Positions 1-51,977 of a stretch of 51,977 nt of DNA are shown in pieces. This stretch comes from Pseudomonadota bacterium (GTDB lineage: Bacteria; Pseudomonadota; Gammaproteobacteria; Burkholderiales; Burkholderiaceae_C), in contig JAFEEH010000250.1 of assembly GCA_018241185.1 (NCBI GenBank), positions 1-51,977 of the forward strand, written 5' to 3'. Below the pieces are notes generated by a model, which searched no databases, was not told the origin of the DNA, and saw only the letters and a list, made by a program, of their open reading frames with translations. The stretch's first letter is position 1; the number at the start of each line of letters is the position of its first letter. A program made the position numbers and the translations under genes.

Positions 1-304
1 TGCAGCCCGCGGCCGGGTCGATCTGGAACAGGTGGTCGGCCGCACGCAGGCGCGCGACCATCTGCTCGACCGCGTTCTTCTCGACGTCGGTGCGCGGCGC
101 CCGCTCGAAGCCCAGCAGGTTGTCCAGCGGCGATTCCATCTCGATCGTGATCGACGGACCGTCGACGGCGATGCCGAGCTCGACCTTGCCGTGCACATGC
201 GCATGCTGGGCGCGCTGCGCCAGGGCCGGGAAGGACAGCAGCACGGCGCCGGCCGCGAGCAGCGGGAGGGTGAGTGTGCGGAAGAAGGATCGTGTCATCT
301 GCAT
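1..304 (-). CDS. DUF2796 / ZrgA-like exported protein, 3' end outside window
   Basis: This partial gene reads from an ATG at 304 (a second in-frame ATG is at 298) off the left edge, leaving 101 codons. The N-terminus is a typical Sec signal (TRSFF, a hydrophobic stretch, then FPALAQ), so the protein should be periplasmic. The mature part opens with a histidine-rich QHAHVHGKVEL motif followed by IAVDGPSITIEMESPLDNL, which is characteristic of the DUF2796 family; members have been linked to zinc handling. It starts 6 bases after the sulfurtransferase gene ends and is probably cotranscribed with it. The family call rests on the N-terminal third only. The metal role is family knowledge, not visible here beyond the histidines. 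Confidence 0.75.
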   Translation of the reverse strand, partial: MQMTRSFFRTLTLPLLAAGAVLLSFPALAQRAQHAHVHGKVELGIAVDGPSITIEMESPLDNLLGFERAPRTDVEKNAVEQMVARLRAADHLFQIDPAAGC

Positions 305-310
305 CAGAGG

Positions 311-1222
311 TTAGGGCTGCGGCCCTTGGCGGGTCGGCAGGCCCGGCGTGTTGCTCCATTCGCTCCAGCTGCCGGCATACAGGGCCGGGGTGCCCAGGCC
401 GGCGATCTGCATCGCCAGCACGTTGGGCACGGCGCTCACGCCGCTGCCGCAGTGGTGCACCACGGTGGCGGGATCGCGCCCGGCCAGCAGCGCCTCGAAT
501 TCGGCACGCAGCTGCTCGGCTGGCTTGAAGCGGCCATCGGCCGCCAGGTTGTCGGCGAAGGGGCGGTTCAGCGCCCCGGGGATGTGACCGGCGATCGGGT
601 CCAGAGGTTCCACCTCGCCGCGGTAACGAGGTGCTGCACGGGCATCGATGAGGGTCTGTGCGGGATCGTCGAGGCGCGCGGCCACGGTCTGGGTGTCGAC
701 CAGGCGCACCAGCGGCGTGCCCGGCACGAAGTTGGTCTGGAAGTGCGCCGGCTCCTCGCCCGCCTTCACGGGCAGGTCGGCCGCCTGCCAGGCCTGCAGC
801 CCGCCGTCGAGCACGGCCACCGCGTCGTGACCCATCCACTGCAGCATCCACCACAGGCGCCCGCAGTAGTTGGCGCCGTTGCGGTCGTAGACCACCGCCT
901 GCATGCCGTTGGCCAGGCCCACCGAGGACAGCCAGGCCGCGAATTTCTCCCGGCTGGGCAAGGGGTGGCGGCCGCCTGACGCGGGTTTGTCGGCCTCCTG
1001 CGCCACCAGCACCTGCCCGTGAGGTCCTGGGTGGCCGTGCCTGGCACTGAGGTCGGTGTCGAGGTTGGCGTACACCGCGCCGGGAAGGTGGGCGTCGAGG
1101 TACTGCGCCGCCCCGGCCTCCGGCTTCATGAGGTCGAAGGTGCAGTCGAAGATGCGCAACGGCGCCTTGGCATCGATCAGTGCCTGCAGTTGCGAAACGG
1201 AGATGAGCGTCGAATAGGTCAT
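311..1222 (-). CDS. sseA: 3-mercaptopyruvate sulfurtransferase (tandem rhodanese)
   Basis: The product is 303 residues with two rhodanese domains, about residues 5-145 and 165-295. The active-site loop CGSGV lies at about Cys258 in the C-terminal domain; CG[ST]GV is typical of 3-mercaptopyruvate sulfurtransferases rather than thiosulfate sulfurtransferases. The enzyme moves sulfur from 3-mercaptopyruvate to thiols or cyanide in the cytoplasm. The start at MTYSTLIS was chosen because the 44 upstream open codons give an Arg/Ala-rich peptide unlike the family. The closest alternative is a generic thiosulfate sulfurtransferase. The DUF2796 gene follows directly. Confidence 0.88.
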   Translation of the reverse strand: MTYSTLISVSQLQALIDAKAPLRIFDCTFDLMKPEAGAAQYLDAHLPGAVYANLDTDLSARHGHPGPHGQVLVAQEADKPASGGRHPLPSREKFAAWLSSVGLANGMQAVVYDRNGANYCGRLWWMLQWMGHDAVAVLDGGLQAWQAADLPVKAGEEPAHFQTNFVPGTPLVRLVDTQTVAARLDDPAQTLIDARAAPRYRGEVEPLDPIAGHIPGALNRPFADNLAADGRFKPAEQLRAEFEALLAGRDPATVVHHCGSGVSAVPNVLAMQIAGLGTPALYAGSWSEWSNTPGLPTRQGPQP

Positions 1223-1372
1223 GGCAGGTGGGCTGGAGGCGCGCGCCCGGCGCGCGGCAACCATTGTGCGGGCACCCGGGGCCATTCTGGGCAACAGGGC
1301 TTTGGCCGACCTGACTCTCAAGAAACGCCGGACCGTCCGGGTTTTCTTGCCCACCCGTGGCGGTTCGGCCGC

Positions 1373-2296
1373 TCAGTGCTCTTCGGCCGGCGCCTTGGGC
1401 ACTGCGCGCTGGCGCAGCACCGTGGCCAGGATGCCGCTGCCGATGATCAGCGCGATGCCGCCCCAGCCCGCCAGGTCGATGCGGTCACCGAACAGCAGCA
1501 CGCTGTAGAGCGCGCCGAACACGATGCCGGAATACTGCAGGTTGGCGACCACCAGCGTGGCGGCCTGCGTCTTTGCGCTGGCGTAGGCCCGCGTCAGGCA
1601 CAACTGGCCCAGGGCGGCCAGCACGCCGACCGGCAGCAGCCACAGCGCGTGCGTCCACGACCAGGCCGACACGCCGGTGAAGAGCATCCACAGTGCGCCG
1701 GTGACCGTCGAACCCACGGCGAAATAGAAGACGGTGCGCGTCTCGGGTTCGCCGATCCGCGACAGCGCGATCACCTGCATGTAGGCAAAGGCGGCGGCCA
1801 TGCCCGAGAGCAGCCCCACCAGTCCCGCGAACGCCTCGGTGCCCTGCGTGCTGGGCTTGAGCAACAGGATCACGCCCGCAAAGCCGGCCACCACCGTGAG
1901 CGTGAGCGGCCCCTGCAGCGGCGGCAGCGGCACGCGGCCGTTGCGTCCGGGCACTGGCGCCCAGGCCAGCAGGGCGCCGCCGACCAGAAAAGCCGCGATC
2001 CAGATGCTGCTCATGTAGTTGAGCGTCATGGCCGTGGCCAGCGGCATGTGGGCGATGGCATAGAACCACGCGCCCAGCGACGCGGTGCCGATGATGCTGC
2101 GCCAGGCATGCATGCCGGGGTATCGGGTCTTCAGCGTTACGCCTTGCCGACGGGCCAGCGCCGCGAGGAACAGCATGCCGATCACGCCGCGCCAGAACAC
2201 GAGCTCGGCGCTGGTGAACCAGGCCGAAGCGATCTTCACGCACACGCCCATGCTCGCGAAGAGCAGGGCCGACAGCACCATCCAGAGGCTTTGCAT
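1373..2296 (-). CDS. DMT-family (EamA) membrane transporter
   Basis: This 307-residue protein has about ten hydrophobic segments in two EamA repeats (roughly residues 3-135 and 150-290), the layout of drug/metabolite transporters. The first segment, LWMVLSALLFASMGVCVKIAS, and the later GWGGIALIIGSGILA are typical. Members export amino acids, nucleobases or other small metabolites; substrate cannot be read from the sequence. The C-terminus is a short charged cytoplasmic tail. It has its own start 150 bases upstream of sseA on the same strand. A dispersed repeat and candidate terminator separate it from the Rieske gene upstream. Confidence 0.8.
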   Translation of the reverse strand: MQSLWMVLSALLFASMGVCVKIASAWFTSAELVFWRGVIGMLFLAALARRQGVTLKTRYPGMHAWRSIIGTASLGAWFYAIAHMPLATAMTLNYMSSIWIAAFLVGGALLAWAPVPGRNGRVPLPPLQGPLTLTVVAGFAGVILLLKPSTQGTEAFAGLVGLLSGMAAAFAYMQVIALSRIGEPETRTVFYFAVGSTVTGALWMLFTGVSAWSWTHALWLLPVGVLAALGQLCLTRAYASAKTQAATLVVANLQYSGIVFGALYSVLLFGDRIDLAGWGGIALIIGSGILATVLRQRAVPKAPAEEH

Positions 2297-2319
2297 GGTG
2301 CGCTCTCAATGACGGCCGG

Positions 2320-2356
2320 AAAAAAGGCGTTGCAAGCCAAATCGGCCTGCAACGCC
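2320..2356 (-). terminator. Intrinsic terminator formed with the repeat after the Rieske gene
   Basis: On the minus strand GGCGTTGCA (2356-2348) pairs perfectly with TGCAACGCC (2334-2326) across a 13-base loop, followed by six T (2325-2320). One arm lies inside the dispersed repeat and the other just beyond it, so repeat and flank together form the structure. It would end transcripts of the Rieske gene before the DMT gene. Confidence 0.6.
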
Positions 2357-2392
2357 CGCCGGCCGTGCGCAAGCAGCTATGAATTCGATAGC
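2333..2392 (-). repeat. Dispersed GCTAT-ATAGC repeat, copy 1
   Basis: Read on the minus strand, this copy opens with GCTATCGAATTCATAGC, then TGCTTGCGC, then GGCGGGCG, TGCAGGCCG and TTTGGCTTG. It starts 8 bases after the stop codon of the Rieske gene, in the same orientation. It aligns without gaps over 60 bases to the copies at 13420, 16064, 30081, 36385 and 45270. It is read here as a member of a mobile or multiplied palindromic element family. Confidence 0.85.
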
Positions 2393-2400
2393 AATCGGCC

Positions 2401-3564
2401 TCACCGCCGCACCGCCGCCAGCCGCGCCAGCGCGTCGGGCGAGGCCTGCAGTTCGCGGCGGTACCACTCGTGGAAGTGCTGCATGCCGTCTTCCATCGGG
2501 CTCTGGTAGGGGCCGACCTCGTTGTCACCGCGCTGCAGCAATGCCTTGCGGCCGGCGTCCATGCGCTCGGCGATCTCGTCGTCCTCGATGCAGGTCTCCA
2601 TGTAGGCGGCCTGTTGCGCCTCGACGAATTCGCGCTCGAAGGCGACGATCTCCTCGGGGTAGTAGAACTCGACCATGTTCATGGTCTTGTCCGGCCCCAT
2701 CGGGTGCAGGGTCGAGACGGTGAGCACGTGCGGGTACCACTCGACCATGATGTGCGGGTAGTAGGTCAGCCAGATGGCGCCGTACTCCGGCGGCTTGCCT
2801 TCGCGGTATTTGAGCAACTGCTCGTGCCAGCGCTGGTACACCGGGCTGCCCGCGCGGCCGAGGCGGTTGGCCACGCCCACGGTCTGCACCGAGTAGCGCG
2901 GCTTGAATTCCCACCGCAGGTCGTCGCAGGTCACGAAGTTGCCCAGCCCCGGGTGGAAGGGGCCGACGTGGTAGTCCTCGAGGTAGACCTCGATGAAGGT
3001 CTTCCAGTTGTAGTTGCATTCGTGCATCTCCACCCGGTCGAGCTGGTAGCCGCTGAAGTCGAGCGTGCTGCGCGGGCCCATGTGCGCGAGGTCGGCGGCC
3101 ACGTCCCGGCCGTTCTTCTCGAACAGCAGGCCGTTCCATTCCTGCAGCTCCCAGGTGCGCAGGTTCAGGCAGGGGTCTTCGGCGAAGTGGGGGGCACCGA
3201 GCAGTGTCCCGGTCGGTTGTGGCCCGGCAGCGTTGTAGGTCCAGCGGTGCAGCGGGCACACGATGTGGCCACTGCCGCGGGCATCGAGCGCGCCGCGGCC
3301 TTTCATGATCACGGCCTGCCGGTGGCGGCACACGTTGGACACGAGTTCCACGCCGCGCGGCGTGTGCAGCAGCGCGCGCCCTTCGTGCTCCTGGGGCAGG
3401 GCGTAGAAGTCGCCCGGTTCGGGCACGGCCAGGCGATGGCCGACGTAGCGGGGACCCTTGGCGAAGAAGGTCTCCATCTCGAGCGCATACAGCGCCGGAT
3501 CGAAATACGCGGAAACCGGGAGTTGGCTCGAGGCCTGCTGCAGTTGAAGACTTAAATCAGACAT
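2401..3564 (-). CDS. Rieske-type aromatic ring-hydroxylating oxygenase, alpha subunit
   Basis: The 387-residue protein carries the Rieske [2Fe-2S] motif Cys79-x-His81 ... Cys103-x2-His106. It also carries mononuclear-iron ligands in DYHVGPFH (His199 and His204), the standard bridge of ring-hydroxylating oxygenase alpha subunits. It should hydroxylate or demethylate an aromatic or quaternary-amine substrate in the cytoplasm using electrons from a reductase; no reductase or ferredoxin is adjacent. The start at MSDLSLQLQQ was preferred because the upstream extension is Arg/Pro-rich and unlike the family. The leader has a hairpin at 3690-3709. The substrate is unknown; resemblance to choline or carnitine monooxygenases is possible. 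Confidence 0.85.
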   Translation of the reverse strand: MSDLSLQLQQASSQLPVSAYFDPALYALEMETFFAKGPRYVGHRLAVPEPGDFYALPQEHEGRALLHTPRGVELVSNVCRHRQAVIMKGRGALDARGSGHIVCPLHRWTYNAAGPQPTGTLLGAPHFAEDPCLNLRTWELQEWNGLLFEKNGRDVAADLAHMGPRSTLDFSGYQLDRVEMHECNYNWKTFIEVYLEDYHVGPFHPGLGNFVTCDDLRWEFKPRYSVQTVGVANRLGRAGSPVYQRWHEQLLKYREGKPPEYGAIWLTYYPHIMVEWYPHVLTVSTLHPMGPDKTMNMVEFYYPEEIVAFEREFVEAQQAAYMETCIEDDEIAERMDAGRKALLQRGDNEVGPYQSPMEDGMQHFHEWYRRELQASPDALARLAAVRR

Positions 3565-3681
3565 GGGTGACCTGACCAAGCCCCCCCACAGGGAGGGAAA
3601 AACCAAAATGCCCCGCCTCACTCCTGCGACTGAGCCGACGGCAGCACGTTCATGAAGCGAACGTTGTCGGCATCTCCGCGG

Positions 3682-3709
3682 AAAAAGTTGCGCCGGCGGA
3701 GGCCGGCGC
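3682..3709 (-). promoter_or_regulatory. Hairpin plus T-run in the leader of the Rieske gene
   Basis: A perfect 8-base inverted repeat, GCGCCGGC / GCCGGCGC with a 4-base loop (3690-3709), is followed on the minus strand by AAC and five T (3686-3682). It lies about 120 bases upstream of the Rieske start, in the 230-base space shared with divergent xseB. It could be an attenuator, or the terminator of a short upstream transcript. Confidence 0.35.
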
Positions 3710-3796
3710 GGGGATGAAGCGGGATTGTACCCCGGAGATATCCGCCAGACCCAGCCTGGCCTTCTAGAATGGCCGGTTTTCACCCACGGTCTTTGC

Positions 3797-4048
3797 ATGC
3801 CCAAGGCGCCTTCCTCGTCCCCTGCCTCCGATGCCGCGGCGCTGCCCGCCAGCTACGAGGCGGGCCTGCAGGAACTCGAACAACTCGTCGCCGCGCTCGA
3901 GTCCGGGCAGCTCCCTCTGGACCAGTTGCTGGTGAGCTACCAGCGCGGCGCCGCGCTGCTGGCCTTCTGCCGCGACAAGCTGCAGGCCGTGGAAGACCAG
4001 ATCAAGGTGCTGGACGCCGGCAGCCTCAAGACATGGTCGGCGCAGTGA
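3797..4048 (+). CDS. xseB: Exodeoxyribonuclease VII small subunit
   Basis: The product is 83 residues with the family core [19 protein letters not shown] ... [22 protein letters not shown], two helices that wrap onto XseA to form the single-strand exonuclease used in repair. The length is normal. The start at MPKAPSS gives the usual short disordered N-terminus before the helices. Its stop overlaps the ispA start by one base (TGATG). xseB-ispA-dxs is a widely conserved proteobacterial operon, although the subunit has no isoprenoid role. The large subunit gene is not in the window. Confidence 0.93.
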
Positions 4049-4980
4049 TGGACGCGTCGCCGCGCTGGAGCGAGCGCCAGCTCGCCGACTGGGCCGAGCC
4101 GCAGCTTGCGCGTGTCGAGGCCGCGCTGTCGCGCTGGGTGGGCATCAATGCGCCGGTGCTGCTCGGCGAGGCCATGCGCTATGCGGTGCTCGACGGCGGC
4201 AAGCGTTTGCGGCCGTTGCTGGTGCTGGCCGCGAGCGAGGCGGTGGCGCCGCTGGCGCCTGCCGGCACCGCCATTGGCGACGCGGCGCTGCGCGCGGCCT
4301 GTGCCGTCGAACTGATCCATGCCTATTCGCTCGTGCACGACGACCTCCCGTGCATGGACAACGACGTGCTGCGCCGTGGCAAGCCCACCGTCCACGTGAA
4401 GTTCGGCGAAGCCGACGCGCTGCTGGCCGGCGACGCGCTGCAGGCGCTGGCCTTCGAGCTGCTGGTGCCTGACGACGCCGACATCCCCGCGGCCGTGCAG
4501 GCGCGGCTGGTGCGCCTGCTCACGCGGGCGGCCGGCAGCCAGGGCATGGCCGGCGGCCAGGCCATCGACCTCGCCAGCGTTGGCCGCCGCCTGAGCGAAG
4601 CCGAGCTGCGCGAGATGCACCGCCTCAAGACCGGTGCGCTGCTGCAAGGCAGCGTCGAGATGGGCGCGGCCTGTGCCGGCGAGCTGCCCGCGGTCGCGCT
4701 GGCCGGCCTGCGCGAGTACGGCGCAGCCATCGGGCTGGCCTTCCAGGTGGTGGACGACATCCTCGACGTCGTCGCCGATTCCCAGACGCTGGGCAAGACC
4801 GCCGGCAAGGACGCCGCGGCCGACAAGCCCACCTACGTGTCGCTGCTCGGTCTCGAAGGCGCACGCGCCAGTGCGCAGCAGCTGCTGGCGCAGGCGCTGG
4901 CCGCGCTCGATCGTTCGGCGCTGTCAGACACGGCCGCATTGCGCGCCTTTGCCCACATGGTCGTGGACCGCGACCGATAA
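4048..4980 (+). CDS. ispA: Farnesyl (geranyl) diphosphate synthase
   Basis: This 310-residue trans-prenyltransferase condenses dimethylallyl and isopentenyl diphosphate into C10/C15 prenyl diphosphates. The first aspartate-rich motif DDLPCMD is at residues 98-104 and the second, DDILD, at 236-240; GGKRLRP (about 50-56) binds diphosphate. The residues before the first Asp motif include small side chains typical of short-chain synthases. The ATG overlaps the xseB stop, implying coupled translation, and dxs begins 10 bases downstream. Octaprenyl synthase is unlikely given length and operon position. Confidence 0.93.
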
Positions 4981-4990
4981 AAATACCCCG

Positions 4991-6847
4991 ATGGCTCCAC
5001 TGCATCCCGAGATCAACGACCCCGCGGACCTGCGCCAGCTCGACCGCGAACAACTCAAGCAGGTGGCCGACGAGGTCCGTGCCTGCGTACTCGACAACGT
5101 CTCGCGCACCGGCGGCCACCTGAGCTCCAACCTCGGCACGGTGGAACTCACGGTGGCGCTGCACTACGTCTTCAACACGCCCGAAGACCGCATCGTGTGG
5201 GACGTGGGCCACCAGACCTACCCGCACAAGATCCTCACCGGCCGCCGCGAGCGCATGCCCACGCTGCGCCAGCTCGGCGGCATCTCGGGCTTCCCGCAGC
5301 GCGCCGAGAGCGTCTACGACACCTTCGGCACGGCGCATTCATCGACCAGCATCTCGGCGGCGCTGGGCATGGCGATGGCCGCGCACCAGAAGGGCGAGGA
5401 CCGCCACGCGATCGCCGTGATCGGCGACGGCGCCATGACCGCCGGCATGGCCTTCGAGGCCATGAACAACGCGGGCGTGAGCGACGACTGCAAGCTGCTG
5501 GTCATCCTCAACGACAACGACATGTCGATCAGCCCGCCGGTCGGCGCGTTGAACCGCTACCTCGCGCAACTCATGAGCGGCCAGTTCTATGCCGCGGCCA
5601 AGAACGTGGGCAAGAGCGTGCTCAAGGCCGCGCCGCCGCTGTTCGAGCTGGCCAAGCGCTTCGAGCAGCAGGCCAAGGGCATGGTCGTGCCGGCCACGCT
5701 GTTCGAGAAGTTCGGCTTCAACTACATCGGCCCGATCGACGGGCACGACCTCGATTCGCTGATCCCCACACTCGAGAACATCAAGCAGCTCAAGGGCCCG
5801 CAGTTCCTGCACGTGGTGACGAAGAAGGGCCAGGGCTACAAGCTGGCCGAGGCCGACCCGGTGGCCTACCACGGCCCGGGCAAGTTCGATCCGTCGGTGG
5901 GCCTGGTCAAGCCCGCCACCGCGCCCAAGCAGACCTTCACCCAGGTCTTCGGCCAGTGGCTGTGCGACATGGCGGCGCAGGACGGGCGGCTGGTCGGCAT
6001 CACGCCAGCGATGCGCGAAGGCTCGGGCATGGTCGAATTCCAGCAGCGCTTCCCCGGCCGCTACTACGACGTCGGCATTGCCGAGCAGCACGCCGTCACC
6101 TTCGCTGCGGGCCTGGCCTGCGAGGGCCTGAAGCCGGTGGTGGCGATCTACTCCACCTTCCTTCAACGCGCCTACGACCAGCTGATCCACGACGTGGCGA
6201 TCCAGAACCTGCCGGTGGTCTTCGCCCTCGACCGCGCGGGCCTGGTGGGCGCCGATGGCGCCACCCATGCGGGCGCCTACGACATCGCCTTCCTGCGCTG
6301 CATCCCGAACATGGGCATCGCCTGCCCTGCGGACGAGGCCGAATGCCGGCAACTGCTCTCCAGCGCCTATGCGCAGAGCCATCCGGTGGCCGTGCGCTAT
6401 CCGCGCGGTGCGGGCGCCGGCGTCACACCGCCGCTCGCGCTCGATGCCCTGCCTTTCGGCAAGGGTGAGGTGCGTCGGCAGGGCCAGCGCATCGCCATCC
6501 TCGCCTTCGGCACGCTGCTGTATCCGGCGTTGGAAGCCGGCGAGGCGCTCGGCGCCACGGTGGCCAACATGCGCTGGGCCAAGCCGCTCGACTCAGACCT
6601 GCTGCGCGAGATCGCGGCCACGCACGACGCGCTGGTCACGGTGGAGGAGGGCGCCGTCATGGGCGGCGCGGGCAGCGCGGTGGCCGAGGCACTGCAGCAG
6701 ATGGGCATCGTCAAGCCGCTGCTGCAACTGGGCCTGCCCGATCGCTTCATCGAGCATGGCGATCCGGCCAAACTGCTGGCGGGTGCGGGGCTCGACGCAG
6801 CGGGCATCCGGGCGTCGATCGAAGCGCGCTTCGGCGCGGCCGGCTGA
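4991..6847 (+). CDS. dxs: 1-deoxy-D-xylulose-5-phosphate synthase
   Basis: The 618-residue, full-length enzyme makes the first committed intermediate of the MEP pathway from pyruvate and glyceraldehyde 3-phosphate using thiamine diphosphate. The ThDP motif begins GDGAMTAGM at residue 145 and ends near ILNDNDMSI; the catalytic glutamate is Glu365 in IAEQHAV; the transketolase C-terminal domain follows. MAPLHPEIN was chosen as the start because it begins 10 bases after ispA and gives the family N-terminus. It is the last gene of xseB-ispA-dxs and converges with the next minus-strand gene over 12 bases. Confidence 0.96.
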
Positions 6848-6859
6848 CCCGCGCAGCCG

Positions 6860-8074
6860 CTACTGCTTGCGCTGCACGAAGAGGTTGCGCTTCGCGTCCT
6901 CGGGGTAGGCGAAGGTCACGCTGCCGTTGCGCACCGTGCCCATCACCAGCATGTTCTGCGTCAGCGCGTCGTGGTCGGCGCTGCTGAAGGGGCGCTCGTA
7001 GCTGGTCACCACGCCGTAGTGCGTGCGCTTCGGGTTCTCCAGCGAGGCCTTGATCGCTGGCCCGTCGAGCTTGCCGCCCGGGATGCTCAGCATCGCCTGC
7101 ACCAGCAGGTAGGTGGCGTCGTAGGCCTGGGCCGCCGCCATCGGCACCGCGATCTTCTTGGTGTCGAATTTGCGCAGGTACGCGGCGAGGAAGGTGCTGC
7201 GGCGCTCGTTGCTCGGCTCGGCGATGAAGCTCTGCGCCATGAGTGCGCCTTCGGCCGCTTCTTTTCCGCCATCGATGAAGAACGGAAAAGACAGCGGCCA
7301 TGCACCCACCTGCGGCACTTTCCAGCCCAGCGCCTGGCGGCCGCGGGCGATCACGGCGTTCTCGGGGCCGACGGTATAGCTGAACACGACGTTGGCGCCC
7401 GCGGCGCGCGCCTCGGCGAGCTCCTTGCCGAGGTCCTTCACGCCGGTCGGGAAGCGGCCGACGTAGACGGCCTTGAGGTTCTTCTTCGCCAAGGCCTGCT
7501 CGACGTCCTTCAGGCCCGCTGCGCCGTAGCCGGTGGTGTCGGCCAGCACGGCCACACGGGTCCAGCCGCGCGCGACCAGATCGTCGACCACGAAGGGCGC
7601 CTGGATCGCGTCCTTGGGCGAGTTGCGGAAGATGTAGCTCTCGGCCGGCGGGAACTTCGTGGTGATCGGCGAGCCGGTGGCGCAAGGCACGATCAGCGGG
7701 ACTTTGGCCGCCTGGAAGCTGTCGATCGCGGCCATCGCCACGCCCGTGTTGCAGAAGCCGATGGCGGCGACCACCTTGTCGGTGCCGATGAGTTCGGCCG
7801 ACATCTTCTTGCCGGTCTCGGGGGTCGCCTGGTCGTCCTTCACGACCAGCTCGAAAGGCCGGCCCAGGTAGCCCCCGAAGGAGTTGATCTCATCGATGGC
7901 GAGGCGCACGCCGTTGAGCATGGGCCGCCCGAAGTCGGCGGACGGGCCGGTGAACGGTCCCACCACGCCAATGCGGATCGGCGCGCCGGCGGTCGGCGCT
8001 ATCGACTGGCCCTGCGCTGCCACGGCACCCACCATGCAGGAAAAAGCCACCAGCGCACGGGTTCGCAAGGTCAT
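6860..8074 (-). CDS. Branched-chain amino-acid-type ABC substrate-binding protein
   Basis: The 404-residue protein has an N-terminal Sec signal (TLRTRALVAFSCMVGAVAAQ) and the periplasmic-binding-protein type I fold of the LivK/Peripla_BP_6 family: RIGVVGPFTGPSADFG, then NGVRLAIDEINSFGG, a middle FCNTGVAM segment and a C-terminal lobe. Such proteins bind branched amino acids, amides or aromatic acids and feed LivHMGF permeases. No permease or ATPase gene lies nearby, so this is an orphan binding protein in this window. The ATG at 8074 is preferred over an in-frame GTG at 8083 because GGGGTGA sits 5 bases upstream as a ribosome site. Substrate unknown. Confidence 0.85.
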   Translation of the reverse strand: MTLRTRALVAFSCMVGAVAAQGQSIAPTAGAPIRIGVVGPFTGPSADFGRPMLNGVRLAIDEINSFGGYLGRPFELVVKDDQATPETGKKMSAELIGTDKVVAAIGFCNTGVAMAAIDSFQAAKVPLIVPCATGSPITTKFPPAESYIFRNSPKDAIQAPFVVDDLVARGWTRVAVLADTTGYGAAGLKDVEQALAKKNLKAVYVGRFPTGVKDLGKELAEARAAGANVVFSYTVGPENAVIARGRQALGWKVPQVGAWPLSFPFFIDGGKEAAEGALMAQSFIAEPSNERRSTFLAAYLRKFDTKKIAVPMAAAQAYDATYLLVQAMLSIPGGKLDGPAIKASLENPKRTHYGVVTSYERPFSSADHDALTQNMLVMGTVRNGSVTFAYPEDAKRNLFVQRKQ

Positions 8075-8140
8075 GAGAGTCACCCCGAAAATGCCTGAAG
8101 CAAGTCTTGAGCGTAGGGTGCATGCGCGCGGGCGCGGGCG

Positions 8141-8164
8141 CGGGTTTTCCGCAGGGAAAACCCG
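8141..8164. promoter_or_regulatory. Perfect inverted repeat, candidate operator between divergent genes
   Basis: CGGGTTTTCC and GGAAAACCCG are perfect 10-base arms separated by four bases. The site lies about 100 bases upstream of the TRAP binding-protein gene and 67 bases upstream of the divergent ABC binding protein. No T-run follows, so a protein-binding site is more likely than a terminator. Part of it resembles the motif upstream of coxS at 21253-21268. Confidence 0.5.
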
Positions 8165-8264
8165 AGACGGACCCCTGAAAACGCCTTCTTACAATCGCCC
8201 GGCTTTCGTCGACAACGCGGCCACGAGCCGCGTTCGTTCTTTTCATCTGCTCTCGGAGTTATCA

Positions 8265-9347
8265 ATGGATCGTCGTTCCCTTATCAAGAATGCCGGCATG
8301 GCCGGTGTGCTGGCTGCCGGCATAGCACCCGCCGTGCATGCGCAGGCCGCCGTGCGTTGGCGCCTGGCGTCCAGTTTCCCGCGCTCGCTGGACACGATCT
8401 TCGGCAGTGCCGAGATGCTGTCGAAGACCGTCAAGGCGCTGTCCGGTGGCAAATTCGAGATCACCGTCCACCCGGCCGGCGAGCTGATGCCGGCGTTCGG
8501 CGTGGTCGATGCGCTGCAGGGCGACAACATCGAGATGGCCCAAACGGCCGCGTATTACTTCACCGGCAAGGACCCGGTCTTCGCGTTCAGCTGCGCCGTG
8601 CCCTTCGGTCTCACCGCGCGCCAGAACACCGCCTGGAAGGACTACGGCAACGGCCGCAAGCTGCTCGACGCGTTCTTCGCGCAGTACAACTTCCGCACCG
8701 CCAGCGCCGGCAACACCGGCACGCAGATGGGCGGCTGGTACCGCAAGGAAATCAAGACCGTTGCCGACCTCAAGGGCCTGAAGATGCGCATGGGCGGCGG
8801 TGTGTTCGGCGAAGGCATGGCCAAGCTGGGCGTGGTGTCGCAGAACATGCCGGCCGGTGACGTCTACCAGGCGCTGGAAAAGGGCACGCTGGATGCGGCC
8901 GAGTTCGTCGGCCCCTACGACGATGCCAAGCTGGGCTTCAACAAGGTCGCGCCGTACTACTACTACCCCGGCTGGTGGGAAGGCTGCGCCGACCTGGAGT
9001 TCTTCATCAACCTGAAGAAGTTCAACGCGCTGTCGGACGAGAACAAGGCCATCCTGAACGCCGCGATGGCCGTGGCCGCCACCGACATGACCGCCAAGTA
9101 CGACGCCTACAACCCCATCGCGTTGAAAAAGCTGGTGGCCGAAGGCACGAAGCTGGTGGCCTTCCCCAAGGCCGTGATCGACGCGGGCTTCAAGTCGTGC
9201 ATGGAAGTGTTTGCCGAGCACGACGCCAAGTCGCCCGAGTTCAAGAAGATCAACCAGGACATGCGCGCCTTCCAGCGCGACCAGATCCTGTGGAACCGCT
9301 TCTCGGAGTTCCCGTTCAACCAGTACATGAACGGCGTGAAGATCTGA
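8265..9347 (+). CDS. TRAP transporter substrate-binding protein (DctP family)
   Basis: The 360-residue protein starts with DRRSLIKNAG, a twin-arginine-like signal, followed by a hydrophobic stretch ending PAVHAQA. The body is a DctP/TRAP solute receptor (VRWRLASSFPRSLDTIFG; the central TQMGGWYRKEI; a conserved arginine region KGLKMRMGG). It resembles the subgroup annotated for mannitol/chloroaromatic-type acids. A GGAG ribosome site lies 6 bases before the ATG. The dctM and dctQ genes are on the opposite strand and converge on it, so receptor and permease are transcribed separately. Substrate unknown, probably an organic acid. Confidence 0.88.
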   Translation: MDRRSLIKNAGMAGVLAAGIAPAVHAQAAVRWRLASSFPRSLDTIFGSAEMLSKTVKALSGGKFEITVHPAGELMPAFGVVDALQGDNIEMAQTAAYYFTGKDPVFAFSCAVPFGLTARQNTAWKDYGNGRKLLDAFFAQYNFRTASAGNTGTQMGGWYRKEIKTVADLKGLKMRMGGGVFGEGMAKLGVVSQNMPAGDVYQALEKGTLDAAEFVGPYDDAKLGFNKVAPYYYYPGWWEGCADLEFFINLKKFNALSDENKAILNAAMAVAATDMTAKYDAYNPIALKKLVAEGTKLVAFPKAVIDAGFKSCMEVFAEHDAKSPEFKKINQDMRAFQRDQILWNRFSEFPFNQYMNGVKI

Positions 9348-9361
9348 TCTTCAGGTACCCG

Positions 9362-9400
9362 AAAAAAAAGCCCCGCGGCCTGCGCCGCGGGGCTTTTTTT
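9362..9400. terminator. Bidirectional intrinsic terminator between dctP and dctM
   Basis: A 10-base perfect GC stem (GCCCCGCGGC / GCCGCGGGGC, four-base loop, 9370-9393) is flanked by eight A on the left and seven T on the right. It therefore works as a factor-independent terminator for the plus-strand dctP and the converging minus-strand dctM. Confidence 0.92.
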
Positions 9401-9465
9401 CATTGCCGGGCCGCTCGTTGCTGAAAGCGCCTCCTGCGGGGGCCGCTTTCATCAGGGCGCGTTGT

Positions 9466-11319
9466 TCAAGGCTTCTTCTCCTTGAGCGCGTCCTGCATCG
9501 CCTTCATGGGGTCGTCGTCGGCCGCGGCAGGCGCGTCGGGCGTTGCAGCAGGCGCGTCGGGCGCCGGGGCGGGCGCAGCGGACGACGGCGCCGCGCCGCT
9601 GGCGGGCTCGGCGGGCTTCTCGTCGGCGCCGTAGCCGCCATCCGAGCCGTAGCCTTCGCTGCTGCTCTCGGGTTGCAGGCCCTCGCGCATCTGCTCGCCG
9701 ACGGCCTTGAGGTCGTAAGCCTGTGCCTTGTCCAGGTTGCCCGTCACCAGGTTGGGGAACGCGATCATGACGCCGACCATGAACAGCTGGATCAACAGGA
9801 ACGGGATGGCGCCCTTGTAGATCTGCATGGTGGTGACCGGGTCCATCACCTTGTTGGTCACGCGGTCCACGTAAGGCTTGCTGGGCGCCACCGATCGCAG
9901 GAAGAACAGCGCGAAGCCGAAGGGCGGATGCATGAACGAGGTCTGCATGGTCATGGCCAGCAGCACGCCGAACCAGATCAGGTCGATGCCCAGCTTGTGT
10001 GCAACGGGTGCAAGCAGCGGCACGACGATGAACGACAGTTCGAAGTAGTCCAGGAAGAACGCCAGCAGGAACACCAGCAGGTTCACGAAGATCAGGAAGC
10101 CGACCTGACCGCCGGGCAGGCTGGACAGCAGGTGTTCGACCCAGATCGGGCCGTCTGCGGCCTGGAACACCAGGCCGAAGACGGTCGCGCCGATCAGGAT
10201 GAACATCACGAAGCTGCCCAGCTTGGTCGTCGTGGCCAGGGCCTGCTTGAGCAGCGCCATGTTCAGGCGGCGACGCGCGAAGGCCATGACCAGCGCGCCG
10301 ATGGCGCCCATGGCGCCGCCTTCTGTCGGCGTGGCCACGCCCAGGAAGATGGTGCCCAGCACCAGGAAGATCAGCAGCAGCGGGGGAATCAGCACGAAGG
10401 TCACGCGCTCGGCCAGCCGCGACAGCAGGCCCAGGCCGGTCAACTTGTTGGCCAGCGCGATCAGCAGCGCCACGGTGGCGCCGCCGCACATGGCGACCAC
10501 CACCTTCTCGTCGGTGGCGACAGTGGTGACTTGCTCGCCCAGCCACCAGGTGTGCACCTCGGCCATGTGGCGAGCCAGCACGACCGAAACGAGGAAGGAG
10601 ATGACGGTCAGCACCAGCAGCGATGGATAGCCGCCGCTGCCGTTGGCCTCGCGGTAGATCCGCGCTTCCGGCGGCAGGGCTGGCAGGCTCTTGGGCCGGA
10701 AGATGGCCAGGATGGCGATGTAGACCACATAGCAGCCGACCAGCATGAAGGCCGGCACGAAGGCGCCCTTGTACATGTCGCCGACGCTGCGGCCGAGCTG
10801 GTCGGCCATGATGATCAGCACCAGCGAGGGCGGAATGATCTGGGCCAGCGTGCCGGAAGCCGCGATCACCCCGCTGGCGAACTTCCGGTCGTAGCCGTAG
10901 CGCAGCATGATCGGCAGCGAGATCAGGCCCATCGAGATCACGGATGCCGCGACCACGCCGGTGGTGGCCGCCAGCAGCGCGCCCACGAAGACCACGGCCA
11001 GGGCCAGGCCCCCGCGCATGGGGCCGAACACCTGGCCCACGGTGTCGAGCAGATCCTCGGCCATGCCGCTGCGCTCCAGGATCAGTCCCATCAGCGTGAA
11101 GAAGGGCACGGCCAGCAGTGTGTCGTTGGCCATGATGCCGATCAGGCGCTGCGGCAGCCACGCCATGACCGAGGCCGGGAACACGCCGAGCTCGATGCCG
11201 ATGATGCCGAAGGTGAGGCCGCAGGCGCCCAGGCTGAAGGCCACCGGAAAGCCGAGCAGCAGAAAGCAGATCAGCCCCGCGAACATGATCGGGGCGAAGT
11301 TGGCGGTGATGAATTCCAT
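9466..11319 (-). CDS. TRAP transporter large permease (DctM), long form with Ala/Pro tail
   Basis: This 617-residue inner-membrane protein has more than twelve hydrophobic segments with the DctM signatures GFPVAFSLGACGL, FFTLMGLILERSGMAEDLLD and ATPTEGGAMGAIGAL. It is the ion-coupled transport subunit. It is longer than the usual 425-435 residues because of a hydrophobic insertion (about 230-320) and an Ala/Pro/Asp-rich tail (about 550-617) that should be disordered and cytoplasmic. The ATG at 11319 fits the N-terminal helix. The small subunit ends 18 bases upstream, so Q-M is an operon. Confidence 0.9.
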   Translation of the reverse strand: MEFITANFAPIMFAGLICFLLLGFPVAFSLGACGLTFGIIGIELGVFPASVMAWLPQRLIGIMANDTLLAVPFFTLMGLILERSGMAEDLLDTVGQVFGPMRGGLALAVVFVGALLAATTGVVAASVISMGLISLPIMLRYGYDRKFASGVIAASGTLAQIIPPSLVLIIMADQLGRSVGDMYKGAFVPAFMLVGCYVVYIAILAIFRPKSLPALPPEARIYREANGSGGYPSLLVLTVISFLVSVVLARHMAEVHTWWLGEQVTTVATDEKVVVAMCGGATVALLIALANKLTGLGLLSRLAERVTFVLIPPLLLIFLVLGTIFLGVATPTEGGAMGAIGALVMAFARRRLNMALLKQALATTTKLGSFVMFILIGATVFGLVFQAADGPIWVEHLLSSLPGGQVGFLIFVNLLVFLLAFFLDYFELSFIVVPLLAPVAHKLGIDLIWFGVLLAMTMQTSFMHPPFGFALFFLRSVAPSKPYVDRVTNKVMDPVTTMQIYKGAIPFLLIQLFMVGVMIAFPNLVTGNLDKAQAYDLKAVGEQMREGLQPESSSEGYGSDGGYGADEKPAEPASGAAPSSAAPAPAPDAPAATPDAPAAADDDPMKAMQDALKEKKP

Positions 11320-11337
11320 CGAACGGTGCTCCGGCTG

Positions 11338-11949
11338 TCAGGGTGCAGGGGCAGCGCCGGCTGCCTTGGCGGCTTCGCGTTCGCGCAGGATCTCGGCCAG
11401 CTCTTCCTCGGCGCTCTTCTCGCCCGCCTTGACGTTCGGGTCAGGGCCGTCGCCGGTCAGGAAGGCGACGCGCTTGATCAGTTCCGACCAGCCCTGGATC
11501 ATGAGCAACGTGAAGCCCACCGGCAGTGCCAGCCACACCGGCCAGCGGATCAGCCCGCCCGGGTTGCCCGACATCTCGCCCGTGGCGTACATCTGCTGGG
11601 TCATGGGGATGGTGTAGTACAGCACCAGCAGGCACAGCGGCGTGAGAAACAGCGCGAAGCCGACGATGTCGATCCAGATCTGCGCCTTCTTGGGCAGCCG
11701 GCTGTTCAGCACGTCGATGCGCACATGCTCGCGGTTGAGCAGCGTGAAGCCCGCCGCCACCAGGAAGGACCAGGCGAAGAGGTACCACTGGACTTCGAGG
11801 TAGGCGTTGGAACTGGTGTGGAACACCTTGCGCACCACGGCGTTGATGGCGCTGATGGCCGTGGACGCCAGGATCAGCCAGATCACCCATTTGCCCACCT
11901 GGGCGTTGAGCCAGTCGATGGCCCGCGAAAGCTTGAGCAAGCCCTGCAT
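11338..11949 (-). CDS. TRAP transporter small permease (DctQ)
   Basis: The 203-residue protein has four membrane helices in the DctQ pattern: WVIWLILASTAISAINAVVRK, EVQWYLFAWSFLVAAGFTLL, then NREHVRIDVL, two more helices, and a charged Glu/Ala-rich C-terminus. DctQ is the structural partner of DctM. The ATG at 11949 was chosen because GGAG lies 5 bases upstream; the 14 upstream codons look non-coding. It heads the dctQM pair, divergent from the EgtB-like gene across about 180 bases. Confidence 0.88.
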   Translation of the reverse strand: MQGLLKLSRAIDWLNAQVGKWVIWLILASTAISAINAVVRKVFHTSSNAYLEVQWYLFAWSFLVAAGFTLLNREHVRIDVLNSRLPKKAQIWIDIVGFALFLTPLCLLVLYYTIPMTQQMYATGEMSGNPGGLIRWPVWLALPVGFTLLMIQGWSELIKRVAFLTGDGPDPNVKAGEKSAEEELAEILREREAAKAAGAAPAP

Positions 11950-12131
11950 GTCTACTCCATTTTTGAATTGGGCCTCCGGATACGAACACACCCGACATGC
12001 CGGCGTTGTGCGCCAACTGGTCGGGTGCGTGAGGCGCCGCGGATTTTACGGGCGCACGACTGCGCTCCCGACGGGGTGTACCCGGAGCCAAGAGAGGCCA
12101 TGCGGGCGGGTCGCGCCGCCATAATCGATCG

Positions 12132-13412
12132 ATGGCCGAGATCCCCGGCACCCCGCTGCCCACCGCCTCACGCCTGCCGGCGTCGATCGACTCGCCTGAC
12201 ATGCGCCGCGCCGGGCGCGAGTTGCTGTCGCTCGCGCTCATCGATGCCCGCAACCACACGCTGCACCTGCTCTCGCTTTACGAGGCCGCGCTCGCATCGC
12301 CCGAACTCGACCTGCCATCGCCTTTGCCGGCCGACACAGTGCCGCCGCGCTGGCTGGCCGGGCACGTCGGCTGGTTCTCGGAATACTGGATCGCCCGCAA
12401 CACGCAGCGCGCGCTGGGCGTGGATTGCCCCGCGCGGCCGACGCGCCTGGCCGCCATCGATCCCGGCGCCGATGCGGCCTGGGAGCAACCCCCGGCCGAC
12501 GAAGGGCACGCGCTGCCGGGCATGGCCGACACGCGCGCCTACCTGCTCGAGACGCTGGAGGGCACCCTCGAATTGCTCGAGCACGCTGCCGAGACCGACG
12601 CCGGGCTGTACTTCTACCGCCTCGCATTGCTGCACGAGGACCTGCGTGGCGAGCAGTTGGTCGTGATGGCGCAAAGCCTGGGCCTGGCCATCGGCGCCGA
12701 ACTGCCGCCGCCTGGCACCACCCTGGCGCCGCTGATCGTGCCCGGCACGCGCCGGACGCTCGGGGCGGGCGATGCGCCGGGTCTGCACCTGTCACAGGAG
12801 ACCGGTGCGCAGCCGGTGGAGGTCCCCGAGTTCGAGATCGACGCGCAGCCAGTCACCTGGCAGCAGTTCTGCGAATTCGTGGACGACGGCGGCTACGACC
12901 GGGAGGAACTCTGGGCACCCGCCGGCTGGCCATGGGCGCAGGCCGCGGGCCGCCGGGCGCCGCGGCATGTGGAGCAGATCGGCCTGGGCCACGGTGGGGG
13001 CGGAGGCTCGGTGCTTCAGCAGCGCTTCGGCGCCACCGTGCGCGCCGCCGGGCAGCAGAGCGCGATGCATGTGAGCTGGTGGGAGGCCGATGCATGGGCG
13101 CGCTGGGCGGGCCGGCGCCTGGCCACCGAGGTCGAATGGGAGATCGCGGCCCACAGCGCGGCACGGCGTGGCTTCCGCTGGGGCGAGGTGCAGGAATGGA
13201 CGGCCGGCACCCTGCGCCCATGGCCCGGCCAACGCGCCGACCCGTGGAGCGCCGGCACCGCCTTCGACCCCGACCCGGCGTGGGGCCAGGCGCGCGTGCT
13301 GCGTGGGGCTTCCTTCGCGACGCGTGCGCGCATGCGCTCGCCGCGCTGGCGCGGCTTCGCGGCGCCCGGTCGCGACGACGGCTTCTTCGGCTTCCGCACG
13401 TGTGCGCTGTGA
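12132..13412 (+). CDS. EgtB/SenA-like nonheme-iron protein (DinB_2 plus FGE-sulfatase domains)
   Basis: The 426-residue protein has an N-terminal DinB-like four-helix domain (about 25-195) and a C-terminal formylglycine-generating-enzyme-like domain (about 215-426; PVTWQQFCEF, WEADAWARWAG, LRGASFATR, GFFGFRTC). This is the architecture of ergothioneine synthase EgtB and selenoneine synthase SenA, which join a thiol or selenosugar to hercynine. The helix-one ligand motif GHVGWFSEYW is present (His78). The second motif reads HEDLRGE (His168, Arg172), where EgtB enzymes have a second histidine four residues after the first. No egtD, senB or senC gene is in the window. The iron site may thus be altered or lost. 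A dispersed repeat starts 8 bases after the stop. Confidence 0.75.
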   Translation: MAEIPGTPLPTASRLPASIDSPDMRRAGRELLSLALIDARNHTLHLLSLYEAALASPELDLPSPLPADTVPPRWLAGHVGWFSEYWIARNTQRALGVDCPARPTRLAAIDPGADAAWEQPPADEGHALPGMADTRAYLLETLEGTLELLEHAAETDAGLYFYRLALLHEDLRGEQLVVMAQSLGLAIGAELPPPGTTLAPLIVPGTRRTLGAGDAPGLHLSQETGAQPVEVPEFEIDAQPVTWQQFCEFVDDGGYDREELWAPAGWPWAQAAGRRAPRHVEQIGLGHGGGGGSVLQQRFGATVRAAGQQSAMHVSWWEADAWARWAGRRLATEVEWEIAAHSAARRGFRWGEVQEWTAGTLRPWPGQRADPWSAGTAFDPDPAWGQARVLRGASFATRARMRSPRWRGFAAPGRDDGFFGFRTCAL

Positions 13413-13419
13413 CCGATCT

Positions 13420-13479
13420 GCTATTAAATCGATAGCTGCTCGCGCAAGCAGGGCGGGCGCTGCAGCCCGTTTTCTTCTA
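13420..13479 (+). repeat. Dispersed GCTAT-ATAGC repeat, copy 2 (possible terminator)
   Basis: This copy opens GCTATTAAATCGATAGC, then TGCTCGCGCAAGC, GGGCGGGCG, CTGCAGCCCG and TTTTCTTCTA. It begins 7 bases past the EgtB-like stop, same strand. Inside it CGGGC-6-GCCCG followed by TTTTCTT could terminate transcription. It fills most of the 98-base space between the EgtB-like gene and the converging histidine kinase. Confidence 0.85.
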
Positions 13480-13510
13480 AATCGCGCCCAAGGTCGGCGC
13501 GGGCACTTTT

Positions 13511-15955
13511 TCAGGGCTCCATCCCGCGCATGAGCGCGCGGATGCGATGCGCCAACTGGTCGACCGCGAAGGGCTTGCCGATCATGTGCATGCCGGGCGC
13601 GAGGAACTCGGCGCGGTTGGTGGCGTATTCGGCGTAGCCGGTCATGAACAGCACCGGCAGGCGCTCGCGGTGCTGGCGCGCGATCTCGGCCACCTGACGG
13701 CCGTTGAGCCCCGGCAGCCCGACGTCGCTCACCAGCAGGTCGATGCGCGCCTGCGACTGCAGGATCGGCAGCGCGGCCTGCCCGTCGGCGGCCTCCAGCG
13801 CGTGGTAGCCCAGTTCGGCCAGCACCTCGCGCACCAGCAGGCGAACGCCCGGGTCGTCCTCCACCACGAGCACCACCTCGCCGTCGCCCTGGGGCAGCGC
13901 GGCCACGTCGCGCGCGGTCGCCGGCACCGCGGCCCGCGGGGCATGGGGCAGGCACAGTGTGACGGTGGTGCCGCGGCCCGGCGTGCTGTCGATCTGCACC
14001 AGCCCGCGCGACTGGCGCGCGAAGCCGTAGACCATCGACAGGCCCAGCCCCGTGCCCTGGCCGATGGGCTTGGTGGTGAAGAAGGGGTCGAAGGCGCGCG
14101 CCAGCACATCGGGCGACATGCCTGTGCCGCTGTCGGCCACGGCGATGGCGAGGTAGTCGCCCGGTGGCACGCCCTCGAAGGCACGCACCTCGGCTTCGCC
14201 CAGCTGAACGTTGGTGGTGGAGATGCGCAGCTCGCCACCGTCCGGCATGGCGTCGCGCGCGTTGATGGCGAGGTTGAGGATCGCGCTCTCGAGCTGGCTC
14301 TCGTCGCCCAGCGCGTGGCGGGCGTCGGGCGCCAGTTGCACCGCCAGGCGCACCTGCTCGCCGAGCGAGCGCCGCATGAGCTCCTCCATCGACCCGATGA
14401 GCGCGTTCACGTCGACCGGCTTCAAGTCCAGCGACTGGCGGCGCGAGAAGGCCAGCAGCCGCTGCACCAGCGAAGCCGCGCGCTGCGCCGACTGGGTGGC
14501 GCTGTCCATGAAGCGGTCCAGGTCGGTGGTGCGTCCCGCCGCCACGCGCCGGCGCATCACCTCGATGGCGCCGGTGATGCCCTGAAGCATGTTGTTGAAG
14601 TCGTGCGCGATGCCGCCCGTGAGCTGGCCGATGGCCTCCATCTTCTGGCTGTGGCGCAGCCGCTGCTCCGATTCGCGCAGGGCCGTGACGTCGCGGCCCA
14701 CCGCGTGGATCTGCCCGGAGGTGTCGGGCACGGCGGTCCAGGAGAAGGTGCGATGGCTGCCGTCGCGGTGGCGCAGGCGGCTTTCGTAGCGCAGCAGGCG
14801 CTGTCCCTGGCCCAGCTGGCCCAGCGCATGGCGCGACGGCTCCACGTCCTCGGGATGGAGCAACGCCAGCGAGTCGGTACCGACGAGCGCCTCCTCGGGC
14901 CAGCCGAGCACGCTCGTCCACGCCGGATTGACCGACACGATCCTTCCGTCGACATCCACCGAGATCATCAGGTCGGCCGAGAGCGACCAGATGCGGTTGA
15001 GCTCGCGCGTGCGCTCCTGCACGCGCTGCTCCAACGAGGCGTTGAGCTGCGCGAGGGCAAGGCGTGCCTCGTGGCGCTCGGTCACGTCCTGCACCACACC
15101 GCGCATCAGCAGCGGCTGGCCGTGAGCGTCTCGGACGATCTCGGCGCGGCGCCAGATCCAGCGCAGCGCGTTGTCGTCGGCGCGGCGGATCGGGTATTCG
15201 ACATCCAGTGGCGCCGTGCCGCGGCTGCGCGATTCGCGCGTGGACACCGGGTCGCCGTCGGCGCTGTCGGTGCGCAGGCGCTGCACATCCTCCGGCGCAT
15301 GCACTTCACGCTCCGCCAGGCCGAAGATGCGGCAGAAGCCCGGCGAGGCCGCGAGCGTGTTGCGCGCGATGTCGAGCACGAACACGCCCACGCCGCCCGC
15401 GGCCTGCGCCAGCCGCCACTGCTCGTGCAGTTCGCGCAGGTGTTCCTCGCTGGCGGCGAGCTGCCGCGTCGCGTTCACGCGTGGCGTGGTCTCGCTCACG
15501 ATGCACAGCACCCCGCCCACGCTGCCGTCGTGCTCGCGCACGGGCGAATAGGAGATGTCGAAGAACACCTCCTCCATGTGGCCGTGCCGGTTGATCTGGA
15601 AGGGACGATCCTTGGCCGACACCGTCTCGCCCAGCACAAGCACGCGTTCCAGCAGAGGGTGCAGGTCGTCCCACAACTCGCTCCAGTGCTCGTGCGCGGG
15701 TCGGCCCATCGCGGCCGGATGCTTGGCGCCGATGGTGGGGGCGTAGGTGTCGTTGTAGAAGGCGACAAACTGCGGGCCCCAGAAGACCACGATCTCGGCC
15801 TGCGAAGGCAGGATCAGGTCGATGGTGGTGCGCAGCGCGGCAGACCACTGCGGGGACGGGCCCAGCGGGGTGTCCGTGTCTGACAGCGCACGGATGCACG
15901 CAGCCGCTTCCCCGGGCGCGTAAGGCCAGCGGTCGGGGGCAGGGGCGGCGGACAT
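13511..15955 (-). CDS. Hybrid sensor histidine kinase with PAS domains and receiver
   Basis: The 814-residue protein has no membrane segment and appears cytosolic. In order: an N-terminal PAS-like sensor (about 30-160), a second PAS (about 175-295) with PAC motif [15 protein letters not shown], a coiled coil (295-325), a third PAS (330-435), the HisKA box GGIAHDFNN with phospho-acceptor His451, a HATPase domain ([32 protein letters not shown]) and a receiver domain with Asp744 in [10 protein letters not shown]. It would autophosphorylate and pass phosphate to its own receiver. No partner regulator is adjacent, so output and signal are unknown. Confidence 0.9.
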
Positions 15956-16063
15956 GGCAGGTGAACGGAAGGTTGGCGTGGCACGCGGAGGTCGCGGCGG
16001 ATTATGGGCAGCAGGCCGGCTGCCGGCGTGTCAGCGGAGCCCGCAATCGCATGGGCGGCGGAC

Positions 16064-16123
16064 GCTATCGAAACCATAGCTGCTCACATAGGCTGGACGC
16101 GCGTTGCGGCTGTTTTTTCCTTG
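16064..16123 (+). repeat. Dispersed GCTAT-ATAGC repeat, copy 3
   Basis: This copy opens GCTATCGAAACCATAGC, then TGCTCACATAGGCTGGACG, CGCGTTGCGGCTG, and TTTTTTCCTTG. It lies in the 279-base space between the divergent histidine kinase and SnoaL-like genes, so it is not at a gene end. The rest of this space shows no gene; the open frames across it have no ribosome site or family features. Confidence 0.8.
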
Positions 16124-16234
16124 GAACGTGGATGTGCCGGCCATGACCTGGCACGTCATCGACCGGCGGCGCCCACGCAGCGAGCATTCGCTCACCCCGC
16201 CGCAAGCGGCCCATCCCTTCTTCAGGAGATCGCC

Positions 16235-16612
16235 ATGAACACCGCCCCCATCGCCGCCGAATCCGTCGCACTCGACTACATCGCGCTGTGGAACGAGACC
16301 GACGCCGAGCGTCGTGCCGAACTGCTGCGCGCAGGCTGGCGCGACGACGCGCACTACGTCGACCCGCTCATGCAGGGCCGCGGCCACGGCCCGATCAGCG
16401 ACCTGGTCGGCGCCGTGCACCAGCGCTACCCGGGCTTTCGCTTCGCGCTCCTGGGCCGCCCGGACGCGCATGGCGAGCATCTGCGCTTCTCGTGGACGCT
16501 CGGCCCGGCCGACGCCAGAGACCTGATCCAGGGCACCGACTTCATCGAACTCGTGGATGGCAAGCTGGCCCGCGTGACTGGCTTCCTGGACAAGGTGCCG
16601 GTCGGGGCCTGA
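16235..16612 (+). CDS. SnoaL-like / NTF2-superfamily small protein
   Basis: The 125-residue protein has the one-domain NTF2/SnoaL cone pattern: an N-terminal helix (ALDYIALWNETDAERRAELL), then DDAHYVDPLMQGRGHGPISDLV, a strand FRFALLGRPDAHGEHLRFSWTLG, and the closing GTDFIELVDGKLARVTGFLD. Such proteins are small isomerases, cyclases or ligand binders; no catalytic claim can be made. AGGAG lies 6 bases before the ATG, a strong ribosome site. It converges with modC over 7 bases and stands alone on its strand. Confidence 0.8.
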   Translation: MNTAPIAAESVALDYIALWNETDAERRAELLRAGWRDDAHYVDPLMQGRGHGPISDLVGAVHQRYPGFRFALLGRPDAHGEHLRFSWTLGPADARDLIQGTDFIELVDGKLARVTGFLDKVPVGA

Positions 16613-16619
16613 GCCCCCT

Positions 16620-17282
16620 TCATGCGTCCAAGACGCGGCCGGCATCCAGCCGCACCACCGACTGCGCCAACGCCTCGACATCCTGCGGGTCGTGCGTGAC
16701 CAGCAAGGTCGGCACCTGCACGCGCGCCAGCATCTGCGCCAGCTCGGCGCGCAGGCGGGTGCGCAGTTCGGTGTCGAGGGCCGACAGCGGCTCGTCCAGC
16801 AGCAGCAGGCGCGGGGCGGTCGCCAGTGCGCGCGCCAGCGCCACGCGCTGGCGCTGGCCGCCCGAGAGGTGGCGTGGGTAGGCGCGGCGCAGCGGCTCGA
16901 TGTCGAACTGCGCCATCAGCGCCTCGACCCGCTCCATCGCCTCGGGCGCTGGCGCTCGGCCCAGCCGCCGCACGCCGAAGCACAGGTTCTGGTGCACCGT
17001 TATGTGCGGGAACAGCGCGTAGTCCTGGAACACGAATCCCACGCCGCGCTCGCGCGCCGGCCGGTCGACGCCCTGCGCGCTGTCGAGCAGGGTCTGCCCA
17101 TCGACGCGCACGTACCCCTGCACCCCCGGCAGCAGGCCGGCGATGGCCTGCAGGACGGTCGACTTGCCCGAGCCCGAGGGGCCCAGCAGCGCCGTGCGGT
17201 GCGCCGTGGAGCGAAAGGCCGCGTCGACCGCGAAGCTGCGCTCGGGCGATTGCAGGGTGAGGCGGATGTGGACGTCGATCAT
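16620..17282 (-). CDS. modC: Molybdate ABC transporter ATP-binding protein, short form
   Basis: The 220-residue ATPase has Walker A GPSGSGKST (about 38-46), the Q-loop in FVFQDYALFPH, the signature LSGGQRQRVALARAL and Walker B LLLLDEPLSALD. It powers ModB. Typical ModC is about 350 residues with a C-terminal TOBE/Mop domain; here the frame ends soon after the H-loop (LLVTHD) and a few strands (VVRLDAGRVLDA), so no Mop domain is present. It begins 2 bases after modB ends, and the mod context gives the substrate. The start MIDVHIRL was chosen because the upstream open frame is the modB shadow. Confidence 0.9.
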   Translation of the reverse strand: MIDVHIRLTLQSPERSFAVDAAFRSTAHRTALLGPSGSGKSTVLQAIAGLLPGVQGYVRVDGQTLLDSAQGVDRPARERGVGFVFQDYALFPHITVHQNLCFGVRRLGRAPAPEAMERVEALMAQFDIEPLRRAYPRHLSGGQRQRVALARALATAPRLLLLDEPLSALDTELRTRLRAELAQMLARVQVPTLLVTHDPQDVEALAQSVVRLDAGRVLDA

Positions 17283-17284
17283 GC

Positions 17285-17938
17285 TCAGTGCCTCGCCTGC
17301 AGCAGCCGGTTCGCCAGCACCAGCAGCACGATGCACACGGCCGAGATCACGAGCGTGAGTGTCAGCGCCAGCCGGTCGTCGCCCGCCTGCACGGCTGCGT
17401 AGACCGCCACCGACAGCGTCTGCGTGCGGCCCGGCAGGTTGCCCGCGATCATCAGCGTGGCGCCGAACTCGCCCATCGCGCGCGCGAAGGTCAGCGCCAG
17501 CCCGGCGCCGATGCCGCGCAGCGCCAGCGGCAGCGAGATGCGCCAGAACACCTCCCACTCGCCGGCGCCCAGGGTGCGCGCGGCCTGGGCGAAGCGGCCG
17601 TCCGTCTCCTCGAAGGCGGCGCGCGCGGCCTTGTAGATCAGCGGCAGCGACACCACCGCGGCGGCCAGCACCGCGCCCTGCCAGGTGAAGAGCAGGGTGA
17701 TGCCGAACCACCGGTCCAGCCATTGGCCGATGACGCCGTTGCGGCCCACCAGCACGATGAGGTAGTAGCCCAGCACCGTGGGCGGCAGCACCATGGGCAG
17801 CACCAGCGCGGCGTCGACGAAGGAGTGGCCGGCAAATCGCTTGCGCGCCATCCACCAGCCCAGGGCAACGCCCGCGGCACCGGCGAAGAGCGTGGCGAGG
17901 AGGGCGACCTTCAGGGTCAGCCAGAGCGGGGTGAACAC
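17285..17938 (-). CDS. modB: Molybdate ABC transporter permease
   Basis: This 217-residue inner-membrane protein has five to six helices and the binding-protein-dependent permease signature in EVFWRISLPLALRGIGAGLALTF, with the EAA-loop coupling ModC. The N-terminus MFTPLWLTLKVALLATLF and the segment FARAMGEFGATLMIAGNLPG are diagnostic of ModB. It follows modA by 42 bases and precedes modC by 2, so modABC is one operon. Confidence 0.94.
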   Translation of the reverse strand: MFTPLWLTLKVALLATLFAGAAGVALGWWMARKRFAGHSFVDAALVLPMVLPPTVLGYYLIVLVGRNGVIGQWLDRWFGITLLFTWQGAVLAAAVVSLPLIYKAARAAFEETDGRFAQAARTLGAGEWEVFWRISLPLALRGIGAGLALTFARAMGEFGATLMIAGNLPGRTQTLSVAVYAAVQAGDDRLALTLTLVISAVCIVLLVLANRLLQARH

Positions 17939-17980
17939 GGGCGGGGGCGTCTCGCGGGTGGCGGCGCAGGGCGTTGCGGG

Positions 17981-18742
17981 TCAGGGCCTGGAAAAGCCGA
18001 AGCTGCCCAGGATCTGCTGGCCTTGCGGGCTTTTCACGAACGCGATGAAGGACTGCGCGGCGGCCGGCTGCTTGCTGGCGGCCAACTGGGCGATGGGATA
18101 GGTCACGGGCGAGGTCGTCGGCACGACCAGCGCCACGCGCGTCTCGTCCTTTTTCAGCAGCGCATCGGTGCGGTAGACGAAGCCGGCGTCGACCTCGCCG
18201 CGCGCCACGTAGTCGAGCACCTGGCGCACGCTCTCGCCGTAGATCCACCTGGACTGCAGCGGCGCCGCGAGGCCGGCCTGCTCGACCACGCTCATGGTGT
18301 AGCGGCCCACGGGCACCGAGGCGGGCGTGCCGGCGGCGATGCGCTTGTAGTCGGGGGCGGCCAGGTCACCCAGCGCCCTCGGCGCGAGCGCAGATTTCGC
18401 CGGGACGACGAGAACCAGTTCGTTCTTCACGAAGTCGGCGCGCGAGCCGGGGACGATGAGCTGGGCGGCGGCGGCCTTGTCCATCGTGGGCTGGTCCGCC
18501 GATGCGAACACGTCGACCGGTGCGCCCTGCTGCATCTGCGCCAGCAGTGCGCCCGATGCGGCGAAGTTGAGGGTGGCCTTGTGCCCGGGGTTGGCCTTCT
18601 CCCAGGCCTGGCCGATGGCCTGGAACGCATTCGTGAGGCTCGCTGCGGCCGACACGACGATCTCCTGCGCCCACAGGGCGGGGCTGGCCGCGGCCAGGGC
18701 CAGCACCAGCGCACTCGTTCGCAACCAAGGGCGTGTCTGCAT
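17981..18742 (-). CDS. modA: Molybdate-binding periplasmic protein
   Basis: The 253-residue protein has a Sec signal (TRPWLRTSALVLALAAASPALWAQ) and the ModA fold: VVSAAASLTNAFQAIG binds the oxyanion, then FAASGALLAQMQQGAPVDVFASAD and the C-terminal VKSPQGQQILGSFGF. It hands molybdate (or tungstate) to ModB. Of three in-frame ATGs (18763, 18748, 18742) the last is chosen because GAGAGG lies 6 bases upstream; the first would lie inside the ModE-like operator. It heads modABC and is divergent from modE. Confidence 0.93.
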   Translation of the reverse strand: MQTRPWLRTSALVLALAAASPALWAQEIVVSAAASLTNAFQAIGQAWEKANPGHKATLNFAASGALLAQMQQGAPVDVFASADQPTMDKAAAAQLIVPGSRADFVKNELVLVVPAKSALAPRALGDLAAPDYKRIAAGTPASVPVGRYTMSVVEQAGLAAPLQSRWIYGESVRQVLDYVARGEVDAGFVYRTDALLKKDETRVALVVPTTSPVTYPIAQLAASKQPAAAQSFIAFVKSPQGQQILGSFGFSRP

Positions 18743-18752
18743 GCTCATCCTC

Positions 18753-18777
18753 TCGCTATTCAAAAGTGGAATAGCGA
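18753..18777. promoter_or_regulatory. ModE-like operator upstream of modA
   Basis: TCGCTATTC and GAATAGCGA are perfect 9-base arms around a 7-base spacer. This matches the geometry of known ModE boxes (TCGCTATAT-type arms, 6-7 base spacer). It begins 10 bases before the modA start codon, where a bound repressor would block transcription. The divergent modE gene supports the assignment. Confidence 0.8.
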
Positions 18778-18851
18778 AATCATAGCAACGCGCTGGGGGT
18801 CGGGCCGGTGGGCGTCTCGTCCTCCGCGGTCATGGGACCTGCGCGTCATCG

Positions 18852-18876
18852 TCGCGATTCAATGTTGGAACAGCGA
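18852..18876. promoter_or_regulatory. Second, imperfect ModE-like operator upstream of modE
   Basis: TCGCGATTC, a 7-base spacer and GAACAGCGA reproduce the first box with the outer CGA and inner TTC/GAA kept. It lies about 75 bases from the first box and 42 bases before the modE start, suggesting autoregulation. Confidence 0.6.
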
Positions 18877-18918
18877 TGCGGGTCGCCCGAAGGGTGGTGC
18901 CAGCCGCACAATGCCGCC

Positions 18919-19686
18919 ATGACTGCATCCGCAACACGCCGCCGGCCGCCGCCGGGCTTCATGGATGCGCTCGGCCACAGGGCGGCCGACAAGCGCATCG
19001 ACATCCTGCGCGCCATCGGCCGCAGCGGCAGCATCTCGCAAGCCGCGCGCGACGCCGGCGTGAGCTACAAGGCCGCCTGGCAGGCGGTGGCGACCCTCAC
19101 CAACCTCGCGGGCGTGCCGCTGGTGGACAAGGCCGTGGGCGGCGCCGGCGGCGGCGGTGCGGTGCTCACCGCCGAGGGCTTGCGGCTGCTGACCATGGCC
19201 GACGAACTGCTCGCGGCGCGCAGTACGCTGTGGCCCGCACCGGGCGCCGGTGCGGCGGTGGCGGGGCTGGCGATCCGCACCAGCATGCGCAACCAGTGGC
19301 CGGTGCGGGTCGAGGCGCTGGAAGGCGCCGGGCCCACGCTGCACGTCGCGCTGGCACTCGGCGAATCGGCGCAGCACCTGCAGGCACGCATCACGCGCGA
19401 AAGCGCGGAACTGCTCGGCTTGGTGCAGGGCATGCAGGCGCTGGCTTTGTGCAAGGCCACGGCAGTGCGCGTGGAGGCGGCGGGGCGGCCGCAAGCCACC
19501 AATCGGCTCCAGGGCGCCATCTCGGAGGTCGTCCGCGGCCCGGAGGGCGACGAGGTGGCGCTGCAGCTGGACGGCGCAGCGATCGAGGTGGTGGGATTTG
19601 CGGCGGCCGGCAGCGGGCTGCGGCGTCGGCAACGTGTGACCGCCCGGGTCGATCCCGTGGCGCTGGTGCTGGCGCTGCCGGCCTGA
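18919..19686 (+). CDS. modE: Molybdate-responsive transcriptional regulator
   Basis: The 255-residue protein has an N-terminal LysR-like winged helix (about 20-85; KRIDILRAIGRSGSISQAA, then DAGVSYKAAWQAVATL) and two Mop/TOBE repeats (about 115-180 and 185-255), the layout of ModE, which binds molybdate and represses modABC. The ATG at 18919 was chosen because it gives the family N-terminus; longer open-frame starts run through the second operator. No strong ribosome site is visible. It is divergent from modA with two operator-like palindromes between them. The Mop repeats here may substitute for those missing in ModC as the molybdate sensor. Confidence 0.9.
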   Translation: MTASATRRRPPPGFMDALGHRAADKRIDILRAIGRSGSISQAARDAGVSYKAAWQAVATLTNLAGVPLVDKAVGGAGGGGAVLTAEGLRLLTMADELLAARSTLWPAPGAGAAVAGLAIRTSMRNQWPVRVEALEGAGPTLHVALALGESAQHLQARITRESAELLGLVQGMQALALCKATAVRVEAAGRPQATNRLQGAISEVVRGPEGDEVALQLDGAAIEVVGFAAAGSGLRRRQRVTARVDPVALVLALPA

Positions 19687-19706
19687 GGAGCGCCGCCCGT
19701 TCGGCT

Positions 19707-20027
19707 TCAGCCGAGTTCGGCCATCGCCTCGCGCACCGCGCCGGCATTCGCGGGGCGTACGACGCGGGCCACCTCCAGCCCGTCGCGCAGGAAGACCAGC
19801 GTGGGCCAGAGCTTCACGCCGAAGCTGCGGCCCAACGGGCGGCCGCTGCCGTCCTCGACCTTCAGGTGCCGCAGGCCGGCCGGGGCGTCGGCCAGCGCTT
19901 CGGCGATGGCGGGCTGCGCGCCCTTGCAGATGCCGCACCAGTTGGTGCCGAATTCGATCAAGGCGGGGCCGCGCAGGGCGTCGACCTCGGCGCGGGTGGT
20001 CTGCTCGGGTTCGTAGGGCTGGGTCAT
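19707..20027 (-). CDS. Small thioredoxin-family protein
   Basis: The 106-residue protein is a single thioredoxin domain without signal peptide. The redox motif is WCGICK (versus WCGPCK in classical thioredoxin), preceded by LIEFGTNWC, and the cis-proline loop reads LWPTLVFLRDG. It should be a cytosolic disulfide reductase or redox carrier. It lies 41 bases downstream of the GAF/Fis regulator on the same strand, so it may be cotranscribed with it, and converges with modE over 20 bases. Not the main trxA by sequence. Confidence 0.85.
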   Translation of the reverse strand: MTQPYEPEQTTRAEVDALRGPALIEFGTNWCGICKGAQPAIAEALADAPAGLRHLKVEDGSGRPLGRSFGVKLWPTLVFLRDGLEVARVVRPANAGAVREAMAELG

Positions 20028-20068
20028 CGGGCCATTGTGGTCTGCCGCTGGCGCCGCCGCACGGGCGC

Positions 20069-21190
20069 TCAGCGCTTGCCCGTGCCGGCCGAAAGCTTTC
20101 TGTAGACGGTGGCCCGGCTGACACCCAGCGCCCGCGCCGCCTCGGCGACGTTGCCGCGCGCCTCTCGAACGGCCTGCTCGATGAGCGAGGCCTGCACGTC
20201 GCGCAGGCGTGCGAGCGGCGCGGTGCCGGCGGTGGCACGGCCGTCGCGCCGCAGCGCGCGCACGTGCAGCCGCAGGCCCGACCACAGCGGCACCTCCGCC
20301 GGGGTGGGGTGGCGCGCGGCTGCGTCGAAGAGCAGCGAGGTGGGTACCGCGAACAGGTCGGGCGCCGCCGCCCGGCCGTGCGGCGGCAGCGGCAGCAGCT
20401 GCCGGGCGATGGTGTTGGCACCGAGCACCTGGCCGTCGGCATCGAGGCAGAGCAGGCCATCGCCGTCCACGCCGGCTTCCAGCGCCGCCAGGCTGCCGGG
20501 CCAGTTGAATTGCAGCAGCAGCGCGCAGGGCAGGCTGCGCAGCCAGGCGTTCTGGATCGCACGTGCCGAATGCTCGGCCAGGTGCTGGAGCTCGGGCCGC
20601 TCGACCACGTTCACGCCCGTGAGGTCGAGCATGCCGGCGCAACGGCCCTGTGGGTCGAACAGCGGCGCGCCGGCGCAGGTGTAGACGCTGGTGTCGTCGA
20701 AGAAATGTTCGCCGCGGTGCAGCCAGACGGCGCTCTGCTCGGCCAGCGCGGCACCGATGGCGGTCGTGCCCACGGCACGCTCGGACAGGTCGACGCCGAC
20801 GCGTGCGATGTCGCGCGTAGCGCGGTCGTCCTGGCCCGACACCGGCCCGACGTCGATGACCCTGCCGCGGGCGTCGGTCAACATCGCGAAATAACGGGTA
20901 CCTGCGATCGCGCGCGACAGGCGCTCGATCACCGGCCGTGCCGCGCCAAGCAAGGGCGCGTGGCGCTCCTTGGCCTGCCGCTGCGCCGAGCGGTCGACGG
21001 CATCGAAGACCACGCGCTGGTCGGGTGTGCGGCCAGCGGCCAGGCAGCGTTGCCAGGAGCGGGCGATCCAGGGCGCGAGCGGCGCCGCCGCGGCAGCGGC
21101 CGGTGCGGTCCCGTGCAGCCAGGCGTGGCGCGCCTGCGCGATGAGGGCGCCGCGGTCGGGCAGCGCAAGCGTGCGTGCGGGGAAGGTCAT
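20069..21190 (-). CDS. GAF-domain regulator with Fis-type HTH (AcoR-like, lacking AAA+)
   Basis: The 373-residue protein has a GAF-like sensory region (about 50-215; [60 protein letters not shown]), a PAS-like segment (about 225-310) and a C-terminal Fis-type helix-turn-helix ([21 protein letters not shown]). It matches the ends of acetoin-catabolism regulators such as AcoR but has no central sigma-54-activating AAA+ domain. The ATG at 21190 was chosen over an upstream frame that runs through the promoter space. It is divergent from coxS, so it probably controls the cox cluster; the ligand is unknown. Confidence 0.82.
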
Positions 21191-21248
21191 CGTGGGGTGG
21201 GCGGGCAAGCTGTTCCATTTTGAGAATTTCGCGCAGGCCACGCAACCG

Positions 21249-21268
21249 CCTAGGGTTTTGCCTAGGGA
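21249..21268. promoter_or_regulatory. Tandem CCTAGG motif in the regulator-coxS promoter space
   Basis: Two CCTAGG palindromes (21249-21254 and 21261-21266) are separated by six bases, GTTTTG, giving two boxes 12 bases apart. They lie in the 160-base space between the divergent GAF/Fis regulator and coxS, about 85 bases upstream of the coxS start, a plausible activator site. Confidence 0.45.
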
Positions 21269-21350
21269 GGGGGCCGGGCACGGCGAACAAGATCGCACGG
21301 TCACGCCTTCGCGGCGTCGGCTCAGCCATCACCACCACGGAGACAGCCAC

Positions 21351-21842
<492 letters not shown>

Positions 21843-21854
21843 ACGGAGGCTGAC

Positions 21855-24299
<2,445 letters not shown>

Positions 24300-24311
24300 G
24301 GAGACCCCACC

Positions 24312-25103
24312 ATGTACGCATTCACCTTTGAACGTCCCGACACCCTGGACAACGCACTGAAGCTCGTCGCCGGCGGCGCCAAGCCCCTGGCGGGCGGACA
24401 GACCCTGCTGGCCTCGATGAAGCTGCGGTTGTCGGCGCCCGAGCAGCTCGCCGACCTCGGTGCCTGCAAGGACCTGACCGGCATCCGCAAGGAGGGCGAC
24501 GCGCTGGTCATCGGTGCCATGTCGCGCCACCTCGAAGTGGCCAACAGCGCCGAGGTCAAGTCGGCCTACCCGGCGCTGGCCGACCTGGCCTCGCGCATCG
24601 GCGACCGGCAGGTGCGAGCCATGGGCACGATGGGCGGCTCGGTCGCGAACAACGACCCGGCCGCCTGCTACCCGAGCGCGGTGCTGGCCTCGGGCGCCAC
24701 CGTGATCACCACCAAGCGCGAGATCGCCGCCGACGATTTCTTCCAGGGCCTGTTCACCACCGCCCTCGAAGACGGCGAGCTGATCAAGGCGATCCGCTTC
24801 CCGCTGCCGAAGAGGGCGGCCTACGAGAAGCTGCGCCAGAAGGCGTCGCACTTCCCGCTGGTGGGCGTCTTCGTGGCGCAGTTCGACGGCGGCGTGCGCG
24901 TGGCGGTGACGGGTGCGGGCAACGGCGTCTTCCGCCATGCGGGGCTCGAGGCGGCGCTGTCGAAGAGCTTCACGCCCGAATCGGCGGCCGGCGTGGCCAT
25001 CGACGACAGCGAACTCAACAGTGACCTGCACGCCACTGCGGCCTACCGGGCCAACCTGATCTCGGTACTCGCACAGCGCGCGGTGGCAAAGGCCCTGGGC
25101 TAA
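24312..25103 (+). CDS. coxM: Molybdenum hydroxylase FAD-binding medium subunit
   Basis: The 263-residue flavoprotein has the two family FAD motifs, AGGQTLL (27-33) and MGGSVANNDPA in the central region, followed by the CO-dehydrogenase flavoprotein C-terminal domain. It passes electrons from the CoxS clusters to quinones or another acceptor. It is somewhat shorter than Form I CoxM (about 285 residues). It completes the structural trio, and the MoxR gene begins 9 bases after its stop. Confidence 0.92.
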   Translation: MYAFTFERPDTLDNALKLVAGGAKPLAGGQTLLASMKLRLSAPEQLADLGACKDLTGIRKEGDALVIGAMSRHLEVANSAEVKSAYPALADLASRIGDRQVRAMGTMGGSVANNDPAACYPSAVLASGATVITTKREIAADDFFQGLFTTALEDGELIKAIRFPLPKRAAYEKLRQKASHFPLVGVFVAQFDGGVRVAVTGAGNGVFRHAGLEAALSKSFTPESAAGVAIDDSELNSDLHATAAYRANLISVLAQRAVAKALG

Positions 25104-25112
25104 GCTGAGCCG

Positions 25113-26039
<927 letters not shown>

Positions 26040-26059
26040 TCGTCCTTTCTTTTTCGACC

Positions 26060-27271
26060 ATGGAGCGCGTGCAGCAACTCGGCGATGCCCGGCGCGGCAA
26101 GCTGGCGGGCAACCTCGTCGGTTTCGGCCGGGCGCTTCGGCGCGCGGGCGTGCGCCTCGATGCGTCGCGCATCGCACTCGCCGCCGAGGCGGCGCAGCTC
26201 GTCGGCGTGGGCAGCCGGCACGACCTGGCGGCCGCGATGGAGTCGGTGATGGTCAGCCGCGAGCAGGACCGCGGCGTGTTCCGCGAGCTGTTCGATGCCT
26301 GGTTCCGCGATCCCGAGCTCGCCAACAAGATGCTCGCGCAGATGCTCCCCACGGCCGAAGGCCGCGCCGAGCCGGTCAAGCGCCGCCCGCGCGTGCGCGA
26401 GGCCTTGGCTGCGCCGCGGCCACCGCAGGCCGCACCGCAGAACGAGCGGGAGGTCGACTTCGACGCCGCCATGACGGCCGGCGACCGGCGGCAACTGCAG
26501 CATGCCGACTTCAACGCCCTCGGGGCGGCCGAGTACCGCCTCGTCGAACGCCTGGCGCGCGACCTTCCCCTGCCCGTGCCCCACGTGCCGGGCCGGCGCC
26601 TGCGCGTGGCGGGCCACAGCGGCACGCAGTCGCGCATGCACTGGCCGGGCGTGTGGCACGAAGCGGCGCGCACCGGCGGCGAGATGCTGCGCCTGCCGCG
26701 TCTCGTGCGGCGCGAGCAGCCGCTGCCGCTGCTGGTGCTGGTCGACGTGTCGGGCTCGATGGAACGCTATGCGCGCCTGCTGCTGGCCTTCCTGCATGCA
26801 GCGACGCGCACGCTGGCCAGCCAGGGCGGGCGGCGCGACGTCTTCGCCTTCGGCACGGGGCTGACCGACCTCACGCCGGCCTTCCGCATCGCCGACACCG
26901 ACGCGATGCTCGCGCAGGCCGGCCAGGCCATCGACGACTTCGCCGGTGGCACGCGGCTGGGCGAGTCGCTGGCGCAGTTGCGGCGCGCCCATGCGCGGCG
27001 CCTCATCGGCCGGCGCACGCTGGTGCTGCTGGTCAGCGATGGCCTCGACACCGGCGAGCCGGACGTACTGCGCGCCGAGCTGCAATGGCTGCGCCGGCAC
27101 AGCCGCCGCCTGCTGTGGCTCAACCCGCTGCTGCGCTTCTCCGGCTATGCGCCGCTGGCGCGCGGCGCGAACGAACTGCATCGCGCGGCCGATGCCATGC
27201 TGGCCGTGCACAACCTGCAGGCCCTGGAAGACCTGGCGCGCAGCATCGCCGCGCTGCTGCGCAACCGATAA
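26060..27271 (+). CDS. coxE: VWA-domain protein, CoxE type
   Basis: The 403-residue protein has an N-terminal helical region with a basic/Pro linker (about 95-130) and a von Willebrand A domain (about 220-390) whose metal-ion site begins DVSGSM (229-234), with FAGGTRLGESL and SDGLDTGE completing it. CoxE proteins work with the CoxD ATPase in cofactor maturation. It follows coxD by 20 bases and precedes coxG by 26. The ATG at 26060 has no strong ribosome site; no better start is visible. Confidence 0.88.
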   Translation: MERVQQLGDARRGKLAGNLVGFGRALRRAGVRLDASRIALAAEAAQLVGVGSRHDLAAAMESVMVSREQDRGVFRELFDAWFRDPELANKMLAQMLPTAEGRAEPVKRRPRVREALAAPRPPQAAPQNEREVDFDAAMTAGDRRQLQHADFNALGAAEYRLVERLARDLPLPVPHVPGRRLRVAGHSGTQSRMHWPGVWHEAARTGGEMLRLPRLVRREQPLPLLVLVDVSGSMERYARLLLAFLHAATRTLASQGGRRDVFAFGTGLTDLTPAFRIADTDAMLAQAGQAIDDFAGGTRLGESLAQLRRAHARRLIGRRTLVLLVSDGLDTGEPDVLRAELQWLRRHSRRLLWLNPLLRFSGYAPLARGANELHRAADAMLAVHNLQALEDLARSIAALLRNR

Positions 27272-27297
27272 CGACACACTCCACGAAGGAACACCCC

Positions 27298-27879
27298 ATG
27301 GACATGCAAGGCACCCGCCAGCTCGGCGTCACCCAGGAACAGGCCTGGGAAGCCCTCAACGACCCGGAGACGCTCAAGGGCTGCCTGCCGGGCTGCGACA
27401 AGTTCGAATCGACCGGCGAGAACCAGTACGCCGTGACGATGGCCGTGAAGGTCGGCCCGGTGTCGGCCAAGTTCAACGGCAAGGTCACGCTCAGCGACAT
27501 CCAGCCGCCCGCGAGCTACAAGCTGGCCTTCGAGGGGCAGGGTGGCGTGGCCGGCTTCGGCAAGGGCGCGTCGGCCGTCTCGCTCACGCCCAACGACGCC
27601 GGCTGCGAGCTCGCCTACACCGTGCAGGCGCAGGTCGGCGGCAAGATCGCGCAGCTGGGCCAGCGCCTGATCGATGGCGCGGCCAAGTCGATGGCCGACG
27701 ACTTCTTCAAGCGCTTCGACGCCGAGATGCAGCGCCGCCACGGCCCGCCGCCGGCCGAGGCAGATGCTATCGAAATGGGAGCGGCTCCCGCGGAGAAGAC
27801 GGGCGCCGTGGCCGGATTCATGCAGAAACTCGGCTTCGGCAAGAAGGACAAGGCCGAGGGCGCGCAGGACGAAGGTTGA
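27298..27879 (+). CDS. coxG: CoxG-like SRPBCC protein
   Basis: The 193-residue protein has a START/SRPBCC fold (about 1-145; MQGTRQLGVTQEQAWEALND, then GCLPGC, FNGKVTLSDIQPPASYKL, FEGQGGVAGFGKG) typical of CoxG, thought to anchor the dehydrogenase to the membrane or carry a quinone. A linker (about 148-172) follows and the C-terminus is a Lys-rich amphipathic helix (GFMQKLGFGKKDK), fitting membrane attachment. The linker is encoded by a stretch resembling the dispersed repeat (27766-27825). AAGGA lies 8 bases before the ATG. Confidence 0.88.
   Translation: MDMQGTRQLGVTQEQAWEALNDPETLKGCLPGCDKFESTGENQYAVTMAVKVGPVSAKFNGKVTLSDIQPPASYKLAFEGQGGVAGFGKGASAVSLTPNDAGCELAYTVQAQVGGKIAQLGQRLIDGAAKSMADDFFKRFDAEMQRRHGPPPAEADAIEMGAAPAEKTGAVAGFMQKLGFGKKDKAEGAQDEG
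27766..27825 (+). repeat. Degenerate, in-frame copy of the GCTAT-ATAGC repeat within coxG
   Basis: This stretch opens GCTATCGAAATGGGAGCGGCT and later shows GGGCG and GGCCG at the expected spacings; it aligns gap-free to copy 1 with roughly half the positions identical, including nine in a row at the start. It encodes CoxG residues 157-176. It is the weakest copy and could be chance in GC-rich coding DNA, except for the AT-rich opening. Confidence 0.5.
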
Positions 27880-27884
27880 GCGCC

Positions 27885-28898
27885 ATGGAGAACCTCGACG
27901 TCATGGTGCTGCGCCAGTTGCGCGACTGGCGCCAGGCGGGGCGCCGTGCGCTGCTGGCCACCGTGGTGCGCACCTGGGGCTCGTCGCCGCGGCCGATCGG
28001 CTCCATCCTTGCGCTGGCAGAAGACGGCGCCGTGGTCGGTTCGGTGTCCGGCGGCTGCATCGAGGACGACTTGATCGCGCGCCACAGCCGCGTCGGGGCA
28101 TCGGAGATGCCACGCGGCGCGCCGGCCCAGGTCAAGTACGGCATCACCGCCGACGAGGCGCACCGCTTCGGGCTGCCCTGCGGCGGCACGCTGGAGCTGC
28201 TGCTGGAGTTCGATCCCGATCCCGCGTCGCTGGCCGAACTCGTCCAGCGCCTGGAGGCGGGCCAGCTGATGCAGCGCACCGTGGCCCTGGCCGACGGCGC
28301 CGTGGCCCTGGCGCCTGCGCATGCACCCGCCGAACTGGTGATCGACGAGCACCACCTGGTCAACACCTTCGGCCCCGAGTACCGCATGCTGCTGATCGGC
28401 GCCGGCCAGCTGGCAGAGTACCTCGCAACCATGGCCAGCTTCAGCGGTTTCGCCGTCACGCTGTGCGACCCGCGCGCGGAGTACCGCGGCAGCTGGCAGG
28501 TGCCCGGCGTCGCGATCAGCACCGAGATGCCCGACGATGCCGTGGTCGCCTTCCGGCCCGACAGCCGCAGCTGTGTGGTGGCGCTCACGCACGACCCCAA
28601 GCTGGATGACCTGGCCTTGCTGGAGGCCTTGCAGACGCCGGCCTTCTACGTCGGCGCCATCGGTTCGCGGCGCAACGCGCAGGCGCGCCGTGAACGCATG
28701 ATCGAGCACTTCGAGCAGACCGAAGCCTCGCTCGCTCGCCTGCGCGGCCCGATCGGCATCTACATCGGCAGCAAGACGCCACCCGAGATCGCGGTGAGCG
28801 TCATGGCCGAGATCCTGGCGGTGAAGAACGCGGTGCGCCTGCCGCGCGAGATGGACGTGGCCGCGGCCAAGGACCGCCAACTTCAGACGGCCGACTGA
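27885..28898 (+). CDS. XdhC/CoxI-family molybdenum-cofactor maturation protein
   Basis: The 337-residue protein has an N-terminal XdhC/CoxI segment (LLATVVRTWGSSPRPIGSI, VVGSVSGGCIEDDL) and a C-terminal Rossmann domain (YRMLLIGAGQLAEYLATMA, YVGAIGSRRNAQARRE, GIYIGSKTPPEIAVSVMAEIL). XdhC proteins bind molybdenum cofactor, help its sulfuration and deliver it to the hydroxylase. It starts 5 bases after coxG and is probably last in the cox operon. It extends the cluster to S-L-M-D-E-G plus maturation factor. Confidence 0.88.
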   Translation: MENLDVMVLRQLRDWRQAGRRALLATVVRTWGSSPRPIGSILALAEDGAVVGSVSGGCIEDDLIARHSRVGASEMPRGAPAQVKYGITADEAHRFGLPCGGTLELLLEFDPDPASLAELVQRLEAGQLMQRTVALADGAVALAPAHAPAELVIDEHHLVNTFGPEYRMLLIGAGQLAEYLATMASFSGFAVTLCDPRAEYRGSWQVPGVAISTEMPDDAVVAFRPDSRSCVVALTHDPKLDDLALLEALQTPAFYVGAIGSRRNAQARRERMIEHFEQTEASLARLRGPIGIYIGSKTPPEIAVSVMAEILAVKNAVRLPREMDVAAAKDRQLQTAD

Positions 28899-28929
28899 CG
28901 CGCTTCGTCGCGCCGGCCGCGGTAGCGCG

Positions 28930-29946
28930 TCAGGCCGCTTCCTTGATGCCTCGCATCAGGATCACCCCGCCCAAGGTCGTGGTGTCGCTGCGCATGCGTT
29001 TGGCCAGCGCGGCGGCCGAGCCCGCGCGCGGTTGCCAGCCAGCCTTGAGCAGGGCCTGGCTCACGTCGGGGGCGCGCAGCACCTGGTCGAGCGCTGCGTT
29101 GAGCCTGTCCACTGCCGCGTCCGGCATCGTGGCCGGGGCCGCGAGCGCGGTCCAGATCTCCAGGTCGGCACCGCGCACGTCGGCCTCGCGCAGCGTAGGC
29201 AGTTCGTTCACCAGCGGGCTGCGGTCGGGCGAGGTGACGCCGATGGCCTTGAGCTTGCCGGCCTTGACCTGCGCCATCGCCAGGGCCGGCGGCAGCAGGG
29301 CGATCTGCACCTCGTTCTTCAGCATCGCGGCGATCACCTGCGGGTTGCCGTTGAAGGGCACGTGCGTGGCGCGGATGCTGGTACGCATCTTGAGCAACTC
29401 CATGCCCAGGTGGCCGACGGTGCCGTTGCCGGGCGTGCCGTATTTCGCCTCGGCGCCCAGGTTGCGTGCCCACAGGAGCAGTTCGGCCGGCGTGCTGCCC
29501 ACCGCCCGGTCGGACACGGTGAGCACCAGCGGCGCCGTGCCGATCAGGCCCACGGGCGCGAAGTCCTTCTCCGGGTCGAAGGGCGTCTTGCTGTTCAGCA
29601 GCTTCGCGATGGTGAGGTTGCCGTTGATGAGCGCACCGATCGTGTGGTCGTCGCGTGACTTGGCCACCAGGTCCGCCGCCGCGTTGCCGCTGGCGCCGGG
29701 CTTGTTCTCCACCGTGACCGGGTGGCCCAGCAATTTGGCCAGCGGCTCGGCGATGGCGCGTGCCGCCAGGTCGGGCGACGAGCCGGTAGGAAATCCCACG
29801 AGGATGCGCAGCGGCTTGGTTGGCCATGCGTTGCTGGCTCCCGGCCCACGGGCGTTGGCACGGGCCGCGTCCTGCGCCCAGGCGGGCAGGCACAGTGCGG
29901 CCGTGGCGGCAGCGGCGGATTGGAGCAGGCGGCGTTTGTCGATCAT
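28930..29946 (-). CDS. Bug-family tripartite tricarboxylate transporter substrate-binding protein
   Basis: The 338-residue protein starts DKRRLLQSAAAATAALCLPAWAQ, a signal with a twin-arginine-like motif, followed by the Bug/TctC body: WPTKPLRILVGFPTGSSPDLAARA, then VTVENKPGASGNAAADLVAKS, and a second lobe with TPGNGTVGHLGME. Such proteins bind carboxylates for TctAB permeases; none is adjacent, as is common for this expanded family in Burkholderiales. It converges with the xdhC-like gene over about 30 bases. The substrate is unknown. Confidence 0.88.
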   Translation of the reverse strand: MIDKRRLLQSAAAATAALCLPAWAQDAARANARGPGASNAWPTKPLRILVGFPTGSSPDLAARAIAEPLAKLLGHPVTVENKPGASGNAAADLVAKSRDDHTIGALINGNLTIAKLLNSKTPFDPEKDFAPVGLIGTAPLVLTVSDRAVGSTPAELLLWARNLGAEAKYGTPGNGTVGHLGMELLKMRTSIRATHVPFNGNPQVIAAMLKNEVQIALLPPALAMAQVKAGKLKAIGVTSPDRSPLVNELPTLREADVRGADLEIWTALAAPATMPDAAVDRLNAALDQVLRAPDVSQALLKAGWQPRAGSAAALAKRMRSDTTTLGGVILMRGIKEAA

Positions 29947-30080
29947 GGCAAGGTCAGGCGTAGAAGTTACAAGACGTTAACGAACTACGCGCTGCACTGC
30001 AACATAAGGCAAAGGTATCTACCGCCAGGTAGGAAACGTTGGCGCATGGCCGCGCGCCATGCCTTCCGGCCCCGGGAATT

Positions 30081-30140
30081 CGAAGGAAAAGTGGCCTAAA
30101 CGCCCACTGGACGGGCGCGGACAGCTATCGATTCGATAGC
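30081..30140 (-). repeat. Dispersed GCTAT-ATAGC repeat, copy overlapping the mrpG stop
   Basis: On the minus strand it opens GCTATCGAATCGATAGC, a palindrome with one central base, then TGTCCGCGCCCG, GTGGGCG, TTTAGGCC and ACTTTTCCTTCG. The TAG inside ATAGC is the stop codon of mrpG, so the element provides the last codons (Leu-Ser-Asn-Arg-stop). CGCCC-7-GGGCG followed by TTT may also act as terminator. Confidence 0.85.
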
Positions 30141-30523
30141 GCCTCGGTGTCTTCGCTGACCACCTGGGGTGGGCGGTGCGGGCCATGGGCCGGCGGCGGC
30201 ACGTCACCGCCTTTCTGTCGCTCGCGGAACAGCGCCGCGCGCATCAGGAAGATGGTGGTGACCGGCGCCGTGAGCGCGACGAAGAATGCGATCAGCACCG
30301 CGTGCAGAAAGAGCTGGAAACCCTGCACCGAGAAGTACACGATGGTCGCCAGCGAAATCGCCCACACGCCCAGCGTGGCACCGAGCGTCGGCGCATGGAT
30401 GCGATGAAAGAAGGTGGGCAGGCGCACCAGGCCGAACGAGCCGATCGCCGCGAACGCCGCGCCGACGACGACGAGCACGGCCGTGAGCCATTCGGCCCAC
30501 CAGGGCATCGACCCGCCGCTCAT
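30125..30523 (-). CDS. mrpG: Monovalent cation/proton antiporter subunit G
   Basis: The 132-residue membrane protein has three helices in the MrpG/PhaG pattern (WWAEWLTAVLVVVGAAFAAIG, LVRLPTFFHRIHAPTLGATLG, then LTAPVTTIFLMRAALF). The C-terminal tail (about 105-132) is hydrophilic and Pro/His-rich. The last residues and the TAG stop come from the dispersed repeat. It is the last gene of the antiporter operon, 22 bases after mrpF. Subunit G is an accessory membrane component of the complex. Confidence 0.9.
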   Translation of the reverse strand: MSGGSMPWWAEWLTAVLVVVGAAFAAIGSFGLVRLPTFFHRIHAPTLGATLGVWAISLATIVYFSVQGFQLFLHAVLIAFFVALTAPVTTIFLMRAALFRERQKGGDVPPPAHGPHRPPQVVSEDTEALSNR

Positions 30524-30545
30524 CGGCAGCCCCCGGTGCGCGCCA

Positions 30546-30824
30546 TCATTCGATCACCTCGCCGCGCAGCAGGAACTTGGCCAGCGCCGCCGTGCCCACG
30601 AAGCCGAACAACGCGATCAGCATCGCAGGCTCGAAGTACACGCTGCTGGCGTACACGATGCCCAGCACCAGCATCATCAGCATGCCGTTGATGTAGAGGC
30701 AGTCCAGCGCCATCACGCGGTCCTGGGCCGAGGGGCCGAGCAGCAGGCGTGCCAGTGCGCAAAGCATCGCGACGGCGAGGAGGAACAGGGCGCCCTTGAG
30801 GGCCCAGAAGAGCACAGGCGTCAT
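30546..30824 (-). CDS. mrpF: Monovalent cation/proton antiporter subunit F
   Basis: The 92-residue protein has three membrane helices with the MrpF/PhaF core GPSAQDRVMALDCLYING followed by FGFVGTAALAKFLLRGE. It is a small integral subunit of the Mrp/Pha complex. Its ATG overlaps the mrpE stop by four bases (ATGA), implying coupled translation. Length is normal for the family. Confidence 0.9.
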   Translation of the reverse strand: MTPVLFWALKGALFLLAVAMLCALARLLLGPSAQDRVMALDCLYINGMLMMLVLGIVYASSVYFEPAMLIALFGFVGTAALAKFLLRGEVIE

Positions 30825-31318
30825 GACGATTCGAAGATCTCCATCAAGGGTTGCTCGTAGCGCTTGTGCACCATCGCGATGAAGGCGGCCTCGTCCGCGA
30901 GGTCGAACACGTGCACCAGCAGCACGGAACCGTCGAGCGACAGTTCTCCCCAGGCGGTGCCGGGCGCCAGCGTCAGCATCATCGAAAGCACGGCCAGCCC
31001 GTTGGGATCGCGCATCCTCAGCGGAACCTGGACGAAGGTCGGGCGCAGGTCGGCCGTGCGACGCAGGAGCAGCCGGTGCGCGATCGTGAGCGCCGAGGCC
31101 ACGAGGTCGTGCAGCGCGATGCCCAGCAGCCGCAGCGCCGTGCGCGGGTGCCGCATGCGCACCGTGGCAGGCCGCAGCCCCTTGGTGATCAGCGGGACCA
31201 CGATGGCCAGCAACGCGCCGAAGAGCACGGTGGCCGGATGCACCGACTGGTTCAGCACCAGCCAGACCACGAGCAGCGCGATCGACAGCGGCGGCGAGGG
31301 AATCAGGGCGCGGAACAT
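30821..31318 (-). CDS. mrpE: Monovalent cation/proton antiporter subunit E
   Basis: The 165-residue protein has N-terminal membrane helices (LIPSPPLSIALLVVWLVLNQ, VLFGALLAIVVPLI) and a C-terminal cytoplasmic domain with LTLAPGTAWGELSLDGSVLL, the conserved MrpE feature. It follows mrpD by one base. It is an accessory subunit of the antiporter. Confidence 0.9.
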   Translation of the reverse strand: MFRALIPSPPLSIALLVVWLVLNQSVHPATVLFGALLAIVVPLITKGLRPATVRMRHPRTALRLLGIALHDLVASALTIAHRLLLRRTADLRPTFVQVPLRMRDPNGLAVLSMMLTLAPGTAWGELSLDGSVLLVHVFDLADEAAFIAMVHKRYEQPLMEIFESS

Positions 31319-31319
31319 G

Positions 31320-33026
31320 TCACTCGCCTCCCGTCTTCTGCGTGGGGCCCGGGCGCTGGCGTGCCGCCATCACGGCCGTGCGGTAGTCGGCGGGATGCGC
31401 GAGGCCCTCGGCCGTGGCCTGCGCATGCATCATCACCGGCCCGGCGCCGACGGTGAGCGCCACGCAGGCGGCCAGCAGCACCGCCACGGGCAGCACCTCC
31501 AATGCACGAAGGGCAGGCACGCTGGCCTGCGTCTGCGTCCAGAAATGGCGGATGCCGCTGCGGCTGAGTGCCACGAGGGTGAGGAAGCCCGAGGCCAGCA
31601 GCAGCCCCAGGAACAGCCAGCCGCTGGACGTCGGCCGGTGCTCGAGCAGCCCCGACAGCATCGCGAACTTGCCGACGAAGCCCGACAGCGGCGGCAGCCC
31701 GGCCATGAGCAGGGTGCAGCCCACGAAGCTCAGGCCGAGGAAGGCCACGCCGGCCGGAATGGCGCGGCCGTACAAGGCCTGCGCCTCGTCGTCGAGATTG
31801 ACGTCGTCGAAGGACTGCAGGTCCTCGGACAGGAAGGGCGCATTGCCGGCCGACTCGTGCGGCGCGATGCTTTGCCCGGCGTTGCGCCAGCGCTCGATCA
31901 TGTCGATCAGCAGGAACAGCGCGCTGGCCGCCAGCGTGGAGCTCAGCAGGTAGTACAGCGCACCGGCCCACACGGCCGACTGCCCCAGGCCCACCGCGGC
32001 GATCAGGGTGCCGGCCGAGGCCAGCACGCAGTAGCCCGCGAGGTTGGACAGGCGCTGCGTGCCCACGATCCCGATCGCGCCGACCGCCAGCGTCGCCATG
32101 CCCAGCCCGAGCAGCGCGACCTGGCCGAACTGGGCAGACGCGCCCGTGTCGGCACCGAAGAACAGCGTCCAGGTGCGCAGCAGGGTGTAGACGCCCAGCT
32201 TGGTCAGCAGCGCGAACACCGCGCTCACCGGGGACACGGCGGCGCTGTACGCCGGCACCAGCCAGAAGTTGAGCGGCCAGGCGCCCGCCTTGGCGAAGAA
32301 GGCGGTGGCGAGGATGGCCGCTGCGGCGTGCACCAGGCCGCGGTCGGCCGGCGCGATCTCGGCGATGCGTGCGCCCAGGTCGGCGAAGTTGAGCGTGCCC
32401 GTCACACCGTAGAGCATGGCGGCGCCGATGAGGAAGAGCGACGAGGCTGCGAGGTTGATCGCGATGTAGTGCAGCCCGGCGCGCACCCGCAGCTGGCCCG
32501 AGCCGTGCAGCAGCAGCCCGTAGGAGGCGGCGAGCATCACCTCGAAGAACACGAACAGGTTGAACAAATCGCCGGTCAGGAAGGCACCGTTCAGGCCCAT
32601 GAGCTGCAGTTGCAGCAGCGGATGGAAATGCACGCCTGCGCGGTCCCAGCGCGAGGTCGAGTAGATCGAGGCTGCGAAGGCCACCACGCCGGTCAGCGCG
32701 ACCATCATGGTCGACAGCCGGTCCGCCACCAGCACGATGCCGAAGGGCGCGGGCCAATTGCCCGGCAGGTACACACCGATCGAGCCCGGACCGCCGCCGG
32801 TGTCGGGCGCATTGACCCAGCGCAGCAGTGCCAGCGCCGCCACCAGGCCGACCAGGCCCGACACCACCGACAGGAAGGACTTGGCGCGTCGTCGCTGCTC
32901 GCCCATCAGCAGCATCAGCGCGGCCGTGAGCATGGGCACGAGGATCGGCACCGCGATCAGGTGCGGCATCGTGTGGTCGAGCAGGCGGTCGAGCAGCGAG
33001 AACAGCTCGTTGACGAACATGTTCAT
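31320..33026 (-). CDS. mrpD: Monovalent cation/proton antiporter subunit D
   Basis: The 568-residue protein has about fourteen helices and belongs to the NADH-dehydrogenase ND2/ND4-like antiporter family (proton_antipo_M: FNLFVFFEVMLAASYGLLLHG, KAGAWPLNFWLVPAYSAAVSPVSAVF split by charged loops). It conducts protons in exchange for K+ or Na+ together with subunit A. The ATG overlaps the mrpC stop by four bases. A start at MPHLIAVP, about 19 residues in, is also possible. A cytoplasmic loop (about 395-425) is acidic. Confidence 0.91.
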   Translation of the reverse strand: MNMFVNELFSLLDRLLDHTMPHLIAVPILVPMLTAALMLLMGEQRRRAKSFLSVVSGLVGLVAALALLRWVNAPDTGGGPGSIGVYLPGNWPAPFGIVLVADRLSTMMVALTGVVAFAASIYSTSRWDRAGVHFHPLLQLQLMGLNGAFLTGDLFNLFVFFEVMLAASYGLLLHGSGQLRVRAGLHYIAINLAASSLFLIGAAMLYGVTGTLNFADLGARIAEIAPADRGLVHAAAAILATAFFAKAGAWPLNFWLVPAYSAAVSPVSAVFALLTKLGVYTLLRTWTLFFGADTGASAQFGQVALLGLGMATLAVGAIGIVGTQRLSNLAGYCVLASAGTLIAAVGLGQSAVWAGALYYLLSSTLAASALFLLIDMIERWRNAGQSIAPHESAGNAPFLSEDLQSFDDVNLDDEAQALYGRAIPAGVAFLGLSFVGCTLLMAGLPPLSGFVGKFAMLSGLLEHRPTSSGWLFLGLLLASGFLTLVALSRSGIRHFWTQTQASVPALRALEVLPVAVLLAACVALTVGAGPVMMHAQATAEGLAHPADYRTAVMAARQRPGPTQKTGGE

Positions 33027-33367
33027 TCGTCTTTCTCCTCACCGTCGACGTGGTCGGTGTCGGAGATGCCGCGCGAGGCGAGCATCACGACGAGGAAGAG
33101 CGCCGTCATGGCGAAGCCGATCACGATGGCCGTGAGCACCAGCGCCTGCGGCATCGGGTCGGCCGTGTTGGCCAGCGTGGCCTGGAAGCCGGGGAGCAGC
33201 ACCGGCTCGCTGTCGACCTTGAGCCGGCCCATGCTGAACATGAACAGGTTGACCGCGTAGGCGATCAGCGTCAGGCCCATGATGACCTGGAAGGTGCGCG
33301 GGCGCAGCAGCAGGTACACGCCCGAGCCCGTGAGCACGCCGATGGCGATGGCCAGCACGATTTCCAT
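33023..33367 (-). CDS. mrpC: Monovalent cation/proton antiporter subunit C
   Basis: The 114-residue protein has three helices and the NuoK-like core GVYLLLRPRTFQVIMGLTLI, then AVNLFMFSMGRL. Its start overlaps the mrpA stop by one base (TGATG) and its stop overlaps the mrpD start. It is the small NuoK-like subunit of Mrp complexes. Length is normal. Confidence 0.92.
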   Translation of the reverse strand: MEIVLAIAIGVLTGSGVYLLLRPRTFQVIMGLTLIAYAVNLFMFSMGRLKVDSEPVLLPGFQATLANTADPMPQALVLTAIVIGFAMTALFLVVMLASRGISDTDHVDGEEKDE

Positions 33368-36315
33368 CAGGCGTTCGCTCCCACGGCGGCCTCTTCGGCG
33401 GCACGGCGCTCCGCCTCCTTCTCGGCCTGCTCGTCGGCCCAGCGGTGGCTGCGGATCGACTGGTGGGCCAGGGCGGTGAGGATCAGCATGGTGGCGCCCA
33501 GCACCAGTGCGAACACGCCGGTGTCGAAGAACAGGGCGCTGGGCACGTGGAGCTCGCCCAGCACCGGCAGCGTGAGGTGGGCGGTGTGCGTGGTCAGGAA
33601 GGGGTAGCCGAGTGCCACGGCACCACCGCCCGTGGCCAAAGCCAGCAGCAGGCCGATGGCGATCCAGCGGCGCGGATAGATGCGCAGGTGCTCCTCGGTC
33701 CAGGCCGCACCCGAGACGATGAACTGCAGCATCAGCGCCACCGACATCACCAGCCCGGCCACGAAGCCGCCACCCGGCGCGTTGTGGCCGCGCATGAAGA
33801 AGTACACCGACACCAGCGCCGACAGCGGCAGCAGCAGGCGCACCAGCACCGCGGGCACCATCAGGTAGCCGACGGCCGTGTCCTTGGCCAGGCGTGGATT
33901 GACCAGGTCGCTGCTGCCGTCGTCGGGCTGCGCGCGCTGTTGGGGGGGCAGGGCCATGGCCTCGGGCGCCGGGCGGAAGCGCCGCAGCAGCGCGTAGACC
34001 GTGAGCGCCACGATGCCGAGCACCGTGATCTCGCCGAAGGTGTCGAAGCCACGGAAGTCCACCAGCATCACGTTGACGACGTTGGTGCCGCCACCTTCGG
34101 GCAGGGCGCGCTCGAGGAAGAAGGGCGAGATGCTCATCGGGTTGGGCCGGGTCATCATGAACCAGGCCAGGGCCGACATGCCGCCGCCCGCGAGTGCGGC
34201 GATCAGCAGATCGCGTCCGCGGCGGCCCCAGGGGCGCAGGCGCTCGCGCGGCCGCTGGATCTGCGCCTTGCGCATCGGCAGCCAGCGCAGGCCCAGCAGG
34301 ATGAGCAGGGTGGTGACGACCTCGACCACCAGCTGCGTGAGCGCGAGGTCGGGGGCCGAGAACCAGATGTAGGTGATGCAGCTCACCAGGCCCGCGCCCG
34401 AGGCCAGCATGAGCGAGGCCAGGCGATGGAACTTGGCTTGCCACGCTGCGGCGAGCGCGCAGATGCAGCCGATGACCCAGGTCATCGCGAACATGGGCGA
34501 AAAGGGCAGCAGTTCGCGCGTGCCGCGTTCGGCCGGCACGAACCACAGCGAAGCGCCAGCGCCCAGCACGGCGACCAGCACGAGCAGGAAGAGCTGCGGC
34601 TGCAGGCGGCGCGTGCCCAGCAGGCGGCGGCTGCGGCGGCCCGCCTCGGACAGGCGGGCCAGGACGTTCTCGAAGATGCGCTGGCCGTCGAAGCGGTGCA
34701 GCAGCGGGGTGTGCTCCAACCCGCCGGCCTGCCGCCGACGCCGTTGAAGCAGGTAGAGCGCCGCGCCGCCGGCCAGCGCGACGAAGCTCATCACCAGCGG
34801 CAGGTTGAAGCCGTGCCACACCGCGAGGCTGTACTCGGGCAGCGTGCCGCCCACCACCGGCGCCGCAGCGGCCGCGAGGAAGGCCCCGACCGACCACGCC
34901 GGCACCACGCCCACCACCAGGCACACCAGCACCAGCAACTCGACCGGCACGCGCATCCAGTGTGGAGGTTCGTGCGGCGGCTTGGGGACCTCGTTGTTGC
35001 AGGGCGGGCCGAAGAAGACGTCGAACACGAAGCGCGCCGAGTACGCCACGCTGAAGGCGCCCGCCAGCGTCGCCAGGACGGGGAGCGTGTACTCGACCCA
35101 GGGTGCGGCATCCAGGAACACCGTCTCGGCAAAGAACATCTCCTTGGAGAGGAAGCCGTTGAGCAGCGGCACCCCGGCCATCGAGGCGCTGGCGATGATG
35201 GCCAGCGTGCCGGTGATGGGCATGGCGCGCAGCAGGCCGCTGAGCTTGCGGATATCGCGCGTGCCGGTCTCGTGGTCGATGATGCCGGCCGCCATGAACA
35301 GCGAGGCCTTGAAGGTCGCGTGGTTCATGATGTGGAAGACCGCGGCCACGGCGGCCAGGGGGCTGTTCATGCCGAGCAGCAGCGTGATGAGGCCCAGGTG
35401 CGAGATGGTGGAGTAGGCCAGCAGTGCCTTCAGGTCGCGCTGGTACATCGCCACGTACCCGCCCAGCAGCAGCGTGAGTGCGCCGGCGCCACCCACCAGC
35501 CAGAACCATTCCTGCGTGCCCGAGAGCGCCGGCCACAGTCGCGCCATGAGGAACACGCCCAGCTTCACCATGGTGGCCGAGTGCAGGTAGGCCGACACGG
35601 GCGTGGGTGCCGCCATGGCGCGCGGCAGCCAGAAGTGGAAAGGGAACTGCGCGCTTTTGGTGAAGGCGCCCAATAGGATCAGCACCAGCGCCACCGGGTA
35701 GAGCGCATGGGCGCGGATCTCGGCGCCCGAGGCGAGGACCACGTCGAGGTCGTAGCTGCCCACGATGCGGCCCAGCACCAGCACGCCGGCCAGCAGGCAC
35801 AGCCCGCCGGCGCCGGTGACGGTGAGCGCCATGCGGGCGCCGCGCCGCGCATCGCGCCGGTGGTGCCAGTAGCCGATCAGCAGGAAGGAGAACAGGCTGG
35901 TGAGTTCCCAGAACAGCACCATCTGGATCAGGTTGCCCGAGAGCACCACGCCGACCACCGAGCCCATGAAGGCCAGGAAGAAGGCGAAGAAGCGCGGCAC
36001 CGGGTCGGACGCCGACATGTAGTAGCGCGCATAGAGCACCACCAGCGTGCCGATGCCCAGCACCAGCATGCAGAACAGCCAGGCAAAGCCGTCCATGCGG
36101 AAGGACAGGTTCAGGCCGAGTGCCGGGATCCATTCGTAGGTCTGGCGCAGCACGTTGCCATCGGCCAGGCGAGGGAACATCCACGCCACCTGCACCGCGC
36201 CGAACAGGGCCACCACGCCGGCCAGTGTCGATTCCCGGTTGCGGGCGTCGGACGGCAGCGAAGCCGCCAGCACGCTGGCGATGAAGGGAAGTGCGACGAG
36301 AAGGACCAGCGGCAT
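33367..36315 (-). CDS. mrpA: Monovalent cation/proton antiporter subunit A, fused A/B (Pha-type)
   Basis: The 982-residue protein combines an ND5-like antiporter domain (about 1-600; FFAFFLAFMGSVVGVVLSGN, KSAQFPFHFWLPRAMAAPTP, AYLHSATMVKLGVFLMARL) with the MrpA C-terminal region and an MrpB domain (about 800-960; GHNAPGGGFVAGLV). There is no separate mrpB gene, so the operon is A(B)-C-D-E-F-G as in Pha-type K+/H+ antiporters. The start MPLVLLVALPF was chosen because the upstream 24 codons overlap the dispersed repeat. The C-terminus (about 960-982) is a charged helix. Such complexes serve pH and cation homeostasis; which cation is exchanged cannot be read. Confidence 0.92.
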   Translation of the reverse strand: MPLVLLVALPFIASVLAASLPSDARNRESTLAGVVALFGAVQVAWMFPRLADGNVLRQTYEWIPALGLNLSFRMDGFAWLFCMLVLGIGTLVVLYARYYMSASDPVPRFFAFFLAFMGSVVGVVLSGNLIQMVLFWELTSLFSFLLIGYWHHRRDARRGARMALTVTGAGGLCLLAGVLVLGRIVGSYDLDVVLASGAEIRAHALYPVALVLILLGAFTKSAQFPFHFWLPRAMAAPTPVSAYLHSATMVKLGVFLMARLWPALSGTQEWFWLVGGAGALTLLLGGYVAMYQRDLKALLAYSTISHLGLITLLLGMNSPLAAVAAVFHIMNHATFKASLFMAAGIIDHETGTRDIRKLSGLLRAMPITGTLAIIASASMAGVPLLNGFLSKEMFFAETVFLDAAPWVEYTLPVLATLAGAFSVAYSARFVFDVFFGPPCNNEVPKPPHEPPHWMRVPVELLVLVCLVVGVVPAWSVGAFLAAAAAPVVGGTLPEYSLAVWHGFNLPLVMSFVALAGGAALYLLQRRRRQAGGLEHTPLLHRFDGQRIFENVLARLSEAGRRSRRLLGTRRLQPQLFLLVLVAVLGAGASLWFVPAERGTRELLPFSPMFAMTWVIGCICALAAAWQAKFHRLASLMLASGAGLVSCITYIWFSAPDLALTQLVVEVVTTLLILLGLRWLPMRKAQIQRPRERLRPWGRRGRDLLIAALAGGGMSALAWFMMTRPNPMSISPFFLERALPEGGGTNVVNVMLVDFRGFDTFGEITVLGIVALTVYALLRRFRPAPEAMALPPQQRAQPDDGSSDLVNPRLAKDTAVGYLMVPAVLVRLLLPLSALVSVYFFMRGHNAPGGGFVAGLVMSVALMLQFIVSGAAWTEEHLRIYPRRWIAIGLLLALATGGGAVALGYPFLTTHTAHLTLPVLGELHVPSALFFDTGVFALVLGATMLILTALAHQSIRSHRWADEQAEKEAERRAAEEAAVGANA

Positions 36316-36384
36316 CTCGATCGATTCTATCGACCGGCCTTCACGCACCCATTGGAAAAAACCGCAGAAGAGCCGCCGGCTTTT

Positions 36385-36444
36385 CAAGCGAAAAGTGCCC
36401 GGAACGCCCGTCCGGTGGGCGCGAGCAGCTATGAATTCAGGAGC
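36385..36444 (-). repeat. Dispersed GCTAT-ATAGC repeat, copy downstream of crcB
   Basis: On the minus strand it opens GCTCCTGAATTCATAGC, with the left palindrome arm mutated, then TGCTCGCGCCC, ACGGGCG, TTCCGGGC and ACTTTTCGCTTG. It begins 33 bases after the crcB stop in the same orientation, in the 162-base space before mrpA. CTTTTC-4-GAAAAG at its end forms an extra small hairpin. Confidence 0.8.
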
Positions 36445-36477
36445 AGCTTCACGCCCCGTGCGGTCACGAACCTCGGC

Positions 36478-36858
36478 TCAGCTGGACGCGAGCAGTTGCA
36501 CCGTGCGCATGCCCAGCCAGGTCAGCAGCAACGAGCCGGCCAGATGGCTGCCAGCGGTGAGGGCGGCCACGCCGAGGCGTCCCTCCATCAGCATGGTGGT
36601 CACCTCGGCGGAGAAGCTGGAAAAGGTGGTCAGGCCGCCCAGGAAGCCGGTGACGACGGCCAGCCGCCAGGCCGGATCGATGTCCGGCACCAGCGCGAAG
36701 CCCGCCACCGCGATGCCGATGAGGTAGCCGCCGATCAGGTTGGCGGCGAGCGTGCCCCAGGGCATGAATCCGCCCACGCCGAGCCAGAGGGCGAGGCACC
36801 AGCGAGAAAGCGCCCCGATGGAGGCACCGATGCAGATGGCGACGACAGGCAGGAGCAT
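36478..36858 (-). CDS. crcB: Fluoride exporter (Fluc channel)
   Basis: The 126-residue protein has four membrane helices and the CrcB/Fluc signature: GASIGALSRW, GTLAANLIGGYLIG, and GFLGGLTTFSSFS (71-83), which carries the Phe/Ser residues lining the fluoride pore and the central Na+ site. The channel works as an antiparallel dimer that lets toxic cytoplasmic fluoride out. It starts 9 bases after the upstream dctM on the same strand. No fluoride riboswitch is recognisable upstream. Confidence 0.93.
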   Translation of the reverse strand: MLLPVVAICIGASIGALSRWCLALWLGVGGFMPWGTLAANLIGGYLIGIAVAGFALVPDIDPAWRLAVVTGFLGGLTTFSSFSAEVTTMLMEGRLGVAALTAGSHLAGSLLLTWLGMRTVQLLASS

Positions 36859-36867
36859 GCCGCGAAT

Positions 36868-38163
36868 CTACATCTGCTTGGGCAGCCAGGTCACGAGCGC
36901 CGGGAAGAAGTAGATGATCAGCACGGCGGCGATCATCAGCAGGAACATCGGCGTCGTGACGCGCGCGATGTAGAGCAGGTCCTTGCCCGTCATGCCCTGC
37001 AGCACGAAGAGGTTGAAGCCCACGGGCGGCGTGATCTGCGCCATCTCGACCACGATCACGATGAAGATGCCGAACCAGATGGGGTCGATGCCGGCGGCCG
37101 TCACCGTGGGCATGATGACGCCCATGGTCAGCACCACCATCGAGATGCCGTCGAGGAAGCAGCCCAGCACGACGTAGAACACGGCGAGCATCGCCACCAG
37201 CTGGAACTTCGACAGCCCCAGCGAGCCGATCCACTCCGCCAGGTGGCGCGGCAGGCCGATGTAGCCCATGGCGAGCGTGAGGAATGCGGCGCCGGCGAGG
37301 ATCAGTGCCATCATGCAGTACAGGCGCGTGGCGCCGAGCAGCGAGTCCTTGAAGGTCTTCCAGTTCAGCGAGCCCTGCGCCGCCGAGATGACCAGCGCGC
37401 CCACCACGCCGACGGCCGCTGCCTCGGTGGCCGTGGCGATGCCGGCGTAGATCGAGCCCAGCACCGCCAGGATGAGCAGCGTGACGGGGATCAGGCTGCG
37501 CGAGGCGGCGAGCTTCTGCATGAAGCTCATGCGCGCATCGGCCGGCGGCACCTTGTCGGGGTTCATGAGCGCCCACAACCCGATGTAGCCCGAGAACAGC
37601 ACCGCGAGCAGGATGCCCGGGATCACGCCTGCGATGAACAGCCGCGCGATCGACACGTCGGCCGCGACGCCGTAGACGATCATGATGATCGAGGGCGGGA
37701 TCAGCAGGCCCAGCGTGCCGGCGCCGGCCAGGGTGCCGATGACCATGTCCTGCGGGTAGCCGCGCTTGCCCAGCTCGGGCAGCGTCATCTTGCCGATGGT
37801 GGCGCAGGTGGCGGCGCTGGAGCCCGACACCGCCGCGAAGATGGCGCAGCCGACCACATTGGTGTGCAGCAGCCGGCCGGGCAGGCGCTGCATCCAGGGG
37901 GCCAGGCCGCTGAACATGTCCTGCGACAACCGCGTGCGAAAGAGGATCTCGCCCATCCACACGAACAGCGGCAGAGCCGTGAGCGTCCAGCCCGAGGCCG
38001 AGCCCCAGATCGTCACCGCCATGGCGTCGCCCGCGGGCCGTGACGAGAACAACTCCATCGCGATCCAGGCGACGCCCGAAAGCGTGAGACCGATCCACAC
38101 CCCGCTGCCGAGGATCAGGAACAGCGAGAGGATGAGGAGGCCGGCAATGGCGATGTCACTCAT
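36868..38163 (-). CDS. TRAP transporter large permease (DctM), second system
   Basis: The 431-residue membrane protein has the regular DctM length and about twelve helices, with GSGVWIGLTLSGVAW, PLFVWMGEILFRTRLSQDMF, AAVSGSSAATCATIGKM, PELGKRGYPQDMVIGTLAGAGTLG and ITPPVGFNLFVLQGMTGKD. It is the ion-coupled transport subunit for an organic acid. It overlaps the small subunit gene by 8 bases. With dctQ and dctP it forms a conventional operon transcribed P-Q-M, unlike the first TRAP system in the window. Confidence 0.92.
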   Translation of the reverse strand: MSDIAIAGLLILSLFLILGSGVWIGLTLSGVAWIAMELFSSRPAGDAMAVTIWGSASGWTLTALPLFVWMGEILFRTRLSQDMFSGLAPWMQRLPGRLLHTNVVGCAIFAAVSGSSAATCATIGKMTLPELGKRGYPQDMVIGTLAGAGTLGLLIPPSIIMIVYGVAADVSIARLFIAGVIPGILLAVLFSGYIGLWALMNPDKVPPADARMSFMQKLAASRSLIPVTLLILAVLGSIYAGIATATEAAAVGVVGALVISAAQGSLNWKTFKDSLLGATRLYCMMALILAGAAFLTLAMGYIGLPRHLAEWIGSLGLSKFQLVAMLAVFYVVLGCFLDGISMVVLTMGVIMPTVTAAGIDPIWFGIFIVIVVEMAQITPPVGFNLFVLQGMTGKDLLYIARVTTPMFLLMIAAVLIIYFFPALVTWLPKQM

Positions 38164-38668
38164 GGCGCAACATCTCCCCGTCGGCCGCCGGCGCGCGGCC
38201 GTTCCATTCGATGAAGAACTCGTCGATGGCCGCGATGGCGAAGACCACCGCGCCCACGGCCATGCTCAGCTGCGGAATCCACAGCGGCGTGGCGTCGTTG
38301 GAGGTGGACATGTCGTTGAACTCGTGCGACTGCAGCACCAGCCGCACCGCATAGACCGCAAAGAGGATGGCCAGCGCGGCGCCCGCGCCCATGGCCCAGC
38401 GCTCCAGCCAGCGGCGTGGCGTCGCGCCCAGCGCGTTGAGCACCAGCGTCACCCGGATGTGCTCGCCCTTCTTCAGGGTGTGGGCCAGCGCCATGAAGCC
38501 GGTGCCGGCCATCATGTAGCCGGCGTAGGCGTCGATGCCCGGCACGTTGAAATGCAGCTGCCGCCCGAGAATGGACGTCAGCACCATGGCCAGCAGGCCG
38601 ACCATGAAAAGCGCCGCCAGGGCGGCGGCGCTGTCGTAGAGGAAATCGAGGGCTTTGCGCATGGGCAT
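38156..38668 (-). CDS. TRAP transporter small permease (DctQ), second system
   Basis: The 170-residue protein has four helices in the DctQ pattern (ALDFLYDSAAALAALFMVGL, YMMAGTGFMALAHTLKKGEH, RWAMGAGAALAILFAVYAV, PQLSMAVGAVVFAIAAIDEF). The conserved KKGEHIRVTL follows helix two. Starts at 38668 (MPMRKALD) or 38662 (MRKALD) are both plausible; no clear ribosome site separates them. It lies about 40 bases after the binding-protein gene and overlaps dctM by 8. Confidence 0.88.
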   Translation of the reverse strand: MPMRKALDFLYDSAAALAALFMVGLLAMVLTSILGRQLHFNVPGIDAYAGYMMAGTGFMALAHTLKKGEHIRVTLVLNALGATPRRWLERWAMGAGAALAILFAVYAVRLVLQSHEFNDMSTSNDATPLWIPQLSMAVGAVVFAIAAIDEFFIEWNGRAPAADGEMLRHE

Positions 38669-38710
38669 GTCGCATCGAGAAGGCCCGGGCACATGCCCGG
38701 GCCACGGGGA

Positions 38711-39679
38711 TCACATCTTCTTGTAGGCGTCCAGAACGGCCTGGCCTTCGGGGCCGGCCTTCTCGGTCCACTCCTTGATCATGGTGTCGCCGACCTTCTT
38801 CATGTCGGCCTTGAGCTGGGCCGAAGGCACGTGGACCGTCATGCCGTTCTTCTTGAGCAGCTCGAGGTACTCGAGATTCTTCTTCTTCGACAGTTCCCAG
38901 CCGCGCTTTTCGGCCTCGTCGCCGGCCTTTAGCAGTGCGTCCTGCGTCGGCTTGTCGAGCGCGTCGAAGGCTTTCTTGTTCACCAGCACGGCGTTCTTGG
39001 GCAGCCAGGCCTGGGTGTCGTAGAAGTTCTTGATGTACTCGTAGGTCTTGGTGTCGTAGCCCGTCGAACCCGAGGACATGTACGACTCGATGACGCCGGT
39101 GGCCATGGCCTGCGAGAGCTCGGCCTGCTGCACGGTGACGGGCTGCGCGCCCACCAGTTCGCCGATGCGGGCCGTGGCCGGGCTGTAGGCGCGCCACTTG
39201 ATGCCCTTGAGGTCGGCGGCCGAGTTGATGGTCTTGTTGACGAAGATGCCCTGGGGCGGCCAGGCGACGGTGTAGAGCAGCATGATGCCCTGCTCGGCCA
39301 GCTTCTTGGACAGCACCGGCTTCTGGGCCTGGTAGAGCTTCCAGGCGGCGTCATAGCTGTCGGCCAGGAAGGGGATGCCGTCTGCGCCGAAGACCTGCCA
39401 TTCGTTCTGGAAGTTCACCAGCAGGATCTCGCCCATTTGCGCCTGCCCACCCTGGACGGCGCGCTTGATCTCGGGCGCCTTGAACAGCGAGGCGTTCGAA
39501 TGCACCGTGATCTTGAGCTTGCCGCCGGTGGCCTTGTCCACATCGGCCGCGAACTGGCTGATGTTCTCGGTGTGGAAGTTGGTGGGGGGGTAGGCAGTGG
39601 GCAGGTCCCACTTGGTCTGGGCGAAGGCGCTGGCACCGACCGTGAGCGCGGCCATTGCGAGACCGAACTTGTGAATCAT
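38711..39679 (-). CDS. TRAP transporter substrate-binding protein (DctP), second system
   Basis: The 322-residue protein has a Sec signal (IHKFGLAMAALTVGASAFAQ) and a DctP fold: KWDLPTAYPPTNFHTENI, GGKLKITVHSNASLFKAPEI, then KGIKWRAYSPATARIGELVG with the conserved arginine. AGGAGAGAG lies 3 bases before the ATG, which decides the start against a longer frame. It is the first gene of the dctPQM operon. The substrate is unknown; a C4- or C6-acid is likely from the family. Confidence 0.9.
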   Translation of the reverse strand: MIHKFGLAMAALTVGASAFAQTKWDLPTAYPPTNFHTENISQFAADVDKATGGKLKITVHSNASLFKAPEIKRAVQGGQAQMGEILLVNFQNEWQVFGADGIPFLADSYDAAWKLYQAQKPVLSKKLAEQGIMLLYTVAWPPQGIFVNKTINSAADLKGIKWRAYSPATARIGELVGAQPVTVQQAELSQAMATGVIESYMSSGSTGYDTKTYEYIKNFYDTQAWLPKNAVLVNKKAFDALDKPTQDALLKAGDEAEKRGWELSKKKNLEYLELLKKNGMTVHVPSAQLKADMKKVGDTMIKEWTEKAGPEGQAVLDAYKKM

Positions 39680-39780
39680 CGACTCTCTCCTGAACAGGGA
39701 AGTGAAAAGCGAGAGCGAGGATACGTGCAAATATCGGGCCACGGCTGGGGCATTTCCCGGACGACCGTGCATTGGCGCAC

Positions 39781-39807
39781 AAGAAGGAAAGCCGCCCGTG
39801 GGCGGCT
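39781..39807 (-). terminator. Candidate terminator after the helix-hairpin-helix gene
   Basis: GCCGCCC and GGGCGGC form a perfect 7-base stem with a two-base loop (39791-39806), extended by one A-T pair, followed on the minus strand by TTTCCTTCTT. It lies 21 bases past the stop of the ComEA-like gene. The tight loop makes it a moderate candidate. Confidence 0.55.
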
Positions 39808-39827
39808 CCTGGATGGCTCGGTCGGAA

Positions 39828-40154
39828 TCAGTGGGCGGGCTTCCTGGCGGTTGGCGATTTCTTTGCCGGCGACCCTTCGGCTGCTCCGTCGAGGGGCTTT
39901 CCGTTGACCGTGAGCCCCGCGGCGGAGAGTTTGGCCGCCGATTTCTGCTTCACGCCCTTCACGCGGGCCATGAAGTCGGCCCAGTCCTTGAATTCGGCTT
40001 GCTGGCGCGCGTCGACGATGCGCTTGGACAGGGCCGGGCCGACGCCTGGGAGCCCGTCGAAGTCGGCGACGGAGCCCTTGTTGATTTCGACGGCAGCGGA
40101 TGCGGCCATCGACAGGGCGACGAGCGCCAGCGAGGCCAGGACTTTCTTGAACAT
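39828..40154 (-). CDS. Exported ComEA-like helix-hairpin-helix protein
   Basis: The 108-residue protein has a Sec signal (FKKVLASLALVALSMAASA) followed by a double helix-hairpin-helix domain (about 22-75; VEINKGSVADFDGLPGVGPA, KRIVDARQQ, WADFMARVKGVKQKSAAKL) as in ComEA, which binds DNA during uptake. The C-terminus (80-108) is Lys/Pro/Ala-rich. GGGAG lies 5 bases before the ATG. No other competence gene is near. Short ComEA-like proteins are common in this order and may bind DNA in the periplasm. Confidence 0.85.
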   Translation of the reverse strand: MFKKVLASLALVALSMAASAAVEINKGSVADFDGLPGVGPALSKRIVDARQQAEFKDWADFMARVKGVKQKSAAKLSAAGLTVNGKPLDGAAEGSPAKKSPTARKPAH

Positions 40155-40241
40155 GATGACTCCCTGTGTGTTGGTTGACCATGCGCGTCGATCGCGCAGG
40201 GCCATCATGCAGTCGCCGGATGCCTCAGGCCATCGAGGTGG

Positions 40242-41426
40242 TCATAGTTCCTCCACCCGACGGGGTGGGTAGCTGTCCCAGGCCTGGCAACCCGGGCAGT
40301 GCCAGAAGTACTGGTGCGCCTCGAAGCCGCAGGCCGCGCAGCGGTAGCGCATCAGCGGCCTTGCCGCCTGGTCGAGCGCGCGCTGCACGGGCGGGTGGGT
40401 CAGCGCGTCGTCGGTGAACTGCTCGCCGGCCAGCCAGCGCGAGGCGGCGACCAGCGAGCCTGGCTGCTGCGCGAGGTGTGCCAGATAGCCGTCGCGCGGC
40501 GTCAGCGTCGTGGCCTCGTGGCCCTCGCCGCCGGGTCGCAGCTGTCCGCCGAGCGCGACGATGGCCTCGACCACGTCGATCGATGGCGCCTGGGCGTAGC
40601 GCCGCTGCAGCAAGGCCAGCGCCTCGCCGCTGCGATGGGCGGCAACCGCCGTCTGCTGCAACTGCGCCGCGTAGAGAGGCAGGGCCATCGGTGCCGTATC
40701 CGCCAACGCCATCAAGGTGTCGAAGGCTTCGGCCGCCTGTCCGCTGCGCAGCTGGAGCGCGGCGATGTCGATGGGCGGGCGAGGGGCTTCCGGCGCGAGC
40801 GTCGCGGCTTGGCGCAGCAGGCGCATGGCTTCGTCAAGTGCGCCCTTGGACGCCTGTTCGGACGCCTGTTCGCACAGGTGATGCGCGCGGCGCGTGCTGT
40901 AGCTGGCTTGCTCCGATGCGTCGAGCTTGCTGGCCACGATTTCGGCCTGCGCCCACTCCCGGGAACGTTCGTAGATGGCCAGCAGGGCCAGGCGCGATTC
41001 GTTCTCGTAGCGCGTGCCTTCGAGCTTCTGCAGCGCCGTCTCCGCGCGGTCGAGCAGGCCGGCGCTCAGGAAGTCCTGCGCCAGCGCGTGCTGCGCGCGA
41101 TCGCGGTCGGCGCGGCTCAGATCGCCACGGCCCAGCAGATGTTCGTGCACGCGCACGGCCCGCTGGTACTCGCCGCGCCGGCGGAACAGGTTGCCCAGCG
41201 CGAAGTGCAGTTCCTGCGTGTCGGGGTCGTTCTGCACCGCCTCGATGAAGGCGTCGATGGCCTGGTCCTGCTGCTCGTTGAGCAGGAAGTTGAGGCCGCG
41301 GAAATAGGCCTTGGGCGCCTGGCGGTTCTCGAACCGCAATTGCCGCAGGTCCAGGCGCGACGCGAGCCAGCCCAGCACGAAGGCGACGGGCAGGCCCAGC
41401 AGCAGCCAACTGAAATCAAAGTCCAT
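40242..41426 (-). CDS. lapB: Lipopolysaccharide assembly protein LapB
   Basis: The 394-residue protein has one N-terminal membrane helix (about 5-25, FSWLLLGLPVAFVLGWLAS), a series of TPR repeats (about 40-340; YFRGLNFLLNEQQDQAIDAF, HFALGNLFRRRGEYQRAVRV) and a C-terminal rubredoxin-like metal site, CAACGF ... CPGC. LapB (YciM) controls LpxC turnover and LPS assembly on the cytoplasmic face. It overlaps lapA by 11 bases. The repeated EQASEQAS in the middle marks a small internal duplication. Confidence 0.93.
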   Translation of the reverse strand: MDFDFSWLLLGLPVAFVLGWLASRLDLRQLRFENRQAPKAYFRGLNFLLNEQQDQAIDAFIEAVQNDPDTQELHFALGNLFRRRGEYQRAVRVHEHLLGRGDLSRADRDRAQHALAQDFLSAGLLDRAETALQKLEGTRYENESRLALLAIYERSREWAQAEIVASKLDASEQASYSTRRAHHLCEQASEQASKGALDEAMRLLRQAATLAPEAPRPPIDIAALQLRSGQAAEAFDTLMALADTAPMALPLYAAQLQQTAVAAHRSGEALALLQRRYAQAPSIDVVEAIVALGGQLRPGGEGHEATTLTPRDGYLAHLAQQPGSLVAASRWLAGEQFTDDALTHPPVQRALDQAARPLMRYRCAACGFEAHQYFWHCPGCQAWDSYPPRRVEEL

Positions 41427-41739
41427 GCTGGCGGGCGATCTGGGGTTCCGGGGCGGCACCGGCAGCCGTGCCTTCGGGTCCAGAACCGGTGACGATGACG
41501 GCGGGGGACTGAGGCATCTGGGTGGCGGCCGCACGGCGATGCTTCCACCATCCGGGCAGCATGCCGAGCGCGCCGACGACCATGCCGCCCGCGAAGGCCG
41601 CGAGCACCACCAGCACGAGCGGCGCGCGCCAATACGTCCCGAAGAAGAAATAGACGGTCGCGTCGTGCTGGTTGTTCAGCGCGAAGGCGAAGAGGGTAAA
41701 AAAAATGGCTGCCTTGAGCAGCCACAGGAAGTATTTCAT
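41416..41739 (-). CDS. lapA: LapA family membrane protein (DUF1049)
   Basis: The 107-residue protein has two membrane helices: KYFLWLLKAAIFFTLFAFAL, then LVLVVLAAFAGGMVVGALGM, with the DUF1049 link NNQHDATVYFFFG. The cytoplasmic tail (about 70-107) is Ala/Pro-rich. LapA partners LapB. Its end overlaps the lapB start by 11 bases, so translation is coupled. It follows ihfB by 42 bases. Confidence 0.9.
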   Translation of the reverse strand: MKYFLWLLKAAIFFTLFAFALNNQHDATVYFFFGTYWRAPLVLVVLAAFAGGMVVGALGMLPGWWKHRRAAATQMPQSPAVIVTGSGPEGTAAGAAPEPQIARQHGL

Positions 41740-41781
41740 CGGTGTCCCGTGAGCCCGGGACCGATTCTACGGAGCCGGGTA

Positions 41782-42108
41782 TCAGGCCCTCTCGCGCCGG
41801 CGCTGCGCCTCGGCCTCGAGTTCGGCGCTGCGCGCATCGACGGCCTCGCGCAGGGCCTTGCCCGGCTTGAAGTGCGGCACCCGCTTCTCGGGGATCTGCA
41901 CGCTCTCGCCCGAGCGCGGATTGCGTCCGATGCGCGGCGGCCGGCGGCTGACCGAGAAGCTTCCGAAGCCACGGATCTCGATGCGATGGCCGCGCACCAG
42001 CGCGTCGCTCATGGCGTCGAGGATGGTCTTGACGGCGTACTCGGCGTCGCGATGCGTCAGTTGCGCGAAGCGGGCGGCGAGTTCTTCAACCAGGTCGGAG
42101 CGTGTCAT
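41782..42108 (-). CDS. ihfB: Integration host factor beta subunit
   Basis: The 108-residue DNA-bending protein has the HU/IHF fold: [39 protein letters not shown] split around the dimer core, then the DNA-inserting arm [12 protein letters not shown] with its proline. The C-terminal extension (about 95-108) is Glu/Arg-rich and longer than in E. coli. With IhfA it bends DNA at promoters and recombination sites. Position after rpsA matches many proteobacteria. The start gives the exact family N-terminus. Confidence 0.95.
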
Positions 42109-42122
42109 GGGTCGGCAGATGG

Positions 42123-42150
42123 AAACACGGCGAGGCAAGCCTCGCCGTGT
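42123..42150 (-). terminator. Hairpin between rpsA and ihfB
   Basis: ACACGGCGAGGC and GCCTCGCCGTGT are perfect 12-base arms with a two-base centre (42125-42150), followed on the minus strand by TTCC. The T-run is short, so it may only partly stop rpsA transcripts, or protect their 3' ends, while letting some read into ihfB. Confidence 0.55.
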
Positions 42151-42171
42151 CCGGGTACCGCGGGTGGCGGC

Positions 42172-43857
42172 TTACTTGTCGCTGTTGTCCAGCTTGGCGC
42201 GCAGCAAGGCGCCCAGGCTGGTCGTGCCGGCGTTCTCACGGGCCGACTGCTGGCTCAGGCTGGCCATGGCTTCCTGCTGGTCGACCATGTCCTTCTGCTT
42301 GATCGACAGCTGGATGTTGCGGGTCTTGCGATCCACATTCACCACCACGGCCGTGACCTCGTCGCCTTCCTTGAGCACGTTGCGGGCATCTTCCACGCGG
42401 TCGCGGGAGATTTCCGACGCACGCAGGTAGCCGACCACGTCGTTGCCCAGGTCGATCTCGGCGCCGCGCGGGTCCACGGTCTTGACCTTGCCGGTCACGA
42501 TCTGGCCCTTGTCGTTCACCGTCGTGAAGGTGGTGAACGGGTCGCCGTCGAGCTGCTTGATGCCCAGGCTGATGCGCTCGCGGTCGACGTCGACGGCCAG
42601 CACGATCGCTTCGACTTCCTGGCCCTTCTTGTAGTTGCGAACGGCGGTCTCGCCGGCTTCGTTCCACGAGAGGTCGGACAGGTGCACCAGGCCGTCGATG
42701 CCGGCCGCCAGGCCGACGAACACGCCGAAGTCGGTGATCGACTTGATCGGGCCCTTGACGCGGTCGCCGCGCTTGGTGTTCTGCGCGAATTCCTGCCAGG
42801 GGTTGGCCTTGCACTGCTTCATGCCCAGGCTGATGCGGCGCTTGTCTTCGTCGATCTCGAGGACCATGACTTCGACTTCGTCACCCAGCGACACGATCTT
42901 GTTCGGCGCGATGTTCTTGTTGGTCCAGTCCATTTCGGAGACGTGGACCAGGCCCTCGATGCCCGGCTCGAGTTCGACGAACGCGCCGTAGTCGGCGATG
43001 TTCGTGACCTTGCCGAACAGGCGCGTGCCCTGCGGGTAGCGGCGCGAAACGCCCATCCACGGGTCGTCGCCCATCTGCTTGAGACCCAGCGACACGCGGT
43101 TCTTCTCGGTGTCGAACTTGAGGATCTTGGCGGTGATTTCCTGGCCGGCCTGAACGACTTCGCTCGGGTGGCGGACACGGCGCCAGGCCATGTCGGTGAT
43201 GTGCAGCAGGCCGTCGATGCCGCCGAGGTCGACGAACGCACCGTATTCGGTGATGTTCTTGACCACGCCACGGACCACGGCGCCTTCCTTGAGCGTTTCC
43301 ATCAGCTTGGCGCGTTCTTCGCCCATGCTGGCTTCGACCACAGCGCGGCGCGACAGCACGACGTTGTTGCGCTTGCGGTCGAGCTTGATGACCTTGAATT
43401 CGAGGGTCTTGTTCTCGAAGGGGGTCAGGTCCTTGATCGGACGCGTGTCGATCAGCGAACCCGGCAGGAAGGCGCGGATGCCGTTGACCAGCACCGTGAG
43501 GCCGCCCTTGACCTTGCCGCTGGTGGTGCCGGTGACGAATTCGCCGGATTCCAGGGCCTTCTCGAGCGCCAGCCACGAAGCGAGGCGCTTGGCGGTGTCA
43601 CGCGAGAGGATCGTGTCGCCGTAGCCGTTCTCGACGGAGCCGATGGCCACCGACACGAAATCGCCGGCTTGCACTTCGAGTTCGCCCTTGTCGTTCTTGA
43701 ACTCTTCGATCGGCACGTAGGCTTCGGACTTCAGGCCGGCATTGACCACCACGTGGTTGTGCTCGACACGCACCACCTCGGCGGTGATGACCTCGCCTGC
43801 GCGCATCTCGGAACGCTGGAGGGACTCTTCGAAGAGAGCGGCAAAAGATTCAGACAT
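42172..43857 (-). CDS. rpsA: 30S ribosomal protein S1
   Basis: The 561-residue protein contains six S1 RNA-binding domains. The first two bind the ribosome ([40 protein letters not shown]) and the last four bind mRNA, each with a G-x-I/V-x2-I-x-D/E-Y/F-G-x-F-V motif such as [21 protein letters not shown]1 recruits mRNA for initiation. The start MSESFAALF is preceded by AGGAAAC. It follows cmk after a 218-base leader with several hairpins, as in many proteobacteria. Confidence 0.97.
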
Positions 43858-44075
43858 TGAGTTTCCTGTTCCGTCCACCCAGGTTTCCAGCCGCCCATGC
43901 AAGATCGCTTGCGGCTGTTTCTAAGACTGGAGACGGCGGTTTGGGCCACATGGCAGTGACCCCGGTTGGGGTTGAACAACCAGCAGGCCGGTGCGCTGGC
44001 GCGCGAGGAGAACCTGCTGGACCAAGGACCGCCCGGCAGATGTTGTGCCGGAGGCCCGAGCCTTCAACACCTGCC
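43858..44075 (-). promoter_or_regulatory. Structured leader between cmk and rpsA
   Basis: This 218-base stretch has no gene. Close to the rpsA start CAGCCGC and GCGGCTG (43888-43917) enclose a smaller hairpin GCAAG-4-CTTGC. Further upstream CCCC-4-GGGG and CCGGCA-7-TGCCGG occur. In E. coli the rpsA leader is structured and is the target of S1 autoregulation; the same role is inferred here. A promoter for rpsA should also lie in this stretch but no clear -35/-10 pair was found. Confidence 0.45.
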
Positions 44076-46097
44076 TCAGCGGGCGTCGAAAGGCTGCACC
44101 TGCCGCCACCAGGCCAGGACCTGATCCACCGATTGCTCGATGCTCTGGTCGGAGTTGTCCAGGAGGCGGGCGTCTTCGGCGGGCTTCAGCGGCGCGACGC
44201 TGCGGGACGAATCCCTCGCATCACGCGCTTCCAGGTCGGCGCGAAGACTGTCGAGTGTAACCGAAATCCCCTTTGAAATCAACTGCTTATGCCGGCGCTC
44301 GGCACGGTGCGCGGCACTGGCCGTGAGGTAGACCTTCAAGGGGGCGTCGGGGAAGATGACGGTGCCCATGTCGCGCCCGTCCGCCACCAGGCCCGGCAGC
44401 CGGCGGAAGGACAGCTGCAGATCGCGCAGGGCCTCGCGCACCGCCGGCAGCGCCGACACGCGCGACGCGTCCATGCCCGCCGCCTCGGTGCGGATCGCGT
44501 CGGTGATGTCCTCTCCGGCCAGCAGCACCTGCCCGGCGTCGAAGCGCAGGACCAGACCGCGGGCGAGGTCGGCGACCCGGGCTTCGTCGGCGGAATCGGC
44601 TTCCAGCCCCGCACGCCGCATGGCCAGGCCTGCGACCCGGTAGAGCGCGCCGGAGTCGAGGTAGTGATAACCGAGCCGGCGCGCGATCTCGGCCGCGAGC
44701 GTGCCTTTGCCGGACGCGGTGGGTCCGTCCACGCAGATCACCGGCACCTCGGCCGGCTGGACCACCGAGAACAGCACCTCGAAGTAGTCCGGGAAGGTCT
44801 TGCCGACGCATTTCGGGTCGAGGATGCGCACCGGCAGCCGGTCCGGATTGAAGGCCGCGAGTGAGAAGCACATGGCGACCCGGTGGTCGTCGTAGGTGTG
44901 GATGCTGGCACGCCGCCAGTGGCCGTGGGGCAGCGGTTCGATGCGGATGAAGTCCGGGCCGGCCTCGACGGTGGCGCCGAGTTGTCGCAGTTCGGCCGCC
45001 ATGGCATCGATGCGGTCGGTCTCCTTCACGCGCCAACTGGCGATGTTGCGCAGCGTGCTGGGACCGTCGGCGTACAGCGCCATGACGGCGAGCGTCATCG
45101 CGGCGTCGGGGATGTGGTTGGCGTCGATGTCGATGGCGCGCAGCGGCCAGGCGCCGCGCTCGATCTGCAGCCAGTTGGGACCGCTGGTGACCTGCGCGCC
45201 CATCTGCCGTGCGGCATCGACGAAGCGGATGTCGCCCTGGATGGAGTCGGCGCCCACGCCTTCGATCTTCAGGCCATTTTGGCCTGCAGCGCCCGCCGCT
45301 ATTGCGCCGAGCGCTATGAAATAGCTAGCAGAGGAGGCATCCGCCTCCACGTGGATGTCGCCGGGTGACCGGTACTGCGCGCCCGCCGGGATGACGAAGC
45401 GCGACCAGCCGTCGCGCTGGACGTCGATGCCGAATCGTGCGAGCAGGTTGAGCGTGATCTCGATGTACGGCTTGGAGATCAGCTCGCCGATGACGTCGAT
45501 GGTGATGGCGCGTGAGGCCGCAGCCAGGGGCAGCGCGAGCAGAAGCGCCGTGAGGAACTGGCTCGAAACGTCGCCGCGCACGCGGATCGGCGCATCCAAC
45601 TGCAGCGCCGAGGCGGCAACGGGCCGGATACGCAGCGGCGGGTAGCCAGGATTGCCGAGGTATTCGACCTGGCAACCCAGTTGCACCAGCGCGTCGACCA
45701 GATCGCCGATCGGGCGCTCGTGCATGCGCGGCACGCCACGCAGCTCGAAGTCGCCGCCCAGCAGGGCGAGCGCCGCGGTGAGCGGGCGCATGGCCGTGCC
45801 GGCATTGCCGAGGAAGAGCGACAGGGCGCGCTGGCGGACGTCATCGCCCAGGCGGCCGCCGAGGCCCTGGATGCGCAGCACGCCCGCGTCTCGGTGCAGA
45901 CCGCAGCCGAGCGTCGCCAGCGCGTCGAGCATCACGCGCGTGTCGTCCGAGTCGAGCAGGTCATGGACGGTGGTGGTGCCGTGCGCCAGGGCGGCCAGCA
46001 GGAGCACGCGGTTGGAAATGCTCTTGGAGCCCGGCAGGCGGACCGTGCCGCCGGCCGCCACGAGCGGCGGGACGTCGAGGAAAGCGGTGGCGTACAT
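44076..46097 (-). CDS. aroA-cmk: Fused EPSP synthase / cytidylate kinase (AroA-Cmk)
   Basis: One uninterrupted frame of 673 residues encodes EPSP synthase (about 1-448; [10 protein letters not shown] with Lys25, [22 protein letters not shown]) and CMP kinase (about 452-673; Walker [10 protein letters not shown] at 458-466, [19 protein letters not shown]). The link between them, [15 protein letters not shown], is only a few residues. AroA makes 5-enolpyruvylshikimate-3-phosphate for aromatic amino acids; Cmk phosphorylates CMP/dCMP. It starts 2 bases after tyrA. Residues 257-276 are encoded by a copy of the dispersed repeat, with two ATA codons otherwise rare here. Confidence 0.94.
45270..45329 (-). 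repeat. Dispersed GCTAT-ATAGC repeat inside aroA, in frame
   Basis: On the minus strand it reads GCTAGCTATTTCATAGC, then GGCGCA, GCGGCGGGCG, CTGCAGGCC and TGGCCTG. It matches copy 1 at about 45 of 60 positions without gaps. It encodes AroA residues 257-276 (Ala-Ser-Tyr-Phe-Ile-Ala-Leu-Gly ...). CAGGCCA-3-TGGCCTG forms the second palindrome. The phase is the same as in the coxG copy. Confidence 0.75.
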
Positions 46098-46099
46098 CG

Positions 46100-46984
46100 T
46101 CAGTCGTTGGCCGGCGTGTTGGGCGACGCGAGCTGCCACTGGGCACGGGTACGGCTGGCGGCGGCGATCGCCTGCTCCAGCGAACTCCCGTCGCCGGCTG
46201 CAATGAGCGCTTCCATCTGCAGCAGCGCCTTGCGGAAAGCCTGAGACTGCAGCAGCACCTGCTCGCGGTTGGCCAGCAGCACGTCTCGCCACATGGCGGG
46301 GTCGCTGGCGGCGATGCGCGAGAAGTCGCGGAAGCCGCTGCCGGCCAGGGCCAGGAAGTGCGATCCGTCGGGTTGCCCGGCGATGGCATTGGTGAAAGCG
46401 AAGGCCAGCAGGTGCGGCAGGTGGCTCACCGCAGCGAAGGCGGCATCGTGGGCCTCGGGCGTCATGTTGACGACTTTGGCGCCGATGTCGGTCCACACCT
46501 GGGACGCGCGTTGGAGATTGGCGCGCCGCGTGGACTTGACCGGCGTCAGCACCACCTGACGATCGACGAAGAGGGTGGCTTCGGCGTGCTCGACGCCCGA
46601 CAGTTCCTTGCCCGCGATCGGGTGTGCGGGCACGAAGTGCGACAGCTGCTGCTGAAGGCCGCGCTCGGCGGCGGTGATCACGTCGCGCTTGGTCGAGCCC
46701 ACGTCCATCACCAGGGCGTTGTCGGCGATGCCGTGGCGGATCGCCTTGAACGTCGCCTCCGAAGCCGCGACGGGCACAGCGATGAGCACCAGGTCGGCGC
46801 CCGAGACCGCGAGCAGGGCAGATGGGGCCGCCACGTCGATCACGCCGAGCTGGCGGGCACGCTCGGTGGTCGAGGGCGACTTGCTGTACCCCACCACGCG
46901 CTTGACCAGGCGTGCCTGTTTGAGCGCCAGCGCGAACGAACCGCCGATGAGGCCGCAGCCGATCAGGCCGAGTTGGTCGAACAT
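46100..46984 (-). CDS. tyrA: Prephenate dehydrogenase
   Basis: The 294-residue enzyme has an N-terminal Rossmann domain ([17 protein letters not shown] with Gly9, Gly11, Gly14; [23 protein letters not shown]) and a helical dimerisation domain ([29 protein letters not shown]). It oxidatively decarboxylates prephenate (or arogenate) to the tyrosine precursor. GGAGG lies 4 bases before the ATG, deciding this start. It lies between pheA and aroA-cmk. No ACT domain is present, so feedback control is not evident. Confidence 0.93.
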
Positions 46985-47071
46985 CAGGCCTCCGCCGGGC
47001 CGCCCCAAGGCAGGCCTTGGCCCCTGCGGAGGGCAGCGATCCACGAAGTGATGAGCGTGGGGGCGGTCATC

Positions 47072-48205
47072 TCAAGCCTTCACCGGGTAGGCGCCGATGA
47101 CCTTGTAGAACGCGCACAGCGCGCGCAGTTCGGCCAGTGCCGCTGCGACGTGAGGCTGGGTGGGGTGTCCGTCCAGGTCGATGTAGAAGTAGTAGTCCCA
47201 CTGGCCGGTGCGCGCGGGCCGGGACTCGAAGCGCGTCATCGACACGTTGTGCGTCTTCAACGGCACCAGCAGGTCGTGCACGGCACCGGGACGGTTCGGC
47301 ACCGAGACCACGAGGCTCGTGCAGTCGCGGCCCGAGGCCGGCGGCATGGCGAGCGTGGCGGGGAGGGTGATGACGGCGAACCGCGTGCGGTTGTAGGCGT
47401 CGTCCTGGATCGCATGCGCCACGATGTGCAGGCCGTACTCGGTGGCCGCACGCTCGCTGGCCAGGCCGGCCCAGGCCGGGTTCGTGGTCGCGAGGCGCGC
47501 GCCTTCGGCGTTGCTCGAGACGGCGCGCCGCTCGGCTTTCGGCAAATGCTTGGCAAGCCAGCCCTGGCACTGTGCCAGGGCCTGCGGATGGGCCAGCACG
47601 GCCTCGATCCCGTCCAGCGAATTCGTCTGGCACAGCAGGTTGTGGCGCACCAGCAGGCTCACTTCACCCACCACGTGCGTAGGTGACTGCAGGAACATGT
47701 CCAGCGAACGGGTGACGACGCCCTCGTTGGAGTTCTCCACGCCGACGACGCCGTATTGCGCGCTGCCGCTGGCCGTGGCGTGGAACACCTCGTCGAAGCT
47801 GGCGCAGTAGACGAGGTCCGCCGCACCACCGAAGTACTCGATGGCCGCCTGTTCGCAGAAGGTGCCCTCGGGCCCCAGGACCGCCACGCGCTGCGGCGAT
47901 TCAAGTGCCAGGCACGCCGACATGATTTCGCGCCAGATGGCCGTCACATGCCCGCCCTTGAGCGGCCCCGGGTTGTTGCTGCGCACCTTCTCGATCACCT
48001 GGGCCACCCGGTCGGGCCGGAAGAAGGGCGTGCCCTCGCGCTTCTTGACCTCGCCGACCCGCTCCGCCACGCGGGCGCGTGCGTTGAGCAGTTGCAGGAG
48101 CTGGTCGTCGAGCGCGTCGATCTGCACGCGCAGATCGGCGAGGCTGGCAGGGGAATCGTTGGAGGTGGGCGAGGCGGCGGGAGAGGTCATCGGGCGCACG
48201 TGCAT
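47072..48205 (-). CDS. pheA: Bifunctional chorismate mutase / prephenate dehydratase
   Basis: The 377-residue protein has an AroQ chorismate mutase domain (about 20-105; LRVQIDALDDQLLQLLNARA), a prephenate dehydratase domain (about 107-290; VAVLGPEGTFCEQAA, GVVGVENSNEGVV, and the NRTRF catalytic motif) and a C-terminal ACT domain (about 295-375; LVVSVPNRPGAVHDLL, FESRPAR) for phenylalanine feedback. The ATG at 48205 directly follows the serC stop, suggesting coupling; an ATG at 48190 (MTSPAAS) is an alternative. Confidence 0.94.
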   Translation of the reverse strand: MHVRPMTSPAASPTSNDSPASLADLRVQIDALDDQLLQLLNARARVAERVGEVKKREGTPFFRPDRVAQVIEKVRSNNPGPLKGGHVTAIWREIMSACLALESPQRVAVLGPEGTFCEQAAIEYFGGAADLVYCASFDEVFHATASGSAQYGVVGVENSNEGVVTRSLDMFLQSPTHVVGEVSLLVRHNLLCQTNSLDGIEAVLAHPQALAQCQGWLAKHLPKAERRAVSSNAEGARLATTNPAWAGLASERAATEYGLHIVAHAIQDDAYNRTRFAVITLPATLAMPPASGRDCTSLVVSVPNRPGAVHDLLVPLKTHNVSMTRFESRPARTGQWDYYFYIDLDGHPTQPHVAAALAELRALCAFYKVIGAYPVKA

Positions 48206-49324
48206 TCAGGCATGCAGTCGCTCGAATTCTCTCATGTAGGCGACCAGCGCCTGGACCCCTTCCAGCGGCATCGCGTTGTAGATGCTGGCGCGCATGCCGC
48301 CCACCGATTTGTGGCCCTTGAGCTGCAGAAGGCCGGCGGCGCGGGCACCTTCCAGGAAGTCGGCGTTGCGGCCTTCGTCGGCGAGGAAGAAGGGCACGTT
48401 CATGCGCGAACGGCAGCCGGCGTCAACGCGGTTGCTGTAGAAGGACGAGCCGTCGATGGTGTCGTAGAGCAGCTTCGCCTTGGCGGCGTTGCGCCGGGCC
48501 ATCGCCTCGACCCCGGTCAGCTCGCCTTCCTTCTGCGCCAGCAGCCACTGGAAGGTGAGGCCGGCGACATAGATTCCCCAGGTCGGTGGGGTGTTAAACA
48601 TCGACTGGTTGTCGGCAACGGTGCGGTAGTTGAAGGCGCTGGGGCAGATGTCCAGCGCGTAACCCAGCAGGTCGTCGCGCACCACCACCAGCGTGAGGCC
48701 GGCAGGACCGAGGTTTTTCTGCGCGCCGCCGAAGGCCAGCCCGACACGCGACCAGTCGACAGGGCGCGAGGCGACGTGTGACGAAAAATCGATGACCAGC
48801 GGGGCAGAACTGCCCAAGGCCTTCAAATCCGGAAGCTCCTGGAATTCGATCCCGTTGATCGTCTCGTTGGAGCACAGGTGCACGTACGAAGCGCCCTTGC
48901 TGAGCTGCCAGCCGGCCGGGTCGGGCAGGCTCAGGTGGCCTCCTTCGGCGTTGGTGGCGGCGATGCGCGCGTCGCAATAGCGCTTGGCTTCCTTGTGCGA
49001 CTTGATGCTCCAACTGCCGGTGACGACGAAGTCGACGGCGCCACCCCGCGACAGGTTCAACGGCACGATGGCGTTCTCGCCCAGGCCCCCACCCTGCATG
49101 AACAGGATGTGGAACTGCTCGGGCACGTGCAGCAGGCGCCGCAGGTCGCCCTCCGCCTGCGCCAGGATTTGCCCGAACTCCTTGCCCCGGTGGCTCATCT
49201 CCATCACGCCCAGACCGCTGCCGTTCCAGTCGAGCATCTCGGCGGCGGCCTGCTGCAACACCGCCTCCGGCATCGTGGCCGGGCCGGCGGAGAAGTTGTA
49301 GGGGCGGGGCAAGGAGGGGGTCAC
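48206..49324 (-). CDS. serC: Phosphoserine aminotransferase
   Basis: The 372-residue class V aminotransferase makes 3-phosphoserine (and the related pyridoxine precursor) from the oxo acid and glutamate. The N-terminus [17 protein letters not shown] and the cofactor lysine Lys203 in [12 protein letters not shown] are diagnostic; GGGLGENAI and [11 protein letters not shown] bind substrate. The start is GTG at 49324, overlapping the stop of the DUF2059 gene as GTGA. No nearby ATG keeps the conserved N-terminus. It precedes pheA directly. Confidence 0.94.
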
Positions 49325-49905
49325 TTCTTGGCGGGGGCCTTGGCGCCACCCGACTTGGGTGCGGCCTGACCGCCGTCGGTCGGGGCGCCGATTGCCTTGG
49401 CCACGTCGACGTTGAGCTTCTCGACCTTGGGTTCGAGCGTGCTGCGCAGGTCGCCCACGATCTTCTGACCCAGGGCTTGCTGCATCTTGCCGCTGGTTTC
49501 GGCGAATTTGCGGCTCACCGGGGAATTGAGCCAGGCCATCAGCGTCTTGAGCTCGTCTTCGGTGAAGTCCTGTTCGAGGATCGGCGTCACGACGCCTGGG
49601 AAGACCTGGGCCGCCTTGTCACGCACGATCGGGAAGGTGGCGTCGTAGTACTTGCGGAACTCTTCGTCGGCGGCCTTGGCAGCAGCATCGCGCTTGTCGG
49701 TCGCGACGCGAGTGTTCAGGTACTCCGAAGCCGCCGCTGCAACCGGGTCGGACGTGCTTTGGACGATACCGCGAGCCATCATCTCGACGGCGGGCTTCTG
49801 GACATCGAGGAATTGCTTGATGAGCGTCGCCTTGTCCTGCGCCCAGCCTGCGGTGGCAGCGGACGCGAGAGCGGTGGCGAGCAGGATGCGGTTCAGTCGT
49901 TTCAT
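49321..49905 (-). CDS. Exported DUF2059 protein
   Basis: The 194-residue protein has a Sec signal ([22 protein letters not shown]) and a DUF2059 domain (about 85-150; [40 protein letters not shown]) after a helical N-terminal region. The tail (about 172-194) is Gly/Ala/Lys-rich. The function is not known; it should be periplasmic. It overlaps gyrA by four bases (ATGA) and serC by four or fewer bases (GTGA). That places it in a translationally linked chain gyrA-DUF2059-serC that is conserved in Burkholderiales. Confidence 0.88.
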
Positions 49906-51977
49906 TGAGGGTTCTCCGTTGATGGGGTGGAAGAGTCGTCGCCGTCCGCGGTGCCGTTGGCGTCGTTTTCCACGATGCGTTGCAGACCGCTGAGTTTGGC
50001 GCCTGCGTCGAGGCCGATGAGCGTGACGCCCTGCGTGGCCCGGCCGAGTTCACGGATTTCGGCCACGCGGGTGCGTACCAGTACGCCCTTGTCGGTGATG
50101 AGCATGATCTCGTCGTCCGCATGGACCAGCGTGGCCGCAACCACTTTGCCGTTGCGCTCGCTCTGTTGGATTGCGATCATGCCTTTGGTTCCGCGGCCGT
50201 GGCGGGTGTACTCGACGATGCTCGTGCGCTTGCCATAGCCGTTCTCGGTGGCCGTGAGCACGCTCTGCTGCTCGTCCTCGGCGACCAGCATGGCGATCAC
50301 ACCCTGGCCTTCCTCGAGCATCATGCCGCGCACGCCGCGGGCGTTGCGGCCCATGGGGCGCACGTCGTTCTCGTCGAAGCGTACCGCTTTGCCGCCGTCG
50401 GAGAACAGCATCACGTCGTGTTGGCCGTCGGTCAGCGCCGCGCCCACGAGGTAGTCGCCAGCGTCGAGGTCGACGGCAATGATGCCGGCCTTGCGGGGGT
50501 TGCTGAACTCGTCGAGTGCGGTCTTCTTCACGGTGCCCATGGAGGTCGCCATGAAGATGTACCGGTCGGCCGGGAAGTTGCGCGTTTCGCCAGTGAGCGG
50601 CAGCACGACGTTGATCTTCTCGCCTTCGGCCAGCGGGAACATGTTGACGATGGGGCGTCCGCGCGAGTTGCGCGAGCCCGCAGGCACTTCCCACACCTTG
50701 AGCCAGTAAAGACGGCCGCGGTTCGAGAAGCACAGGATGTAGTCGTGCGTGTTCGCGATGAAGAGCTGGTCGATCCAGTCGTCTTCCTTGGTCGCCGTCG
50801 CCTGCTTTCCGCGGCCGCCGCGCTTCTGGGCGCGGTACTCGCCCAGGGGCTGGCTCTTGATGTAGCCGCTGTGGGACAGGGTCACGACCATGTCGGTCGG
50901 CGTGATCAGGTCCTCGGTCGACAGGTCGTAGGCACTGTGCTCCACCTGGCTGCGCCGCGCGCCGAGCTTGGTCTGGCCGAACTCCTGCTTGAGGCTCGTG
51001 AGTTCGTCGCTGATGATGGTCGATACCCGCTCGGGGCGGGCGAGGATGTCGAGCAGGTCGTCGATCTCCGACATCACCTCTTTGTACTCGGCGACGATCT
51101 TGTCCTGCTCCAGGCCAGTCAGGCGCTGCAGGCGCATCTGCAGGATTTCCTGGGCCTGGGTCTCGGACAGGCGGTACAGGCCGTCGCTGTGCAGGCCGTA
51201 CTCGCGTTCGAGCCCTTCGGGGCGGTAGTCGTCGGCGTTCACCGTGCCGCCGTCGGCACGCGAGCGGGTCAGCATCTCGCGCACGAGCTTGCTGTCCCAC
51301 GAGCGCGCCATCAGTTCGGCCTTGGCCACCGGCGGCGTGGGGGCGTTGCGGATGATGGCGATGAAGTCGTCGATGTTGGCCAACGCGACCGCCAAGCCTT
51401 CCAGCACGTGGCCGCGGTCACGGGCCTTGCGCAGGTTGAAGACCGTGCGCCGCGTGACGACCTCGCGCCGGTGCTGCAGGAAGACCTGGATCAGGTCCTT
51501 CAGGTTGCACAGCTTGGGCTGTCCATCGACCAGCGCCACCATGTTGATGCCGAAGGTGTCCTGCAGCTGGGTCTGCTTGTAGAGGTTGTTGAGCACCACC
51601 TCGGGCACTTCGCCGCGCTTGAGCTCGATCACCAGCCGCATGCCCGACTTGTCGGATTCGTCCTGGATGTGGCTGATGCCCTCCAGCTTCTTCTCGTGGA
51701 CCAGTTCGGCCATGCGCTCCTGCAGCGTCTTCTTGTTGACCTGGTAAGGGAGCTCATCGACGATGATGGCCTGCCGCTGGCCGCGGTCGATGTCCTCGAA
51801 GTGGCACTTCGCGCGCATCACCACCTTGCCGCGTCCGGTGCGGTAGCCGTCCTTCACGCCATTGATGCCGTAGATGATGCCGGCCGTCGGGAAGTCCGGG
51901 GCCGGGATGATCTCCATCAGTTCGTCGATCGTGGCCTCGGGCTGCCTCAGCAGGTGCAGGCAGGCGTCCACCACCTC
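49902..51977 (-). CDS. gyrA: DNA gyrase subunit A, N-terminus outside window
   Basis: 691 codons are visible, starting within the breakage-reunion domain (IIPAPDFPTAGIIYGINGV) and running to the end. The catalytic tyrosine and winged helix lie beyond the right edge. Present are the tower and coiled-coil (about 165-320 of the visible part), and the six-bladed C-terminal DNA-wrapping domain with the GyrA box as QKRGGRGK, which distinguishes it from ParC. The acidic tail ([14 protein letters not shown]) is typical. It introduces negative supercoils with GyrB. Confidence 0.97.
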   Translation of the reverse strand, partial: EVVDACLHLLRQPEATIDELMEIIPAPDFPTAGIIYGINGVKDGYRTGRGKVVMRAKCHFEDIDRGQRQAIIVDELPYQVNKKTLQERMAELVHEKKLEGISHIQDESDKSGMRLVIELKRGEVPEVVLNNLYKQTQLQDTFGINMVALVDGQPKLCNLKDLIQVFLQHRREVVTRRTVFNLRKARDRGHVLEGLAVALANIDDFIAIIRNAPTPPVAKAELMARSWDSKLVREMLTRSRADGGTVNADDYRPEGLEREYGLHSDGLYRLSETQAQEILQMRLQRLTGLEQDKIVAEYKEVMSEIDDLLDILARPERVSTIISDELTSLKQEFGQTKLGARRSQVEHSAYDLSTEDLITPTDMVVTLSHSGYIKSQPLGEYRAQKRGGRGKQATATKEDDWIDQLFIANTHDYILCFSNRGRLYWLKVWEVPAGSRNSRGRPIVNMFPLAEGEKINVVLPLTGETRNFPADRYIFMATSMGTVKKTALDEFSNPRKAGIIAVDLDAGDYLVGAALTDGQHDVMLFSDGGKAVRFDENDVRPMGRNARGVRGMMLEEGQGVIAMLVAEDEQQSVLTATENGYGKRTSIVEYTRHGRGTKGMIAIQQSERNGKVVAATLVHADDEIMLITDKGVLVRTRVAEIRELGRATQGVTLIGLDAGAKLSGLQRIVENDANGTADGDDSSTPSTENPQ

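What the first reader, a model, noticed from the sequence alone, without database searches (positions are those of the whole stretch)
2333..45329. A roughly 60-base palindromic repeat family, about eight copies in 52 kb
Copies at 2333 (-), 13420 (+), 16064 (+), 27766 (+, weak), 30081 (-), 36385 (-) and 45270 (-) align gap-free in a common orientation: a GCTAT-7-ATAGC palindrome, then TGCT, a GCGC-rich part, GGCGGGCG, GTTGCAGGCC-like bases and a T-rich end. The AT-rich opening stands out in this GC-rich DNA. No transposase is present, so it resembles a non-autonomous element moved or copied in trans. I have an impression that similar repeats occur in Comamonadaceae genomes but cannot verify it.
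Basis: partly seen in the sequence, partly recalled or inferred. Interest (0 to 1): 0.75.

Follow-up and report, generated by a model that had tools for sequence, protein, structure and literature searches.

The report
REP-like repeats matching a transposase's end
A bacterium related to Xenophilus carries several hundred copies of a 66-base folded DNA repeat, mostly just behind genes; its start matches the end of the genome's single REP-type transposase gene, which suggests that this enzyme once spread it.

Summary
The repeat is real. Five of the seven listed copies are genuine; the other two (27764, 45266) lie inside genes and align gap-free in relatives that have almost none of these repeats. 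Genome-wide the core ATAGCTGCTNGCGC occurs 185 times, the reversed pattern 0 times; I estimate about 365 copies. Copies share a 66-column register: a GCTAT-7-ATAGC palindrome, a hairpin whose upper stem covaries between genera, and a weaker GGCC..GGCT hairpin. Copies sit against gene 3' ends, over-represented between convergent genes, in either orientation, and sometimes supply the TAG stop. The family was found only in the window's own family of the order (54 of 200 genomes), patchily even within the genus. Copies are old and mostly vertically inherited; one near-consensus copy looks like a recent insertion. The genome holds one RAYT (HuH, Y1_Tnp) gene. The 3' end of such RAYT units carries a block (TTGCTATCAAATTTGAT|RTGTCCCC, with GCTCC and GCTAC variants) resembling the first ~17 bases of the repeat, variants included; in several genera much of an antisense repeat lies between stop codon and block. 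Best reading: a REP-like, non-autonomous family derived from, and once moved by, this RAYT type. Mobilisation is inferred, not shown. Part of it is in print as an anonymous motif pair (PMC5217627).

The parts
2329..2394 (-). Copy 1, between a Rieske/ring-hydroxylase gene (2401-3477, -) and an EamA transporter gene (1373-2296, -). It starts 6 nt after the stop codon.
   Evidence: 81.2 bits; copies in G002 and G010 (80.7 and 70.3 bits), decayed remnant in G008, no element in the aligned spacers of G003, G004, G005, G012; neighbours by Pfam
13418..13483 (+). Copy 2, between convergent genes (FGE-sulfatase-like 12132-13412, +; PAS histidine kinase 13511-15955, -).
   Evidence: 72.2 bits; copies in G002 and G010 (69.9 and 32.0 bits), decayed in G008, none in G003 and G004
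16062..16127 (+). Copy 3, between divergent genes (13511-15955, -; 16235-16612, +, SnoaL-like).
   Evidence: 63.9 bits; G010 and G002 have it (46.8 and 29.9 bits), G008 lacks a stretch of about 90 bp that includes it
30077..30142 (-). Copy 4; it supplies the TAG stop codon of the MnhG-like gene 30125-30508 (-).
   Evidence: 56.6 bits; stop codon 18 nt into the copy; copies in G002 and G010 (67.1 and 43.1 bits), degenerate in G008
36381..36446 (-). Copy 5 (GCTCC variant of the first arm), between a CrcB gene (36478-36858, -) and an Mrp antiporter gene (33367-36315, -).
   Evidence: 72.7 bits; copies in G002, G010 and G008 (68.2, 44.3 and 40.6 bits; alignment)
45266..45331 (-). Look-alike inside the EPSP synthase reading frame; not counted as a copy.
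   Evidence: 33.7 bits, but gap-free or codon-wise coding alignment in G003, G004, G005 and G008; Pfam EPSP_synthase
27764..27829 (+). Look-alike inside the predicted gene 27298-27879 (+); not counted as a copy.
   Evidence: 26.0 bits; one unbroken BLAST alignment across the site in each of six relatives

Best explanation
The repeat is a REP-like, non-autonomous DNA element. SHOWN: it is a 66-column family of several hundred copies confined, as far as searched, to one bacterial family. It abuts gene 3' ends. Its middle hairpin keeps its pairing through changes on both sides. A block at the 3' end of the genome's single RAYT (HuH tyrosine transposase) unit resembles the first ~17 bases of the element, and in several genera much of an antisense copy lies between the RAYT stop codon and that block. 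INFERRED: the RAYT recognised the GCTAT..ATAGC palindrome and hairpin as single-stranded DNA, as TnpA-REP does its REP, and inserted copies in trans. Copies survived where they did least harm, just behind stop codons. In this species most copies are old and now inherited vertically, decaying at different speeds in sister species; rare insertions may still occur.
For: Copy number 185 exact cores against 0 in control; 77 copies above 45 bits in 415,850 bases of own DNA (20 of 21 stretches chosen for density), 39 of them with the exact core, hence about 365 in all. RAYT: one Y1_Tnp gene in the own genome (73.0 bits to NCBIfam REP_Tyr_transpos, cut-off 80), with a 44.3-bit element copy across its stop codon. 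The block GCT.{8,12}AT.TGTCC follows the RAYT stop in 28 of 41 element-positive and 5 of 41 element-negative genomes, and in 59 of 80 named RAYT loci, 31-45 nt after the stop in 54 of those 59 (the 80 include G002, G008, G010 and a few other genomes of the first set). It occurs also in 39 of 53 Variovorax loci, which hold one R2 match in 1.03 Mb, so it belongs to the RAYT unit and was not brought by an inserted element. The same arm variants occur in both: GCTAT/GCTCC/GCTAC 29/14/8 of 59 RAYT ends and 50/5/13 of 76 own elements; GCTCC, which breaks the palindrome, is followed by TG in 9 of 14 and 4 of 5. Antisense element score (cols 6-28, at least 8 bits) next to the RAYT stop: 10 of 41 element-positive, 0 of 41 negative, 0 of 41 on the sense strand of the positives; random windows of the same loci reach 8 in 3 of 82 loci. 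Location: 33 convergent, 30 co-directional, 6 divergent among 69 intergenic copies; 56 of 63 copies that border a gene 3' end lie within 25 nt of it; 7 of 77 place TAG as stop. Covariation: 23 cells changed on both sides against 6.6 in shuffles, 0 of 500 reaching it. Site L137:3271, the copy nearest to consensus of 119, exists only in G000 among seven genomes; G010 has the two convergent stop codons abutting, G005 has 3 bases between them, G004 and G003 short spacers; G002 and G008 have longer, element-free inserts there. Elements in 54 of 200 family genomes; in the order, 2 of 150, both in the same family.
Against: RAYT presence does not discriminate: 45 of 54 element-positive but also 102 of 146 element-negative genomes have a Y1_Tnp match, and 9 of 54 positives have none, some of them rich and complete (G040, G114, G160, G214). 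Full-length models find an element within about 400 bp of the RAYT in only 4 of 41 element-positive loci, by rough reckoning about what density alone would give. A gap-free profile of columns 1-17 on the RAYT 3' flanks separates the groups only weakly (13 of 41 against 6 of 41 above the 99% control level, p = 0.057). On the RAYT tree the block and element presence cannot be separated from descent: 5 independent pairs on supported branches, sign test not significant; on loci fetched after the motif was seen the association is weak (8 of 15 against 5 of 25, p = 0.034). No two of 119 copies exceed 92.4% identity, so recent amplification is not visible. The tag is ATAG, not GTAG, and the RAYT is not flanked by two inverted copies. 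The RAYT block is 15 nt long in 56 of 59 cases, against 14 for the same span of the element (A7). No target duplication or fixed target sequence was seen at the empty sites read.
Confidence: 0.58

Rival explanations
1. A mobile or copied element spread by another, unidentified enzyme. The RAYT-end resemblance is partly convergent (both ends are AT-rich palindromes), or reflects RAYT units that landed beside old element copies.
For: Rich genomes without any Y1_Tnp match and many element-free genomes with one; full-length element matches beside the RAYT near what density gives; phylogeny-aware test undecided; gap-free profile of the first 17 columns weak.
Against: The RAYT-end block sits at a near-constant distance from the stop in 54 of 59 named loci and is present in element-poor Variovorax; it shares the non-palindromic GCTCC(TG) variant with the elements.
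Confidence: 0.22
2. A functional 3'-end RNA or terminator element kept by selection: transcribed hairpins that stop transcription or protect mRNA 3' ends between convergent genes.
For: Strong convergent and 3'-end bias; apical stem covaries between genera; at one locus the hairpin stem stays while the loop changes (L133:5914 in G000, G002, G008); of the five window copies, copy 1 overlaps a terminator-like site and one starts at the end of copy 2.
Against: No orientation bias in co-directional gene pairs (16 with, 14 against). The other three window copies have no terminator-like site. Copies decay in G008 and G010 and are near-absent in nine of thirteen species of the genus.
Confidence: 0.13
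3. It is the published Betaproteobacterial repeat element (BRE) of Bordetella, Polaromonas and others.
For: BRE was reported from Polaromonas, Acidovorax, Delftia, Rhodoferax and Verminephrobacter as well as Bordetella, mostly intergenic (PMC3110155).
Against: BRE is mostly 75-91 bp in Bordetella, in tandem arrays of up to 8, with mean GC slightly above the genomes'. This element is 66 columns, closest spacing 928 bp in 415,850 bases, mean GC 0.58 against 0.69 around it. The BRE sequence is not in the text that I could read, and no Bordetella DNA was searched.
Confidence: 0.04

Closest known systems
GTAG-tagged REP elements with RAYT/TnpA-REP (PMC2817692 passages, PMC3733652 sections 15-16)
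   Same: Hundreds of short, folded, mostly extragenic repeats; conv/uni placement close to gene 3' ends; they can supply a TAG stop; some lie inside genes; a RAYT gene is present in most carriers; conserved tetranucleotide at the foot of a hairpin with an imperfect stem.
   Different: Tag reads ATAG; 66 columns instead of 20-40 bp; three hairpins; no dimers or clusters seen; RAYT not bounded by two inverted copies.
TIRYT / TIRtron units with GGGGWSAS inverted repeats (PMC3733652, section 16 read)
   Same: The RAYT 3' flank here carries GGGGACAC and, about 50 nt on, GGGGTCAG-type motifs; GGGTCAGA lies downstream in 72 of 82 RAYT loci and on both sides in 39 of 82.
   Different: In the own genome and G002, G008, G010 no such motif was found upstream. 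The dispersed repeat is not the GGGGWSAS repeat itself but the block and hairpin just inside it. The held text of that paper names none of Acidovorax, Delftia, Polaromonas or Variovorax.
Motif pair GCTTAT(N)5AAGCG of Acidovorax ebreus TPSY (PMC5217627, section 13 read)
   Same: Its reverse complement CGCTT(N)5ATAAGC is the apical hairpin in AT-richer genera: present in 7 of the 29 other-genus copies of alignment A7, 0 of its 11 own copies. 114 copies, 107 intergenic, 44 convergent and 4 divergent: the same placement.
   Different: Reported there only as an anonymous motif pair of unknown role; no full element, no RAYT link, no comparison between species. The A. ebreus genome itself was not searched here.
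Betaproteobacterial repeat element, BRE (PMC3110155, section 14 read)
   Same: Mostly intergenic repeat in Betaproteobacteria, unknown function, mobile features.
   Different: Longer, tandem, GC-rich; letters not compared.

Membership tests
REP (GTAG or CGTC super-families) | High-copy, mostly extragenic palindromic repeat | tested here: met
   185 exact cores, about 365 estimated; of 77 copies above 45 bits 69 intergenic, 5 inside predicted genes, 3 at contig edges
REP (GTAG or CGTC super-families) | Unpaired GTAG or CGTC tag at one end | tested here: not met
   The tetranucleotide is mostly ATAG; G at its first position in 3% of 119 copies, part of which were chosen by the exact ATAG core; 4 of 76 model-found own copies and 13 of 51 G010 copies have G there
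REP (GTAG or CGTC super-families) | Located near gene 3' ends, conv and uni rather than div; TAG sometimes used as stop | tested here: met
   33/30/6 conv/co/div of 69; 56 of 63 within 25 nt of a 3' end; 7 of 77 supply the stop
REP with RAYT (REPtron) | A RAYT gene in the genome | tested here: met
   One in the own genome; 45 of 54 element-positive and 102 of 146 element-negative family genomes have a Y1_Tnp match
REP with RAYT (REPtron) | RAYT gene flanked by two copies in inverted orientation | tested here: not met
   Related sequence on the 3' side only: block in 28 of 41, antisense score at least 8 bits in 10 of 41; a full copy on the 5' side in L220 and L224 only
REP / BIME / REPIN | Copies arranged in dimers or clusters | tested here: not met
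   Closest spacing 928 bp among the 77 copies in 415,850 bases
REP with RAYT (REPtron) | RAYT binds and cleaves the repeat as single-stranded DNA | not testable with these tools
   Needs protein
TIRYT unit (for the RAYT, not the repeat) | GGGGWSAS inverted repeats on both sides of the transposase gene | tested here: inconclusive
   GGGGWSAS both sides in 38 of 82 RAYT loci, downstream only in 28; in the own genome and its three nearest relatives downstream only
BRE | 75-91 bp unit, tandem arrays, GC above genome mean | tested here: not met
   66 columns, no tandem copies; GC at most 0.68, mean 0.58, against 0.69 in the stretches. BRE letters not available
Known RNA family (Rfam 15) | Score at or above a family's gathering threshold | tested here: not met
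   0 matches in the window; none at the copies at E up to 5

The most novel reading that the evidence does not exclude
Single-copy RAYTs of Comamonadaceae, of the kind bounded by GGGGWSAS repeats, generate a genome-wide population of 66-base elements that are copies of the transposase unit's own inner right end: an ATAG-tagged counterpart of the REP/RAYT system, gained and lost repeatedly within one family.
Probability: 0.4. Interest if true: 0.6.

Novelty: new variant of a known kind. Interest (0 to 1): 0.5.

Why it matters
RAYTs are persistent HuH enzymes whose benefit to the host is, to my knowledge, an open question. For Betaproteobacteria, PMC2817692 reports one REP/RAYT case with Pseudomonas-like REPs (Thauera; passage seen). 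A large, patchy repeat family whose start resembles the RAYT unit's own right end gives another system in which RAYT function and the birth, spread and decay of REP-like repeats can be compared between sister species with many, few and no copies (exact cores: own 185, G002 90, G010 66, G008 7, nine others of the genus 0-2). It also offers an explanation for an anonymous motif pair published for Acidovorax, and warns annotators of gene ends that use the element's TAG.

Tried and rejected
Rfam: nothing at the copies. The plasmid collection held no match to copy 1. First RAYT test with full-length models (later 94): few hits, and I had written RAYT off; reading the flanks showed the shared block that a full-length model misses. 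HP1 as a covarying helix: not supported, since GCTCC..GGAGC compensations are absent or nearly so and HP1 has one both-side change in 200 cells. In one search the slid control of -2 columns also gives 22 cells changed on both sides (23 observed), but with 32% pairing against 87% and a covariation score of 0.047 against 0.152. Within this genome alone covariation was not significant. Strand-specific G.T wobble in the hairpin: seen in other genera (22 against 1) but not in G000 (27 against 23) or G010 (9 against 15), so not used. A separate GCTCCTG family dispersed in Variovorax: not found. PMC5217627's second motif pair, ATAGCT(N)22CAAAAG of Polaromonas naphthalenivorans: no match in any fetched locus, so I do not claim it. 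Replication-strand bias: not tested. In one search the element's 12- to 19-mers hit 3 papers, 2 listed: an integron primer (passage seen) and a wheat data set (listing only), neither about this element. Other literature searches. Papers: PMC3110155 section 14 and passages, PMC5217627 section 13 and passages, PMC3733652 sections 15-16 and passages, PMC2817692, PMC2791841 and PMC2267715 passages, PMC12306157 a term search that returned no passage; all others search listings only.
Full report
WHAT IS THERE. The listed copies were extracted and aligned. A covariance model (R1) from 34 copies, five of them from the window, scores five window sites at 56.6-81.2 bits and two at 33.7 and 26.0. The two weak ones lie inside genes: 45266 in EPSP synthase, a coding alignment in G003, G004, G005 and G008; 27764 in a predicted gene, continuous in six relatives. 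They are look-alikes. The core ATAGCTGCTNGCGC occurs 185 times in the genome (5.34 Mb, 269 contigs), the reversed pattern 0 times. The R1 search of the own genome lists 150 matches, the number scored, all at E below 1e-12. In 415,850 bases of own DNA (the window plus 20 stretches chosen for density) 77 matches exceed 45 bits and 39 of them hold the exact core, giving about 365 copies genome-wide.

ANATOMY. Consensus from 119 own copies: TTGCTATCGAATTGATAGCTGCTCGCGCCCGCCGGACGGGCGCTGCAGGCCGATTTGGCTTGAAAA; CT of the first arm and TAGC of the second are 100% (part of this set was chosen by the exact core). The copies of other genera that were read keep the same 66 columns without a gap, but their apical stem mostly reads GCGCTTG with CAAGCGC or CGGGCGC where this genome has GCGCCCG..CGGGCGC or mismatched forms. 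On 40 copies (29 of other genera, 11 own) 23 cells have changes on both sides against 6.6 in shuffles, 0 of 500 reaching it; 87% of cells pair, against at most 41% when partners are slid, though one slid control (-2) has 22 both-side cells. RNAalifold alone predicts only the apical helix. The GCTAT..ATAGC palindrome shows one compensatory change in 200 cells; its commonest departures, GCTCC and GCTAC, are unpaired. That suits a sequence read by a protein better than a helix kept for its own sake.

WHERE COPIES SIT. With a simple codon-usage gene finder written for this (401 genes in 415,850 bases), the 77 copies above 45 bits fall: 33 between convergent genes, 16 and 14 in co-directional gaps (with and against the genes), 6 between divergent genes, 5 inside genes, 3 at contig edges. 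Adjacent gene pairs are 72 convergent, 74 divergent, 234 co-directional. Convergent gaps are over-used (33 of 69 against 24% of intergenic bases, p = 3e-5) and divergent ones avoided (6 of 69 against 32%, p = 7e-6); of 63 copies that border a gene 3' end 56 are within 25 nt of it; orientation is neutral. In 7 of 77 the gene's stop codon is the TAG of the element's ATAGC. This is the pattern described for REPs (PMC3733652 section 15).

AGE AND MOVEMENT. Exact cores in the genus: own 185, G002 90, G010 66, G008 7, nine other species 0-2. At the five window sites G002 and G010 have copies; G008 has one weak copy (36381, 40.6 bits), decayed remnants at three and lacks about 90 bp at 16062; G003, G004, G005 and G012, where they could be aligned, have none. 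Of 127 own elements (look-alikes and weak ones included) tested against 854 kb of G010, 24 had orthologous flanks; of these 2 are empty in G010 (L137:3271, L133:5914), 2 align only over their first part (L141:2601, L147:14002), 3 are the coding look-alikes or a 31.7-bit coding match, and the rest are occupied in both, some degenerate. L133:5914 is present in G002 and as a remnant in G008, so G010 lost it. L137:3271, 95% identical to consensus and the best of 119, exists only in G000 among seven genomes: in G010 the convergent stop codons abut, in G005 three bases lie between them, G004 and G003 have short spacers, and G002 and G008 hold inserts of 833 and 543 bp without an R1 match. It is best read as a recent insertion, though loss elsewhere is not excluded. 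No two of 119 copies exceed 92.4% identity, mean 69%. So: an old burst, vertical decay, little recent movement.

DISTRIBUTION. R1 at E up to 1e-6 finds the family in 54 of 200 genomes of the window's family, 43 of 141 genera (strict filters, at most 26 matches scored per genome). R2, built from 40 copies of several genera, at E up to 1e-5 over 150 genomes of the order finds 2, both in that family (strict filters). In named loci (80 kept of 540 RAYT relatives) R2 hits lie in Acidovorax, Extensimonas, Polaromonas, Simplicispira, Ramlibacter, Xenophilus and unnamed Comamonadaceae or Burkholderiaceae, and once in Variovorax.

THE RAYT LINK. The genome has one Y1_Tnp gene (G000:C107:4047-4373; ORF L066:1171-1866), 73.0 bits to NCBIfam REP_Tyr_transpos with a cut-off of 80. 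A 44.3-bit element lies antisense across its stop codon. Full-length models found an element within about 400 bp of few other RAYTs (4 of 41 element-positive in all). Reading the flanks showed why: in many, after the stop come about 40 nt with a hairpin, then TTGCTATCAAATTTGAT, then RTGTCCCC, and some 50 nt on GGAATCTGACCCC. The first 17 letters are the start of the element with one more base in the loop; read the other way, ATCAAATTTGATAGC plus hairpin is the element's body, nearly complete in G000, G002, G010, G139, G140, G165 and G055 by eye, and by a profile of columns 6-28 at 8 bits or more in 10 of 41 element-positive and 0 of 41 element-negative genomes. The composite block is present in 28 of 41 positives and 5 of 41 negatives; on loci fetched after the motif was seen, 8 of 15 against 5 of 25. 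A gap-free profile of columns 1-17 does worse: 13 of 41 against 6 of 41. The block is present in 59 of 80 named RAYT loci, including 39 of 53 from element-poor Variovorax, at 31-45 nt from the stop in 54 of 59, with GCTAT, GCTCC and GCTAC forms, the forms found in the elements. So the block belongs to the RAYT unit, and the dispersed elements look like copies of that unit's inner right end. The unit's downstream GGGGTCAG- and GGGGACAC-type motifs fit the GGGGWSAS terminal repeats of 'TIRYT' genes (PMC3733652 section 16), but an upstream partner was found in only about half of 82 loci and not in the own genome.

LIMITS. RAYT is common with or without elements: 45 of 54 element-positive, 102 of 146 element-negative genomes. 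On the RAYT tree (82 rows) element and block cannot be told from shared descent (5 independent pairs). Nothing here shows cleavage, binding or transposition. Genomes called element-negative may hold divergent copies below the threshold.

KNOWN OR NEW. PMC5217627 (section 13) lists GCTTAT(N)5AAGCG in Acidovorax ebreus: 114 copies, 107 intergenic, 44 convergent, 4 divergent. Its reverse complement is this element's apical hairpin in 7 of the 29 other-genus copies. It is given there as a potential novel motif without explanation. I found no description of the whole element or of a RAYT link (searches, in an open-licence library only). BRE (PMC3110155) differs in length, GC and tandem habit; its letters were not available. 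I file the repeat as a new variant of the REP/RAYT kind, not as a GTAG REP: the tag, the flanking pair and the clustering were tested and not met.

Noticed in passing
window 9361-9400: A symmetrical GC-rich hairpin with an A-run before and a T-run after (letters), between convergent genes 8265-9347 and 9466-11319: probably a bidirectional intrinsic terminator; Rfam leader models hit it weakly below threshold.
   Followed up: partly
window 44076-46097: One predicted reading frame of 673 aa carries a full EPSP synthase domain and a full cytidylate kinase domain: an apparent aroA-cmk fusion.
   Followed up: no
window 2325-2357 (-) and 13482-13502 (+): Terminator-like sites overlap the 3' third of copy 1 (15-bp stem plus T-run) and start at the end of copy 2; none at the other three window copies.
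   Followed up: partly
L263 and L265, site orthologous to L137:3271: The same gap between convergent genes holds an 82-bp element insertion in G000 and other inserts of 833 and 543 bp in G002 and G008: a possible insertion hot spot.
   Followed up: no
L147:7033-7098 and L140:211-276: Well-scoring copies (53.6 and 72.4 bits) lie antisense inside predicted genes; the first is conserved in G010. A possible protein-coding use of the element, or a gene-finder error.
   Followed up: partly
RAYT loci L339-L418, stretch between stop codon and block: Variovorax RAYT units carry varied sequences, often hairpins, in place of the element's hairpin; over 57 named RAYT spacers (Variovorax and others) the median folding z was -0.9 against -0.1 in random windows.
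   Followed up: partly
G035:C1: One family genome (4.3 Mb, one contig) has 20 Y1_Tnp matches, several with the same score: an apparent IS200-type expansion beside many elements.
   Followed up: no
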